Part shown: positions 1 to 64,000 of the stretch, in pieces
Layout: the number at the start of each line of letters is the position of its first letter
Numbering within the stretch: the first letter of the stretch is position 1
Assembly (NCBI GenBank): GCA_024734495.1
Contig: JALMQS010000187.1
Coordinates: forward strand, 5,316,304-5,380,303
Length of the DNA: 64,000 bases
Source: Forficula auricularia
Taxonomy: Eukaryota > Arthropoda > Insecta > Dermaptera > Forficulidae
Reading direction: 5' to 3'
Program-made: the position numbers and the translations under genes
Notes under the pieces: generated by a model
Database searches by the model: none
What the model was told of the DNA's origin: nothing
What the model saw: the letters and a program-made list of their open reading frames with translations, nothing else

Positions 1-489
1 TTTGCATATTTAAATTTTTTAACTTTTCTTTACTTTATTGATTTAAAGCACTTTATAGCCTTGTATTTTGGAAACATAGCCCCTAAAAATATTCAATTTT
101 TCACAAATTGTTCATTTGTTTCCAATCTTTTTAGGCACTCTGTATGTGTATATTAATAAAAGTTATTAATTTTTCATTTTCTTTTGTTTCAGGTGGGTTC
201 AATAAATACCATTCTATATCGAAATCTATTATTTAAGGTAAGATCTAGTAAATTTCATAATTAGTTATCTTGCTAATTATTAGCTCGACTCACGCTGGCA
301 GAACTAATAAATTAAAAAAAAAAAAAAAAAAAAGATTAAAAACATACGTAGGTATATGTTTCCATTCGATCACCGGAGATAAGCAAAAGATAGTATAGCT
401 GGTTGTGAGACAGCATAACTTATTAATATATCCCCGTCATATTGGTTGAAACCTAATGGTATTTAATTGGCTTAACCTACTAGGTAGAC
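1..489. other. AT-rich non-coding stretch
   Basis: No supportable gene. The only distinct feature is an uninterrupted A run at 314-333. Confidence 0.6.
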
Positions 490-967
490 CAGAGGTTTTC
501 AACCTTTTTCTAGCATTGAATCCAGAATGCTCATTCCCCATCTCTAGGATTTTCGAACTCTTCAAAATTTATTTCAAATAATATGCTTTTAATATTGAAA
601 ATACAAGGTATCATATTTTTTTTTGGCTTTCTCGAATTCAACCATTAGGCATTTTATGATACTATATATTTTAGTTTATTCTCAAATATGTTGGGATCAG
701 ATTAAAGTCGGATTACCTAGATTCGGGCTTGAACCCGGGCTAGCTTGATTACGAGGCATGTACTTTACCCACTCGACGAACCTGACCCCCTTATCATATT
801 TTAATTTAGAAATAAAGAAAAGTACGTAATCTTATCTAATGAGGAAGGTGAGATTGTTTTTTTGCCAGTTCTTTAATATGTTTTTTTAAACTTTTGAAAT
901 TTTTATGCAGATTAATTCCCCTCTTGAAATACTAAAATCTAAAATACCCCCCGATTGAGAACCACTA
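490..967. mobile_element. hAT-like DNA element relic
   Basis: The left end reads CAGAGGTTTTCAACC and the right end, as its complement, TAGTGGTTCTCAATC. Both match the widespread CAGNGGTTCTCAA-type termini of hAT elements. Flanking octamers (AGGTAGAC at 482-489, TACTAGAC at 968-975) share only 5 of 8 bases, so the target duplication is weak. No transposase frame is visible. A SINE fragment is nested inside at 693-790. Superfamily assignment rests on the termini alone. Confidence 0.55.
693..790 (-). mobile_element. tRNA-derived SINE fragment
   Basis: On the minus strand it starts GGGGTCAGGTTCGTCGAGTG and carries an RNA polymerase III B-box-like GGTTCAAGCCC, then ends near TAATCTGATCCC. This matches the head of the longer SINE at 48075-48305. 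The conserved central block and tail of that SINE are missing, so this is a 3'-truncated or decayed copy nested in a hAT relic. Confidence 0.6.
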
Positions 968-1221
968 TACTAGACCATCCTGAAAATTGGCAGCTTCTTA
1001 ACAAAAATGGAATTATATTTGAAAGTAGTTTATTTATAAATTTATAAGATCTACAAATAAGCCGGCCAAGTGCAAGTCAGAATGGCATGCCCAGAGTTTA
1101 GGAAATTAAAAATTCAAAATACCCGAGTTCTCAAATTCGCTCTTATTTAATAATAAAAATTGCGTGAAATTGTGAGAGTAGTTTCACAGCAAAAAGAAAT
1201 AATGACAAAAATGAGTTTTGA

Positions 1222-1640
1222 ATTCCATATATACCAGAAATCTATCGAATTCAAAAATCATTTTTGTTTTACTTCTTTTTTTGTGAAATCTACCTCGCAA
1301 TTTTACGCAATTTTTATTATTGTATTAAAATGTTTCACCTAGAACCAACACCTATTTCCTTAAAAGTTATTCGCTCTTATTTTCTAATCTTGACATTCAG
1401 GTTTGATCCTGCACAATCCTTCTTACATGTAATAAAAATTATCCACGAGAACAAGTAATTAGTAGGTATATGAAACCTATTCGTGATTTCTTTAGAAATT
1501 TTAATTTAAGTGGCAATTCGAACTTTTATTCTAAAAATACTAATTTTTTTAGTAACTTTTAAGGAGTTAGGTGTTGGTTCTAGGTGAAACATTTTAATAT
1601 AATAATAAAACTTGAGCAAGATTCGAAGTAGGTAATTTTT
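1222..1640. repeat. decayed palindrome, hammerhead subfamily D
   Basis: A segment with TGTTTCACCTAGAACCAACA at 1332-1351 on plus recurs inverted at 1571-1590. The same block lies next to the hammerhead motifs at 27271 and inside the hAT element at 35540-35600. At 1240-1250 the sequence GAAATCTATCGAATTC aligns to the GAAATATATCGAATTC that follows the intact hammerhead at 27291, but the CTGATGA half is lost. This is therefore a degenerate subfamily D unit. Confidence 0.5.
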
Positions 1641-2601
1641 TTAGTCCTAAAAGCTGTAATTCACTGTTTTTTCTTTTTTTTAATCTGTAGTTTTTGAGAA
1701 ATTTCCTAAAATAAACTAAACAAAAACACAAATAATTTTCAGGACGATTATACTAATTTCCTAATATCTCTTCAACTTCTAGAGTAATCTGGAATTAAAC
1801 TTTATTTACGAACATTTTTTAGAGTTTATTCATTTAATGGAATGCAGGGCTTTAATAGATAGAAAATTTGATACGTGAGTTATTTTATGCGTTGGCAGAA
1901 ACGTCCTTCTAATATTATTATTATATTATTGTAACATCCCATTGGATTTTTAAACGGAAGAGTTATGGTAATCTCTTTTTAAACAGTTTCTCTCAAATTT
2001 ATTAGCAAGAAACGTGTTTATAAATGAACATTTAAAAAGGACTAGGGGCGAAAATTTTTCCAGCACTGGCAGAGCCCCTATCTGACTACGGGCCTAAAGC
2101 AGTGTAAATTAAAAAGATATTTTTGCTGAACTATATACCTATCTTCCTCAAGTCCCAAGTCTTCCTTAAATATATGACTCATCTGATTTGTACATGTTGT
2201 TGTTGCTCTTTGAATTCTCGCACTTAATAAAAATGCCATGAGTGGCGAATCATCAACATATATCACCTTGTTGATGATCTCAAGGTCTTCATTAAATAGA
2301 GCCTGAAATGTTCTCTGCATACTCATTATTAATTATTTCTTAACAATTAACAATTTCAGACTGTTACATAGTATGAATAATTTAATTACTGGCGTCATGT
2401 TTACTAATGCTGTTTTTCCCTCTGACATGAGTCGTAAAGAGCTTTCCAAATTAGCTCCTAGTATTTAAATTAAATTGACAGGTGAGAATCAATGACGACA
2501 CATAGGCGTTTAATTCTCAATCTAGAGTCTTCGTTTGTAGATATTTTAAAAAATTTCAATGAATTGAATATTACATTTTTCACTATTAAATATAAGCACA
2601 T
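1641..2601. other. unclassified DNA with one 82-codon open frame
   Basis: Mostly AT-rich without recognisable repeats. A minus-strand open frame at 2078-2326 encodes 82 residues that I do not recognise. Its lower AT content and mixed codons make it somewhat more coding-like than its surroundings, but no splice sites, promoter or second copy support it. Treat it as an orphan open frame. Confidence 0.25.
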
Positions 2602-3440
2602 CAGTGGAGTGCGGTCCATGGATGCTGTGGATGCGGCGTATCCCGCAAATTCCAAAATGTCATGAATATTTTCATCCGTGTTATATTTGAAAATTCAAAA
2701 CATTTTCAATAAATACTATAGATACAACCGGGAGGTGATCCGCGATTGGAAGTAGGTGTATATCTCTTTGGAAGTATTTTGGAAGTACTTGGAAATATTT
2801 GAAAGTACTTGGAAATATTTGGAAGTACTTGGAAATATTTGGAATTACTTGGAAATATTTGGAAGTACAAGTGGAAGTAGGTGTACAGCATATTAGGTCG
2901 CGGTTCACCCCTAGGGTACAACTAATCCATTTAAAGTTATAAAAAATTTAAAATTCACGGAACTTTTTAACGTTAGCAAATTTAAAGACTATGAAAAAAT
3001 ATTATAGATTTCCTATTTTAATCACTTCAGCTATCTTGAGGAAAATACTTTGATTTTATGAGTTTAAAAAGTGAATTAATTTACATGTACTCGTCCCATG
3101 ACTTTCATTTAAAATCTAAAAATTATTAATCCTGAAAGATGAACTAAAAGATGTTTGGGCAAAAGTATTATTTGCTTTAATGATATCCAAGTGAATAATC
3201 TCTCTCTCTATAACGAGTATCGTTTTGGTCCGAGTGGAAAAGGCCATTCCTAGAATAATAGAAATTAAGAAATTAATCTCAAAAAGTCTGAAACAGGCTT
3301 GAACTTGTATTTGGCACCTTTAAAGAAAGAGAGAGATCTTATTCTATCCTCGCTCTTTGTCGTTATTTTCAGATTCTAATGAAAGAATCGCTCACCAGCA
3401 GATTAAATAATAAAAAAGTGAAAACTTTTTAAAGACTCGG
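2602..3440 (+). mobile_element. hAT-like element, 5' part (CAGTGG family)
   Basis: The terminus CAGTGGAGTGCGGTCCATGG and following block match the starts at 9618, 31274 and 35128. Similarity to the 31274 copy runs to about 3440, including ACGAGTATCGTTTTGGTCCG near 3211. The usual 3' terminus (CCGCCACTG) is not found here, so the copy is 3'-incomplete. A minisatellite-bearing element is inserted at 2729-2914; the 31274 copy lacks it and shows the unoccupied sequence. Confidence 0.6.
2729..2914 (+). mobile_element. minisatellite-bearing TIR element, copy 1 (186 bp)
   Basis: Terminal inverted repeats are CGGGAGGTGATCCGCGA on the left and, complemented, CTAGGGGTGAACCGCGA on the right. Between them are about 4 units of a 20-bp minisatellite (consensus GGAAGTACTTGGAAATATTT). 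Imperfect 8-bp target duplications flank it: GATACAAC at 2721-2728 and GGTACAAC at 2915-2922. It encodes no transposase, so it is non-autonomous. Confidence 0.85.
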
Positions 3441-5424
3441 TACACTAGAGCTGCCCTGGTAATGATTAATAAACTTAAATATAAATTGTTAATTTATAGC
3501 TATCCTATATAAAATATCCTCTTAAAATCTCAATAGAATAATTCAAAAAATATTTTCTGCTATTTGAAACAGATATTGCAAAATCTAATCAGTAGGTACT
3601 ATGTATTGATACAAAAAACTTTTTGACTTTCCGTTCTAGGGTTATCGTGGGTATCGGAATTCAGACACACAAAGAGAAAAAAACCATAGTTGAAAAATAA
3701 TCTTCTCTGCGTTTCAGATATTTTTCACTGACAAAGGAAGAATTTCTTCCGGAAGGTTTGAATTTCAAATAAACTTTTACAGATGATTTTATTTATAAAA
3801 TATTTGTATATATTTACTAAATCTTTTAAAAATTTAAAGATATGATTTCATAAAACGAAGCCTTATTTATTTGGCTACGATGTCTGTCTGTTCGTCTGTC
3901 AGAGTTTAAAATTTCTAGTAATATTTACGCATTTTACCCAAATTTTAAAAGTATCATTATTCGAAGCTCAAAAATTAAAAATATTCCAAGTGTACGGAGA
4001 CCCTTTGACAATTTTAGAAGAATTTTTAAGTACCTCTAGTATTACTGCAAAAACCGTTCAAGATACTTTATATTGTAAAAACACTATTCATTTCTGATAT
4101 CTCAAATATTTTGAGACGTGTTGATCTTGGGAAAGATTCTTTGGGTTAGACAATTGAAAGGAGAAATTAAAAAATGTTTAATATCGTTACAACTTCTAAT
4201 TATGAAGCCATTTTCCAAGATATTATTTAGCATCAATTCTAGCAAATCAATTAATGGGAATGAAAAAAAACAACTAATATTTTTTGTTAAATGGATCATA
4301 TTATTTGATATGTCAGACGAATCCCATTTCAAAAAAATAAAAATTACATTTTAACCAACATATCTTGGTCGAAAATAGCCCCGAATAGCTGCTATGGCCT
4401 GAACTATGTCAAATATTTTATCTTCACTTTAAGAGAGGAAAGAAGACTTTAAACTCAGAGATCAGTAATTGTGCCCTCAAAAATAGAAATATGTATTACA
4501 TTTCCATGTGTGATTTAAATTTTTGAAAAATATCAGTACAAATAATTGTCACAAATGAAAAATACCAAGGAGTGTGAAAGTATATTTAATATTTACAAGG
4601 AAATATCTTCGGAAGTGAATGAACGCTGTGTAATTATAGAATATCTAAGAAAATATAAACAGGTAAGATAAAAAAGATTAACCACATGGCTCTGACGTGA
4701 AAGTATATGCATAAATAATATAAATAATTGTATAATAATGAAAGTTATGTTAAAAAACAACAATAATAAAAAGGTTTTGACTTAAGAGAATTTTCGCTGT
4801 AATAGGAAGCAATTTTTGCCCCTAAGGTGTTGAGAAGAAAATTTATTGTATATTGTTACTTAGTTTACGCTTTCATAGTCAGATTTATGAGATAGTAGGG
4901 TGTTTTGTATAGAACATCCATTATAAAATTAATTATATTTAAAATCAGAGCAAGTTTTCTGATGGACTTGGTGCACACCAACTAGAGTGTTGGCGTCATT
5001 ATTCTTATTTATTTATATATATATAAAATATATCTATTTAAAAAAGATGCATGTTCAGCTTCAAAATTAAAAAAAATGTAATGTAAGCTTATAGGTTCAA
5101 AATTTGTTGCTTATTCTTAGTTAAATGCACCAGGAAATAATTTTAAAATGGATGATTAAAATGTAGTATATATTAGTTCTATTTTGAGCCCTAAAAATTT
5201 TAAAAAATTTTAAAAATATGCTATTAACTCAAAAATTAGATCATAGAATATTTTATTTGAAATGATCACAGAGAGATAAAGAGCTAAGCCAAGTAAAAAT
5301 CCTCCCCCCCCCCCCACAAAAAACAACAACTTTAATTGGCTATATTCTATTTCAAAATTTATTTCTTGTGTCGTTTTAAAGATTGATGAATACAATCAAT
5401 CTAGTAGTAATTAGTAATCTTCTA
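3441..5424. other. AT-rich non-coding stretch
   Basis: No gene or classifiable repeat seen. Overlapping open frames on both strands near 4100-4354 are low-complexity AT-rich sequence with no support. A C run lies at about 5304-5315. Confidence 0.5.
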
Positions 5425-5870
5425 TCTTCTATTTATATAAAACTCAATGTTTGTATGTATGTATGTATGGTATTCTTTATACACTTTTGAACTGCTGGAG
5501 TAATTACAACCACATTCGGTATACATATTATTTACTATCTGGGGAAAAACAATGGGGGGTTTTGACACCCCTGGCACCCCTAAGGGGGGAAAGGTTGTGT
5601 GAAATTGATTAGTAACTAATTCCATGGCCACCCTCCTGCTCTCTTAAGCAACCAACGCCTTTCTATCTATCTATCTACCTATATATTGCAGTAAACAAGA
5701 ATCTTCAATTATAAATATCTAATTAAGACTTTATTCAATAAAAATAAGACTATCATATTTATTCTTTGCCAACTAATACCATATAACACCAATAAAGAAG
5801 CTGCAAGGGGGACCAGGGGTGAAGCTCCTTGGCTAGCAAAAGACCCTCCGAAGGCGGGCCTCGCAGCTAA
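5425..5870 (+). mobile_element. non-autonomous Helitron-like element (446 bp)
   Basis: The 3' end shows a GC-rich imperfect hairpin (CCCTCCGAAGGCGGG at 5844-5858), then CTAA at 5867-5870, then host T; this is the Helitron CTRR^T signature. The proposed 5' end is TC at 5425 after host A, followed by TATATAAAA-like sequence typical of Helitron starts. Alternative TC starts a few bases upstream cannot be excluded. No Rep/helicase frame is present. Confidence 0.55.
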
Positions 5871-5960
5871 TTAGAGATAAATAAAAAGTTATTTTATTTA
5901 TTTATTTATTTGCAAATATTATCTAACTATAGACCTGAATTTTTTGTATCTACACATGTA

Positions 5961-6947
5961 TTTTGTATCTTTTTTTTTTTTTTTTTAATGCAATCGAATG
6001 CAAGAAGGGGTGCACCAGTAAAGATGTAGCCCCTATGGATCTCGAAAGACCCTTGCATTACCGAAGAGAAGGGAAAGTTGATTAAGAGAGAGGGTGTAGA
6101 CGCAGGTGTCTATGCACCCTGGTTTTGAAGGTTTGAAGATCATAGGTGCTGGGAAAGATAGAGGCTGGGAGAGAGTTCCAGTTCCTTGAAGTCATGGGGA
6201 TATATGTATTCGCGAATGAAGTGGTCCGGCACTTTTCCAATTTGACCGCGAAAGAGTGTTGGGAGTCGGCAAAACGTGTGCTGCGTGCAAAGCATGCTTT
6301 GGGGGGAATTATTGATTTTATCTCGTCAGAGCACCTGCCGTGATAGTATCTATAGAAAAAGGGAAAGGGGCAGAGACATCTCTTCGATGAGCTAGCGAGT
6401 CGAGGGAGTCGGTGAGGGTAGAATCGTCAATTAGCCTGACGGCTCGTTTCTGAATTGCATCAAGGGTAGCAAGAGAATATTTTGAGGCTCCTCTCCACAG
6501 ATGAGAGCCGTATTCGAGACAGGGGCGGATTTGGGCCTTGTAGATGGTGAGAAGTTGTGGGGGTTTGTAAAATCGCTTGGACCTGAATAAGAAGCCAATC
6601 TTCCTTGCTGCAGATTTCGCCACAGAGGAGATGTGTTCATTCCAAGACAGGTCAGATGCGACAGAGACGCCCAACATGGATAGGCTGTCACACATTTTCA
6701 GGGTATTCGAATCGAAGTGAATATCAGGGAAATCTCTATTTTCGCGCCTAGAAATTAGACAACATTGAGTCTTATTTGAATTAAAGTTAACTAAATTTTG
6801 AGAGCCCCATTTATTCAGTTTGTCTAGGTCGAGAGTAATTGAGGAGGCAATATTGATTCGATTATTCGGGAGAGAGGGTTTGCCGTGTAGAGTGCTATCG
6901 TCGGCGTAACTGTATGTCTTGGAAAATTTGAATATTTATTTGTATCT
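5961..6947 (-). mobile_element. 5'-truncated non-LTR retrotransposon (LINE)
   Basis: A minus-strand insertion ends in poly(A), seen as the T run at 5971-5986. A 9-bp direct repeat TTTGTATCT flanks it at 5962-5970 and 6939-6947. A related unoccupied sequence exists near 29840-29870, where the flanks run together without the insert. The body encodes the C-terminal part of a Jockey/CR1-type reverse transcriptase ORF. Truncation just upstream of the catalytic YADD box is typical of incomplete target-primed reverse transcription. Confidence 0.85.
6082..6915 (-). pseudogene. LINE reverse transcriptase, C-terminal part, frameshifted
   Basis: Reading on minus from about 6915, the fragment begins with SYADDSTLHG, the reverse transcriptase catalytic YADD box. 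It continues through LGVSVASDLSWNEHI, IRPCLEYGSHLWRG and DAIQKRAVRLI, the conserved post-catalytic region of Jockey/CR1-clade elements, then FYRYYHGRCSDEI and NWNSLPASIFP, ending at TAA at 6084-6082. An extra base in the run at 6366-6370 shifts the frame; the sister copy at 13841-13870 has one base fewer. Endonuclease and N-terminal reverse transcriptase are absent, so it is dead. Confidence 0.85.
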
Positions 6948-7625
6948 AGATAAATTTTTACAAGACCAACTTTATTTGTATCTATATAATAGATGCTTTT
7001 AAAAATATCTTTAACAAAACTGCAAGTAGGAAATGTTGTGAACTCTACTTCCTGGGACAATCTGCAAGATAAAGCGAGTTCTAAAAGAGCCATTAAACGT
7101 AATGAATTTTTCTTCTCCTAAGTTGCACCATCACTTATCACTTGCATTTAATTAAAATCTAATGAGAAATATTTCAATTGCAGTTAAATTAACATAGATA
7201 ATTAAAGAAAATAATTTATTCTATTAGGTAAATGAGGAAAGGTTTATAACTATTCCTTATATTATATAAATATTCTCGGCTTAATTAATATATGTACACA
7301 TACTAAGGAAGGCATAATATATATAATTTAATGCCATGATAATCCAATGTTTATTTTACGTTTATGCAAATAGTATTGGATTTTCTTTCGACCTTGCACT
7401 CCAACTTTTAAATGCACACCTATTTCTTTTCTTTAAGCAATGAGTTAAATAGGTTCGATAATGGATTACATTTTAATGAGCCCATCTAATAATCTCTTTT
7501 CCACATTCCTTGACGACAGAGACAGAGAGAATAAATTTTTTGGACTTTGAATGAAACATGAAATCAAAGCGCACAGTGTGCGCAGGCCAAGTTCGAGCAT
7601 TAGCTTGGCCGTACACGCTGTACGC
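6948..7625. other. AT-rich stretch, LINE host repeat continuing
   Basis: The sequence to about 7020 with TTTGTATCTA motifs is the repeat into which the LINE inserted, related to 29800-29960. The remainder holds no recognisable gene. An imperfect GGCCAAG...CTTGGCC inverted repeat lies at 7584-7610, next to the following element. Confidence 0.45.
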
Positions 7626-7815
7626 CGAGGGGTGATCCGCGATTGGAAGTAGGTGTACACCTCTTTGGAAGTATTTTGGAATTACTTGGAAACATTTGGA
7701 AGTACTTGGAAATATTTGGAATTACTTGGAAATATTTGAAATTACTTGGCAATAATTTGAATTACTTGGAAATATTTGGAAGTACAAGTGGAAGTGGTGT
7801 ACACCATACCCCTCG
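7626..7815 (+). mobile_element. minisatellite-bearing TIR element, copy 2 (190 bp)
   Basis: It starts CGAGGGGTGATCCGCGA and ends CCCCTCG. Exact 8-bp target duplications CTGTACGC flank it at 7618-7625 and 7816-7823. It holds about 5 units of the GGAAGTACTTGGAAATATTT minisatellite. The right terminal region is shortened relative to other copies: the CATATTAGGTCGCGG block is missing before the end. Confidence 0.85.
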
Positions 7816-8004
7816 CTGTACGCTATTTAAACGAACCATTTTGAGCCAATTTCGACCCCCCTGCAGCTTGGAATCCATTTGAGATACGGAGCTGAAATTA
7901 CACATATGTAATTATGTAATCCACCTTGAGGAGAGTACCAAATTTCAATAATATAGCTTAAATAGATTCTGAGATATGGACCTGAGAAAATAGCTAATTT
8001 TGTC

Positions 8005-8484
8005 AAAAATGAAAATTCTACCCCGTTGGACCAAACTCAACCAAATTTTCTATACATATTCTGTGGGCCCCCCCGGAGGCTAGAAATGCTAGAAATGAGA
8101 AAACTTAGTTTTGGTGCATTGAGATTAAGAGCTGATTAGATTTTGGTGCATATCGATCCAAAATTAAGGAGGGTTGAAAATTAAAAATCTAGGCCATTTG
8201 AACAAACTCAACCAAATTTTGTATACATAATCAGTGGACACCCAGAAGACTAAACATGCAAAAGCTAACCGCCATAGGGTCAGAAAATTAAAATATAGGC
8301 CCTTGCACCAAAATGAACCAAATTTTGTATAAATAATCCGTGGGCCCCCGGAAGTCTAAAAATGCAAAAACTAACTCCCCCCTACATGATTATAAATAAT
8401 TGTATTAAATATTAAATATAAATGAGGAGGTTGTATGGTATAGTCAAGTGGATGGTCACATCAGAACGTGCCAGTTTATTTTAG
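8005..8484 (+). mobile_element. module-repeat element (family R2), partial copy
   Basis: It contains AACTCAACCAAATTTTGTAT modules near 8034, 8209 and 8310. It ends with GTATGGTATAGTCAAGTGG and the ACATCAGAACGTG block characteristic of this family. The opposite end with its CCATAC/GTATGG hairpin is missing. No coding sequence. Confidence 0.6.
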
Positions 8485-9329
8485 AGGACAACCACTTTCA
8501 ATTTATTTTATAATACTAATTCCATCAAATTATTTAAAAAATTTAAACAATATTATACATAACCTTATTCAAAATACGAAATTTGAAACTTATTCTGATT
8601 ATTATTAAAGTAAAATTGGATATAAAAGATTGTGCTCAATGAGACTTTATTGAAATCTGTTGTTATCAATTCAAAGCATAAGGAATGAAATTCGCAACGA
8701 AGGCCACCATTTTAACATTTAAAGGAAGTCAATTGATATCAAAGAGCTCAGCGTCTAATGTATCTTGCCTTGAACTTCCTCGAACGAGACATTCTTATCC
8801 AATTCATGCAATCTGAAGTCATTGATTGGAGGTCAACATGTAGTTCGATGACCACACTTGAGATAAAGCGATTAGAAAGATTGATATACTCGTGCATACC
8901 TTTGTCTTCCTTTTTATTCTTTATGTATATTATATCCAAGGAAATGTATTTTTCATTGCACGCGATGCAGGACAAAGACCTTCAAATCGTTGAGGGGTTG
9001 GAATTATAAATAAGGATCGCTCACAAACGTCTACAGCAGTGTTCTAATTATCCGCCGTAAAATGAGATTGCGAGAAATTATGATAACAGAAAATGATGAA
9101 TCATTCAAAACTCTCGGATTATTATTATTATTATTTTTTTTTTAATCAATCGAATGTATAGAACAGTGAATTAATTGTAGGCAGAAGAAATCTATTGGTA
9201 CAAACAAGGATGTTTTTTGTGTCATTTATTTTATGCTATAGTTTCTAAAGGCTTGCCTTTATCTTCAGTTTAATATGAATAGAGTACCTAAATTAATTTA
9301 ATTGCAAAAAATTTGTTTTTCCGAGAATA
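8485..9329. other. unclassified DNA with a less AT-rich patch
   Basis: The part 8740-9010 is less AT-rich and open on both strands (83 codons plus, 75 codons minus). Neither product is recognised and no splice or promoter signals single one out. It could be a conserved non-coding element, a small exon or chance. The rest is AT-rich. Confidence 0.25.
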
Positions 9330-9600
9330 ATTTATTTGTTAGAGACTATAGTTTGGAAGGTTTAACCTAGTCCTTTTAGTTAGAAATATTTTATCTATTT
9401 TTATAGGTTCAAATACCTGATTGAATGTAGGTTTATTCGCTTTGTCGTAAGAGCAAGCTAGTCTCATTCATTTGTACACAGTGACCAGCTTGCTATTATG
9501 ATATAAAATAAGAGATAAATTATTTCTAATTAAAACGACTGATGATGAAGATCAAATCTTCGAAACTATAGTATTTTAACAAATAAATTATATATATATA
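9330..9600. repeat. hammerhead palindrome, subfamily A
   Basis: The left arm (from about 9340, ACTATAGTTTGGAAGG) is a degraded inverted copy of the hammerhead unit ending the right arm at 9539-9580. Between them are AAATACCTGATTGAATGTAGG and a GTGACCAGCTT block that recurs at 60690-60710 and 62560-62580. The arrangement (minus unit left, plus unit right) matches the other palindromes of this type. Confidence 0.6.
9539..9573 (+). ncRNA. hammerhead ribozyme-like motif, subfamily A
   Basis: CTGATGA is at 9539-9545. One extra T precedes a perfect 6-bp stem II (GAAGAT/ATCTTC around CAA), then GAAA at 9562-9565. The self-complementary ACTATAGT can form stem III, and A 9573 sits at the cleavage position. 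TTAAAA before the core can pair with TTTTAA after 9573 as stem I, with a 3-nt bulge. All invariant core positions are present. The extra base after CTGANGA is shared by every copy here; chrysanthemum chlorotic mottle viroid has a comparable extra base. Confidence 0.65.
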
Positions 9601-9617
9601 TATATTATACTATATAG

Positions 9618-10644
9618 CAGTGTCGTGTGGTCCATTGATGCTGTGGATGCGGCCTTGTCCCGAAATCTTAGAACGTCGAGAGTATCTTCAAAGCGTGTCA
9701 TATATTAATTTCGTTTAGCTTTATTTCGGTTAGATTTAATTTAAAATTTACGGAACTTTGTAACGTTAGAATTTCCCAGATTTCATATTTGAATAATTTT
9801 CCCTATCTTATGGAATACTTTGATTTTATCAGGTTGAAAGTAAATTAGTTCACACATGTATTCTCGACGTTTGATTTTCATTTAAAAACTATACAGAAAT
9901 TAATTGTGAATGATGAACTAAAATATGTTTTGACAGAAGTATTTTATTTGCTTTAGCCGCCTTTGTTAAGTAATATGTTGTCTATCTTATTATATATTAT
10001 GTTCAAAGCTATACGCTCGCTGTTTGCCAGTAGCGGCATCAGTCAAGTCAGTTAATAGCTACAGCTCGATCATGGAAGCCCCTGGTATTTAGACAACTAT
10101 ATCGGCAGATCAGTAAAGGGTAAGACTACCGTACGACCGGAGGGCGCATTCATGCCTAGCATCTATTTGTACACTCAACATAAAAAACTAGATACTTGAG
10201 AAATAAAAAAAATAGAATAAAATCATTTTTTTTAATACATTATTATTATGAGAACGTCAAAAACAATTTTATAATTAAGTAGACAAAATATTAATAAAAA
10301 CAAAGAGGCTAAGTGCAAGCCGCAATCGCAAAAAAAGGTATCGTAATTTTTTCCATATTATATCCAAACTAATTATTTTATAGCAATCAAAAAATACTTA
10401 TTGAAAGTACTCATACAAAGCAACTAAAATAGAAAGGTGGATTATTTTTTACTTGTCCCTGGAAGTCAAAGTGAAGATAGACTGTCCGCTCTGTCTTAAA
10501 TATCAAATGAAAAAATCTAATGTTAAATTTGAAAAATTACATTAAGCCATTGTTGATGAATTTTAGGAAGAATAAAATAATATTTTCAAAAATGAAGGGT
10601 CCTTTTTGAACAGCATTCTCTGCCTGAAAAGTCGCCCGCCCCTG
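9618..10644 (+). mobile_element. non-autonomous hAT-like element, complete (1027 bp)
   Basis: It begins CAGTGTCGTGTGGTCC and ends GTCGCCCGCCCCTG, mutated versions of the CAGTGGCG...CCGCCACTG termini of this family. Flanking octamers CTATATAG (9610-9617) and ATATGTAG (10645-10652) match at 6 of 8 positions, as expected for an old hAT insertion. A less AT-rich segment near 10005-10165 has no counterpart in the other copies and may be a captured sequence. No transposase frame. Confidence 0.65.
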
Positions 10645-10652
10645 ATATGTAG

Positions 10653-10830
10653 CTAGCGCTAGGTTCAAGCCCAGCAAATATTTGACCGGCTATAATCTGA
10701 TCCCTTCGGGGGAAGGCAATGGGAAACCACCCCTGTGAAAAATTTCCCCAGAAAAATTACAATGGAGAGAATCTCTCCATAGTAATCGCCAATGCTCAAA
10801 ATCGAGTATGGCACTTGAAGAAAAATAAGA
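10653..10830 (+). mobile_element. tRNA-derived SINE, 5'-truncated
   Basis: It starts at the B box (GGTTCAAGCCC near 10662), continues through the conserved block GGGGAAGGCAATGGGAAACC (10710-10729), and ends ATGGCACTTGAAG with an A-rich tail. The same order occurs inverted at 48075-48305. The A-box half is missing. Directly abutting the target duplication of the hAT element suggests independent insertion at the same junction. Confidence 0.7.
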
Positions 10831-11899
10831 TATATATGAATATTTATATTCTTTATGTGTTTATTTGAATCAAAAAGATGCCAAGCTAATTGATTTCTGT
10901 TTATGAGTACTTTAATAATTTTGTTTAAAACGTTATTATAATATTTTTATGAGAAATATGTATGAATATAAAAGTTCAAATTGCCAATGGTAGTAGTAGC
11001 CTTAAAATTTTTTAAGAAATCGCGAGTAATTATCTTCTACTAAATCCGAGTTCGCATGGTTAATTTTTATTTAATTTCAATATTTCCCTTCTTCGGGAGT
11101 TGAACTCGAGTACTAAAAAATCTATCACGTCCTACATGACGAACCAATCTAACATAGACTATAACTACATTATTTGACTCAAAATTTGAATCTTCATTTA
11201 TCCATCTAATGATTCTAAGTTGAGGGAGCATTCCATATATATAGTTTAAATTTAAGATTGATGAGTATTTCGAATTTACAATAAAACTCGGAGGGGGGGG
11301 GGGGGATAAAAACAACAACATGTAAAATTTATCGTTTTAGAAGAAGACAATCTCTCGCGATTTCTTAAAAACTACTAAACAAAGATAAAAGAAGACTTTC
11401 GAAACTGTTTTCATATCTTTTGATGATTGTAGGAAATAAAATAAAATTTCTATCTTTCCTTATTTGTCCAAATGTTTTTCTTGTTTAATCAATTTTTTTT
11501 CTTATCATTTTTGTTTTTATTATCAATTTAATGTTGAGAATTTAATATATAATTAAAATTCAGGAAAAAAATTATTCTAACATATGTGCAGCCACAGAAT
11601 TAAATGAGATTGAAATAAGACTCTTTAAAATCTCCAAGGAAAAAACAAATTACTGAATTATTAGTATAACTACCTTTATGTGATAATTGAGAAGAAAATA
11701 CTATTTTAAATTTAACGTGAAACAAAAAATTTAAGAGCTTGAGAAAATCACAATAAAGAGATGAAACTTTGCTCTTAAATTAAGTAATTGTTGTTTACTA
11801 TTGTTTATGAAATGCAAGATGCTAAAAAGATTTGTCTAATATTTATATAGTGATAAAATTATTATTATTATTATTATTTTATTATGAATGTTTTATAAT
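10831..11899. other. AT-rich non-coding stretch
   Basis: No gene or named repeat seen. A G run lies at 11292-11305. The minus-strand open frame across it is not convincing. Confidence 0.5.
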
Positions 11900-12862
11900 T
11901 TTTATAAAAAAAAATAAAACTGACTTCAAAAAAATTAAATGCAACAAATAAAATAATAAAACTCAAAAAATAAAATAAAATGCACTAAAAGGTATAAAAT
12001 AATAATCTAATTTAGTTACAACTAAACGACGAAATATTTACATGAAATCACTTTTTGAAGTCGGTGCCAAACATATACATTTTATGAATCAAACTCGACG
12101 GATTTTACTTAGTACGATTGGCGGGTACGCTCGCTTATATAGTTTGTTTAGCACCGACTTCAAAAAGTGATTTCATGTAAATATTTCGTCGTTTAGTTGT
12201 AACTAAATTAGATCATTATTTTATACCTTTTAGTGCATTTTATTTTATTTTTGAGTTTTATTATTTTATTTGTTGCATTTAATTTTTTTGAAGTCGGTTT
12301 TATTTTTATTTTTCTCTTTTTAGTGATGTTATTAATAGTGACTTAATATAATACCTTGCATGCATCTCGTAAGAGAAAGGGTCAGGCGAATGAATCAGAA
12401 AATGATAATAAAATTAAATTCATAAATATAGAAATTCTCTAGAAACGTTTGCGGGTTTTAAATGAACGTTTTAAGATTGATTTTTTTTAAAAGATTGTAT
12501 TTATTATAATTTCGATTATTTGCTCATAAGAATTGGATATTTACGTTAATTCGTCATTGATCCTATCATTAGAACTTGACTAAATTAATATGGGACCACC
12601 CCTAGATACCCTCTTTCCAATATAAAAAGAATCATCGAAATCGGTTCATAAACAAAGAAGTTATGCCTAAATAAACATAGCAAAAAATGTCCAATACCAA
12701 TGAAAGAAACGGGACCAATCGGAAACTAGACTGAACCTAATGCAAAAAAAATCATCAAAATCGGTTCACAATTGGCGAAGATATCTGGTAACATAGACAC
12801 ACAAAAAAAATTCAGTCGAATTGAGAAACTCCTCCTTTTTTGAAGTCGGTTAAAAAGTGAAG
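11900..12862 (-). mobile_element. ACCGACTTC element (family R4), copy 1
   Basis: On minus it starts TTAACCGACTTCAAAAAAGG (complement of 12840-12859) and ends in a large palindrome at 11900-12310. Palindrome arms carry CAACTAAACGACGAAATATT and its complement around a loop at about 12075-12160. The motif ACCGACTTCAAAAA or its near variant occurs at the start and at each palindrome arm end. An open frame related to 15677-15898 lies at about 12358-12500 on plus, broken by a TAG. Related AT-rich elements are common in insects; the superfamily is unclear. Confidence 0.65.
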
Positions 12863-13004
12863 AAAAATCATTTTTAAGCTAAATATCTTTCGTCTGAATG
12901 TATGTATAAATATATTGATTGTAAAGCTCGTTGGTGGTTCTTTTTGGTGTGAAAAAGTTTATTTCTAAAATAAAGGGATTGTTCGATTTTGGGATTCAGA
13001 GCTT

Positions 13005-13287
13005 CTTCTTCTTCGAGTGCCATACCCGAAACGGGTGTCGGCTCCTCTCCACATATACCTGTGCTGAGTGTGTTTAGTTGTTTTACACAGATATATGGGA
13101 CCTACTTTTTAACGCCGGTTCCGAACGGCTAATTTGGAGAGGTTACTAGGCAATTATACTCTTGGTAGGTTGCCATTACTTTCCAAGAGGAGGCGACTGA
13201 AAATATTTATCTGCCGAGACTCGGTCTCGAACCAGCGATCCTCGAGTCAGCGACCCAACACTCTATCCACTGACCCACAGTCGCCTC
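13005..13287 (-). mobile_element. complete tRNA-derived SINE (283 bp)
   Basis: Exact 11-bp target duplications ATTCAGAGCTT lie at 12994-13004 and 13288-13298. On minus, the head has an A-box-like TGGGTCAGTGG and a B-box-like GGTTCGAGACC, followed by a body and a (GAA)n tail (CTTCTTCTTC on plus at 13005). The tRNA-type head, short length, simple tail and perfect duplication are diagnostic of a recent SINE insertion. It differs in body from the SINE at 48075 but shares the ending GGCACTCGAAGAAG. Confidence 0.9.
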
Positions 13288-13460
13288 ATTCAGAGCTTAC
13301 AGATGATAAATCCAGAAAATTATTTAATTAATCAAATTGTTAATTGGTGAGCTCTTGAATTCGCTCATAATTGTTGAGCTTGAATTTGGCAGAAATGTTT
13401 GTATTAATAAGCTGCATTATTAAGTCAAGTTTCATTTTCTAGCAGATAAAAATGACTAAA

Positions 13461-14262
13461 TTTTTTTTTTTTTTATAAAGATACTGATACAAGAAGAAGT
13501 TGCACCAAGAAGGTACAACCTCTGTAGTCCGTGGTGGACCCTTGTAACGTGAAGATAAGGGGAGATTTAGTGATTGGGTAGAAGTCGAAGGTATCTGTGG
13601 ATGCTGGTCTTGAAAGATTGAAGGTCATAAGTTGCTGGAAAGACGGTCGGGGGAAGAGAGTTCCAGTCTCTAGATGTCATGGGGATAAATGAATTGGCGA
13701 ATGCGTTTGTTCGATTAGTATCCAGTTTAAGCGCGTAGGGGTGTTGAGTTTTAGAAAATCGTGTATTCCGCGCAAATGAAGCCCTTGGTGGGATTATCGA
13801 TTTAATTTCGTCAGAACAAAAGCCATGGTAGTATCTATAAAAAAGGGAAAGGGCGGAGACAGATCTACGATGGGCTAGGGAGTCGAGAGTGTCAGTTAAT
13901 GTAGGATCGCCTATCAGTCTGATAGCTCATCTCTGAATTGCGTCCAGGGTTTCAAGAGAATACTTGGAGGACCCTCTCCACAAATGCGAGCAATATTCAA
14001 GACAGGGGCGAATTTGAGCCTTGTATAATATAAGGAGTTGAGTGGGGGTGAAAAATCGTTTGGTTAGGAAAAGAAAGCCAAGCTTACATGCTGCAGCCTT
14101 TGCTACTGAGATAATATGGTCATTCCAAGAGAGGTCAGAACCTAAGGAGACACCTAACAATGATATTTTATTACGAAATTCCAATGAGCTCGAATCAAAG
14201 GAAATGTCCGGAAGGTTCCTATCTGCGCGCCTAGAAATTAGGCAGCATTGTGTTTTACCAGC
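13461..14262 (-). mobile_element. 5'-truncated LINE, second copy
   Basis: The poly(A) tail is the T run at 13461-13474. The 3' untranslated region includes GCACCAAGAAGGTACAACC near 13502, shared with the short tail at 54579-54648. It belongs to the same family as the LINE at 5961 but with a different truncation point near 14262. No clear target duplication is seen. Confidence 0.8.
13567..14255 (-). pseudogene. LINE reverse transcriptase C-terminus with in-frame stop
   Basis: On minus from about 14255 it reads KTQCCLISRRADRNLPDI, then LLGVSLGSDLSWNDHI, IRPCLEYCSHLWRG, TLDAIQR and, after an in-frame TGA at 13929-13927 (arginine codon in the sister copy), IRLIGDPTLTDTLDSLAHRR, FYRYYHGFCSDEIKS and SRDWNSLPPTVFP, ending TAA at 13569-13567. 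These are the conserved segments after the catalytic box of Jockey/CR1-type elements. The YADD box itself is lost to truncation. Codon-level similarity to 6082-6915 is high, so both come from one family. Confidence 0.85.
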
Positions 14263-14696
14263 ATGGCGAAAAGTCGCAAACGTACGTACCAAATCTTTAA
14301 AAAATTTAATTCTAATTTTATTTTTTGAATCAAAATTTATGGTTTGTAAAATTGTAGAAAAAAGAATTGTTATAAGAATAGATTATTGAGTCATTGTGCT
14401 TTTATTAGGTACGTACAGAAACTTGAACTTGGCCGCTTTTCTATTAATAAATAGAATCCGATTTTCCAATTCTACTAATTTATTAATAAATAGCCTATAT
14501 TAGAGACTTAGAAGTTTATATTGACCCCTGGAACATACTTATATTATAATTTAAGAAATTTTATTAACTTATATATTGAAAACTTTTCAACGATTTGTTA
14601 TCTAACTATTGATTTTATTGATTTTTTTTATTATTTCACTAAAAAAATAAATAAATAAATAAAATCAATGGTTTATAAAAAATTTATTTTTTCAAA

Positions 14697-15070
14697 TTTT
14701 ACAATAGAGAAATCAATGAGGTTGTTTTCTGCTTGATGCAAATAAACTTATATTTATATGTATATAACTAATATAAATATGTATATATTATATAATCTAT
14801 AGTTTTTATCTTCAATCTTTTTAATTAATTGGTAATATTTTATCTTATGAGTTCAAATACCCGATTAGATGTTTTTGTTTTGTTGGAATAGTGAGCTAGT
14901 CACATTATAAATAATATATATCCATATAAAATCCCTAGTAGCACAATGTTTCAAGCTATATAGTTACTATAGTTACTATATAGTTTGAAACATTGTACTA
15001 CTAGGGATATGTTTGTATGTTTAATTGCATCAAGCAGAGGACAACCCCTTTGTTTCTCTCTATGAATCAA
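14697..15070. repeat. subfamily A palindrome shell
   Basis: CTTGATGCAAATAAAC at 14732-14747 recurs inverted as ATTGCATCAAGCAGAGGACA at 15022-15041. A near-perfect central palindrome spans about 14931-15007 (ATCCCTAGTAGCACAATG against its complement). The same outer sequences bracket hammerheads at 52911-53260 and 60605-62640. Here no intact hammerhead core remains between them. Confidence 0.6.
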
Positions 15071-15202
15071 CAACTCTGCTACTCTCGGCAAAATAAAAAC
15101 TTTTCCCTTAAAATCACCTTTGAATTCAGTGAGTAGATTCAAAAGAGAACATACCTTAGCATTATTTGCTTGGAATCCAGGACATTGTCGTCTAGAATTC
15201 AT
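14951..15202 (-). other. conserved coding-like segment in subfamily A elements
   Basis: The minus frame encodes 83 residues including FILPRVAELLIHREKQRGC and PLLDAIKHT. The same peptide with conservative changes (R to K, I to N) is encoded on plus at 52877-52957 and, in part, on minus near 53222-53285. Repeated preservation of the reading frame in separated copies suggests descent from a real element-encoded or captured coding sequence. I do not recognise the protein. A possible donor GTATGT at about 15154 (minus) hints at a spliced origin. Confidence 0.35.
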
Positions 15203-15401
15203 GATCTTGCATCCAGGAATGTGTCCAGTATTTAGTAGAAGAAGAGAATATCTGAAAAATAAAATTGCAATTAGTCACATATTAATGAAAAATCTTTCCT
15301 CAAATTTTTTGAATTTATTTCTTATTTCAAAAAAAAAAAAATAGCCTCTATAATTTACATAAGGGATACCTCATTCACTTATGGTCTGTTTTGATTTTAT
15401 T

Positions 15402-16340
15402 TTTAACCGACTTCAAAAAAGGAGGAGGCTCTATATTCGACTGAATTTTTTTTTTGTCTATATTACCTCATATATCCGCCAATTGTGAACCGATTTTGAA
15501 ATTTTTTTTGCTTTGGGTTCAGTCTAGTTTTCAATTGATCCGGTTTTTTTTTCATTGGTATTAGACCTTTTTTGTTAGGTTTGTTCAGGCCTAACTTCTT
15601 TGTTATTGAACCGATTTCGATGATTCTTTTTTTATTGGAAAGGGGGTATCTTAGGGATAGTGCCATATTAATTTGGTCAAGTTCTGATGATATGATCAAC
15701 GGCGAAATAACGTAAATCTCCAATTCTTATGAGCAAATAATCGAAATTATGATAAATAAAATCTTTTATAAAAGAAATCTTATAACATGTATTTAAAACC
15801 CGCAAACGTTTCGAGATAATTTCTATATTTATGAATTGAATTTTATTATCATTTTCTGATTCATTCGCCTGACGCTTTCTCTTACGAGATGCATGCATTA
15901 TATTAAGTCACTATTAATAACATCACTAAAAAGAGAAAAATAAAAATAATTTTTATAAAAAAAAAAATAAAATAAAAACGATTTCAAAAAACTTAAATGC
16001 AACAAATAAAATAATAATAACTTAAAAATAAATTAAAATCCACTAAAAGGTATAAAATAATTATCTTATTTAGTTACAACTAAACGACGAAATATTAACA
16101 TGAAATTACTTTTTGAAGTCGGTGCCAAACATATACATTTTATGAATCGCACTTGACTGATCTTACTTAGTACGTTTGGCAGGTACGCTCGCTAATAGGT
16201 ATAGTTTGTTTGGCACCGACTTCAAAAAGTGATTTCATGTTAATATTTCGTCGTTTAGTTGTAACTAAATAAGATAATTATTTTACCTTTTAGTGGATTT
16301 TATTTTATTTTTAAGTTATTATTATTTTATTAAAATTAAA
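15402..16340 (+). mobile_element. ACCGACTTC element (family R4), copy 2
   Basis: It begins TTTTAACCGACTTCAAAAAA at 15402 and ends with a palindrome at about 15955-16330. Arms again carry CAACTAAACGACGAAATATT and its complement, with GAAGTCGGTGCCAAACAT flanking the loop. It is an inverted counterpart of copy 1, 2.5 kb away. An open frame on minus is preserved (15677-15898). Confidence 0.65.
15677..15898 (-). other. open frame inside the ACCGACTTC element
   Basis: 73 codons starting MHASRKRKRQANESENDNK; basic and polar N-terminus, then INIEIISKRLRVLN. The equivalent frame in the copy at 12358 starts with TTG and has a TAG stop at the second K of the ISKR segment. It may be the remains of the N-terminus of the element's own protein, but I cannot assign a family and the downstream part is AT-rich and degenerate. 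Confidence 0.3.
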
Positions 16341-17917
16341 TTCATTTGACCAAGAGCGAAAATTGACATTTCCTCGTTCATTATTTATGTATTATTAATA
16401 GATTTAAGATGAGTTGGGAAACTTATTATCAGAAAACGAACATCTGACCAATGACATCATCATTTGATCAGACGACAAGACACACACAGACAAGATAACT
16501 AGGATGGGCACGTCCAAATGAAATCCTTTGCTATCTACTAAGCTGTAATTTAGTGTTCAGATTTTGATTTATATGTTCTACCAGAAAAGATTGAGCTAGG
16601 TAATTGAAATTTCCAGGTGGTTTATATATGGGAAACTTCTTAGTTTTCGCATTTGGAGAAAGAGAAACATGAATTATATATTTTGTTGTATATTATTTTG
16701 AGATACCATTGATAATTACTTGTCCTTATTTTTTAAATATATCTATTTAAATTGATTTAAGACTATTAGAAAGAATTCTGCAACTACACTCCTCAAAGAG
16801 GGAACCACCCCTAAATAAGCATATTTGTTAGTAGAATAAATATAATAATTCTGTGGCACACACCCTCTATATAAAACTTTTTAATAAATAAACAAAATAT
16901 GTTTGGGAATTTTTTGTCCTTGGCTATACTAATTGATAAGTATTAAATGTGCATGTATAGGTTTGTGTGAACATGTGGGTTGATGACTATGTTCAAACCA
17001 GTTAACGATACTTGTAGAATCTTAATTATTTTCCATTCCCTTGTTGGAGTGCAAAATGCATATCATTAAGCAAGATTTCAATTTGTATATTTGTTAATAC
17101 AATGAGCAATGCAAGATGGATTAAGACCTCCACTTGGATTTATTTAATCCAACCATTGATTATGAGAGTCTAGTGCCAATGGGAACCATTCGGGGTCACT
17201 CACGTGGCCTTGTGCCGTTTCCGACCCAAACGAAATTATTTCCAATTACCGACAACAGTATCAGTGTATGTATGTATGTATATGGCTTAGGATTTACTAG
17301 AGCTGCCCAATTATTTACCAGCATTTTAGATTGAAATCTAGCTATTTTGCATGAATATACATATTTCCTCTATAATTTAGATTGTTTCGATATTGAGGAA
17401 ATAAAAACACGTAGAGGAAATAAAATAGATTACAACCCCGAAGACATTTTTTTCAAAATATTATATTCCAAATTATGGGCACAATAATCCAATATTTGTT
17501 TATTATTTTATGATACAGATGCAAAAGTTTCCAGGCCTATAAAGCGCTGGCTAGACTATGGCATCCTTGGAAAAAGAGAGGGAATATATTCAAGTGTTAG
17601 ACCGGAGTTGAAGTTATTTGTGAACTTCTGTCTTCAGAGAATGAAGGTTGTAGGAAACCGGAACGATTAAAGCAGGAAGGGATTTCTAGTTTATTAGAGG
17701 GGATAGAGGAACTAACTAATGAATACTCACAATAATGTACTAATAAACTGCATCCCTAGGCATGGTCATAGTTAGCGGGGGTAAGGGGGGCAGTGACCCC
17801 CTACAAAACTCATTGCCTCACCTAGAAAAATCGAAACTCCATTATTACAAGGCATCACTTATGCATTTCTCATTGAATTATTTCGTTACTTCGACAAAAT
17901 TTGTCAATTCTTCTGAA
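16341..17917. other. AT-rich stretch with possible old LINE 3' remnant
   Basis: No gene supported. Around 17590-17700 the text resembles, at low identity, the 3' part of the LINEs at 6082 and 13567 (GAATGAAGGTTGTAGGAAAC), so an ancient copy is possible. A C/G-rich patch at 17770-17810 looks like a decayed DNA-element end. Confidence 0.35.
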
Positions 17918-18593
17918 AAATAAGCTGACATGTTCTGATGTGGCCATCCACTTGACTTTACCATACACCCTGGACCCTAAAATTATTTTTAATCATGTAG
18001 GGGGGGGGGGTTAGTTTTTGCATTTCTATACTTCTGGTGTCCCACTGATTATGTATACAAAATTTGATTGAGTTTGGTAGATTTTAATTTTTTGACCTTA
18101 CACCCCTCCCCCCCATTTTGGGCGGTTAGTTTTTGTATTATTAGACTTCTGGGGGTCCACTGATTATGTATACAAAATTTGGTTGAGTTTGCTCAAACAG
18201 CCTAGATTTTTAATTTTGAACCCCTCCTCCACCCCCTTTAATTTTGGGTCGATATGTACCAAAATCTAATCAGCTCTTAATCGCAATGGACCAAAACTAC
18301 GTAGGAAATTTGGTTTTGATATTCACACTAGTTTTTGAGCTAGGTCGTCCATAAAAATTTGATAACGCACAAACTAACAGACATTTTGACAAAACAATTA
18401 TTATCTCGAAAAATATAATCTTTTCGATGTTTACTTATTAGGGCTTTTTTGCAGAGCGAAATGCCATGGTTTCGCTCAATTTTTTTAATCAAAATCGTTT
18501 CAGCCGTTTTTGAGATATTTCGAAAAAAAGAAGGAAAAAACCACTTTTTCATTCACGATTACAATACTTGACCATACCTTGTATGGTAAAGTA
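17918..18593 (-). mobile_element. module-repeat element (family R2), full copy with two modules
   Basis: On minus it begins CTTTACCATACAAGGTATGG, a hairpin-forming terminus, and ends CATGTCAGCTTATTT. Between are a unique half (about 18250-18560) and two tandem ~118-bp modules, each with CTGATTATGTATACAAAATT on plus. The same order is found at 21918, 24162 and 54883. The inner end repeats the CTTTACCATACA motif inverted. Non-coding; superfamily unassigned. Confidence 0.75.
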
Positions 18594-21399
18594 ATTATAA
18601 GCACATAGGTATATAAATATTAAAATATATTAACAATCATTTATTAGAGTGGATAAAAGTTCAAGTAATGAGATCTTTACGTGAATACTTCACACCTCTT
18701 AATAATATATTATAATTTCGATTTCGGTTGAAACTACTACAACTACACTGTGTAATTGAGCTACAGACTGCCAATTTTTAGGTGATTTTGGAACCTGTCA
18801 GTGTTCAGAAGATCCTTAACTTAATATTGTGAACAAATTCATTCATTCTCTTCTTATTAACAAAATAAAAGTAAGAATTTGATATCTGAAGTATTTAAAA
18901 GATATTTAAGGTATGAGATCTGAACTGCACTTGGCTGGCTAATTTAAAAAGTATTATCATTATTTTTATATTTAATACAAGTTTTAAAGCGAGATAATTT
19001 TTTTTTTTTTTATTATTACATCAGAGAGAAAATGAATAGAGATAAATATGTATGTATGTAGTAGGAGGAAGTGGAAAATTTCCATATACAATAATAAATG
19101 GTATCCGGAAGTTTATCTTTTCTCACGTGACCTATTAATAGTTCAATAATAATAACAAAAAAGTATTAAAAAATCTCATTGAAATTTCTTTGAATATATA
19201 TTTTTTTATTGTATTATTTACTTTCACTTCATTTGAATTAAAATTTTAATTGAATGATTACTTTGGAATGGTCGAATTTTTGGTGGGGTCGAAAATAAAA
19301 AATATTTTTTTTCATGAGATGTCAGATATCCTTGTATAAATTTCCTTAAGAGAAATTAGGTTTTTTTTTTAAATTTAAGTAATAGTAAAATGAAGGTATA
19401 AGAGACCATTTTGAAAAATGATCGAAAAATTTTCAAATATTATAGATCATTCTTTATTATCATAATTATCATTTCCTGATGTCCATCTAACTACATTTTC
19501 TTGGGATTTCGTATTATGTGTATGTTTTTACGAGGTGGGGATTTAGCCTCACGCTCAACTCGTTTCAGTCGCCTCATACGACAAGCAGGGGATATTGTGG
19601 ACCAATTCTAGCTTCCAGTCCACAGGGGGAAAATTGTGACAGATACTTTGATAAAATCAAAGCGTGGATGAATTTTAAAATTTAATTAGAATTAGCGGCA
19701 AGGCTTTGTTGGAATTCTGTTCAAAAATAAATCGGGAGTCTTTTAATTAAATTTAATTCAATTAAAATTGTAGCTCGTAAACTATTATAAATAAAAAGAT
19801 GAAAAACTTGAAATTTACCACTTATATGTATTTATTTTCCCCACATTGAAAAATCGTATTAAAATTTTAAATAAATTATTATTTTGGGGAGGATCAAATC
19901 TTTCGTAGGCCGAAATTAAAAAAAAATATATACATTTTTTCATCATGCTAAAATGTGATGAATTCCATTAAATATATTTCCAAGTAGAATCAGGCTAATT
20001 TTTTTATATTTATTTCACTTTAAAACCACTGTAGGGGAGTCCCAAATTGGTCATCTTTAGGTGATTTTTGTATCTGTTGGCAATTGAAAATTGATTAACT
20101 TAAAATTAAGTAAAAAAATACTAAAAATTCCTTCATTCCCTGTTTATCACCGCCAAATAAAAACGAATTTAATATCTAATTTATTTTTGAAGTTATAAGG
20201 TGTGCTTGCAGTCTGTTTCCCATTTGGCCCAATTTTTATTAATTTAATAAATTTTTCTTACAGTTTAATTTCAATTTTGTTTATAACTTGTGTTTAAAAA
20301 ATTGTGAGCAAATAATTATGAACTTTTCTTTTTTTTTCTTTTTTAAATATTGATGATTAATTTTTAAGAAGTAGTGCTTTAAGTTGCTCGGACACTACCC
20401 CGTAAGTCAAAATAAAATCTGAATTTTTTTTCGACTAAAATCATAAATTTTAACACATAAATTAATTATTTTAATTTAGATGTTGGTTAACATCATTTTT
20501 AATCGGATATATGAAATAATTTAATTAATAAATATAATAGATAAATAAATGTCTTTTGACTCGAGTATTATTTTGCCTAAAGTAGATCTGGCAACTCCCC
20601 ATCTACTAGTTGTCAGTTGTTGATGTTTTGATGTGAGTATGGCTATAAAGTTTTAAATATATAGAAAAGAAAAAATTGTTATTGAATGTAAAATAAAATA
20701 AATGTCTGGAGGCCTACTGATTATGTATACAAAATTTGGTTGAGTTTGGTACAAACGCGTTTTTCTTATGCGACGTTGCCAGACTTTGACGAGTCACGTG
20801 ATTTACTTATTTTTAAGTGAAGCGGACTGATATTTTCGATCATTTAGATTTGAATATTTACCAAACCCTGGGTTAGAAAGTTTTTTTAACGTTAACTACG
20901 ATAATTTATCTATATACTATATATATAAAAGTTTTTTGTTTTTTTCTCATCATACGATTTGGCTAGATTAATCGAAATATGTCCTTTCAGCCAACATTCC
21001 CTATTCACTACGTGTTAAAAGTCCGATTTTTAATAATTAATTAGACTAAAAAAATTATTTTATACGTATTTGTTATCTATTAATAACATATTAAAAATTA
21101 AAATTTTTAATCCAACATTGCCTTAATGTCCAAGCAACCTTAAAAGATCAATTGAATAAATAAAATATATTGAGTGAAAATCATGTGATGGGCGTATGTC
21201 ACGTCATTTACATTCCGAGAAAAATTCAAAAGAGAATAAATTTTATATTATAAAATAGGAATATCGAATATTTTATAGCAAGTGAGAGTAGACTCCTTTT
21301 ATAGTCACTAAATTGTGGGTGTGAATCGATAGCGATTAATGGTCCATTTTTATTCCCCTAAGTGAAAGTATTCATTTTGTGTTGGTAATTTGAGAGAGA
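18594..21399. other. AT-rich stretch with decayed repeats
   Basis: Copies of a repeat (R12) with TTTAGGTGATTTTTGTA-like ends occur near 18775-18815 and 20055-20085; bodies resemble one another at 19190-19400, 19760-20110 and 22895-23180. At 19560-19630 a GTTTCAGTCGCCTCATACGA block resembles the 3' end of widespread retroelements. A module fragment of family R2 lies at 20703-20750. A TCTATATACTATATATATAA sequence near 20909 is Helitron-start-like, but no 3' end was found. No gene. Confidence 0.4.
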
Positions 21400-21720
21400 G
21401 AAAGCACCAGGCATGTGTACATCTGTCTGTTTTATGACTAATAAATATTGAAATTAAAACTGATAAAATGAACGTTGTACCCGGAGGGCAAAGGAATGAA
21501 TGGACGGGAGGCTGAGATGGAGGGGAACGAATGAATCAAACATTTTGGAATGTAAGCGGTTTACAAAAAAAGAAAAAGAAAATGAAACGAAACGAATCGA
21601 GGTATGGGAATGGTTCAGCCGCCCGAGCAACTCGGCTGTACAGACCCTATGACGTCACCAGGCGTTCTTCAATCGAGAGTTGGTTCCTTAAAGAGAATAT
21701 TTTTTTAGTGTGAGGGAGGG
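21400..21720. promoter_or_regulatory. less AT-rich unique patch with a CRE palindrome
   Basis: This stretch stands out from the surroundings in base composition and is not repeated elsewhere in the window. It contains a perfect TGACGTCA cAMP-response-element palindrome at 21650-21657 and a GAGAGAGAGAAAG tract near 21391. A plus frame at 21531-21713 is weak. It may be a promoter, an untranslated exon or an enhancer; this is inference from composition and one motif. Confidence 0.25.
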
Positions 21721-21917
21721 TGAGATATGCATTTATCTTGACCTTGTTTGAAAATGTTTCAAGATCATTGGGAAATTGAAATGAAGGCTGACATTAATTT
21801 TTTTTTCTTCATTTCATTGCATTAAAGGCTAAATGTGATAAATAAAATCACTTGATGAATATTAAAATTAAATGATTTCTTTGTTTAGGCTGCATATGTT
21901 GCTATCTTTCTTTTTAA

Positions 21918-22731
21918 AATAAGCTGACGTGTTCTGATGTGGCCATCCACTTGACTTTACCATACAACCTGGCCCCTAAAATTATTTATAATCATGTAGG
22001 GGGGGGGGGGTTAGTTTTTGAATTTTTATACTTCTGATTATGATTATACCACTGATTATGTATACAAAATTTGGTTGAGTTTAGTAAATGGCCAAGATTT
22101 TCATTTTTTGATCCTACACCACCTCCCATTTTGGGCGGTTAGTTTTTGCATTTTTAGACTTCTGGGCTTCCATTGGTTATGTATACAAAATTTGGTTGAG
22201 TTTGGTCAAATGGCCAAGATTTTAATTTTTTGACCCTGTACCCCCCTCCCCCTATTTTGGGCTGTTAGTTTTTGCATTTTTATACTTCTGGGGTCCCACT
22301 GATTGTGTATACGAAATTTGGTTGAGTTTGCTCAAATGGCGTAGATTTTTAATTTTTAACCCCCCTCCACCCCCCTTAATTTTGGGTCGATATGCACCAA
22401 AATCTAATCAGCTCTTAATCTCAATGGGCCAAAACTACGTGTGAAATTTGGTTTCGATATTCACACTAGTTTTTGAGCTAGCTCGTCCACAAAAATTTGG
22501 TAACGCACAGACTAACAGACATTTTGACAAAATAAGTATTATCTCGAAAAATATAATTTTTTTGATGTTCACTTATTAGAGCTTTTTTGTAGGGCGAAAT
22601 ACCATGGTTTCGCTCGATTTTTTTAATCAAAATAGTTTCAGCCGTTTTTGAGATATTTCGAAAAAAAGAAGGAAAAAAAACACTTTTTTCATGCACGATT
22701 ACAATACTTGACCATATCCTGTATGGTAAAG
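21918..22731 (-). mobile_element. module-repeat element (family R2), three modules
   Basis: Same termini as the copy at 17918: AAATAAGCTGACGTGTTCTG on the left (plus) and CCATATCCTGTATGG on the right. Three tandem modules with TTTGGTTGAGTTTGGTCAAA-like cores lie at about 22010-22370, one more than the copies at 17918 and 54883. Module number therefore varies by copy. Non-coding. Confidence 0.75.
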
Positions 22732-22894
22732 CAAAAAATATTATTTTAGTTGTTATTCATAGTAAGTGGATTTGCTGGAATGACTCGAAAACATTACTGA
22801 AAAATACGCGAAACCATTTAAGACCATTTTTACGATTCCATTAACAAGTAAAAAGAGATCATATGAATGTCGCTACAATACCAGATAAGAGCAT

Positions 22895-23330
22895 TCATTG
22901 TAGCTTGTAAACTAATTATTATTATTATAACATTATGAAACTTAAAAGTTATTTCCCTGAAATCAAATTTCGTGTTAAAATTTTAATTGAATGATTATTT
23001 TGGGAAGATGCAAATTTTTGTGGGGGTCAAAAATAAAAATAATATTCATTATGAGAGGGGTATTCCTGTAAAGATCTATTCAAGAAAAATTAGGTTTAAT
23101 TTTATTAAGTTTATTTCACTTTAAAATGATGACATCACCCTAAAGTGAGTACTTTTAGGTGATTTTTGTACCTGTTGGCGTTTAGAAATGATTTAAAATT
23201 ATGAAAAAAAAAATACTATACGTAGGTAATTTCCTTCATATCAACGCAAAATCAAAACTAATTTGATATCTCAGCTATTTTAAAAGCTATAATGTATATA
23301 ATCCTCCCTTTCCTGCAGCTTATTTTATTA
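22895..23330. repeat. R12 repeat copy
   Basis: Contains TTTTAGGTGATTTTTGTACC at 23153-23172 and a body similar to 19760-20110 (AATTTTAATTGAATGATTA). The R12 copy at 60895-61156 shows that the family can carry inverted ends. No coding. Confidence 0.4.
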
Positions 23331-23521
23331 ATTTAATCGTATTTGATTTATAGATACTGTTCATATAAATATATGACTGTATTCCGCGTATAAATCGATT
23401 CAAAAACAATTTTGAACTGAGCTCGTAATATTGGCATAACCAAATATGTATATTTTGGCGTAATAGTAAAAAAGTTCTCCAATCGTAAAGCTTAAAGATA
23501 TTCGATTCTGCGAGTTTTCTA

Positions 23522-23582
23522 CTAGTGCGCCTAGAAATTAGGCAACATTTTATGACCTGAGTTAAAGTTAACTGAATATGAG
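23522..23582 (-). mobile_element. short LINE relic
   Basis: GCGCCTAGAAATTAGGCAAC at 23527-23546 followed by GAGTTAAAGTTAACTGAATA matches 6748-6797 of the LINE at 5961. Only this internal piece of about 60 bp is recognisable. Confidence 0.5.
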
Positions 23583-23929
23583 ATAAACTTTATTAATATT
23601 ATCTAATTATATTAAATGAGCAATTCTTATATATATAAATCATGAATTAAGGGGTTTTGGGGTCGAAAATCGATCTGTTAGGGTCTTCGGTTAAGTTTAA
23701 TTTGATTTGTGTTTTCTTAATTAAAATAATTATTCACAAATGGGTGTGTCAATAAAAGCTTATAATTAATGATTTTTAATTTATTTTTATTAATTAATTG
23801 TTTTTTTTAATTTTAAGACCCACTAATAATAATAGATCATTACAAATATTATTATATATAAAAATTAGGAAATTTAATTAATTAATTAGGGGTATTTTCT
23901 ATTGTAGATGAAGTGGTAGACTCAATGCT

Positions 23930-24110
23930 GAAATAATGCAAAGACAGCCCAAGGATAATAAAAACCACAAATTCCGAATAAAATGATTTATCATTTTCAT
24001 CTTCTTAAAAAACGTCGAGAATCCCTCCTACTTCAGGGTTTAAAAGGGTCAACGAAAGAATCTCACTGTATATTAATATTATTTTTAATTGCAAATAAAA
24101 ACGAACTTTT
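23930..24110 (-). repeat. solo arm of hammerhead palindrome, subfamily B
   Basis: On minus, AAACCCTGAAGTAGGAGGGA near 24044-24025 aligns to the intact hammerhead at 40057-40080, but the core has CTGAAGT and GACG replaces GAAA, so it is not functional. The segment is the inverted counterpart of 38330-38600, including CATTATCCATGGGCTGCC-like sequence. One arm only is present. Confidence 0.55.
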
Positions 24111-24161
24111 TACCAGAATTTAAAATTAAAAAGAATATTTATATATCGCTTTGAACTAGAG

Positions 24162-24750
24162 AAATAAGGTGACGTGTTCTGATGTGGCCATCCACTTGAC
24201 TTTACCATACAATCTGGCCCCTCACTTATATTTAATATTTAATAAAATTATTTATAATCATGTAGGGGGGTAGTTTTTGCATTTTTAGACTCCTGGGGGC
24301 CCACTGATTATGTATACAAAATTTGGTTGAGTTTGGTACAAGAGCTTAGATTTTCATTTTTTGACCCACCCTCCGCCCCCCTTAATTTTGGGTCGATATG
24401 CACCAAAATCTAAATAGTTCTTAATTTCAATGGACCAAAACTACGTGTGAAATTTGGTTTCGATATTCCCACTAGTTTTTGAGCTAGCTCGTCCACAAAA
24501 ATTTGGTAATGCACAGACAGACTAACAACCAAACTAACAGACATTTTGACAAAACAATTATTATCTCAAAAATATAATTTTTTCGATGTTCACTTATTAA
24601 GGCTTTTTTGAAGACCGAAATACCATGGTTTCGCCTGATTTTTTAACCAAAATAGTTTCAGCCGTTTTTGAGATATTTCGAAAAAAAGAAGCAAAAAACA
24701 CTTATTTCATGCACGATTACAATACTTGACTATACTCTGTATGGTAAAGT
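24162..24750 (-). mobile_element. module-repeat element (family R2), one module
   Basis: Left end AAATAAGGTGACGTGTTCTG and right end CTGTATGGTAAAG as in the other copies. Only one ACTGATTATGTATACAAAAT module is present. Body otherwise colinear with 17918 and 21918. Non-coding. Confidence 0.75.
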
Positions 24751-25609
24751 AAAAAGTAAAAAATTACCGAGCTCGATCCGCCAGTTACTAATATTTAACA
24801 GAAGGAATGGAATTGATTTAATTAATAATAGTTATTATCTCATAAATAGGATTAGAATGAACTTTATAATCTGAGATGATAAATGGTTAATAGATCTCGG
24901 TCTGTTTGGTTTGAAGTCTAATGGGATGCATAAGGGCAAGCAAATAGCTGACTAGCCGAGCAGTAGACTGGACTCTGTTCTCCTTAAGATTTCAGACAGA
25001 GGAGAAAAACGACAGTTTAATTCAATCAGGGCCGAAGAATAGGCCTAATTGATTGACCAGACTCCTATATTGGAGAGATTGAAGAAGGCGCTTGTCGGGG
25101 TTGCATGTCGGATGTCGCTGGTTCGAATCCCACGACGGGGTCAATTTAAAGGGTCAATGAGTGGCTAAAGAAAATTTGACCTCTTACACAATTGATTCCG
25201 CATTCTTTAGTAAATATCATTTCCGAATGTCGGCTTTTTTCAATCGTACGGTGGCAAACGTAAATAAATTGACGTGGAGTTATTTATTATTCTTTTCTAC
25301 TCTACGTATCTAATAGGATTTTATTGATCTCCCCCTTTTCAAATTCGAACAATGAAAATTCAGTTCATTTGATCAATCGTAGCGAATTTCTTAAATGACC
25401 TCTCTCTATTTATCGACCGATTTTATATTTATTCAGGTGACTTTGATTTTTACTTTCTACTAGTAAGTGGAAGTATTGGGACTGCAAATATTCAGATTTT
25501 AGTTTAAACAAAAAAAATACAAGTTTTAGGGTCTCACCAATTAATATGGGTATATTATTCATTAAGAGAAATTATTTTATTATTAATTATTATATAACTT
25601 TTCTAAAAT
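24751..25609. other. AT-rich stretch with tRNA-like remnant
   Basis: At 25085-25142 a tRNA-like 3' half has a perfect B box (GGTTCGAATCC at 25122-25132) inside an imperfect arm GTCG...CGAC. There is no matching 5' acceptor strand, so it is probably a SINE or tRNA fragment. The rest has no supportable feature. Confidence 0.4.
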
Positions 25610-26875
25610 ACGATAAATTTATCAGTTTACATATCTAGAAATTATTTTATTATTTTTATTGAAAAAAGGAAAGATATGCTTGCCCAGTACTCGCTTGTAA
25701 TTCTCTTTTTCCTCTCTAAATAGTAAACATACAATTTAATTGTAAACTGATATAAACTTAGTTTTGTATTTTCAAGTATGTAAATGAACAACGCAAGTCG
25801 AATAATTTATGTAAATATATGCACAGTTAATTCAATATATCTATAATTATTTTAGCATTTCTGAAAAAGGAGAAATGACACTTGAGCACCTGACAGATTG
25901 GAGGTTCGAATTCTACAAGGTGATTAATTGTCATTTTTCATTTTTTTTTTTTTTTTTTTGAAAAATAATAAAATAATATTAAAAGACTTGATTTGAGAAT
26001 TTTTTCTTATTAATTACTATAATAACTTTTCGAGGATATATTCTCAAGAAATTGCTCTCATTTTTTGTAAAAAGATAAGACAATATATTTATTTAAAAAA
26101 AAATTATTGTCACGATCGACGTTTCGACTACTTCATCCATCATCAGCCTAAAATTTTATTTTAATATATAACTTACAAAATCACAACCTTCAAAAATTTT
26201 GCATTTTCAATATTAATAAAGTAATTATTTATGTACCTTAGAACTATAATAATAATAATAAAAATAATTACTTTATTAATATTGAAAATGTAATATTTTT
26301 TTTTTGTAAGTTCTATATTAAAATAAAATTTTAGGTTGATGATGAAACTAAAATAAAGTGATCAAAACGTTCCTATTGACAATAAAATTTTGTTTTTGTT
26401 TTTATAAAAAATGAGAGCCATTTCTTGAGTATATATCCTCGAAAGGTTATATAATAATTAATACGAAAAAATTCTCAAATCAAGTCTTATTAATATTATT
26501 TTATTATTTTTCAAAAAAAATGAAAAATGACAATTAATCACATTGTAGAATTCGAACCTCCAATTCTGTCAGGTACTCAAGGGTCATTTCTCCTTTTTTT
26601 CAAAAATAACAAAATAATTTCTAGATATGTAGAATTAACTGTCATAATTATTTAATAAATTATTCGACTTCCGTTGTTCATTTACATACTTGAAAATACA
26701 AATTAAAACTAAGTTTATATCAGTTTACAATTAAATTTGTATTTTACTATTTTGAGGGGAAAAGAGAAATTACAAGTGAGTGCTGGGCGGGCATTTGTCT
26801 TTCCTTTTTTTCAATAAAAATAATAAATAATTTCTAGATATGTAAACTGATAAATTTATCATATTTTAGATTTAA
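25610..26875. repeat. 1.27-kb fold-back repeat with tRNA-like and hammerhead motifs in its arms
   Basis: The left arm 25610-26220 is the imperfect complement of 26260-26875. Matching landmarks, outside in: ATAAATTTATCAGTTTACAT, the CTTGTAATTCTCTTTT block, a B-box-like GGTTCGAATTC at 25903-25913 (inverted at about 26552), TTGATTTGAGAATTTTTTCT, and a hammerhead-like motif at 26118-26146 with a degraded partner at 26336-26372. The loop is about 40 bp. Arms have diverged moderately. No coding sequence. Confidence 0.75.
26118..26146 (-). ncRNA. hammerhead-like motif, weak stem II
   Basis: On minus, CTGATGA (26146-26140), GAAA (26125-26122) and C-GTC are in order, giving the ACGT palindromic stem III seen in other copies. 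Stem II between them pairs poorly (2-3 bp) and stem I is not evident. The core is intact but the fold is doubtful; probably a decayed copy. Confidence 0.4.
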
Positions 26876-27204
26876 TTGTTATTTTTAAATGAACAGCGCA
26901 AGTCAAATAATTTCTAGATATGTAGAATTAACTCTCATAATTATTTAATAAATGTCTTGCGCGTTTCATTTAAATGTAAACTTTAAATTAAGTAAAATAT
27001 TGTTTTCCAAAATAGTTTATTTTAATATTTTCCAACATTTTAGAGAAGTTTGAACTTTGGTTATGTTTTTGTATATATGGAGAGTAATTTTTAGCCTGGT
27101 GTTGGTGGTTTTTTGGAAAATTATTATTTACTATGAGTTATTCACTAGGTCACATGTTTCACGTGTAAGAAATAAAAGAAAGAGAGAGTTTTCTCAATAC
27201 ATAT

Positions 27205-27230
27205 ACTTCGGGCTGTCAACCCATCATCAG
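27205..27230 (-). ncRNA. hammerhead-like motif, left arm, subfamily D
   Basis: On minus, CTGATGA (27230-27224), one T, a GG...CC-type stem II, then GAAG instead of GAAA. The changed third A of GAAA would remove the first base pair of stem III, so activity is unlikely. Partner of the plus motif at 27271. Confidence 0.45.
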
Positions 27231-27270
27231 GAGATATAGAAAATTACTAGTACTCAGTTTTCTTAGACTC

Positions 27271-27300
27271 CTGATGATGGGCTAACCCCCGAAATATATC
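27271..27300 (+). ncRNA. hammerhead ribozyme-like motif, right arm, subfamily D
   Basis: CTGATGA at 27271-27277, T, then GGG...CCC stem II, GAAA at 27291-27294, a TATAT segment that can give stem III, and C 27300 at the cleavage position. Stem I is short (TC before the core with GA after the cleavage site). Core bases are complete. The related motif at 38862-38901 has a better stem I, which supports the fold for this subfamily. Confidence 0.5.
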
Positions 27301-27559
27301 GAATTCAAAACTCAAATTTTGTTTTATTTCTTTTTTTGTGAAACCTACCTCGTATCTTACTCAAGTTTTATTATTATATTAAAATGTTTCACCTAGAACC
27401 AACACCGAACTCCTTAAAAGTTAGAAAATTACTAACTTAACTTTAGAATGCCATAGTATATATGTGTACAAAAGGCACACATATATTTACAAGTGAAAGA
27501 AATTTTTAACAGGTCTTGGAGGTATAGAATTTTATTATACAGACTTAGTGAATAACTCA

Positions 27560-28259
27560 TCTATATAAATAAAAATGTACTGTTACGCTTAAGTGATACG
27601 TTGAAGGATCTCCGAAAGTTCTTCACCAATTTCTTTGAAATTTTCACACAGCATTCCATTCAAATACATGAGTGTTTTTACATATAGTGTTTTTATAGAA
27701 ATCACACCTGTTTCATGTAAAAAATATTTTTTTCCGAGGAATCAACGCCAGCACCTCTCTGGGGGGTAAAAACCAACAAACAAGATGGCCGATAATAGCT
27801 TTTTGGAAATCTTTCAAACTGTCAATATTATTTTTGGTTGAGGGAACAATTTTGACAAGTAATACATAATTCATTTACTGTTTTAATACCTATTCTATAA
27901 TTATTTGCATTTTCAATTTATTTTCAAAACTATTATTATTTTTTAAATATATTTAAATTTTTGATCAAATCAATTTTGACAGGTAATCAATATATAATCA
28001 TTTATCATTTTTTTTAAAATATATTGTTTTATTCTTATTTTATTAAAAGAAAAAGCTTTGTCTTCTTTTATTTTTTAAAGCGGACATATGTTGCGAATAT
28101 AGTTTCGATACGTCCAGTGGTTTAGGCGTGAAGCATAAGAGTTAGTCACAACAACGCGTGGTCGGGTAAGCTATTATCTATATAAATTTTAACCATAAAA
28201 CGTGACGCACCCCGCCAGGGGCTAGGTGAAGCCGGGCCGAAGGCCCGGGTTTCAGCTAG
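27560..28259 (+). mobile_element. non-autonomous Helitron (700 bp)
   Basis: It starts TCTATATAAATAAAAATG after host A 27559 and ends with a perfect GC-rich hairpin GGGCCGAAGGCCC (28234-28246) followed by CTAG (28256-28259) and host T 28260. These are the canonical Helitron 5'-TC, 3' hairpin and CTRR^T signals. No target duplication, as expected. The opposite palindrome arm (27119-27150, complemented) shows the uninterrupted sequence AACTCATAGTAAATA, proving insertion exactly between A and T. No Rep/helicase coding. Confidence 0.9.
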
Positions 28260-28283
28260 TAGTAAATAATAATTTTTACTTTT

Positions 28284-30326
28284 CTTTTATTATATGGAGA
28301 GTGTTTGCGACATTACGTTTTGTTAATATAATGGCGAAATATTAATATAATAGCGAGGCAATTTGGCTTGAACAGTGCTAAAAACTAACTGACAGGTAAA
28401 GGAGTAGTAAAGGTCTATTTTAGGGAATCACGCAAACCTGGCTCAGGTCATTCCCATTGCTTAGTTATTCCATTTCGACCTCCATATTCTACGCATATTA
28501 GTTAACTTTTTATCTCACTTTCGTTATACATTTTAAAATCTTGTATTTCTACTTGAAACCAAGTAAAACAATCATTTATAGATTACTAATAATTTATAGA
28601 ATGTCAAGTACACTTTTCTTCTCTTTCAATGACACAAAAACAAAATCCAATTTAATGAAATCAATTTTTAAATTAAAGAGTAATTTAACTAACACAAACT
28701 GAATGTTAACAATCTATTTATATATTGATATTTATCAAAATTGATTATTTTAATATTTAATACTTTCTTAATTTTAGAGTGTCTAAATATTAAAATACTA
28801 ATCTGTTTGTGTTTTCTTTTGAATTTTAATTAAACTCTAATAGGATTCCATGACGTCATAGCCTTAGGAATGTGTTTAATTATTCTTCCTATTTTTGTAT
28901 TGCAAATTTGATACTTATTGATCCAAATGGTTATAATCATGTGACATCAGCGCTGATGAAATAAAATAATAAAATCAATCTTTGTCTAAAAAAATAAATA
29001 ATTAAATTAATTAAACCCCAAAAATAATTTTAAATGAAGTTATCGTTTGAAAAATACAGAAATTAGTAGCTCTTGCTTATAGCCTTTGATGATATGTAAC
29101 TAAATTCAAGTTATCTGGATAATTTTTTGTGAATCTATACTCATGGACAAAATTAATGGAACAAAAAAAATAATTCGATTTAAAGCAATTTTATTTATTT
29201 ATTTTATTTTATTTATTTATCTTTTAGTTTATTGATTAATTTGTTAAAATTGTAATCTTACTTTTATTTAATAACTCACTTAAATATTTATTTTCCTCAA
29301 ATTTCTCATTTTATTTATATTATTAAAAAAACTCTTTATAGGTAGGTCCACATTCCGCTAATTTTGTCCAAGAGTAGTTGTGAATCCAGATATTTGGAAA
29401 AATATTCCTGTTTATAGGAATAGAATTTCCAACGGTATAAATAATAAAAATAAAATACAAAATAGATTAGATTAGATTCAAATTTTTTAAAATTGTAATT
29501 TTTATATGAATATGACCATTAGTTAGGCACTTGGTTTTTCAGAAACCCTAATTTCTCTCAGACAAACTAAGGTCCAAACTACTATTAAAATACTATATTT
29601 TATTTAAAATAATCACAAAAAGCTAAGTCAAGAAAATTTTTTCAAAAAAGTATCTAACCCCAAAACCTTTTCATGCCGATTTTATTCCTTAATCACCTTA
29701 TATATTCTAATTCTAGTATATATTTTGTATGTAGTTTTGTATAATTTAACCATTTTTAATTAAATCTGTTAGTAGTGAAAATTATTTAAGATTTTTTTTT
29801 TTTAAATCATTATCCAACTATAGAGCCTGAAATTTTTGTATCAGCAAATGTAACTTGTATCTAGATATTTTACAAATATCTTAATCTGTAGCTAGGTCTA
29901 GATTTTTAGAAAATTTCTACCTATATCTAAATACATTTTCACAATGCGATTGTATCCGTAACTAAATGCTTATAAAAATGCATCTTTTAGAACAATAATT
30001 GTAACAACATACATAGAAAATACATAATAAACTGCATCTCTATGTCAAGTTTTGCAAACAAAAAAAAAACTAAATTAAAACGTTCCGAGACTTGAAAACG
30101 TTTTTACTTTACATTTCTTCTTTTAAAATATCATTAAGGTCGAGAGATGCACTTTACCAAGAAAGAAGGGCAAATAGAAAAAAAAATTAAATGTCATTTT
30201 CGCAAAATTGAATATTGCTAGTTTTAATGGCAAATGAAAAAGATAAAACTCCAAATGCCATTTAAAAAAATCACATAATAATGTTAAGTTATATATTTAT
30301 TTAAAAAAAAATACAAAAATCTTTTA
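28284..30326. other. AT-rich non-coding stretch
   Basis: No gene. The segment 29800-29960 (CTTGTATCTAGATATTTTAC) is related to the DNA flanking the LINE at 5961 and supplies its unoccupied-site comparison. ATTAGATTAGATT near 29465 is simple repeat. Confidence 0.5.
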
Positions 30327-30908
30327 TAGAACAATTGTTGAGGGTGGCAATGTAGGGTGTAAAGGTTTTGTCAATTGTTGCTGCCACCACGGACAACGTG
30401 AAGTAAGTTGAAGATTGGTAGGTTTTTAAGTGATTTATTTATAAAATAGTTAAAAGTACAACTTGATGTATGATTTTATAAAGTACTTAGCTAAAGGCTA
30501 AATTCAACAAGTGATGTTAACAGATCAAGTGTTAGAGCTAGAATTTCCTCAGCACATGCTGGTGGCCCTATTTATAGGTCCCCATCTCTCCCCTTCTTAT
30601 TAATAATTTCATTAAAAGAGCCATCCTGTTTGCAGGTGGCCCTCTCTTAATCTTATACTATATAAACTTATTTTTCCTATTTAAGTAAATATCCTTATGA
30701 ATAGAAATGCTTACTGGTCAAAAAGCTAAAAGCCAAGTTGCCAGCTGCACCCTTTATTTATATTAATTTTATATAAATGATACATTTCCATTGCACGTGT
30801 GCCTTCTCATAAAAAATTGAATCGTCATTGATTCGGAGGACCAATTCATCGATTGCCCCCTTTGTTTATATTGAAAGATTATATTAATGACTCTCCGTCC
30901 CCTTGACA
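30327..30908 (-). repeat. possible solo LTR
   Basis: On minus, GGGACCTATAAATAGGGCC (complement of about 30563-30581) provides a TATA box; an AATAAA follows about 140 bases downstream (near 30437 on plus), and the sequence ends CACCCTCAACA at 30327. A TATA box, then a poly(A) signal, ending in CA is the U3-R-U5 layout of an LTR. The start is uncertain (TGTCAAGGGG at 30908 proposed) and no target duplication or primer-binding site is seen, so the call is tentative. Confidence 0.3.
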
Positions 30909-31273
30909 TAAACTTTCATGAATAGGCCACAGCTCACAGGAAATATAGAAAGATTTAATAAAGGTAATTTTCTAGTTGAATATAAAAATAAGATTTTATT
31001 CTTTTCTAAATCATTAATTTGGATTCACAACAATCTTAAAAACGTGCTTACTTATATTTCAAACCCAAACATTTCGGGAAAAATCCCTTTATCAATGGAA
31101 ATTTTTCAAAAAAAGAAAAAAAATGTTGCTTTCTCTAATGTTTAGCAAGAAACCTTAAGGAATTAAATATTTTGGTATAGACAATTATTAATTTCTTAGG
31201 GTTGATTTTAAGATTGTTTTATAAAAGATTTGTATTTTTTTAAATACTTTAAATACAATCAATATTTTATTAC

Positions 31274-31930
31274 CAATGGTGTGCGGTCCATGGATGGTGT
31301 AGATGCGGCGCATCCCCCAAATTCAAAAAAATATCAAGAGTAATTTCATTCATGTTATATTTGAAAATTTGTAAAAATCTTTCAATAAATAGCTACCTAC
31401 TATATTTATTTATTTATTTACAACTAATTCATTTAGAGATATATAAAATTTTAAATTTACGGAGCTTTAAAGTTAGCAAATTTATTCCAAAATTCCTATT
31501 TTAATCACTTCAGCCATCTTGTAGAAATTAGTTTGATTTTATGAGGTTAAAAAGTGAATTAATTTACTTGTACTCGTCCCATGACTTTCATTTAAAATCT
31601 ATAAAATTGCATTAAAAAAAATAATCTGAAAGAAGAACTAAAAGATGTTTGGGCAAAACTATTTGCTTTAATGAAGTCCAAATTAATATTCTCTCTCTCT
31701 ATAACGAGTATCGTTTTAGTCCGAGTGCAAAAGGTCATTCCTAGAATAATAGAAATTAAAAAATTAATCTCTGAAACAGGACTGAACTTGTATTTGGTAT
31801 TGTTGCAATGAACCTATAAAGAAAGAGAGAGGAGATCTTATTCTATCCTCGCTCTTTGTCGTTATTTTCATCGATCAAATTCTAATGAAAGAATTGCTCA
31901 CCCGCACATTAAGTATTTTAAGTATTTTCT
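31274..31930 (+). mobile_element. hAT-like element, 5' part (CAGTGG family)
   Basis: Terminus CAATGGTGTGCGGTCCATGG, one base off the family CAGTGG start. Colinear with 2602-3440, including CTATAACGAGTATCGTTTTA near 31699. It lacks the minisatellite element found at 2729 and so gives the unoccupied site (TTTACAACTAATTCATTT). The 3' terminus is not found. Confidence 0.6.
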
Positions 31931-32422
31931 GCCTAAAATTAAATCGAAGATGTATTGAAAAAATTATCCTATTAATCATCATCCGCATCATCTGTGTTAA
32001 AACTAATATTTACAAATTCTCGATGTTTCATACTTTTACTTCACAAATAAAACATTAGTCAACTCACCAAATGGTGTAGCGTTGAAAGATACAGGGTGAC
32101 CCACAATTCTTGTTCTTGCGCATCTGGAAACCAATCAAAAAAAGCTCTATAATCTTTAGGCAATTTTCTTTTTCTAGTATAGTGTAAAAATATTCCCATT
32201 AGATAATAACTCGGTACACTTGACTATAAAAGCTTATCAGGCAACCGGATTGTTGAATTTATTCTCAAAATTTTCAATCTTTTTTGCCTATTAATTTCGA
32301 AGAATGCTTGAAATGCGAGGAAAAATCATTTTCAAGTATGATTATTTGTGTGTATAGATTCTGATAGCAGCCATAACCTGAAAATCGAAACTCATAAATA
32401 GTATTCTGTTTATTTATTTATT
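31931..32422. other. AT-rich non-coding stretch
   Basis: Nothing recognisable. Confidence 0.5.
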
Positions 32423-32976
32423 TTTACTTAACCATACAGGATATGGTCAAGTATTGTAATCGTGCATGGAAAAAGTGAATTTTTTCCTCCGCTTTTTTTT
32501 GAAATATCTAAAAAAGGGCTGAAACTATTTTGATTAAAAAAATTTGACGAAACCAGGGCATTTCGGTCTACAAAAAAGCCCTAATAAGTGAACATCGAAA
32601 AAAATTATAATTTTCGAGATAATAAATGTTTTTTCAAAATGTCTGTTAGTACGTTAGTCTATGGGTTGCCAAATTTTTGTGGACTCACTAGCTCAAAAAC
32701 TAGTGAATATCAAAAGGAAATTTCACATGTAGTTTTGGTGCATTGAGATTAAGAGGTGATTATATTTTAGTTGAAATCGATCACAAAATTAAGGGGGGGG
32801 GGGGGGGGGGGTTAAAAATTAAATTACAAGATTTTCAAACTAAACAAAAAAAAAACAAGAAAAATTAAATATACTATTTATAATGAAGAAAAGATTCTTT
32901 TTTTTTCTGGTGTCAAAATTGGGGAGATGTGTAAGGTCAAAAAATGAAAATCTAGGCCTTTGGACCAAACTCAACT
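32423..32976 (+). mobile_element. module-repeat element (family R2), truncated
   Basis: Starts with the ACTTAACCATACAGGATATGG terminus, continues through the conserved half (TGTCTGTTAGTACGTTAGTC near 32640) and a long G run at 32795-32811, and stops inside the first module (GGACCAAACTCAAC). The end with CATCAGAACACG is absent. Just beyond, 32988-33050 is a short perfect-arm palindrome (TTTATCGATTATTATTTATT). Confidence 0.65.
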
Positions 32977-33493
32977 CTTTATCGATTATTATTTATTTGA
33001 TTAATGCATGTTAAACTAATCAAATAAATAATAATAATCGATAAAAATTGTTGTATTTATTTATTACCTATAGGAGTCTAAAAAAATCTTCTCTAAAGAA
33101 GTTTAATTCAATCCCCAAAGCATATGTGAGTCACTAGATAATATCACACCTTCAGGAATAGTAAAAAAAAAAACAAAGTGTCAAACAATAGTAAATTATC
33201 AATAGCTATTAAAAGTAGCATTCAAGCAAAGTGTAAAAATGTGCTGTTTCATTGATGACGATTCACTATTTTATTATTAGTAGTAGTTTTTATTTAGAAC
33301 AGGTTTTATAATAGAAAAACGACGGTTCTTGGCCTAAGACTTTGTGATCGTTCAATGTCTAATAGAACTTTCAATTATTACTATATAAAAACGTTTACCC
33401 TATGCGATTTTTCTATTTTTAAATTTCTAATGTCTCTATGTATATAATTTTAATAAAAAATAAAAAATTGAAATTTTGTGTGTGCCATATATG

Positions 33494-33754
33494 CAGTGGA
33501 TCTAAGGGGGCTGGGGGGGCGCACTGGCGGCAAATTTTAAGAAGCCGGAAATTTTTGTAATGTAATTTTAAAATACAATGTTGTTAAAATTTAAATGATT
33601 TATTCTTGACGTTATAAAACTAAATGGTTGTTTAATATAACCCATTTACTATTTTTCATCATTCTTTACTTGCTTTATATAGCATTTGGGGGGGGGGTGG
33701 AGTATCGGCAATTCAAGCTTGCCCCCCCTGACAAAAGACCTAGATCCGGATCTG
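33494..33754. mobile_element. hAT-like MITE (261 bp)
   Basis: Begins CAGTGGATCTAAG and ends CCTAGATCCGGATCTG, forming imperfect inverted ends of the CAGTGG type. Octamers CATATATG (33486-33493) and CATATATC (33755-33762) match at 7 of 8 positions. G-rich tract near the left end and C-rich tract near the right also mirror each other. Non-coding. Confidence 0.75.
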
Positions 33755-33975
33755 CATATATCTATATCTATAAACTCAATACAGAATTACATAAACATTG
33801 TTTCATTATCAATAAAATGCCGAGTTATTTTAATTTAAATGAAAATTACGTGGTAAATTACATAAAAATGTAAAATCATTCATGACTACTTACATTTTTT
33901 TCTTGGCTTTTCGGCCTTTCTAGCTATACCTAAGCCAATTTACGATACTTATTATTATTTTTTTTAATTTGTCTC

Positions 33976-34080
33976 TACCCAGGGATCAGATTTTAGCCGG
34001 ATGCCTCGAGTCGGATTCGAACCCGGGTTCACTTGGTTAGCAGGATGGTACGCTGACCCCTAGCCTAACTCCGACCCCCT
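33976..34080 (-). mobile_element. tRNA-derived SINE fragment
   Basis: On minus it begins GGGGGTCGGAGTTAGGCTAG, has a B-box-like GGTTCGAATCC, and ends near CTGATCCCTGGGT. Same head type as 693-790 and 48075-48305; body lost. Confidence 0.55.
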
Positions 34081-34164
34081 ACTACTTACATTCTCAATAA
34101 ATTTTAATGATTTGCCCCCCACACTAGTTAACTGTTTGACCCCCACAATGTTCGAGTTAAATAG

Positions 34165-34500
34165 ATGTGTAGGGCCAAAAAATGAAAATCTTGACCATTT
34201 ACCAAACTCGACCAAATTTTGTATACATAATCAGTGGGACCCCAGAAGTCTAAAAATGCAAAAACTAACCGCCTAAAATGGGGGGAGGGGGGTGTAGGGT
34301 CAAAAAATGAAAATATAGGCCCTTGTATCAAACTCAACCAAATTTTGTATACATAATCAGTGGGCCAGGAGTCTAAAAATAGAAAAACTAACCCCCCCTC
34401 CCCTACACGATTATAAATAATTTTATTAAATATAAGTGAGTGGTCAGGGTGTAATGGTAAAGTCAAGTGGATGGCCACACCAGAACAAGTCAGCTTATTT
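34165..34500 (+). mobile_element. module-repeat element (family R2), partial, two modules
   Basis: Two modules with ACCAAATTTTGTATACATAA at 34211 and 34339, then the end block GTCAAGTGGATGGCCACACC and CAGCTTATTT. The unique half and the hairpin terminus are missing. The long minus open frame across it merely repeats the module translation. Confidence 0.65.
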
Positions 34501-35127
34501 AATATATAAACAAATATTTTATATCTAGTTTATATATGACCAATGAAAATTCCTTCTAAGATTCAGGTTCGATGCTCGGCTTGGACTTATATCTATCTAT
34601 CTGTAAAGCATTTGTTTCTCTCTATTTTCAAATTTAATTCATAAAATAAAATTAAATTTGAAATGCCCCTAGAAAATTTTAATTATAAATCGAATGTAGA
34701 ATTCCATTCGGATTACATCACTAATATCCCCACGTTTCTCAATTTTCAATATTTTTTGAGTTAGATATTCGGCTAGTAAAGTTAGAGTGCATGCACAAAC
34801 ACTCTGACGACACTCGAAAGAATTTATAGATTTTAGAAAATGAACGAAGCTCGTTGACAAATATTAAACAAACGCTTATATTGATTTATAATAAACTTTC
34901 TTGGGAATATTTCAAATATTGAATTTGATTTAAATAAACAGGAAAATATCTATTTGAAGTTGAACGAGCTATATTTAAATATTAGAAACAATTTCTAACC
35001 TTAGGCGATAAATTCGATCGATCATTTATTACGATAATTACCACTTGACAGTTATTTTCCATATGGAATTTATAAGTACCTAGGTAATATTCAAATTATT
35101 ATATATCCATATTAAAAATACATGCAC
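34501..35127. other. AT-rich non-coding stretch
   Basis: Nothing recognisable apart from an ATCTATCT simple repeat near 34591. Confidence 0.5.
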
Positions 35128-36083
35128 CAGTGGCGTGTGGTCCATAGATGCTGTGGATGCGGCGCATCCCAAAAATGACAAACATTTAGAGTATTTTCAT
35201 AAATATCGACTTCAAAATTTCAGGAGGATCTTTAAATTTTCAAATTATTATCCGTTATTTCAAATATTTCTATAAAAAACATTTTTTGTTTTGAAAAATA
35301 TATTGGTACTCATAATGAAATAAAATTATTTCATAGTTTCAAGGGGAAATTAAAATGAATGATTTTTCCAAAAAGGGTGCTGATAGAAGGTTCGAACTCC
35401 CTGCCTGGTATATCTTCCTGTTCAAGCATGTCAAAGACAAGTCCAGACGAGTTCTAATCGAATAAAAATTAATAATAAAACTTGAGGAAGATGTGAAGTG
35501 TAGGTTTCACAAAAAAAACCCTACCACCCACCCTCTTGCTCAAGTTTTATTATTATATTAAAATGTTTCACCTAGAACCAACACCTAACTCCTTAAAAGT
35601 TAATGAATAAAAATTGTTCCCGCTAGGGAACTATTAAAATATAAATAATACAAAAAAGGAATAAATAAAGATGATTCGAGAATTGTTGGAATAATCCATT
35701 TCTAAAAACTCTCAATATATAACATCTGAAATAACTAAGATTACTATAGACAAGTCATAGCTTGCTTATATCAAAAGAATTAGGAGAAAATTAAGATTTT
35801 ATTATAGGACTGTTTGATTCATTTGGAAGATGGTCGATTTCCATGTCAGGGAGTGTGGAGTTTGAGACACAAGATTTAATTTCTGACTCCTACCCTCACT
35901 CAGATTTGGGGCGAAGGTCCTAAAATATACTATTAAAAATCTCTTGTTATATTTGAAAAATAACGAAAATGATCCTTTATTCGATGAAAGCAAAAAAAAT
36001 CGAAGATTAAAATAAAATTTCAAAAAATGAAGGGTACTTTTTTGGACAGCATCCTCTGCTCAAAAAGTCACCAACCGCCACTG
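35128..36083 (+). mobile_element. non-autonomous hAT-like element, complete (956 bp)
   Basis: Termini CAGTGGCGTGTGG and CCAACCGCCACTG; octamers ACATGCAC (35120-35127) and CTATGCAC (36084-36091) match at 6 of 8 positions. This best-preserved copy defines the family seen at 2602, 9618, 31274, 36775, 44283 and 59600. The subfamily D block (TTCACCTAGAACCAACACC near 35565) is inserted inside at about 35480-35610. No transposase frame. Confidence 0.75.
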
Positions 36084-36488
36084 CTATGCACATATATAAA
36101 ATGAAAAAGCTGGCGTGATTTTAACATAATATAATAAAATACTTTTTGTATTTAATTTCTAATCAATCGATAAATTAGAATAAATAAATAAATCCAGAAT
36201 CCAACATACCTATCCAAAAATTTGAATGAATTTTCTATATTGCAAATAATAATTAATTCATTAGAAAAAAAAGAAAGAAATATATATAAAAAATAAAACC
36301 AAATTAATACGGGTAACATTTGTCAAAATCATGTCCATACAAGGATTATATATCTATCTAGGTTCACCAAAATTATTGACAATCACATCAGGGTGATAAA
36401 AATTTCTATGAATATGTGTCTAAATACGTTTCGCAATTCAAGTTATTATAGAATTGATTCAAAAATAATATTTAATCAAATATCCTCC

Positions 36489-36731
36489 TAGGGATGAGCA
36501 TCGATGGTCGATGTTTTCAGAATATTGCTTTCTTAAAAACATCAATTTTTTACATCGATAGTTTTCATGGAAATATTTCAGTTAATTTTTGAATTTTTCC
36601 TAATTTTCTGAAACCATGAATTTTTTTAAATAGTACCTATACATTTTCCCTCAAAATACATCGATGTTTTCAGGTCGATATTATCGTTACCTCGATGGTG
36701 AACATCGATATTTTAACTATGGTCATCCCTA
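36489..36731. mobile_element. small TIR element with repeated CATCGATG motifs
   Basis: Inverted ends TAGGGATGA (36489-36497) and TCATCCCTA (36723-36731). The motif CATCGAT or ATCGATG occurs five times inside in both orientations, mostly near the ends. TAGGG termini also occur in the hAT-like elements at 40282 and 62660, but flanking octamers here do not match, so hAT affiliation is tentative. Confidence 0.45.
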
Positions 36732-36774
36732 CTTATAACCACAAAAATAGAATTATTATTATTTTTTTTTTATG

Positions 36775-36970
36775 TGATTCTCTTCAAGACAATTTTCATA
36801 CCCTGTCATAAAAAAATTTAATGTTAAATTTGAAAAATAACGAAAAATTTTATGATGCGCTTATATCAGATAAATTTTATACAAAGGTCGGAAAATAAAA
36901 TAAGATTTCAAAAAATTAAGGATTTTTTTTGAACACCATCCCCTGATTGAAAAGTAACCGCCCTCCACTG
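36775..36970 (+). mobile_element. hAT-like element, 3' end fragment
   Basis: AATGTTAAATTTGAAAAATA, then GAACACCATCCCCTGATTG and CCGCCCTCCACTG at 36958-36970 match the 3' end of the 35128 and 59600 copies. The 5' part is absent. Confidence 0.6.
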
Positions 36971-37599
36971 ATATATATATTTGTATGTTTATTTGCATCA
37001 AGCAGAGGACAATCTTATTGATTTTTCTTTATGAAAACATATTATGATCATAAAACTAACTTTTTGTTATAGATTCTTTGATCAAGTAGTACCGCTTTAA
37101 ATTCTTTACCAATCCTGAAAAGGCACACCCTGCGTATTTCTTCTAGAATTTTCTTAAACCAACAACTGACCCCGCCATCCCACCCTCTCCTTTATAAACG
37201 AGTTGAAGCCCACACAAGTCAATTAGTGAAATGAAACTTAAAGTAGAGAGAGAGAGAGAGCTAGCGACAGATGAGAATACCTCATCATTTCAAAAAGATT
37301 ACTTTTTACTACAAAACCTTCTCTCATTAAGACTGAGAAAACGGAGATTTGGCTGCCCGCACCACGAGAATTGAAAATTGTATCTTTTGTGCTTAATATA
37401 AAAGTACCGGACGGAACGAGCGTTGCTCGATAATATTTGGCTTTAGTTAAAAGCGATTTATTAATATTATTTTTAATTTCAAATTCAGGTAAAAAGGTTG
37501 ATTTTTATTTGCAGTCAGAATTAGAGAAAACTGAAATAAAATTTAATTTTTAATCAATCGTATACATAGTAAATTTATAACAGGAATAGTTATAACCTA
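36971..37599. other. mixed repeat remnants and unique sequence
   Basis: GCATCAAGCAGAGGACAATC at 36992-37011 is the outer block of subfamily A palindromes. 37120-37440 is a little less AT-rich and unique, with a (GA)n tract at 37245-37260. 37440-37500 is related to 24070-24130, the flank of subfamily B. No gene supported. Confidence 0.35.
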
Positions 37600-37638
37600 T
37601 AGGGAATTGGATAAAATTAAAAACACAGAGTTTTTATT

Positions 37639-37690
37639 AAATGGGCCAGACATTTCGTCAATTTATTTTGACTTTTTCAGTGGCCCATTT
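37639..37690 (-). ncRNA. hammerhead-like motif with perfect 10-bp stem I, G8 changed
   Basis: On minus: AAATGGGCCA (37690-37681), CTGAAAA, one A, stem II GTCAA/TTGAC, GAAA, T-GTC, TGGCCCATTT (37648-37639). Stem I is a perfect 10-bp helix, stem II a perfect 5-bp helix and the cleavage triplet is GTC. However the invariant G8 of CTGANGA is A, and this base is the general acid in hammerhead catalysis, so this copy should be inactive. The geometry strongly supports hammerhead ancestry. Confidence 0.65.
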
Positions 37691-37701
37691 TATCCCTCTA
37701 A

Positions 37702-37882
37702 GGGCTGATTGGTGTACGTAAAGTAAATGCTTTTACCACTAACAAACGGTAGATGGTAAATGGAGCCGTTGGGATGGCCAATCAGATGACAGGCACCTGA
37801 ATGTGCCATCCCAGCGTCTCCATTTACCATCTACCGTTTGTTAGTGGTAAAAAGCATTTACTTTGCGACATACAACCGGCCC
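37702..37882. mobile_element. palindromic MITE nested in a hammerhead palindrome
   Basis: Almost entirely palindromic: TAAATGCTTTTACCACTAAC with CGGTAGATGGTAAATGGAG recurs inverted around an internal loop of about 50 bp. Ends are GGGCTGATTG and, complemented, GGGCCGGTTG. It is bordered by TAA and TTA. Compared with the other palindrome arm (CTCTTTGTC), the insert replaces or splits a 3-base TTT, compatible with a PIF/Harbinger-like 3-bp target, though not proven. Confidence 0.65.
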
Positions 37883-38201
37883 TTAGTCAAAAAACAATTT
37901 TACTATTAGACAAAACATCATTAATTTTTCTTTAACAAATTCTTGGCTCAAATTAATCAACAATCTTGAACAATTCTTTAACAATTAGAATATTTGTCGT
38001 CGTTTTTATTACACGTTATCTCTGTATAAAAATTAGAGAACATTTGTTATCTCTATATAAAAACGATGACAAAAATTATACTAGTAATTGTTAAAGAAAA
38101 GTTGCTTCCAAGATTGTTGATTAATTTGAAGCAAGAATTTGTTCAAGAAAGATTAATGATGTTTTGTCTTATAGTGAAATTGTTTTTGACAAAGAGTGAT
38201 T

Positions 38202-38252
38202 AAATGGGCCACAGAGAAAGTCAAAATAAATTGACGAAGCGTCTGGCCCATT
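38202..38252 (+). ncRNA. hammerhead-like motif, decayed core, subfamily C
   Basis: Perfect 10-bp stem I (AAATGGGCCA at 38202-38211 with TGGCCCATTT at 38243-38252), stem II GTCAA/TTGAC, and CGTC. The core reads CAGAGAA in place of CTGANGA and GAAG in place of GAAA. Partner of 37639-37690 and, like it, lacks G8. Confidence 0.55.
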
Positions 38253-38329
38253 TAATAAAAACTCTGTGTTTTTAATTTTATCCAATTCCCTACTATTCCT
38301 GTTATTAAAATTTAATTTATTTTTTTGCC

Positions 38330-38600
38330 AACGTTATGACCAGATCTGACTATCGTCATGGCATTGCTTTGCAAAAAAATGCAATTAAAAATAATATTAA
38401 TATAGATGGAGTTCTTTCGTTAACCCTTTTAAACCCTGAAGAAGGAGAGATGATCCTCCGGATCGACTGGTTTAATGAAGGAATGAAAATTTCATTCTAT
38501 TAAATCCTTTTATTCAGAATTTGTGGTTTTCATTATCCATGGGCTGCCTATGTTTGCGTCAATTCAGCATTAAGTTCTACCACTCCGTTTTCAATAAAAA
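38330..38600 (+). repeat. solo arm of hammerhead palindrome, subfamily B
   Basis: AAACC (38431-38435), CTGAAGA (38436-38442), stem II GGAG/CTCC, and GGTTT (38469-38473) reproduce the stem I and core 5' half of the intact motif at 40057. The GAAA/GTC part reads GGATCGACT, so it is broken. The region is the inverted counterpart of 23930-24110. Confidence 0.55.
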
Positions 38601-38861
38601 AATACATCTAATTAATTAAATTTCATAATTTAATATTTGTAACGAACTATTAGTTGGATTTAAAATTAAAATAAACAATTAGATGATAAAAGGAATTTTA
38701 AAAAAAAACTTAATTATATTAATTTTTTGAGACATCCACTTCTGAATATTTACTTTATTTAAGAAAAAATTAAGCCAATTAAAAAATTATAAAGGGTTGG
38801 AATTTGGAATTAGTGGTGCTTCACAAAATAAAAATTGAATTAAAGTTTGAGTTTACTGGAT

Positions 38862-38901
38862 ACTCTATATATTTCGGGTTTTTTAGTCCATCATCAGGAG
38901 T
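38862..38901 (-). ncRNA. hammerhead ribozyme-like motif, subfamily D
   Basis: On minus: ACTC (38901-38898), CTGATGA (38897-38891), T, GG...CC stem II around an A-rich loop, GAAA (38875-38872), TATAT giving a minimal stem III, A 38866 at the cleavage position, then GAGT (38865-38862) pairing with ACTC as stem I. All invariant core bases are present. Stem II is only 2-3 bp, so stability is uncertain. No inverted partner was found nearby. Confidence 0.5.
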
Positions 38902-38937
38902 TTATACAAAAGACTCACTAATTCCAATCATTTGTAA

Positions 38938-39075
38938 TTTTTACTTTACCATACAGGGTATGGTCAAGTATTGTAATCGTGCATGAAAAAAGTGTTTTTT
39001 TTTCAAAATATCTCAAAACCCGCTGAAACTATTTTGATTAAAAAAATTGAGCAAAACCATGACACCTTACCTTAA
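38938..39075 (+). mobile_element. module-repeat element (family R2), 5' fragment
   Basis: TTTACTTTACCATACAGGGT at 38939 with the GTATTGTAATCGTGCATGAA block, ending in GCAAAACCATGACA. Only the hairpin-terminus side remains. Confidence 0.6.
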
Positions 39076-39715
39076 CAGATCGAGTTGATCCAAAAACCCT
39101 ATAATCCTTGATTTTCGTAAACCTTGCTTTTTTATCTTCAGTCTAATATAAATATTGAACATGGATACTTTTGTATTTAGTTAAAATAAAAATACATGGA
39201 TCAAGAAGAGTGCAAATAAGTTCACTGACTTTCAATTTCTTAATTATGGACTCCACTTACGTTTTCCCCTTTAATTAGAAATCAATATTTATTTAGCTTT
39301 TTAAATGAGAAATCAGAAATTCAATATTATATACAATAGAACAATATGTTAGGGGAAGGAAAGACTGTCAATTCTTCTTCTCTGCCATTTCTATAGAGAA
39401 TAACTGACAACTCACACTGGACATGTTTGTATATATTTATATAGGTATAATATAATATATATACATATTCTTCAATGTTATTATTTATTGAATATTAAAT
39501 TAAATTATTGTAAAAACAATCAATATAACGTTTATTAATGGATCAGAACGTTGGACGATAAATTAATCCCTTTACCAATTGTTTAAAATTTAAATAATAA
39601 TAAACATTGATTTCTATTTTTTATAATTGACAAAGGGATGAATTTATCTCGAAACGTTATAAACATTATATTGATTAGATTGGAGTAATTTTTGGAGACG
39701 GACTGATAAGTGGAA
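39076..39715. other. AT-rich stretch with decayed palindrome
   Basis: 39500-39690 is an imperfect palindrome: AAAACAATCAATATAACGTT on the left and AACGTTATAAACATTATATT on the right, with CTCGAAACGTTAT at 39639-39651 reminiscent of a hammerhead 3' half. The CTGANGA half is not recognisable. The rest shows no feature. Confidence 0.4.
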
Positions 39716-39779
39716 ATTGAGTGGATATCGATGAGGGAGTCCAAAAAACGAAGATAATTTACACTATCTTTTTATTCAT

Positions 39780-39823
39780 AAAACCGACGTTTCGGAGGCT
39801 ATTCCGTCCTTCCTCAGGGTTTT
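39780..39823 (-). ncRNA. hammerhead ribozyme-like motif, left arm, subfamily B
   Basis: On minus: AAAACC (39823-39818), CTGAGGA (39817-39811), A, stem II with one mismatched pair, GAAA (39793-39790), C, GTC (39788-39786), then GGTTTT (39785-39780) giving a perfect 6-bp stem I. Invariant core bases and the GTC triplet are present. Stem III would be the self-complementary ACGT, which has no room for a loop, so cleavage would need a dimer. Confidence 0.65.
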
Positions 39824-40056
39824 AAAAAGTCAGTGAAGGAAATCCAATGCGAAATTTCCCTCTGTCTCCTCGTTCAGTGGCAGGAACAATAATATATTGT
39901 ATTTCATTCTCAGCAGAGATTATAATGTAGTAATAATAAAATACAGTAATCATTACTACATTATAATTCTGCTGAGAATGAAATACAATATATTATTGTT
40001 ACTGCCACTGAAAAAGAACGAGAATGTCTCATTGGATTTTCTTCACTGACTTTTCA

Positions 40057-40098
40057 AAACCCTGAAGAAGGAGGGAATAGCCTCCGAAACGTCGGTTT
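40057..40098 (+). ncRNA. hammerhead ribozyme-like motif, complete, subfamily B
   Basis: Stem I AAACC (40057-40061) with GGTTT (40094-40098); core CTGAAGA (40062-40068); extra A 40069; stem II GGAGG (40070-40074) with CCTCC (40081-40085); GAAA (40086-40089); C 40090; GTC (40091-40093), cleavage after C 40093. Every invariant position is present. Stem III is the palindrome ACGT, as in hammerheads that act as dimers. Similar minimal-stem-III type I hammerheads are known from Penelope-like elements. Activity is inferred, not shown. Confidence 0.75.
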
Positions 40099-40281
40099 CA
40101 TAAATAAAAAGATAGTGTAAATTATCTTCTTTTTTTGGTCTGCCTCATCGATATCCACTCAATTATAATGATTGTTTTAACAGAATTTTATTGAATATTT
40201 AAATTATTATTATGAACAAAATATAAAAGTAAAAATTAATTAAAAAATAAAATTCTAGAGTGATATGATTTGATTCTAACC

Positions 40282-40606
40282 TAGGGTGGTAATTTTTTCC
40301 GCGGTCTAATCCGGGACATTGACCACCACAACATTAAGAAAAAATTTTTTTTAAAAACTAAAATGAAACATGAAAATTCAGTAAAAAAATTATATACGAG
40401 TATAGTATAATAAGTGTGTAGTGACTGTAAACATAAGCGTAGATGAGTGAATATAGTCATGTTCGCAGAGACGCGTCAATAAAATATAATCGAAAATTAT
40501 TATATAAAATTCACATGATATGATGAATTATCTAATTCGGGACATTTGCCGGGACATATATTAATACTGGACACAGGTCTTTAATCCGGGACAAATGGTC
40601 ATCCTA
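40282..40606. mobile_element. small hAT-like element (325 bp)
   Basis: Starts TAGGGTGGT and ends GGTCATCCTA. Octamers TTCTAACC (40274-40281) and TTCTAACG (40607-40614) match at 7 of 8 positions. CCGGGACA motifs occur three times inside. No coding. Confidence 0.65.
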
Positions 40607-40676
40607 TTCTAACGCTTACTGTGTTTTCTCAAGTTCCTTTCCTTGAAACTGAGTTTTGATTACCATCGAGGGGTGA

Positions 40677-41061
40677 TCCGCAATTGGAAGTAGGTGTACA
40701 CCTCTTTGGAAGTATTTTGGAAGTACTTGGAAATATTTGAAAGTACTTGGGAATCTTTTGAAGCACTTGGAAATATTTAGAAGTGCTTGGAAATATTTGG
40801 AAGTACTTGGAAATATTTTGAATTACTTGGAAATATTTTGAATTACTTGGAAATATTTTGAATTACTTGGAAATATTTTGAATTACTTGGAAATATTTTG
40901 AATTACTTGGAAATATTTTGAATTACTTGGAAATATTTGAATACTTGGAATAGTACTTGGAAATATTTTGAATTACTTGGAAATATTTTGAATTACTTGA
41001 AATATTTGGAAGTACAAGTGGAAGTAGGTGTACAGCATATTAGGTCGCGGTATGCCCCTCG
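40677..41061 (+). mobile_element. minisatellite-bearing TIR element, copy 3 (385 bp)
   Basis: Starts CGAGGGGTGATCCGCAA and ends GGTATGCCCCTCG. Target duplications ATTACCAT (40669-40676) and GTTACCAT (41062-41069) match at 7 of 8 positions. It carries the largest array in the window, about 15 units. A homogeneous run of ATTTTGAATTACTTGGAAAT units at 40810-40930 shows recent local expansion of one variant. Confidence 0.9.
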
Positions 41062-41069
41062 GTTACCAT

Positions 41070-41877
41070 TAAACACATATTTTTGGTGAAATATCTAATT
41101 TAAAAATTATCAATCCAAGAACGTTTCCTACTTCATTTATACGAATTTGTTACTTTAGATGATGAGTATGAAATAGTTTCATTCAAATTTAGAAATAGAC
41201 AATCGAAACATCAATTCTTTCGATTTCTCTTTATTACATGATTATGCGTTGTTCTCATTTAATGGATGTTAATTTCAAATCATTCATTTTATTTACGAAA
41301 ATCTAATGATTCGGCATAATTTAAAATAGAAAAATTAGGACTCGAAACATTAGTGGAGAAAAAGACATTGAAAATAATAATTATTATGTTACAACATCTG
41401 TTGATGAAATAAATTTTAAGAGCTAAGAAATTACCGGAGGGATATGGTCCTGAATAAAAATAAAAATTTCCTTCAAACAAATTTCGATACTGAAGTAATA
41501 CGGTTTTTGCATTCATCAGGCCCTGAAGAGATAACTAATTAAGAGAGAAATTTTGAAAATACTACAATTGGTTTGTGAAAAACATTTGGACTAACTAAAA
41601 AAAAAAATCAACTGGTGTGGTCACCACACGAATTTCACATCCTCATTTATTTGAAATCATTACGACACTCAAAATTTACATCCATTTCCTTTATTTCAAT
41701 CGGATTAAAATTTATACACGACTAATAACTCATGACACACTAGTGATAAGTAAAGCTATTTTAAAAAATTTGGCTTAATTTGATCAATTTTTAATAAGAA
41801 ATAAAATTATTTAGAATTAAGAAAATATTGAATTTTGATAAAAAAATTTTAAGGCCTTAATAAATAATTAGTTGTTA
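41070..41877. other. AT-rich non-coding stretch
   Basis: Nothing recognisable. Confidence 0.5.
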
Positions 41878-42230
41878 ATGAAAAGGTCACTTAATTTTAT
41901 TTAAAAGCTTTTTTTCGAAAGCTAAAACTAAAATTTGGTTCAATTTGGATGAAGAGTATAAAACGCTCATTAGGATAAGTGATTGAAAAGCTTCACTTAA
42001 TTTTATTCAAAACGTTGTGAGAAACCTGTACCTAGAATTTGGCTCAATTTGGATGAAGAGTGTAAAAAGGTCCTTAAGGATAATTAATGAAAAAGTCACT
42101 TAATTTGATTCAAAACGTTGTAAGAAACCTAAACCTCAAATTTTGTTCAATTTGGATGAAGAGTGTGTCCTTGAGGATAATTAATGAAAAAGTCACTTAA
42201 TTTGATGAAAACGTCGTTAAATAATTTAAG
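41878..42230. repeat. tandem array of a ~104-bp unit, about 3.4 copies
   Basis: Units start ATGAAAA(G)GTCACTTAATTT near 41878, 41981, 42087 and 42184 and contain TTCAATTTGGATGAAGAGT. The third unit is shortened and the fourth is partial. Divergence rises from right to left, as in an array growing at one end. No match to the other repeats in the window. Confidence 0.75.
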
Positions 42231-42469
42231 GGGGTGATTATATTTAATAAGGGCGGGAAATAGTTCACTATCCCCACGTAAAGAACAATTTCCAAAGATG
42301 TATCCAGTAAGAAAGTCCGAGCACAAATGGCTCGGATGCCTTGATCCCTCTCCTTATATTGCAACTACAGAGGGAGTAATATGGAGGGGATTTTTCAAAA
42401 ATATTTTCAAAAAATACCTTCAAATTCCAAATTTAGATAATAAATATTATTTCATATCTAACCATCTAC

Positions 42470-42540
42470 TTATTTGGATATGCCCCTTAGTCGAGAGGGC
42501 TGCAAGGGGCCCCCCAATAGTTAAAGTTTGGGAACCTCTG
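42470..42540 (-). mobile_element. hAT terminus fragment
   Basis: On minus the sequence starts CAGAGGTTCCCAAACTTTAA at 42540, a classic hAT terminal sequence, followed by GGGGGGCCCC. The matching opposite end was not found within several hundred bases. Confidence 0.5.
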
Positions 42541-43283
42541 ATCTAGCAAATATTTTTTTACACACACACACACACGATTTCTTTAAACAACTGTTATGAA
42601 CTCAGAGGTCTCTGAAACGTAAATATTTGTAAAAATTCTATTCTTTAATTAAGTAATTGAAATAAAATTCTTGATACTATCGGAAAGTTTACTCGTGTCG
42701 ATTCTATCAACGTCAAAATATTCGTAATTTTATCAAAAGGTCATTAATTAATGATGAAATGAAAAAAAATGTCTATACATAGATCCTGTTACTTGATTTT
42801 GAATAAATAAATAGCTCATGTGATTATTTTCTGACGAATCTTCACAAAGTCGAACTTAATATTTAAGTATCGATTGTTCTTTGCTGACGGAATTCAAGTT
42901 ATGTGGAATGTACTACTATTACTAATATTGATAATAATTGTGTTTTAATGTACCTTTATGATAAAATTTTCACAATCAGAGCCAGATTACACGTGTCTAT
43001 AGACTATTTTCAAAACAATACCATTATGTAAATATAAGTAAATTTAAATGAGAGTATTTATACGGGTATTTAGAAAGAAAAAACACCTTTTAAATCATCA
43101 AGATATTAATTTTAACGAGTATATATTGATAATTTTGATAGACACTTTTTTACGAAATTAATGCTGATTACTAGTGGATTTATTTCTCCCCAAGGCCTCA
43201 TTTCAAATAAAGAAAAATTCTATCATTCTAGTTAAAATATTTCGTTCAATTAAAAAAAAAATGAAGATCATTATACTATTTGA
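42541..43283. other. AT-rich non-coding stretch
   Basis: No gene. (CA)n at 42560-42574. Confidence 0.5.
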
Positions 43284-43575
43284 CTAAAGAAACCTGCATG
43301 TTTCAAAAAGCTAATTTTTAGTTTTTTTTTAACTTTATCTATTCAACTAATAGTAATATAATTCAAGAGAAAATGTCAAGATCTTAATTTTCAATTAGAC
43401 CCTAAGAAAATGTTTACATTTTATAAAATTTTATTTTCAAAAATTTGCTCGGTAATGTGTGATTGAAACTTCACCAAAGCATAGATAGAGACTTAAACTA
43501 TTATAAAAAATTAAGTTATAGTTATCATCTAATATTTTTTATTTAACATTGGTGGCGAAAGGACCTCCTTAAATA
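43284..43575 (+). repeat. direct duplication, first copy
   Basis: From AAGAAACCTGCATGTTTCAA to GACCTCCTTAAA the segment recurs in the same orientation at 43988-44279 with few differences. The intervening 410 bp are not duplicated. No coding. Confidence 0.8.
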
Positions 43576-43987
43576 GAAATGAAAATAGTTAAAAATATAT
43601 AATTTTCATGTAAGAAATGAAGGAAATATTATTAAAATTGTATTCTAGACTCTAGAGGGCATTAGGACTACCTGAAGTAAAATAATTCACATTTTGATGT
43701 ATAATTAATAAATTAATTGGTTGACATTTTGAATCGATAAATTTAAAATTACCATATGTAAAAGATATATAGGTATTTATACAATTTTAATTTTCCCTGA
43801 AAACATGGTAAATTTCATTTCTTAAATCAAATAAATTAACACCCACCGAACTTATTATATAGAGACAATTGGAAATAAATAAACGTATTAATACTGTTAT
43901 GTTTACATCCAAACATAGCATTTATGTGATTTTTTAAAGTATCTAAATATCTAAGTAAATTCGTCGGTCAATCATATATTTTATTGC

Positions 43988-44279
43988 AAAAAAAGAAACC
44001 TGCATGTTTCAAAAAGCTGATTTTTAGTTTTTTTTAACTTTATCTATTCAACTAATAGTAGTATAATTCAAGAGAAAGTGTCAAGATCTTAATTTTCCAT
44101 AAGACTCTAAGAAAATGTTTACATTTTATATAATTTTATTTTCTATTGATTTTCTCGGTAATGGGTGATTCAAACTTCACCAAAGCATAGAAAGAGACTT
44201 AAACTATTATAAAAAATTAAGTTATAGTCATAATCTAATATTTTTTATCTAACATTGTGGGCGAAAAGACCTCCTTAAA
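43988..44279 (+). repeat. direct duplication, second copy
   Basis: Direct repeat of 43284-43575. A third, much shorter piece of the same end (AATATTTTTTATTTAATTTT, with GGATCTCTTTAA) lies at 44773-44814, just beyond the hAT fragment that follows. The hAT fragment may therefore have inserted into a third copy. Confidence 0.75.
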
Positions 44280-44282
44280 CTC

Positions 44283-44775
44283 CACAGTTCCTGAGATGGA
44301 AATCTTCTACAATGAATCAGCCTGTCCTATAAGAAAATCTTAAATTTCTCCTAATTCTATTGCTATAAGCAAAGTATGACTTGTCTATAGTACTCTTAGT
44401 TATTTCCGATCTTATATATTGAGAGTTTTTAGAAATTGATTATTCCAGAGATTCTCGATTCATCTTTATATGTACTTTTCTTTTTTGTATTATTTCTATT
44501 TTAATAATTCCTCAGCGAAAATTATTTTTATTCGACTAAAACTCTTCTGAACTTGTCTTTGACATGCTTGAACGGGAATATATACCAGGCAGGGATTTCA
44601 AACCTTCTAACCGCACCCTTTTCGGAAAATTATTCATTTTAATTTCCCCATGAAATTATGTAACAATGTTATTTCATTTCAAAAACCAAATACTATTCAA
44701 AACAAAAAAAATGTTTTTTACAGAAATATTTGAAATAACGGATGTTAATCTTAAAATTTAAAGATCCTCCTAATA
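44283..44775 (-). mobile_element. hAT-like element fragment in the putative intron
   Basis: Complement of the central part of the 35128 and 59600 copies: ACCAGGCAGGGATTTCAAAC near 44583 and TTCAGTCGAATAAAAAT-type text. Both termini are missing. It ends less than 100 bp upstream of the splice acceptor at 44870. Confidence 0.65.
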
Positions 44776-44871
44776 TTTTTTATTTAATTTTGGGACCTAA
44801 AGGATCTCTTTAAGTACTCTATTTTAAATATCTTTTTTGAGTATCCTAAACTAATTGAATTTTTTTTTCAG

Positions 44872-45202
44872 ATTCGTCTGCGATAGTAACGGCCATTATG
44901 TAAAGCCAGCGTTTTCGACTGAATTACCACCAACCGGAGACGGAAACTACCACGAGCGCGCTATTTACTGGAATGTGAGCGCAATTCACACACCTACCTC
45001 GGGAAGTTCTTCCTCGTCGGACCGCGACGCTTTGTACCACATCATGTCTCGCGCTGATGAACAACTGTTTCGTGCTGCTGTGGCCAAAGGAACCCGTCCT
45101 CCATCGCCATTGCCGGACTTTTCCAGCCCGATCCACCAGCATTCCAGTCGACATTACCGACGAAGACATTGTCGACGGCCACGCGGGGATCGCAGCTTAT
45201 GA
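44872..45202 (+). CDS. putative host exon, 3' part of an unidentified protein gene
   Basis: This is the best candidate host coding sequence. A polypyrimidine tract and CAG (acceptor at 44870-44871) precede a GC-richer open segment. In the only open frame it reads FVCDSNGHYVKPAFSTELPP, then GDGNYHERAIYWNVSAIH, a serine-rich stretch (SGSSSSS), YHIMSRADEQLFRAAVAKG and a proline/arginine-rich tail ending TGA at 45200-45202. The phase requires a preceding codon split 2/1 with the first base A. I do not recognise the family; no membrane segment or catalytic motif is seen. In the last 75 bp another frame (PVDITDEDIVDG...AAYD, stop at 45204) looks equally or more protein-like, so a frameshift near 45120-45145 is possible. 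A donor-like AAT|GTGAGC at 44972/44973 could join to 45337. Confidence 0.55.
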
Positions 45203-45336
45203 CTAGTGGCGTCCACGTCTGACGAAGACTCTTCTGCATAGATCTGAAACAGAACCAAACTATTCATGTATTCCTCAATAAGACTGGATTAAAAAAAAAA
45301 ACGTTTTAAATATTTTGATTCTCGTCTTCCTGACAG

Positions 45337-45489
45337 GGCCAGGCGAATAAAAAGGACATTGATATCGCCGGCCTTAAGAAAAGGAAGCAAGTGCCAACAT
45401 GCGAGATTCGAAAATTTCGAAAAGTCAATAATGCACAAAGGAGGGGGGAACCGAAGAACGCATATAGGGACCGTGCGTCACGATTTTAG
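45337..45489 (+). CDS. possible additional or alternative exon, stop supplied by a MITE
   Basis: A strong acceptor (TTCTCGTCTTCCTGACAG, ending 45336) precedes 50 open codons: GQANKKDIDIAGLKKRKQV, PTCEIRKFRKVNNAQ, RRGEPKNAY, then RDRASRF and TAG at 45487-45489. The last eight codons and the stop lie within the inverted-repeat element starting at 45464. Spliced from the donor-like site after 44972, the frame stays open in phase 0. The lysine/arginine-rich text could be a nuclear-targeting tail, but this is inference. It may instead be untranslated. Confidence 0.35.
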   Translation, partial: GQANKKDIDIAGLKKRKQVPTCEIRKFRKVNNAQRRGEPKNAYRDRASRF

Positions 45490-45706
45490 CGCCAACTGGC
45501 GACGAAATTGTAAGCTTTGGGGGATGATTTACTAAACGTCCAAGACAAAGAGACCCGCTCACGGCCCCCATAGGATCCTTGCACTCTTATATTTACTATA
45601 ATACAATATTTGCCCCAATTCTCCCAAATAATTTCAATAAATAAACACAAGAGAGCGCTACCTTCGGCAGTAGTGTTGCCTATATTTTTTAACGCACGGT
45701 CCCTAT
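45464..45706. mobile_element. MITE with perfect 15-bp TIR (243 bp)
   Basis: ATAGGGACCGTGCGT at 45464-45478 and ACGCACGGTCCCTAT at 45692-45706 are perfect complements. Bordering TA dinucleotides are compatible with a TA target; no longer duplication is seen. It lies within the 3' part of the putative host gene. Confidence 0.75.
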
Positions 45707-46055
45707 TGTTAAAAAACAAACGAACAAAAATGACATTTTTAACGGCATGAATTTACGCGAACGAAAAATTCAATCGACGAATTTATTAATAATATAACGA
45801 ATCATGTTTTTTTATTATTTTTTTTTCTTTTTTTTTAAATCGAAAAAAAAATCATAAGAATCGAACCTAGTCGACAAAATATAATATTCTATATATACCT
45901 ATTTTTTACTTATAAATAAATGAAAGAGAATTAAGTACCTAATATTAAAAAAAAAACTAATGTTTATATACCTATATATTTCCAAACCGGAATTGCAAAT
46001 CTATTTTTGAAAATATGAAATATTTTTTTTGTATGTTAAACTTTTTTTTTGAAGC

Positions 46056-46061
46056 AATAAA
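46056..46061 (+). terminator. candidate poly(A) signal of the host gene
   Basis: AATAAA in GAAGCAATAAATACTG, preceded by T-rich sequence, about 850 bp after the TGA at 45202. Earlier AATAAA occurrences at 45345 and 45632 are alternatives; the one at 45632 lies in the MITE. Confidence 0.35.
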
Positions 46062-47339
46062 TACTGATATATGTCTTCAAAAAACGATCGTTTCATTCAT
46101 TTATTATTATTATTATTATTTTTAATGTATAAAGAATGAAAATATTCAAAGATTGGAGTCGAAAGTATTTTTCCAAATTTGAGTATTAAATAAATATACC
46201 TAAACCTAAGATATGAATAAGGTTAAGATGAATTTCATGCTAATAATAAACGAATAAGAATTTATTTTAAGAAAATCATAAGAGATTGTCATCTATTAGA
46301 TCCGAGACGGAATGGATTATTTTTAATATATGTCAGAAGGGTTGTTTTTATCCACTCGGGCCAAAATTAGCAAGCCAGGCCAAGTGGCTACCCTGTGAGG
46401 TGAACCCACCCCTCTGACATAAATATAATTAAAAATAATCTATTCCATTTCGAATTTAATATATGACAGCCACTTAAGATTTTCTTAGAAATTTAAAGTC
46501 TCTTTCAATCGCCAATTTGAACTCATATAAGAATATTATTATTATTATTATAGTATTAATCATAGCAGCCAAAGCTGACTAATCATTTTTCATTAAAGCC
46601 TCGGGTGTAAACACAATGAGGCCTCGTCTAATGACAATTTTATTAATCAAATTAGAAAATAATAATAAAAAAAATAATATAGATAAAAGTATTTGCCCTT
46701 CAAAATTCAAAAGCTGATTCAAAACACCGAAACTAGGACTATTATTAAATAAGGTATTCTTATTCACACGCACACCCACATATCCCAAAGCCATAAGCCA
46801 AATTATTGAGTCGATTGATATCGAAGTCATCAGAATTAAGGGAAAACGTGTGTGAGAATTAGAAACAAACTACCCTTGAAATTCTTTCTCCTAACTCATG
46901 AAATAATCCTACTTTCGATTTTCAATCAAAGAAATAAATATATTTTTGTAATTGTAGATAAAATTTGATTTATGTGTAATATAATGTACACAAAGACTAT
47001 TAAAAATGAAATGTTCTTGTTTTCTCAACTAAAAAAAGCAAATTCATCATCAACAACAACAATATACATATAAATTACGAATTATTTTGTCAATATACAA
47101 AAATAAATTTTATGATTCAATAAACCACCTCTTATCTAGTATATAAACATATATATTATATATAAATATATTTTTGAAGCTAAACTTATAGTTATATTGC
47201 TTTTATTATACAAAACTATAATATTTTTACGAATGCAAATGTTTATGTTATTTATAATCTAGCCATGATTATTTTCATTTATTGTTTTTTCAATACGCAT
47301 ATTTATTTTAGTGATTGCAAATTTGATCCCTCGATGGTT
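46062..47339. other. AT-rich stretch with a short palindrome
   Basis: 46312-46460 is palindromic: CGGAATGGATTATTTTTAAT and ATTAAAAATAATCTATTCCA with a loop of about 75 bp containing GTGGCTACCCTGTGAGG. A minus open frame at 46579-46830 encodes hydrophobic low-complexity text and is not credible. No gene. Confidence 0.45.
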
Positions 47340-47720
47340 GAGTTATTTATCAAGTGGGACGTTTCGGCTGTTATTTATTCTTCACTCTGAGTAAAGTCGT
47401 GAAAAACTTTAAAAATTAACAAGATGGGTTTCGAACTTAACTTCCCTTTTAATATTTCACTTTGGAATGCTAAAAATTGGTTGATGTTTAATTGGTAAGC
47501 TGAATTGAAAAAAATAAGCCATCTAAGGATATTAAAAATTTAATTTAATTAAGTTCTGATAGTTTAATTCTATCTTCATTAAAATGAATTATTTTTGTTG
47601 AAAGCAGTTTTTAAGCTCATTTTATACAATAACAATTATTTAATTTTGTAAAAAATGAGACTATCAACTGACTACTACAAAAAAATTTGAAGATGGCAGG
47701 AAATCATCGAAACGTAGACA
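47340..47720. repeat. decayed hammerhead pair
   Basis: On minus near 47386-47359, GTGAAGA is followed by GCCGAAACGTC; on plus near 47683-47705, TTGAAGATGG is followed by CATCGAAACGTA. Both keep the GAAACGT 3' half but have one substitution in CTGANGA. Orientation (minus left, plus right) matches the intact palindromes. Confidence 0.4.
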
Positions 47721-48074
47721 AAGATTAAAATTCATTTTTAAAGGATGCCTTATTTTTTTCAATTAAGCTCATATTTTTCCAATTAAACTATTTTTTGCAA
47801 ATAACCCTCCTCCTCAAACTTCTTTTGAAAAAATACATTATAATCACAAACATTTACATATGTAAGATGTAAATCTTGGACCTTCTTGCATCGATTTTAA
47901 AAATCATACAACATACACACAAAGGATCTAGCTATAAATTTTGATAGACATAGGAAAAAATCATATTCTATCTTCTTGGTTTATTTTAATTGTATAAATT
48001 TAGCGCGGCAGAATAATTAATGTTTCAAAAAAAAATTTCTTTACTATCTCAAAGATATCATAATATTTATATTT

Positions 48075-48305
48075 TCTTCTTCTTCAAGTGTCATACTCGA
48101 TTCCCAGCGGCGATTATAATGGGGAGGATATTTATTCTCCATTGCAATTTTTCCTGGGGGAAATTTTTCACGGGGGTGGTTTCCCATTGCCTTCCCCTAA
48201 AGGAATCAGATTATAGTCGATCAAATATTTGCAGTGCGTCGGGCTCTAACCCGCTCTAGATTGATTAGAAGGCTTGATCTTTGATCATTCGGCCAACCTG
48301 ACTCC
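48075..48305 (-). mobile_element. complete tRNA-derived SINE with conserved central block
   Basis: Target duplications TATATTTT at 48067-48074 and 48306-48313. On minus: GGAGTCAGGTTGGCCGAATG head, B-box-like GGTTAGAGCCC, TATAATCTGATTCC, the conserved GGGGAAGGCAATGGGAAACC block, and a tail ending CACTTGAAGAAGAAG. Full order resembles SINE superfamilies that share a highly conserved central domain across invertebrates; I cannot name which. Related copies at 693, 10653 and 33976. Confidence 0.85.
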
Positions 48306-48313
48306 TATATTTT

Positions 48314-50754
48314 AAATGATAATATTTCAAGAAGGTCCAAATCCCTTTGTTCTTTATAACTCCACATTTGTCACATTCGAAATTAATTGATTTTTCTACA
48401 TAATACCACAATCTACATTCTACATAATACCATATAAAGTTTCAACACTACAAAATAAAACTCACTTTATAGTAGGTATTTAGTAGGTATTTTATTTAAA
48501 ATCACTGAAAATGATAAAATTTCAAAAAGGTCTAAATCCACTTATTCTCTGTAACTACATATATCTATCCCTGAGGGACAAATTACTAATTCTTAATAGA
48601 TATAAATAAATTTAATTTTTATTTTATTTTTCTACAAAATGTAGTGTTTGACAATTAAGAATGCCAATAAAGCTTCAACTACAAAATCAATTCACATCTA
48701 AAATTTCAAAAGAAAAAAAATAATACGATTTTTTTGTGGCCCCTGCTTTTTTTTTACTTTTATTTTCTGGATTATCGTATGATTTTGAACTATTCGGCAT
48801 CAAATTTCTGATTAGCTAAGAAAATTTTACAGCCCCTACCCGAAAATTATAGTTCTGTATTCCTCTAACTATAGACTGCATAATTCTTTCTTAAAACAAC
48901 TTTATGCTAATTTTATATTCTAATTTGTTTTGGAGACTTTAACGCACTTATTGACTCATCTATTTGCAAATGCACAAAGTTTGCACAAAAATTCACTAGA
49001 TTTAAAAACTAACAGAAATGACGCGAAATAAAACAAAGTTAAGAAATTATTTTTTTAGCGAATTATTTTCATGGTTGATTAAATTATCAAAACAATTTGC
49101 TCTCGTACTTAAAATATATTTAAAAAAAACAATGTTAAAAAAAAACTTAAAAATCGCTTAGAAATTAAATGCATATATGTTATACAGAACGGAAATAATT
49201 ATTGGGTTTATGTGGCACATTTCTAATTTTTTTTAAATATTTTTTTTTAGCTTTCCAATACACGCCTTTTAATGCTCTCCGTCCAGATATATACATAAAT
49301 ACATATACCTACTAAAACCAAACGTATTACATAAACGTTTGTATGTCTATTTGATTTTTGTAACAATACAACTAAATCTATATTTTTGTTGCATAGATTA
49401 TAATAAAACACACAAAATATATATATGACAAAATATTTTAATATTCAGATTGAGTAAAGATTCTATAAAAATATTATATTTTTTTATATATAATAATTAA
49501 AAATAAGTGATGATAACATTAAATATATTTTATTAGAAAATTTGTGAATAATAATAATAAAAAAATCATCATCTTAGAATTTGTCTCTAAAATTATATTA
49601 ATAAATAAATGAGAATAAATAGAATATAAATAATTAAATATTAAAGAAAATGAGCTTAAATAAATATTTTTAATTTAAAAAAGTAATATTAGAATTATAT
49701 GGAATTTTTGTTATTTAATTCGATTATTTTAATTTTGGAAATTTCATAAATTCATTGTATTTTGTTATTTGAAAGTTGTATTTATTTATTTTTTTTAAGA
49801 AAATGTTAAATTTCATCAGTAAAACAAAAAATACACTTTTTTTCTGTATATTTTTAGTTACTATATATTTTGATGAAAAATTGATTTTTTTTTAATTTGT
49901 ACTAAAATTAAATTTCCCAAAATAATAACCCTCAGCAAAATATTATAAAAACCACTCATAATATAGTTGTGGGCTTAAATTAAAATATTATACAATATAT
50001 AGGTATGTTAAAATTTATATTCAATTAAAATTGAGACGCTATTGAGAAAAGTTAAAGAAAATACAGAACCGAAATTTATATAATGTTGAAGAAATAAGAT
50101 TTTTTATTTTTATATGAAAAGTTAGAATTTTTTGGCTTCCATTGGATAAATATAGTAATGTTTGTTATAATGAATAAGAACTATCAGCTAGACCTACAGA
50201 TAGAAAAGAACATTTCATTTCCAGTATCAGGTTAAATACCCTGCATAGCAACGCTCGTAAAACGAGCCAGGCAATTGAGGAGAAGAAATGTACTTTTAGT
50301 TGCCTATCTCTAAGGGGCTTATCTCAGAATATGCCGAAACATGTACATATCTAGGATAGCCAGGCTAAGAAGATAACATTGTGAATTCTTGAATCATGTA
50401 ATAATAATTTAAAAAATTAAATATCTAAGAAAATTTTAAAAATTATTACGAGGTATTTTTTTAATGACTCAACCACTACAAGGTGAAAAATCTTTGTAAA
50501 CGCGTATAATCAACAATCTTTAGATTAATTCTCATGTTTAAATCCATTTTGATAAATATTATATATCAATTTCCAGTCGTGTTGTTTGCATCTCTTTAGG
50601 ATTGATTGTCAAATTCTATTAGGAGATGCTGCTCTATTTCAGCCTCTAATTTCTTTATATATAGTTGCTGCAGTCCAGAAATCATTCAAATGAGCAAAGT
50701 ATTTATTTCAAAATTATTTATTTTCAATAGAAGAAACAATTATTGTAATTCATT
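48314..50754. other. very AT-rich stretch
   Basis: No gene. A diverged direct repeat is seen around 48320-48360 and 48505-48560 (TTTCAAGAAGGTCCAAATCC and TTTCAAAAAGGTCTAAATCC). A slightly less AT-rich patch at 50190-50390 has no recognisable content. Confidence 0.45.
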
Positions 50755-51000
50755 TAAGGAATCGTAGGGAGCTGGATAAATTAAAACTCGGAGCTTTTTT
50801 TTAATGAGCCAGACGATTTGTCAATTTATTTTGACTTCCTCAGTGATGTTTTGTCTTTTAGTAAAAACTGTTTTTGACAAGGAGTGATGAAACGAGCGAC
50901 TGAGGAAGTCAAAATAAATTGACGATACGTCTGGCCTATTTAAAAAAGATCTGAGTTTTAATTTATCCAGTTCCCTACGATTCCTTATATGAATTTTAAT
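50755..51000. repeat. hammerhead palindrome, subfamily C, short form
   Basis: GGAATCGTAGGGAGCTGGAT (50759-50778) is inverted near 50963-50985. Arms carry hammerhead motifs on minus (50812-50843) and plus (50900-50931), with TGATGTTTTGTCTTTTAGTA as centre. Same family as 37600-38310 but without its long inner part. Confidence 0.75.
50900..50931 (+). ncRNA. hammerhead-like motif, GAAA changed, subfamily C
   Basis: CTGAGGA (50900-50906), A, perfect stem II GTCAA/TTGAC, GATA (50924-50927) in place of GAAA, then CGTC ending at 50931. Stem I is degraded compared with 37639. The 5' core is intact, unlike the 37.6-38.3 kb copies, so the family consensus has a complete core even though no single copy here does. 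Confidence 0.5.
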
Positions 51001-51786
51001 ATGGATGCGAATGATATAACATTAATATAATTAATAATAAATAAATAGAAATAAAGCAGAATATCTCAAATGACGTTGTTAAGCCAAAAGTAATAGACAC
51101 TGGTGTATTAAAGAGACGACATCAGGCCCATTTGATAATAATTGGCTTTAAAATAAGTTGAATTAAAAAATTAATACGTAATTTTAGGCCTAGAAGACTT
51201 ATAAATTTGAAAAATTTTATCTACCTAAAAAGGTTGTGCAAATTCAAATCTACCTATAAGTATAGAATTTCAATTACGATTTTTTTAAGCGGGTCTAAAG
51301 TCTAAAAATGTGGGGGTGGAATTTAAATTTACTTTGCAATAAAAAGTATGTATTTTTGATTTTTTAAATTTATTTGGCTTTCTTCTCTAAAAAATGCATT
51401 TAGGGGGAGAGGGGAGAAAAAGACCATTCCGCCCCTCAAATACTCTTAATCCACCAGTAGTCTTGGATTATCTGGAAGGTTTTTAAGAATTGTTAAATGA
51501 AAAAATAATGATTAACATCTTTTGTTCTATTAGGTAAAAATTTATCTAATGATAAGGTTTATTTATTTTTTTTATAAGAGATTGGCTTTTATAGGAGTAT
51601 AAATAAATTTTCTATCAATAAAATGCTTAATTGATCAAATACATCTTTCTGATTATTAAATGGGTAATCGGAATTGAGTGTTTCTCAGATCTTTATTAAA
51701 TAATACACGTCTTTAATTAAATTATAAAATGAATTTTCTGTAATCTTTATTAGTAAAATTCGCTAAAAAGATGTTTCAATTTTATC
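51001..51786. other. AT-rich non-coding stretch
   Basis: Nothing recognisable. Confidence 0.5.
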
Positions 51787-52149
51787 CGAGGGGTGATCCA
51801 CGATTGGAAGTAGGTGTACACCTCTTTGGAAGTATTTTGAAAGTACTTGGGAATATTTGGAAGTACTTGGAATATTTGGAAGTACTTGGAAATATTTGGA
51901 AGTGCTTGGAAATGTTTGGAAGTACTTGGGAATATTTGTAAGTACTTGGAATATTTGTAAGTACTTGGAAATATTTGTAAGTACTTGGAAATATTTGAAA
52001 GTACTTGGGAATATTTGGAAGTACTTGGAATATTTGGAAGTACTTGGAAATGTTTTGAATTACTTGGAAATATATGGAAGTATTTGGAAATATTTGGTAG
52101 TACAAGTGGAAGTAGGTGTACAGCATATTAGGTCGCGGTTCACCCCTCG
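51787..52149 (+). mobile_element. minisatellite-bearing TIR element, copy 4 (363 bp)
   Basis: CGAGGGGTGATCCACGA at the left, TCGCGGTTCACCCCTCG at the right, exact 8-bp target duplications ATTTTATC at 51779-51786 and 52150-52157. About 14 units of the 20-bp minisatellite. Long open frames on both strands come from the repeat. Confidence 0.92.
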
Positions 52150-52558
52150 ATTTTATCATTCAAAATATTAACTAAGAATTCTTCTACAATGCTGCAAATA
52201 AATTACTAAAAATTCACGGAAGAATTCAGAGTAAACATACACAAGGATAACCCTAAGTCAAAATAACCAACATCAAAACTGGGAATTAAATTTAAAGAAA
52301 AAAAAGATTTCTTATCAACTTGAAAATTTTATATAGAGCGACAGAATACAAAAATAAACTTGATGAGGAAGTCTGCGACAAAAAAAAACGCTTTGCTTCC
52401 TTACTCCCACTAATCATTTTCTTCAAGCCATGTTCTTTTAACCAATTGAGAAGACTAATTGTATTATTCAAGGTCCCTCTATACGATTTAATAAATAATA
52501 TAATAAAGCTATCAAAAGTGTACGCACTTGAATTCGATAACTAGTTATATGATTTTTA
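52150..52558. other. AT-rich non-coding stretch
   Basis: Nothing recognisable. Confidence 0.5.
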
Positions 52559-52723
52559 CGAGGGGTGATCCGCGATTGGAAGTAGGTGTACACCTCTGGA
52601 AGTATTTTCGAAGTACTTGGAAATATTTGCAAGTTACTTGGAAATATTTGGAATTACTTGGGAATATTTGGAAGTACAAGTGGAAGTAGGTGTACTCCAT
52701 ATTAGGTCGCAGTTCACCTCTCG
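52559..52723 (+). mobile_element. minisatellite-bearing TIR element, copy 5 (165 bp)
   Basis: Smallest copy, with about 3 units. CGAGGGGTGATCCGCGA left end, CGCAGTTCACCTCTCG right end, exact target duplications GATTTTTA at 52551-52558 and 52724-52731. Only 409 bp from copy 4. Confidence 0.9.
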
Positions 52724-52998
52724 GATTTTTATAAAGGAAAAAAAATATAAAAATACAAAAAAGTCAATTTTTCTTAAATACTTTTTATTTAAATTGAAAG
52801 TTTCTTTTTGCCAAGAGTAGCAGAGTTTTTATAAATTAAAGGAGACAATAAATGAGTGTAATTGAAAAGTTTTTGTTTTGCCGAGAGTAGCAGAGTTGTT
52901 GATTCACAAAGAGAAACAAAGAGGTTGTCCTCTGCTTGATGCAAATAAACATACACACATATATATCCAGTATATATATATATTATTTATTTGTTTGA

Positions 52999-53033
52999 GA
53001 TTATAGTTTCGAAGACTTGGTCTTCATCATCAG
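52999..53033 (-). ncRNA. hammerhead ribozyme-like motif, left arm, subfamily A
   Basis: On minus: CTGATGA (53033-53027), T, perfect 6-bp stem II GAAGAC/GTCTTC, GAAA (53010-53007), then CTATAATC. The triplet before cleavage is ATC instead of GTC, which breaks one stem III pair relative to the plus copy. Confidence 0.55.
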
Positions 53034-53122
53034 TCTTTTTTAATTATAAATATTATTTTTCATGGAGTCAATACCGTATGGATATTGACTCCATGAAAAA
53101 CAATATTTATAATTAAAAAAGA

Positions 53123-53157
53123 CTGATGATGAACACCAAGTCTTCGAAACTATAGTC
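53123..53157 (+). ncRNA. hammerhead ribozyme-like motif, right arm, subfamily A
   Basis: CTGATGA (53123-53129), T, stem II with one mismatch (GAACAC/GTCTTC), GAAA (53146-53149), self-complementary ACTATAGT, C 53157 at the cleavage position. The minus partner has the perfect stem II while this copy has the better stem III, so the ancestral motif was complete. Confidence 0.6.
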
Positions 53158-53319
53158 TCAAACAAATAAATAATATATATATATATACAGATATATCATC
53201 TCGATATATACGAGTATGTGTGTATGTTTATTTGCATCAGGCAGAGGACAGCCTCTTTGTTTCTCTTTGTGAATAAATGAGTGTGTCTTCTGCTGGAATA
53301 ATACATTTTTTATTTATTT

Positions 53320-53470
53320 ATTACTAGTCTATAGTTTCGAGGGCTTTGCTCTCTTCATTAGTCTTTACAATTGATTCACAGGAATTGATGTGTGAAAGTA
53401 ATAGAGTGATGAAGTGGGAAAAGCCCTCGAAACTATAGTCCCGTAATAAATAAATTTAAAAATTTATTTT
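53320..53470. repeat. hammerhead-like inverted pair, subfamily A variant
   Basis: Left (minus): CTAATGA, stem II GAG(A)GC...GCCCTC, GAAACTATAG. Right (plus): GTGATGA, ...AAAGCCCTC, GAAACTATAGTCC. Each has a single substitution in the CTGATGA box at a different position. The unit adjoins the palindrome at 52840-53290. Confidence 0.5.
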
Positions 53471-54217
53471 TCCAGCAGAAGACACACTCTTTTATTGTCT
53501 CCTTTACTTTTTGTTTGCTTAAATTTTTTCATCCTAATTTTTTTTCTTCCTTTTAGTATAACTATAAGATATGACTGATAATAATAATAATAATTTTATA
53601 TAAATATACCTATTGTATTAATGTCTAGGTATGATATTTGTAAGTTCCTATCATGTTACATTTTAATTACTTAACAAATACTTGTCCATTTATTTGTTCA
53701 TTCTCTGTTTGTCTTTCAACACAAAAAAATCATTTTCGAGAATCTCATAACACATTTTAACTTTTTTTTTTTTTTTATGAGGAAAAAGTTTCAAAAAAAT
53801 ACAAATATTTTTTGTTGAGGAAAAATTTTCGAAAAAACACAATTACAAATATCATTAAATTTTAAAATGTATTATTTGATCGGTGGTATGAAATACTATA
53901 TATGGAATTTGTTTATATTATTTTAATTTTTCATAATAAAAAGATTTATGCGCTTTTTACAATGATATGATTCTATTTTGTTAATATCAATATTTAATGT
54001 GTTATGAGCTTAAAATACAACTATATATGTATATATGCTTTGTATATAAAACTATATAAATAATATAAATAGAATCTCCAAATAAAACTATGTTAATTTG
54101 CATTTTCGAATTTTTTTTTCCTTTTTCCCTAACAAGAACCCAGGTCTGCGGTTAAAAATAATTTTATGTGATTCTTATATCCACAAAAAAAAAAAAAATA
54201 TCCACAAATAGGTTTAA
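53471..54217. other. AT-rich non-coding stretch
   Basis: Nothing recognisable apart from homopolymer and ATA-type simple sequence. Confidence 0.5.
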
Positions 54218-54528
54218 CCGAGGGGTGAACCGGGACCTAATATGCTGTACACCTACTTCCACTTGTACTTCCAAATATTTCCAAGTACTTACAAATATTT
54301 CCAAGTAATTCCAAATATTTTCAAGTAATTCCAAATATTTCCAAGTAATTTCAAATATTTCCAAGTAATTCCAAATATTTCCAAGTACTTCCAAATAGTT
54401 CCAAGCACTTCCAAATATTTCGAAGTATGTACTTTCAAATATTTCCAAGTACTTCCAAATATTTCCAGGTACTTCCAAAATACTTCCAAAGAGGTGTACA
54501 CCTACTTCCAATCGCGGATCAACCCTCG
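54218..54528 (-). mobile_element. minisatellite-bearing TIR element, copy 6 (311 bp)
   Basis: Inverted orientation: CGAGGGGTGAACCGGGA at the left and GCGGATCAACCCTCG at the right. Exact 8-bp target duplications GGTTTAAC at 54210-54217 and 54529-54536. About 11 minisatellite units. Confidence 0.92.
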
Positions 54529-54578
54529 GGTTTAACTAAGATCCAAATTTCTTCTTCTTTTCACGATTCAAGGCTCCA

Positions 54579-54648
54579 TCCATGACTACAGATGTTTCAC
54601 TTTTTTGGTGCAACCTCTTCTTGTATCAATATCATTACAAAAAAAGTA
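54579..54648 (+). mobile_element. very short LINE 3' tail
   Basis: ACTACAGATGTTTCAC, TTTTTTGGTGCAACCTCTTC and TTGTATCAATATCATTAC match the complement of 13475-13535, the 3' end of the LINE at 13461. A short A run follows. Extreme 5' truncation (about 70 bp). Confidence 0.6.
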
Positions 54649-54882
54649 AACTTCAAGTTCGTGTGATTCGATTTTCAATCAAATTCAACTAGGTTCTATA
54701 TCTCAGTATATAATGATTAATGACTAAATACCATATACAATTTTGTTTCAAAATTCCAATTAATTTATGAGGTAGAGTACACACAATATTTTGACCACAT
54801 GCTACGAAAATATCACTTTTAGGTAATATACTAAATAAGACTTTTTAGCTATTAATGTAATGTAATATAAGTACATTAATTT

Positions 54883-55586
54883 TTACTTTACCATACAGGG
54901 TATGGTCAAATATTGTAATCGTGCATGAAAAATGTGGGTTTTTTCCTTCTTTTTTTCGAAATATCTCAAAAACGGCTGAAACTATTTTGATTAAAAAAAT
55001 TGAGCGAAATCATGACATTTCGCTCTACAAAAAGCTTTTATAAGTGAACATCGAAAAAATTATATTTTTCGAGATAATAATTGTTTTGTCAAAATGTCTA
55101 TTAGTCTGTCTGGTTGTCTGTTAGTCTATGCGTTACCAAATTTTTGTGCACGAGCTAGCTCAAAAACTAGTGTGAATATCGAAACCAAATTTGACACGTA
55201 GTTTTGGTCCATTGAGATTAAGAGCTGATTAGATTTTGGTGCATATCGACCTAAAATTAAGGGGGGTGGATGGGGGGTTAAAAATTAAAAATCTAGGCCG
55301 TTTGAGCAAACTCAACCAAATTTTGTATACATAATCAGTGGACCCCCAGAAGTCTAAAAATGAAAAAACTAACCGCCAAACATGGGGGGGGGTATAGGGT
55401 CAAAACATGAAAATCTAAGGTTATTTGAGCAAACTCAACCAAATTTTGTATACATAATCAGCTGGACCCCAGAAGTATAAAAATCCAAAAACTAACCCCC
55501 CCCTCCCATGATTATAAATAATTTTAGGGGCCAGGTTGTATGGTAAAGTCAAGTGGATGGCCACATCAGAACACGTCAGCTTATTT
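54883..55586 (+). mobile_element. module-repeat element (family R2), full copy (about 704 bp)
   Basis: Starts TTACTTTACCATACAGGGTA with a CCATAC/GTATGG hairpin. The conserved half follows (TCGAGATAATAATTGTTTTG near 55068), then two modules with CCAAATTTTGTATACATAAT, and the end block ATGGTAAAGTCAAGTGGATG to CACGTCAGCTTATTT. Reference copy for the family. Non-coding. Confidence 0.8.
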
Positions 55587-56722
55587 TTATCAAAATCTAA
55601 TAAGCACTTTTTAAATTATTAGAAAAATATATGCTTATCAAATTAATTAAAAAACTCGATAGTGCTGCTACCAAGGAGAAGAGTCATAAACTAGATAAAA
55701 GAAATTAATATAAAAAATCAATAGTACTATTAAATCAAGTAAAACGCCGGCTACTGTACTAGCAAGAAAACTGCTTACTTAGTGCTGCCACCTTAGAGAC
55801 GATTTGTGAACTATATACCTTCGACTGAGAAATCAATAAAAATATTGAACCTAGTAGACAAACCATTCATGATCTAATATTTATAAAGATCACAACACAA
55901 CCTAAATAGTAAGTATTCTGTGTTTTTTTTCAAAAAAGTTTAAAAATTAAATATATAAGATTACGTTTTAAAATATAATTAAATACACACACAGATAAAT
56001 AAAAGGGTAGTATTTCTTAAAAACAGATTAATACTTAAATTACAAATGTTCAATAGTAAATTAGATTGTATTAATAAAAAAAATCTCAGTATATCTTACT
56101 CGAGAGTGCTTTAAGAAGATTGTCGTGTGATTCGTGAGTAACAAACGTCGCATCAGCAAGCAAAATAATAATATTAAATAACCGAAACAAGATTCAAAAT
56201 AAAAAAAAAAAACTATATTTTTTTGGATAAGAGGTTGAGCACTTAAGAAATTCCATTGAGGTGAATAACCTGAATAGACAGGAGGGGAGAATGCTAACCT
56301 ATATATTTTCCTTCTCTCTAACCTAACTGAAGCCCTCTTCCGGAGAAAAGATCTATGTCAATTAATTTTTTTACTAGACCAGTCTGCCCTTAAATCTATC
56401 ACAAACTGGATGTAAAACAACTCAACCAGAGAAAATGTAACATTCCAACTATTTTCAAATTTTATTTTACTTTTCCATAATCATCAACAATGGCATTTTA
56501 AGATTATAACATAAATAAAGAATTGGGAATCTGAACTAAAATCCATGGTTTAAGGTAGTTGTTCCGCCAAATGGGTTTTCTTAGAATTTTTTTTAAATTT
56601 AGACAGACATATTATTTAAATACTTCTGCATCGATTGGTGGCAAAACGAAACTTATGAACAATATAGTTCCAGAGATATTAAATTTCAAAAATAGAGTTT
56701 TTCAGACTCTTATACATTGCAC
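55587..56722. other. AT-rich non-coding stretch
   Basis: Nothing recognisable. Confidence 0.5.
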
Positions 56723-57077
56723 CGAGGGGTGATCTGCGATTGGAAGTAGGTGTACACCTCTTTGGAAGTACTTAGAAATATTTGGAAGTACTTGGAAATA
56801 TTTGGAAGTACTTGGAAATATTTGAAAGTATTTGGAAATATTTGGAAATACTTGGGAATATTTGGAAGTACTTGGAAATATTTGGAAGTGCTTAGAAATA
56901 TTTGGAAGCACTTGGAAATATTTGTAAGTACTTGGAAATATTTGTAATTACTTGGAACTATTTGCAATTAATTGAAAATATTTGGAAGTACTTGAAAATA
57001 TTTGGAAGTACTTGGAAATATTTGGAAGTACAAGTGGAAGTAGGTGTACAGCATATTAGGTCGCGGTTCACCCCTCG
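56723..57077 (+). mobile_element. minisatellite-bearing TIR element, copy 7 (355 bp)
   Basis: CGAGGGGTGATCTGCGA left end and TCGCGGTTCACCCCTCG right end; target duplications CATTGCAC (56715-56722) and CACTGCAC (57078-57085) match at 7 of 8 positions. About 14 units, with several degenerate ones near 56940-56990. Confidence 0.9.
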
Positions 57078-57085
57078 CACTGCAC

Positions 57086-57809
57086 GATACGGGATATCGG
57101 AAAGTTTACATACATATTTAATTATAATTAAGAAACCCTTCTTACCATTTTTATAAAAAACTAAACCAACATTAAACAATAACCAATACATATTTTAAGA
57201 CAATTTTGATTCATAGTTACATCACAGTTTTTGAGATAATAATGAATAAATAAAGAAAAACGTATGAAAAAAAAATTTACACTAAAAACAATTTGGCAAC
57301 AGCGCATTTATTTAACCAGCGAAAGATGTATAAAGCGCGCATGCGCTAGATTTTTTCAAAATTATAATTTTCATAAGGTGTAACATAGACGTTGATCACA
57401 TTTGTTAAAAAATAACAAAACGATTTTTATAGAAATAAATCGACCTTTAAAATGTATTTTATCTGTCATTTTAATATAAAAATATTCAATCTCTTACAAT
57501 ATTACCAGATTTGTCAAACGAGCACGGGATTGGCTAGAATTGGTACATAAACAGCAAAAAGTTTTGGACTTATGAATCATGAATCCTTATTGTCTGTTCT
57601 ATATACTCTAGCATTAACTTTTTGCAAGTATTGTCGCGAAACAACTACAAAATTTAACCGGTCTTATTTTCTAATTAAATACATTATCTATTCATAAATA
57701 GTTATTTTGAAGGAAATAATTTAAAAATTTTTATAAATTTTCATGAGAAAGGAAGAACTTCTCGCGAAAGTTTTGGTATTCTAATAATCGTTTCTAGATT
57801 GTTTTATAA
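57086..57809. other. AT-rich non-coding stretch
   Basis: Nothing recognisable. Confidence 0.5.
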
Positions 57810-57960
57810 AACAATTGTATATTTTATATTCATATTTTTTAGTAATTTTCAAATTAAATAATAATTATTTTGATTATTTATGTCCATTGATTAAATTATT
57901 TAAGTTGTTAAAGGGAAATAAGGACTATATTTTTTATGCAGATAATTTATATTTTATTGC

Positions 57961-57992
57961 CAACGTTTCGTCAACTTTGTTGAGTTCTTCAG
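57961..57992 (-). ncRNA. hammerhead ribozyme-like motif, left arm, subfamily E
   Basis: On minus: CTGAAGA (57992-57986), A, a stem II in which TCAAC pairs GTTGA, GAAA (57969-57966), C, GTT (57964-57962). After the cleavage position come GGC and TAAAA, which pair with GC(A) and TTTTA upstream of the core around an internal loop, the layout of a type I stem I. Core complete. Confidence 0.6.
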
Positions 57993-58149
57993 TGCTCTAA
58001 AAAGTGATAAGGCCTCAATTAATACATATTATAACATTTTCAAATCAAAATCGGGATTGATCTCAAAAACCACTTCATAAAAATGACAAATATCCAGGGA
58101 AGTTAACTATTTGCTATGTAAAATGAGTTTTGTATGTGTGTTAATTTTG

Positions 58150-58862
58150 TTTTTGTATGTATTTATTTATTTAACAAAGTATACAAACATAGGACCTTAG
58201 GTCCCACCTAGTGTTTATACATAATTTAGCAACAATATTTTACAAATTTGGCAAAAGAGTTCACCAATACACAAATTTTATGGGGAAGAAGAGAGAAAAA
58301 AAAGTAGAGAAAGATTAGAAGACATAGAGAAAATAAGAGTAAGGAGTATCAGTTATTGGGTGGGATCCATAAAGAACGAAGATCTGAGAGCACCAAGAGT
58401 CGGGTTTGCGTGAAATTTGGATGGAAGTTCATTCCAAAGCCTTGCACCCGCCAATTTGAAGGAATGAAAGAAGTGTTTAGTTTTACAGTGCACCTGCACT
58501 AGCGTTGTCTTCCTGGTGGAGCGACCGACGACAAATAGATTTTCTAAGTAAGACGGGCAAATGAATTTTTCAGAATTTAATAGCTTATAAATAATCACAC
58601 AACACCGCCAAGCGTAAAATTTAGAAAGATCTGTGTTTAAGATGAGTTTTTTATCCTGGTCCGAAAGATGGCTACGTGGTTTTAGATTTAAGACATAGCG
58701 GGTGCATGAATTCAAAGCTATTTCAAGTCTTTTGCCCGATTTACTGTCGAGGGAATTCGAAAAGATTATGTCGCAGTACTGGAAAAGGGGTGCTAACAAA
58801 CTCTTGCTTAAATTGAGGCGAAGATTATATGGCGTGAGATATGAGAGTCGCTTCAGTCGCTT
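58150..58862 (-). mobile_element. 5'-truncated LINE of a second family
   Basis: Minus-strand non-LTR element fragment whose 3' untranslated part is at about 58150-58352. It contains GTCCCACCTAGTGTTTATAC on plus near 58201. The tail on minus is an AAATAAATAAATAC-type repeat. It is unrelated in detail to the LINEs at 5961 and 13461. Confidence 0.7.
58353..58862 (-). pseudogene. LINE reverse transcriptase C-terminal fragment, open
   Basis: From about 58862 the frame reads LKRLSYLTPYNLRLNLSKSL, then LLAPLFQYCDIIFSN, LEIALNSCTRYVLNLKPRSH, WRCCVIIYKLLN, and LAGARLWNELPSKF, ending TAA at 58355-58353. This is the post-catalytic C-terminal region of a Jockey/CR1-like reverse transcriptase ORF. The frame is open through about 170 codons without stops, suggesting a fairly young copy. 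The catalytic domain is missing. Confidence 0.75.
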
Positions 58863-58954
58863 TCGTCATTGAAGTGGTTTTTGAGATCAATTTTGATTTT
58901 GATTTGAAAATGTTATAATCTGTATTAGTTAAGGGCCTATCACTTTTTAGAGCC

Positions 58955-58985
58955 CTGAAGAAGTCAAAGAAGTTGACGAAACGTT
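58955..58985 (+). ncRNA. hammerhead ribozyme-like motif, right arm, subfamily E
   Basis: CTGAAGA (58955-58961), A, perfect 5-bp stem II GTCAA/TTGAC around AGAAG, GAAA (58978-58981), C, GTT (58983-58985). TTTTA (58945-58949) pairs with TAAAA (58991-58995) as an outer stem I helix across an internal loop. Core complete; stem III again the palindromic ACGT. Confidence 0.65.
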
Positions 58986-59165
58986 GACAATAAAATATAA
59001 ATTGTCTGCATAAAAAATATAGTCCTTATTTCCCTTTAATAAATTAAATAATTTAACCAATGGACATAAATAATCAAAATAATTATTATTTAATATGAAA
59101 ATTACTAAAAAATATGAATAAAAATATATACAATTGTTTTATAAAACAATCTTCAAACGATTATT

Positions 59166-59599
59166 AGAATAAATTTTAATTTTCCTAATTAATATATCAA
59201 AGAATAATTGATACGTCAACGAGGATTATTTTGACCGCGCTGATTTGAAAAAAAGATATTTTTATCTCGCGAGACTACTGCGGATTACGCTATTGGAGTC
59301 TGCGGAGTATTAAGTCTGGGCCAAGAGTGAAAAAGATGTGATCCACTTAGCCACAATCCAACGTCATTTTGCGTATAGCCCGATGATATATTAATGAGGA
59401 AAATTAAAATTTATTTAATATCATTATTTCAAGTTAGAAATATATAAGTTCAAATATTATTTTCACTCAATATTTGACAAAAATTCCCTACACTAGATTC
59501 GCGATTGAATCAAATGTAGAAAACCATCAGTTGATTATTAGAATACCAAAAGTTATAAAAAATATAGTCCTTATTTCCCTATAACCACTTTAATAATGA
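59166..59599. other. unclassified stretch
   Basis: A less AT-rich patch at 59230-59390 (CGCGAGACTACTGCGGATTA) has no recognisable content. No gene. Confidence 0.4.
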
Positions 59600-60157
59600 A
59601 ATAATAATGTTAATTAAAATGAATGATTTTTCCGAAAAGGGAGCGGTTAGAAGATTTGAAGTCTCTGCCTGGTATATATTCCCGTTCAAGCAAGTCCAGA
59701 CGAGTTTTAGTCGAATAAAAATTGTTCTCGTTGAGGAACGATTAAAATAGAAATCATACAAAAAAAGAATAAATAAAGATGATTCGGGAATTTTTGGTAT
59801 AATCCATTTCTAAGAACTCTCAATAGATAAGATCGTAAATAATTAAGAGTGTAATAGACAAGTCAGAGATTGCTGCCAAAGAATTGGGAGAAATTTAAGA
59901 TTTTCTTATAGGACAGGCTGATTCATTGTGAAAGATGGTGGTTTAAGTCACAAGATTTAATTTCTGACTTCTACCCTCACTCACACAAAGCAGTATCCGT
60001 TTGGAGGTTCCAAAATATATTTTTTAAAAATCTAATGTTAAATTTGAAAAATAAATAAAATTATCTCGTGAAATTTACAAAAAAAAAAAAGCGAATATTA
60101 AAATAAAAATTCTTTTTGGACAGCATCCCCTGGTTGAAAAGTCACCAACCGCCACTG
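59600..60157 (+). mobile_element. hAT-like element, 3' part
   Basis: Colinear with 35350-36083 of the complete copy and ends GTCACCAACCGCCACTG at 60141-60157. The CAGTGGCG start is absent. Confidence 0.65.
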
Positions 60158-60638
60158 GTAGAATTGTATTTAGGGAATCGAGATTTCAAGAACTGGAACT
60201 TTTAGAATAACAAGGAGAATCGTCTGGATGTCTAGATCTCTCAGTTTCTCCAACTTTTTTTATGCATGACTTCATTAAGTCTATTGTATTGTATTTTATT
60301 GCACAATGACGTTGAATGCTCGTTATCTAATATCTTTAAGCTTGTCCCAGTCCCATCAGAGCTTCTCGATTTAAATTATTCCACATATATAAATAAAAAT
60401 TTTATTCAGACATTATCCTAGCACCGCTGTTATAAAGTAAAATTTGGAATAGGCCAGCTATATGGTAAAAGTATTAAATTCTTTTTAGAATGGTGTATGT
60501 TTTTGGTGAAACATATTAAATAAAGGAAAGAAATTTTTTTGAAAATTTAGATATAATAATACAAACAGACAAATGTATGGATCATCACCATCTACGGATG
60601 TAATTAATCAATGAGGTTGTTTTCTGCTTGATGCAAAT

Positions 60639-60678
<40 letters not shown>

Positions 60679-60790
60679 TTCTTTCGTTGAGTGACCAGCT
60701 TACCATTGCAACAAAACGAATTTACCTGCATCCAATTGGAAATTTCAACCCAGAGAGAAATATTATATAGAATATTTCTAATTAAAAAGA

Positions 60791-60827
60791 CTGTTGATAA
60801 AGGTCAAACCTTCGAAAATATAGTTTC
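60791..60827 (+). ncRNA. decayed hammerhead-like motif, subfamily A
   Basis: CTGTTGA (invariant A6 changed to T), T, perfect stem II AAGGT/ACCTT, then GAAAATATAGTTTC. The inverted partner at 61215-61261 carries the same CTGTTGA, so the change pre-dates their separation or was spread between arms. Confidence 0.4.
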
Positions 60828-60894
60828 TAGCAAATAAATTACATATATAGTGAAAGAGTTGGCAACCGATAGAGTTGGTAAAATTTTTCATATT

Positions 60895-61156
60895 CTTTTA
60901 AAGTCGAAAGGTACAAAAATCATCTATGATCAAATTTTTATATTTAAAATAAATTAATAATTTTTATTTTGATCTTAGATTAATATTATAATATTACTTC
61001 AGAATTTTTCAACCATTCAGACCCACTAAAAGCTACGCATTTAATAATATACTTCAACAAATTTTAATGAATTTATATTTTAAAAAGAAATTTCAAAAAT
61101 AAAGTTTGTGAGAGCCCCAAATTGATAGATGATTTTTGTACCTTTCGACTTTAAGA
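60895..61156. mobile_element. R12 element with inverted ends
   Basis: TTTAAAGTCGAAAGGTACAA at the left and TTGTACCTTTCGACTTTAAG at the right are complementary, with GATGATTTTTGTAC shared with R12 copies at 20055 and 23153. No coding. Superfamily unclear. Confidence 0.55.
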
Positions 61157-61267
61157 AAGAATTTAACTTTAAGAATATTAAAAAATTACCCAACTCGTTC
61201 ATTAAATATGTAATTTATTTGCTAGAGACTATATTTTAGAAGGTTTGACCTTTATCAACAGTCTTTT

Positions 61268-61985
61268 TAACCGACTTCAAAAAGGAGGAGGTTCTCTATT
61301 CGATTGAATTTTTTTTTTTTTTTGTGCCTATGTTACCTCATATCTCCGCCAATTGTCAACCGATTTTTGAAATTTTTTTTTGCATTGGGTCCAGTCTAGC
61401 TTCCGATTGGTCCCATTTTTTCGATTTTTTTCATAGGTATTAGACCTTTTTTATTAGGTTTGTTTAGACCTAACCTCTTTGTTTATGAACCGATTTCGAT
61501 GGTTCTTTTTTTATCCGAAAGGGGGTGTCTTAGGGATGGTGTCATATTAATTTGGTCAAGTTCTGATGATATGATCACTATTAATAACATCACTAAAAAG
61601 AGAAAAATAAAAATTTTTAAGAAAAAATAAAAACCGTCTTCAAAAAATTAAATGCAACAAATAAAATACACTAAAAGGTATAAAATAATTATTATCTTAT
61701 TTAGTTACAACTAAACGACGAAATATTAACACGAAATTACTTTTTGAATTCGGTACCAAACAAACTATAACTATAAGCGAGCATATCCTCCAAACGTACT
61801 AAGTAAGATCCGTCGAGTGCGATTCATAAAAGGTATATGTTTGGCACCGACTTCAAAAAGTAATTTCGTGTTAATATTTCGTCGTTTAGTTGTAACTAAA
61901 TAAGATAATAATTATTTTATACCTTTTAGTGTATTTTATTTTTTGAAGTCGGTTTTTATTTTTTTCTTAAAAATTTTTATTAATT
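61268..61985 (+). mobile_element. ACCGACTTC element (family R4), copy 3
   Basis: Starts TTAACCGACTTCAAAAAGGA and ends with the palindrome 61615-61975 carrying CAACTAAACGACGAAATATT and its complement. Shorter than copies 1 and 2: the segment with the SRKRKR open frame is absent. Confidence 0.65.
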
Positions 61986-62000
61986 AGAAATATTCTATAT

Positions 62001-62261
62001 AATTAAACAATTAATTATTCCAGCGCCTCCAAATCGATCTCAGACCCCAAAGATCGAAAATAATTTTCTCTTCACCGAGCCCCGGCTGATCCTTTTGTCT
62101 GTAATAAAAATAATCTTTTCTTCGTTCCCTAAATTTGAATTTGTTATTAATTGTCTTTACACGGCCTCGTTGTGGTCGCGCCCCTGGTGAAGAGAAAATT
62201 ATTTTCGATCTTTGGGGTCTGCGATCGATTGGGAGGCGCTGGAATAATTAATTGTTTAATT
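62001..62261. repeat. 261-bp palindrome containing a tRNA-tail duplicate
   Basis: Arms 62001-62076 and 62186-62261 are near-perfect complements (CCAGCGCCTCCAAATCGATC). The loop 62077-62185 starts with CCCCGGCTGATCCTTTTGTC and continues with the 3' flank found after the tRNA-like gene at 62358-62452. The loop has therefore captured a copy of that gene's 3' end. Confidence 0.75.
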
Positions 62262-62357
62262 AATGAATCAAGCCTACGCTGCGAAAAATGAACGAGGAGA
62301 GGATTAAAAAAGAAATTCCATAATTCATATAGACAAAAGGTATTAGTTTGGGTTCGG

Positions 62358-62452
62358 GGATCAGTAGCTTAGTGGATATGGGAGGTAAACCTCTTATGAC
62401 AAAGCAGTGCAGTACATATGCAAAGATCCCGGGTTCGAGTCCCGGCTGATCC
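62358..62452 (+). tRNA. tRNA-like gene, anomalous centre
   Basis: Acceptor strands GGATCAG (62358-62364) and CTGATCC (62446-62452) pair perfectly; T arm CCGGG/CCCGG with loop TTCGAGT is perfect; A box TAGCTTAGTGG and B box GGTTCGAGTCC match consensus; TTTT follows at once as a polymerase III terminator. The 95-nt length and the middle (GAGGTAAACCTC and beyond) do not give a normal anticodon arm, so no anticodon can be assigned. It may contain an intron, be a pseudogene, or be a tRNA-derived SINE head. Confidence 0.45.
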
Positions 62453-62659
62453 TTTTGTCTGTAATAAAAATAATCTTTTCTTTGTTCCCTAAATTTGAAT
62501 TCTATATAATATTTCTCATGGGTTGAAGTTTCCGATTGGATGCAGGTGAATTCGTTTTGTTGCAATGGTAAGCTGGTCACTCAATGAACGAAATATATAT
62601 ATGTGTGTGTGTGTGTGTGTATTTGCATCAAGCTGAGAACAATCTCATTGATTAATTAC

Positions 62660-63450
62660 TAGGCCTTTTTTTATTTATGGCTTAAAATTTAAGCCAATAT
62701 GATATCTATGCGTTTCATTAAATTCTGAATAAAAATAAGAGGCATTTTGTTAGTGCCTATAATGCCTATTTTGCCCTATTCTTGGTGTTAGTGCCTATTT
62801 CATCTATTAATCTATTAACGTTTTCTAAATTTAAAAGTTTTTTGAATTGTTAAGAAAAAACTTCGAAAAAATTATTAAGGTATTATGCTTGGATGAAATT
62901 CAAAAGGTACATTTAAAATTTATTTTTTATATATTTTTCTGTAATTCTATTTATTTATTAATTTAGCTCATAGAAACAATCATGAAGATGATGCTTTATC
63001 CACTCGTTTAAGGGAGGCTAAGAATGCATTATCTTCTATTACTCTTGAGGCTGATTTAGCATATAATAAGTCTAATTTTAACAATTTACCTGTAACCATT
63101 ACACCATTAGAAGCAAGAAATCTTTCTTTTGAATGAGTCTATAAAAATATTCCAGAGATTTCATGAAAATATCAAAAAAGCTTATAGTCCTATTGCATTC
63201 AATCTCAATCAAAAAATGGACAAATAGTGAACCTGAATCCTGGTTGGACAATAATGGAAAGAATAGCCAGGAATTTAGGAGGATATAGTAGTGCAAAAGA
63301 GGAAAATTTAACACCATGCGAAATGACTTATTTGAAATTTAGTGTCTATTTTTACTTAAAATGTCTTTGTAAGTGCTTATTTTAGTTATTTTTAGTGCTT
63401 AGTTGCCTACTTATTTTAAAGATTTTTAGTGGGTATAAATCCGAATCCTA
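62660..63450 (+). mobile_element. hAT-like element with transposase relic (791 bp)
   Basis: Starts TAGGCC and ends ATCCTA, with an exact 8-bp target duplication TTAATTAC at 62652-62659 and 63451-63458. It splits the right arm of the surrounding palindrome, which confirms the insertion point. Contains remnants of a transposase (next entry). Confidence 0.8.
62966..63344 (+). pseudogene. hAT-like transposase, C-terminal remnants
   Basis: Two open pieces in different frames: HRNNHEDDALSTRLREAKNA, LSSITLEADLAYNKS (about 62969-63137), and PGWTIMERIARNLGG, then LTPCEMTYLKFS (about 63222-63340). The second resembles the region before the conserved C-terminal motif of hAT-type transposases, where FKYxPITSxDVERSFS normally follows; here the sequence breaks off after LKFS. 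Frameshifts and loss of the N-terminal and catalytic parts make it a pseudogene. Family assignment is by motif recognition only. Confidence 0.5.
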
Positions 63451-63510
63451 TTAATTACATCCGTAAATGGCAATGATCCATACATTTGTGTGTTTATATT
63501 ATTATATTTA

Positions 63511-64000
63511 AATTTACTACTTATAGGTATCTACAACTGATTGCCTGCTTCAGATCAAGTCCCTTCTGAAAAAATGTATACATTTCTCCAAATTAATAGA
63601 AAACTGAAGACATTTCAGAGAGTAGAAAACAATGAGAAATCCACAGATGAATTTTTGCTCTAATTTTTAAATGAATATTTTTCTTTCTTTCTTTGAATTC
63701 AATCAATTTGATCTATTTTTATATTTTTCAAGAAAAAAAAATATTTACAAATAAATTCAAATATTTTAAGAGATTAAAATTAGTAATTAATCGGATTGTC
63801 GTAATCAAAGGTATTGTTGTTTCTATGTATCATTATGAATTGAATGGCTGTTTTTGTTTTGTGTCAGCTGCCAGGTCATGATCCTCTCCTTGGCTGATAA
63901 GAGCCAGATCGAGTTAAGAGTTACAGGAACTGAGCATTAAGCCGAGACTTGGCTAACGCTCCGAATCAGTGGTCATTTGTCAGTCAGCCAGTCAGCCAAG
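63511..64000. other. right edge, unclassified
   Basis: AT-rich to about 63860, then a GC-richer stretch to the edge. CTTGGCTGA at 63890-63898 is complementary to TCAGCCAAG at 63992-64000, so an inverted repeat may begin here and be cut by the window end. No gene assigned. Confidence 0.35.

Follow-up and report, generated by a model that had tools for sequence, protein, structure and literature searches.

Hammerhead-bearing fold-back repeats of Forficula auricularia as probable head-to-head Penelope-like insertions

Cervera and De la Pena are said to have described minimal hammerheads in Penelope-like elements (PLEs) in 2014. The hammerhead ribozymes (HHRs) of PLE terminal repeats have no real stem III and are numerous in some animal genomes, and the available portions of the papers describing them (PMC6155905, PMC7229834) discuss neither inverted pairs nor insertion junctions. 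Animal retrozymes, in the available text of PMC7229834, resemble the repeats reported here in being small, non-coding and hammerhead-bearing, and their mobilisation by PLEs has been suggested; however, they are arranged as tandem repeats (about 170-400 nt), have canonical HHRs and are expressed as circular RNA, whereas the arms studied here are inverted and their HHRs minimal. In one purified PLE system, the HHR was dispensable for insertion (PMC11167929, available portion). Among the titles and abstracts listed in searches of open-licence PMC papers, a scope outside which most subscription papers lie, none dealt with cleavage by HHRs at the junctions of PLE insertions.

Here, we analysed a 64,000-nucleotide stretch of Forficula auricularia DNA (the window) in which fold-back repeats carry HHR motifs. 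We consider it probable that these fold-backs are ORF-less PLE insertions consisting of paired cDNAs joined head to head; in a subset of family A, HHR cleavage would have set the 5' end of the template RNA.

Hammerhead motifs and palindromes in the window

The sequence-only reading had listed ten CTGANGA...GAAA motifs, and all ten were recovered at their positions and on their strands. The loose CTGANGA...GAAA pattern matched the window 21 times, compared with a mean of 3.46 and a top value of 8 in 100 shuffles. A stricter HHR core gave 13 matches (shuffle mean 0.96), the same core with a stem II of at least 3 bp gave 8 (0.09), and the further requirement of a stem I of at least 3 bp left 2 (0.005). 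These 2 matches are the family B pair only, because stem I of family A is 2 bp beside the core, and pairs were then counted on 29 chosen motifs. The results showed that the first four pairs of stem I were paired in 86 of 116 cells, above the shuffled mean of 50.9 and the maximum of 71 in 5000 shuffles, so that the proposed covariation check came out in favour of the ribozymes. Stem II pairs 2-3 each occurred as three Watson-Crick types. A 58-kb genome sample held 10 HHR cores where 0.8 were expected. Judged by their sequence, the motifs are real hammerhead ribozymes, with stems I and II covarying across families.

The Rfam check proposed earlier was negative, with no hammerhead covariance model matching the window at the gathering score or even at E<=10. 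A genome search with RF00163 also gave no match and is uninformative, since 0/14 control genomes matched either. MicroRNA-like Rfam matches in the window scored below gathering thresholds and were set aside, and a phage collection gave no match to the window. The absence of an Rfam hammerhead match and the AT-rich composition of the window (26-34% G+C per 4-kb stretch) would suit chance inverted repeats with chance motifs, but this explanation is hardly credible given the motif excess over shuffles, the stem covariation and the genome-wide families with TSDs.

The best-defined insertion, of family A, is a head-to-head pLTR palindrome at 52859..53277 (-), identified by BLAST to the autonomous PLE L083, with 40 genome copies alike. 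Its tail-bearing arm (52859-53088, -) and tail-less arm (53068-53277, +) match L083 among positions 649-884 / 649-844 and meet at a centre at about 53078, and its HHR cores lie at 53007..53033 (-) and 53123..53149 (+). The insertion (copy L001) is flanked by a 13-nt exact TSD, AATAAATGAGTGT, at 52847..52859 on the left and 53272..53284 on the right. A related head-to-head palindrome at 53272..53496 has another stem II, of the GAGGGC/GCCCTC type, an intact form of which occurs at L010:1971. It is apparently beside or into this element that the family A copy inserted. The family B palindrome (39715..40164) has its tail on the left, in minus orientation, and HHR cores at 39790-39817 (-) and 40062-40089 (+); 40 of its genome places were scored, with matches on both strands, and 21 analysed.

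In family C (57777..59171), inverted arms at 57777-58077 and 58870-59171, with HHR cores at 57966-57992 (-) and 58955-58981 (+), are separated by a spacer of about 790 bp. By eye, the spacer ORF resembles the end of a LINE reverse transcriptase; a Pfam search of it gave no match. Family D consists of a palindrome at 27167..27332, with cores at 27190-27230 (-, decayed) and 27271-27294 (+), and a copy at 38820..38904 (-) with a core at 38872-38897. The earlier view that the motifs sit in fold-backs held for most of them; no inverted partner arm was found for this last core. Its pairing of cores also needed qualification in two places. The family E palindrome (25602..26870) has a weak core at 26122-26146 (-), with 2 stem II pairs, and a decayed partner recognised by eye near 26331-26370 (+). 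In the family-A-like palindrome at 9327..9605, the core at 9539-9565 (+) faces a left-arm HHR with an 8-nt deletion.

Further members beyond those listed at first were found at 14698-15112, 53302-53496, 37543-38316 and 50757-51025. The first is a family-A-like pair, arranged head to head, in which no match to the HHR remains; its right arm ends in a tail (PLE positions 781-886) that is in frame with the start of the PLE ORF. The last two are window copies of a sixth HHR family; the copy at 37543..38316 has no intact core, and intact cores of this family occur at L051:6791 and L051:7024. Rearranged family-A-like relics occupy 60606..62653. They include a tail-to-tail pair with decayed cores, 60782-60862 (+) and 61190-61270 (-), at which the claim that the minus motif is always on the left and the plus motif on the right fails.

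An autonomous partner and copies across the genome

A link to Penelope elements had been suggested, and it was borne out by an intact partner with reverse transcriptase and GIY-YIG domains that shares pLTR, HHR and tail with family A. This partner, L083, was taken from the same genome, out of a tandem array (in C563) in which GIY-YIG hits recur at intervals of 2909 and 2908 bp. Its intact ORF, 827 aa from the first Met, contains RVT_1 (1.5e-16) and GIY-YIG (7.6e-6), and among the matches listed for the protein, relatives are unnamed or animal proteins, the named ones mostly from insects. The pLTR start is present twice, at 649 and 3558, the pLTR contains a minimal hammerhead, and positions 649-885 match the arm and tail of palindrome copy L035 at 98.3%. 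The palindromes themselves have no ORF. Eight GIY-YIG loci were read, of which five match family A (L083, L086, L087, L090 and L084); L090 has the same layout as L083, and L084 matches over about 50 nt of the tail only. The other three had no assignable pLTR; no autonomous partner of families B-E was found among the eight, and none of them matches a B element. Family A combines an RT and GIY-YIG ORF, tandem pLTRs, a one-sided tail, variable TSDs and a minimal HHR. The matching autonomous element shows a PLE origin for family A, and for families B-E we infer it from architecture or HHR core.

We then compared genome copies. A first look gave 4492 candidates for family A and 3641 for family B, and the 40 family A copies read were the best matches to the full palindrome. 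The tail was present on one side only in 40/40 family A copies (partial in L015) and on one arm only in 21/21 family B copies (diverged in L067), with a second tail in 0/40 and 0/21. TSDs were about 12 bp and variable in length; exact TSDs of at least 8 bp flanked 27/40 family A and 17/21 family B copies, compared with 0.7% and 3.05% of mismatched flank pairs. A Foldback or MITE DNA transposon was rejected for want of symmetrical ends and a fixed TSD, the tail being one-sided and the TSDs variable. A retrozyme was likewise rejected, as direct tandem HHR repeats were lacking and the arms were inverted at 40 scored places each for families A and B.

The centres of family B differed, with 16 distinct forms among 17 parsable copies. 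Variants present in at least 3 family B copies occurred in both arms in 38/46 carriers (8 columns), and those in at least 6 family A copies in 37/45 carriers (5 columns, end and loop-side columns excluded). When every family A variant entry with at least 3 carriers was included (19 entries), both arms had the variant in only 42/109 carriers, and the one-arm entries are read as recurrent or end mutations. Arm concordance shows a common source, though not necessarily one RNA molecule. Since family B centres vary and yet the arms share variants, the palindrome would have been remade at insertion by joining two cDNAs.

The thousands of candidates could instead reflect a palindromic non-autonomous family, MITE-like or retrozyme-like, that is mobilised by PLEs and inherits its palindrome as a unit. 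Size and centre were nearly constant in the family A copies read, as this would predict; those copies had been chosen for matching the whole palindrome best. This explanation is improbable, however, because family B centres differ among copies, common variants arise in the two arms jointly, an autonomous PLE has a pLTR that matches the family A arms, and a one-sided tail with variable TSDs is at odds with a cut-and-paste MITE.

Alternatively, a single reverse transcription might suffice if a tail-started cDNA reached the RNA 5' end, snapped back and copied its own arm; self-priming has been put forward for Penelope elements in PMC3846280 (available portion). The presence of common variants in both arms of a copy, a built-in hairpin in the PLE at position 649 and the centre of copy L076 at an internal AT palindrome are all compatible with such copying. 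It is nevertheless unlikely, as copying back should reach the tail and the target, which the absence of any second tail contradicts. Moreover, loop orientation relative to the tail in family A was 29 : 10, with 1 undecided, and these 10 of 40 fit a tail-less first cDNA, which would be unable to supply a tail.

We favour the joining of two cDNAs. A PLE protein would cut an AT-rich target on both strands, with about 12 nt between the cuts, and each target end would prime reverse transcription within the PLE RNA. A proximal RT start site would give the tail-less arm and a distal site the arm with the tail. Both cDNAs would extend to the RNA 5' end, and their 3' ends would be joined, either blunt or via short palindromic microhomologies. 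The RNA 5' end would lie near the pLTR start or, in a family A subset, be left by HHR self-cleavage. Because the pLTRs lie head to head and carry minimal hammerheads, the ribozymes form an inverted pair, with the minus motif on the left and the plus motif on the right.

The sequence-only reading had taken this inverted pair as a ribozyme arrangement under selection, and three results speak against that. Head-to-head pLTRs with one tail are a known PLE insertion structure (PMC3846280, available portion), the family B centre is created anew at insertion, and the MFE fold of the L035 transcript pairs all 35 HHR nucleotides with the opposite arm. In MFE folding of this one copy, stem II formed in a single arm, unlike in the full palindromic transcript. 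The idea that the palindrome is selected as a ribozyme device was dropped after this folding of one copy. Since a transcript of the completed palindrome should fold into one long hairpin, it is unlikely to contain a working pair of ribozymes.

Joints at the predicted cleavage site

Near the HHR, family A joints occur at 161 places, the first 50 of which, with 100 arm ends, were scored. The position immediately after the predicted cleavage site (+1) held 48/100 ends, and 38/50 joints had at least one end there; with distinct joints counted once, the values were 29/68 ends and 24/34 joints. A simple simulation with uniform ends gave a mean of 7.1 ends and a maximum of 18 at this position, compared with the 48 seen. 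All 8 direct cut-site joints fetched were family A insertions starting at PLE position 737. The family-A-like copy L052 has an asymmetric joint, at positions 730 and 655.

In a ribozyme-free control stretch of the arm, with joints at a similar number of places (135), a single position took 56/100 ends; it lies at a TGCA palindrome that the PLE itself contains. Cleavage can therefore be proved neither by raw counts of joints nor by the sharpness of a peak, and the argument rests on the predicted position of the cut and on the PLE sequence there, in which no palindrome usable by a +1/+1 joint was seen by eye. The concentration of joints at TGCA would also suit a single cDNA copying back on itself, but the direct +1/+1 joints and the many family B centres resemble end joining.

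The +1 peak might arise without cleavage, through RT halting at a folded hammerhead, or because end joining favours certain sequences. HHR structure could block RT, and the control stretch shows a sharp peak produced by sequence alone, namely a palindrome. We regard this as a doubtful explanation, since a block is expected to act ahead of stem I, from +3 downstream, and fewer ends fall there, and since the cut offers no palindrome to a +1/+1 joint. In family B, the cut-site peak was weak, with 7/42 ends at +1 compared with 12 at +4. All 40 full-length palindromes of family A that were read begin at 649, far upstream of the cut, and their template was therefore uncut at that HHR.

Because joints fall exactly at the predicted scissile phosphate, we infer that self-cleavage produced the template 5' end in these cases. 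The joints are read as HHR cleavage setting some template 5' ends in family A, and weakly so in family B, and scars ending at the exact predicted cut base suggest that the ribozyme works in living cells. The chances are about even for the complete proposal, in which in vivo HHR cleavage during Penelope retrotransposition sets part of the template 5' ends, both target ends prime cDNA synthesis on a single source RNA, each at its own start site, and the resulting cDNA ends are then joined head to head.

If this is true, the genome preserves, at the resolution of single bases, a fossil record of where ribozymes cut that can be read wherever PLEs occur, and junctions at the scissile phosphate provide a purely genomic test for in vivo cleavage before or during reverse transcription. 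A two-ended, one-tailed and remade palindrome also bears on how PLE insertion is completed, steps that await validation according to the available text of PMC11167929. Reading the repeats as PLE insertions would further explain a large class of repeats in this genome that form hairpins and may give rise to dsRNA.

Comparison with described Penelope insertions

Penelope elements of Adineta vaga (PMC3846280, available portion) share with the present repeats pLTRs inverted head to head, palindromes where these pLTRs meet, a tail (31 bp) on one inverted pLTR, TSDs (8-10 bp) and unrelated sequence captured between pLTRs. They differ in mostly containing ORF sequence and in their low copy number, whereas ORF-less pairs are abundant here. 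Their structure was explained by self-priming on an antisense template, whereas family B centres vary among copies here. The word "hammerhead" has 0 occurrences in the text of that paper.

PAc, a Poseidon of Anolis carolinensis (PMC11167929, available portion), is likewise similar in its GIY-YIG and RT ORF, its tandem copies and an HHR at the pLTR-ORF junction. It also has two RT start sites bounding the tail, and both target strands are cleaved and extended. In vitro, PAc insertion did not depend on HHR cleavage, and none of the reads had its end at the HHR site; in contrast, the family A joints described here peak at the predicted cleavage site.

Hammerhead cores and other repeats of the window

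The sequence-only reading had listed ten hammerhead ribozyme (HHR) motifs, and all ten were recovered in place. A loose HHR pattern matched 21 times in the window, above the chance level (shuffle mean 3.46). The Rfam models did not recognise the motifs in the window as hammerheads, a silence that fits minimal hammerheads of the Penelope-like element (PLE) type, described in PMC6155905 as lacking a real stem III. We also analyzed six 10-kb stretches taken at round coordinates from five contigs (58,054 non-N bases). The results showed 10 HHR cores versus 0.8 in shuffles, 9 with a stem II of at least 3 bp (0.04 expected) and 7 with a stem I of at least 3 bp as well (0.0 in 200 shuffles). This density, about one per 6 kb, extrapolates very roughly, from a small sample, to ~10^5 cores in the 1.06-Gb genome. 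Stem covariation, proposed earlier as a check, was present in a chosen set of 29 motifs (from the sample, the flanks and the window). Positions for the first four pairs of stem I were paired in 86 of 116 cells, above all 5000 shuffles (mean 50.9, maximum 71); in stem II, pair 2 and pair 3 were each seen as three Watson-Crick types. Pairing was best with one additional base placed between CTGANGA and stem II in 33 of 34 motifs with a stem II of at least 2 bp, the sole exception being 9242-9268.

Other repeats were also observed. A palindromic family of about 400 bp (11895-12341, 15908-16335, 61575-61985; also in loci L002, L014, L021 and L049) contained no HHR core by the HHR patterns, and some copies had long flanking sequence in common on one side. 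Three minus-strand frames (58356-58865, 6085-7117, 13570-14386) resembled by eye the C-terminal part of a LINE (jockey-like) reverse transcriptase (RT); Pfam, run on two of them, gave no RT match. One frame lies between the arms of the family C palindrome (57777-59171), where a LINE end may have been captured or inserted. Translation in several frames of inverted and repeated arrays (51753-57194; repeat unit apparently ~20 bp) gives KYFQVLPNISKYFQ-like repeats; the arrays are probably another mobile or satellite-like family. At 62358-62453 a tRNA-like gene (Rfam tRNA, 45.3 bits), interrupted by a long intron-like insert, has its 3' end within an 81-bp direct repeat (62076-62156 and 62436-62516), which suggests a tRNA-derived repeat. 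A ~130-bp repeat, possibly SINE-like, has six dispersed copies (38935-39064, 18462-18594, 22603-22740, 24624-24762, 32420-32555, 54877-55017) with 81-87% identity to the first.

Palindromes and an autonomous partner of family A

We searched the genome for family A with window positions 52890-53290 and scored the best 40 of 4492 first-look candidates. The 80 matches fell on both strands at every one of the 40 places; the palindrome is therefore general among these best matches. Forty copies were read (24 from this search, 16 from a second fetch; 6 same-place loci dropped). Each held a palindrome of 357-382 bp and, in addition to it, a one-sided tail of up to 46 nt, only partial in L015; none had two tails. 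Exact target-site duplications (TSDs) of at least 8 bp flanked 27 of the 40, versus 0.7% of mismatched flank pairs, and the median over all 40 was 12. The window copy (52859-53277) has a 13-nt TSD and adjoins another HHR palindrome. Several nested insertions occur among these elements; in one (L092), the target duplication (ctgatgatgaa, by eye) lies within the core of another hammerhead. With columns 0 (end) and 233 (loop side) excluded, variants with six or more carriers made up 5 columns and were found on both arms in 37 of 45 carriers. Across the full set of 19 entries that had at least three carriers the figure was 42 of 109, and the remaining entries, mostly low-count and one-armed, are read as recurrent mutations. 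Singletons were single-arm in 104 of 110.

The earlier reading had proposed, for each subfamily, a search for full-length partners with a Penelope reverse transcriptase; for family A such a partner was found. The best 150 of 3423 GIY-YIG candidates in the genome were scored; several of these were in reading frames of roughly 860 aa, and the hits of one group lay 2909 and 2908 bp apart. L083, from this group, encodes both RVT_1 and GIY-YIG in an open frame that spans 858 codons, or 827 aa when counted from the first Met, and its host is probably an arthropod, since named relatives among the listed matches are mostly insects. Its positions 649-840 are a pseudo-LTR (pLTR) with the HHR, and the family A tail corresponds to 841-886, the start of the open frame. 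The pLTR plus tail matched palindrome copy L035 at 98.3%, and L090 has the same layout. Judged by these matches, family A palindromes are head-to-head pLTRs of the L083 PLE that lack the remainder of its ORF.

For family B (window copy 39715-40164), the query 39700-40180 gave 80 matches over 40 scored places, the best of 3641 candidates; 21 distinct copies from among these places were analysed (L060 and L063 are apparently duplicates of each other). The tail was on one side only in 21/21 (diverged in L067), and TSDs of at least 8 bp were present in 17/21 (control 3.05%). Sixteen of the 17 centres parsed by pattern were distinct, the matching pair being L060/L063, and the other 4 differ by eye. 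Of the 46 carriers of variants present in three or more copies (8 columns), 38 had the variant on both arms; singletons were single-arm in 73 of 76. The variants common to both arms and the differing centres indicate that the two arms of a copy derive from one source, with the family B centre created at insertion.

The idea that the inverted pair is a selected ribozyme arrangement was not supported: in the MFE fold of the L035 palindrome (one copy folded), all 35 HHR nucleotides were paired across the arms, so the inverted ribozymes are best seen as a by-product. Stem II forms in a single L035 arm and in the PLE RNA (MFE folds).

Arm joints and a possible insertion reaction

The first cut-site joint pattern for family A gave 85 places per strand; among the 50 listed, 17 had arms joined directly as TTTGA/TCAAA, i.e. 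at GTC^TCAAAC. All 8 fetched from these 17 were family A copies with a one-sided tail (shortened in L097). In 8/8 the arm with the tail begins at L083 position 737, which is the base directly following the predicted cut (+1). The second arm likewise begins at 737 and extends over ~100 nt in 7/8; in L094 its match is limited to 737-760. With a wider pattern, blind beyond +6 (50 listed joints of 161, some in repetitive AT-rich sequence and of putative PLE origin), +1 held 48 of 100 arm ends, +2 to +6 held 12, 5, 9, 10 and 6, and upstream positions 10. Counting distinct joints once, 29 of 68 ends were at +1, and no other position held more than 8; a uniform-end simulation, an arbitrary model, gave a mean of 7.1 and a maximum of 18.

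Annealing of cDNA ends at a palindrome could also produce such a peak. Another stretch of the arm served as a control (50 listed joints of 135). There, 23 of the 50 joints were GATGCATC, which overlaps a PLE palindrome, TGCA, and 56 of 100 arm ends lay at that palindrome, as expected from annealing; a palindrome alone can thus give a peak as sharp as that at the cut site. Inspected by eye, position 737 of L083 shows neither GATC nor any other evident palindrome, so the +1/+1 joint is not explainable in this way. Family B gave a weak signal, with 7/42 ends at +1 plus one joint overlapping +1, and 12/42 at +4 in a T-run. For a minority of the family A insertions, the reading we prefer is cleavage before reverse transcription. 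All 40 full-length copies have their start upstream of the HHR, so the RNA they came from was uncut there.

For the Anolis carolinensis PLE (PAc), PMC11167929 describes the tail as the sequence that separates two reverse-transcription start sites, with both target strands cut and extended and, per its authors, no start-site difference between strands. Each copy read here has one arm end at each of the two tail boundaries. The simplest reading is a paired reaction, primed at the target, after which the cDNA 3' ends are joined. A pure snap-back origin of the palindrome is hard to reconcile with the family A loop orientation relative to the tail (29 versus 10, 1 undecided), because a tail-less first cDNA could not template a tail. 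In the paired reaction the two cDNAs may have been copied from a single RNA molecule, but origin from a common source locus would suffice. Two family-A-like copies have odd joints, L052:5238-5528 with asymmetric ends (730 and 655) and L076:2754-2928, joined within an internal AT palindrome around position 774; either is compatible with joining of separate cDNA ends.

Comparison with known Penelope-like elements

In the open-licence PMC papers searched, we did not find ORF-less pairs in such abundance, remade centres with concordant arms, or a peak of joints at the predicted cleavage site. PLEs are already known to carry minimal HHRs. As described in PMC3846280, Penelope elements of Adineta vaga have inverted pLTRs, junction palindromes, a one-sided tail and short TSDs, as do the elements studied here.
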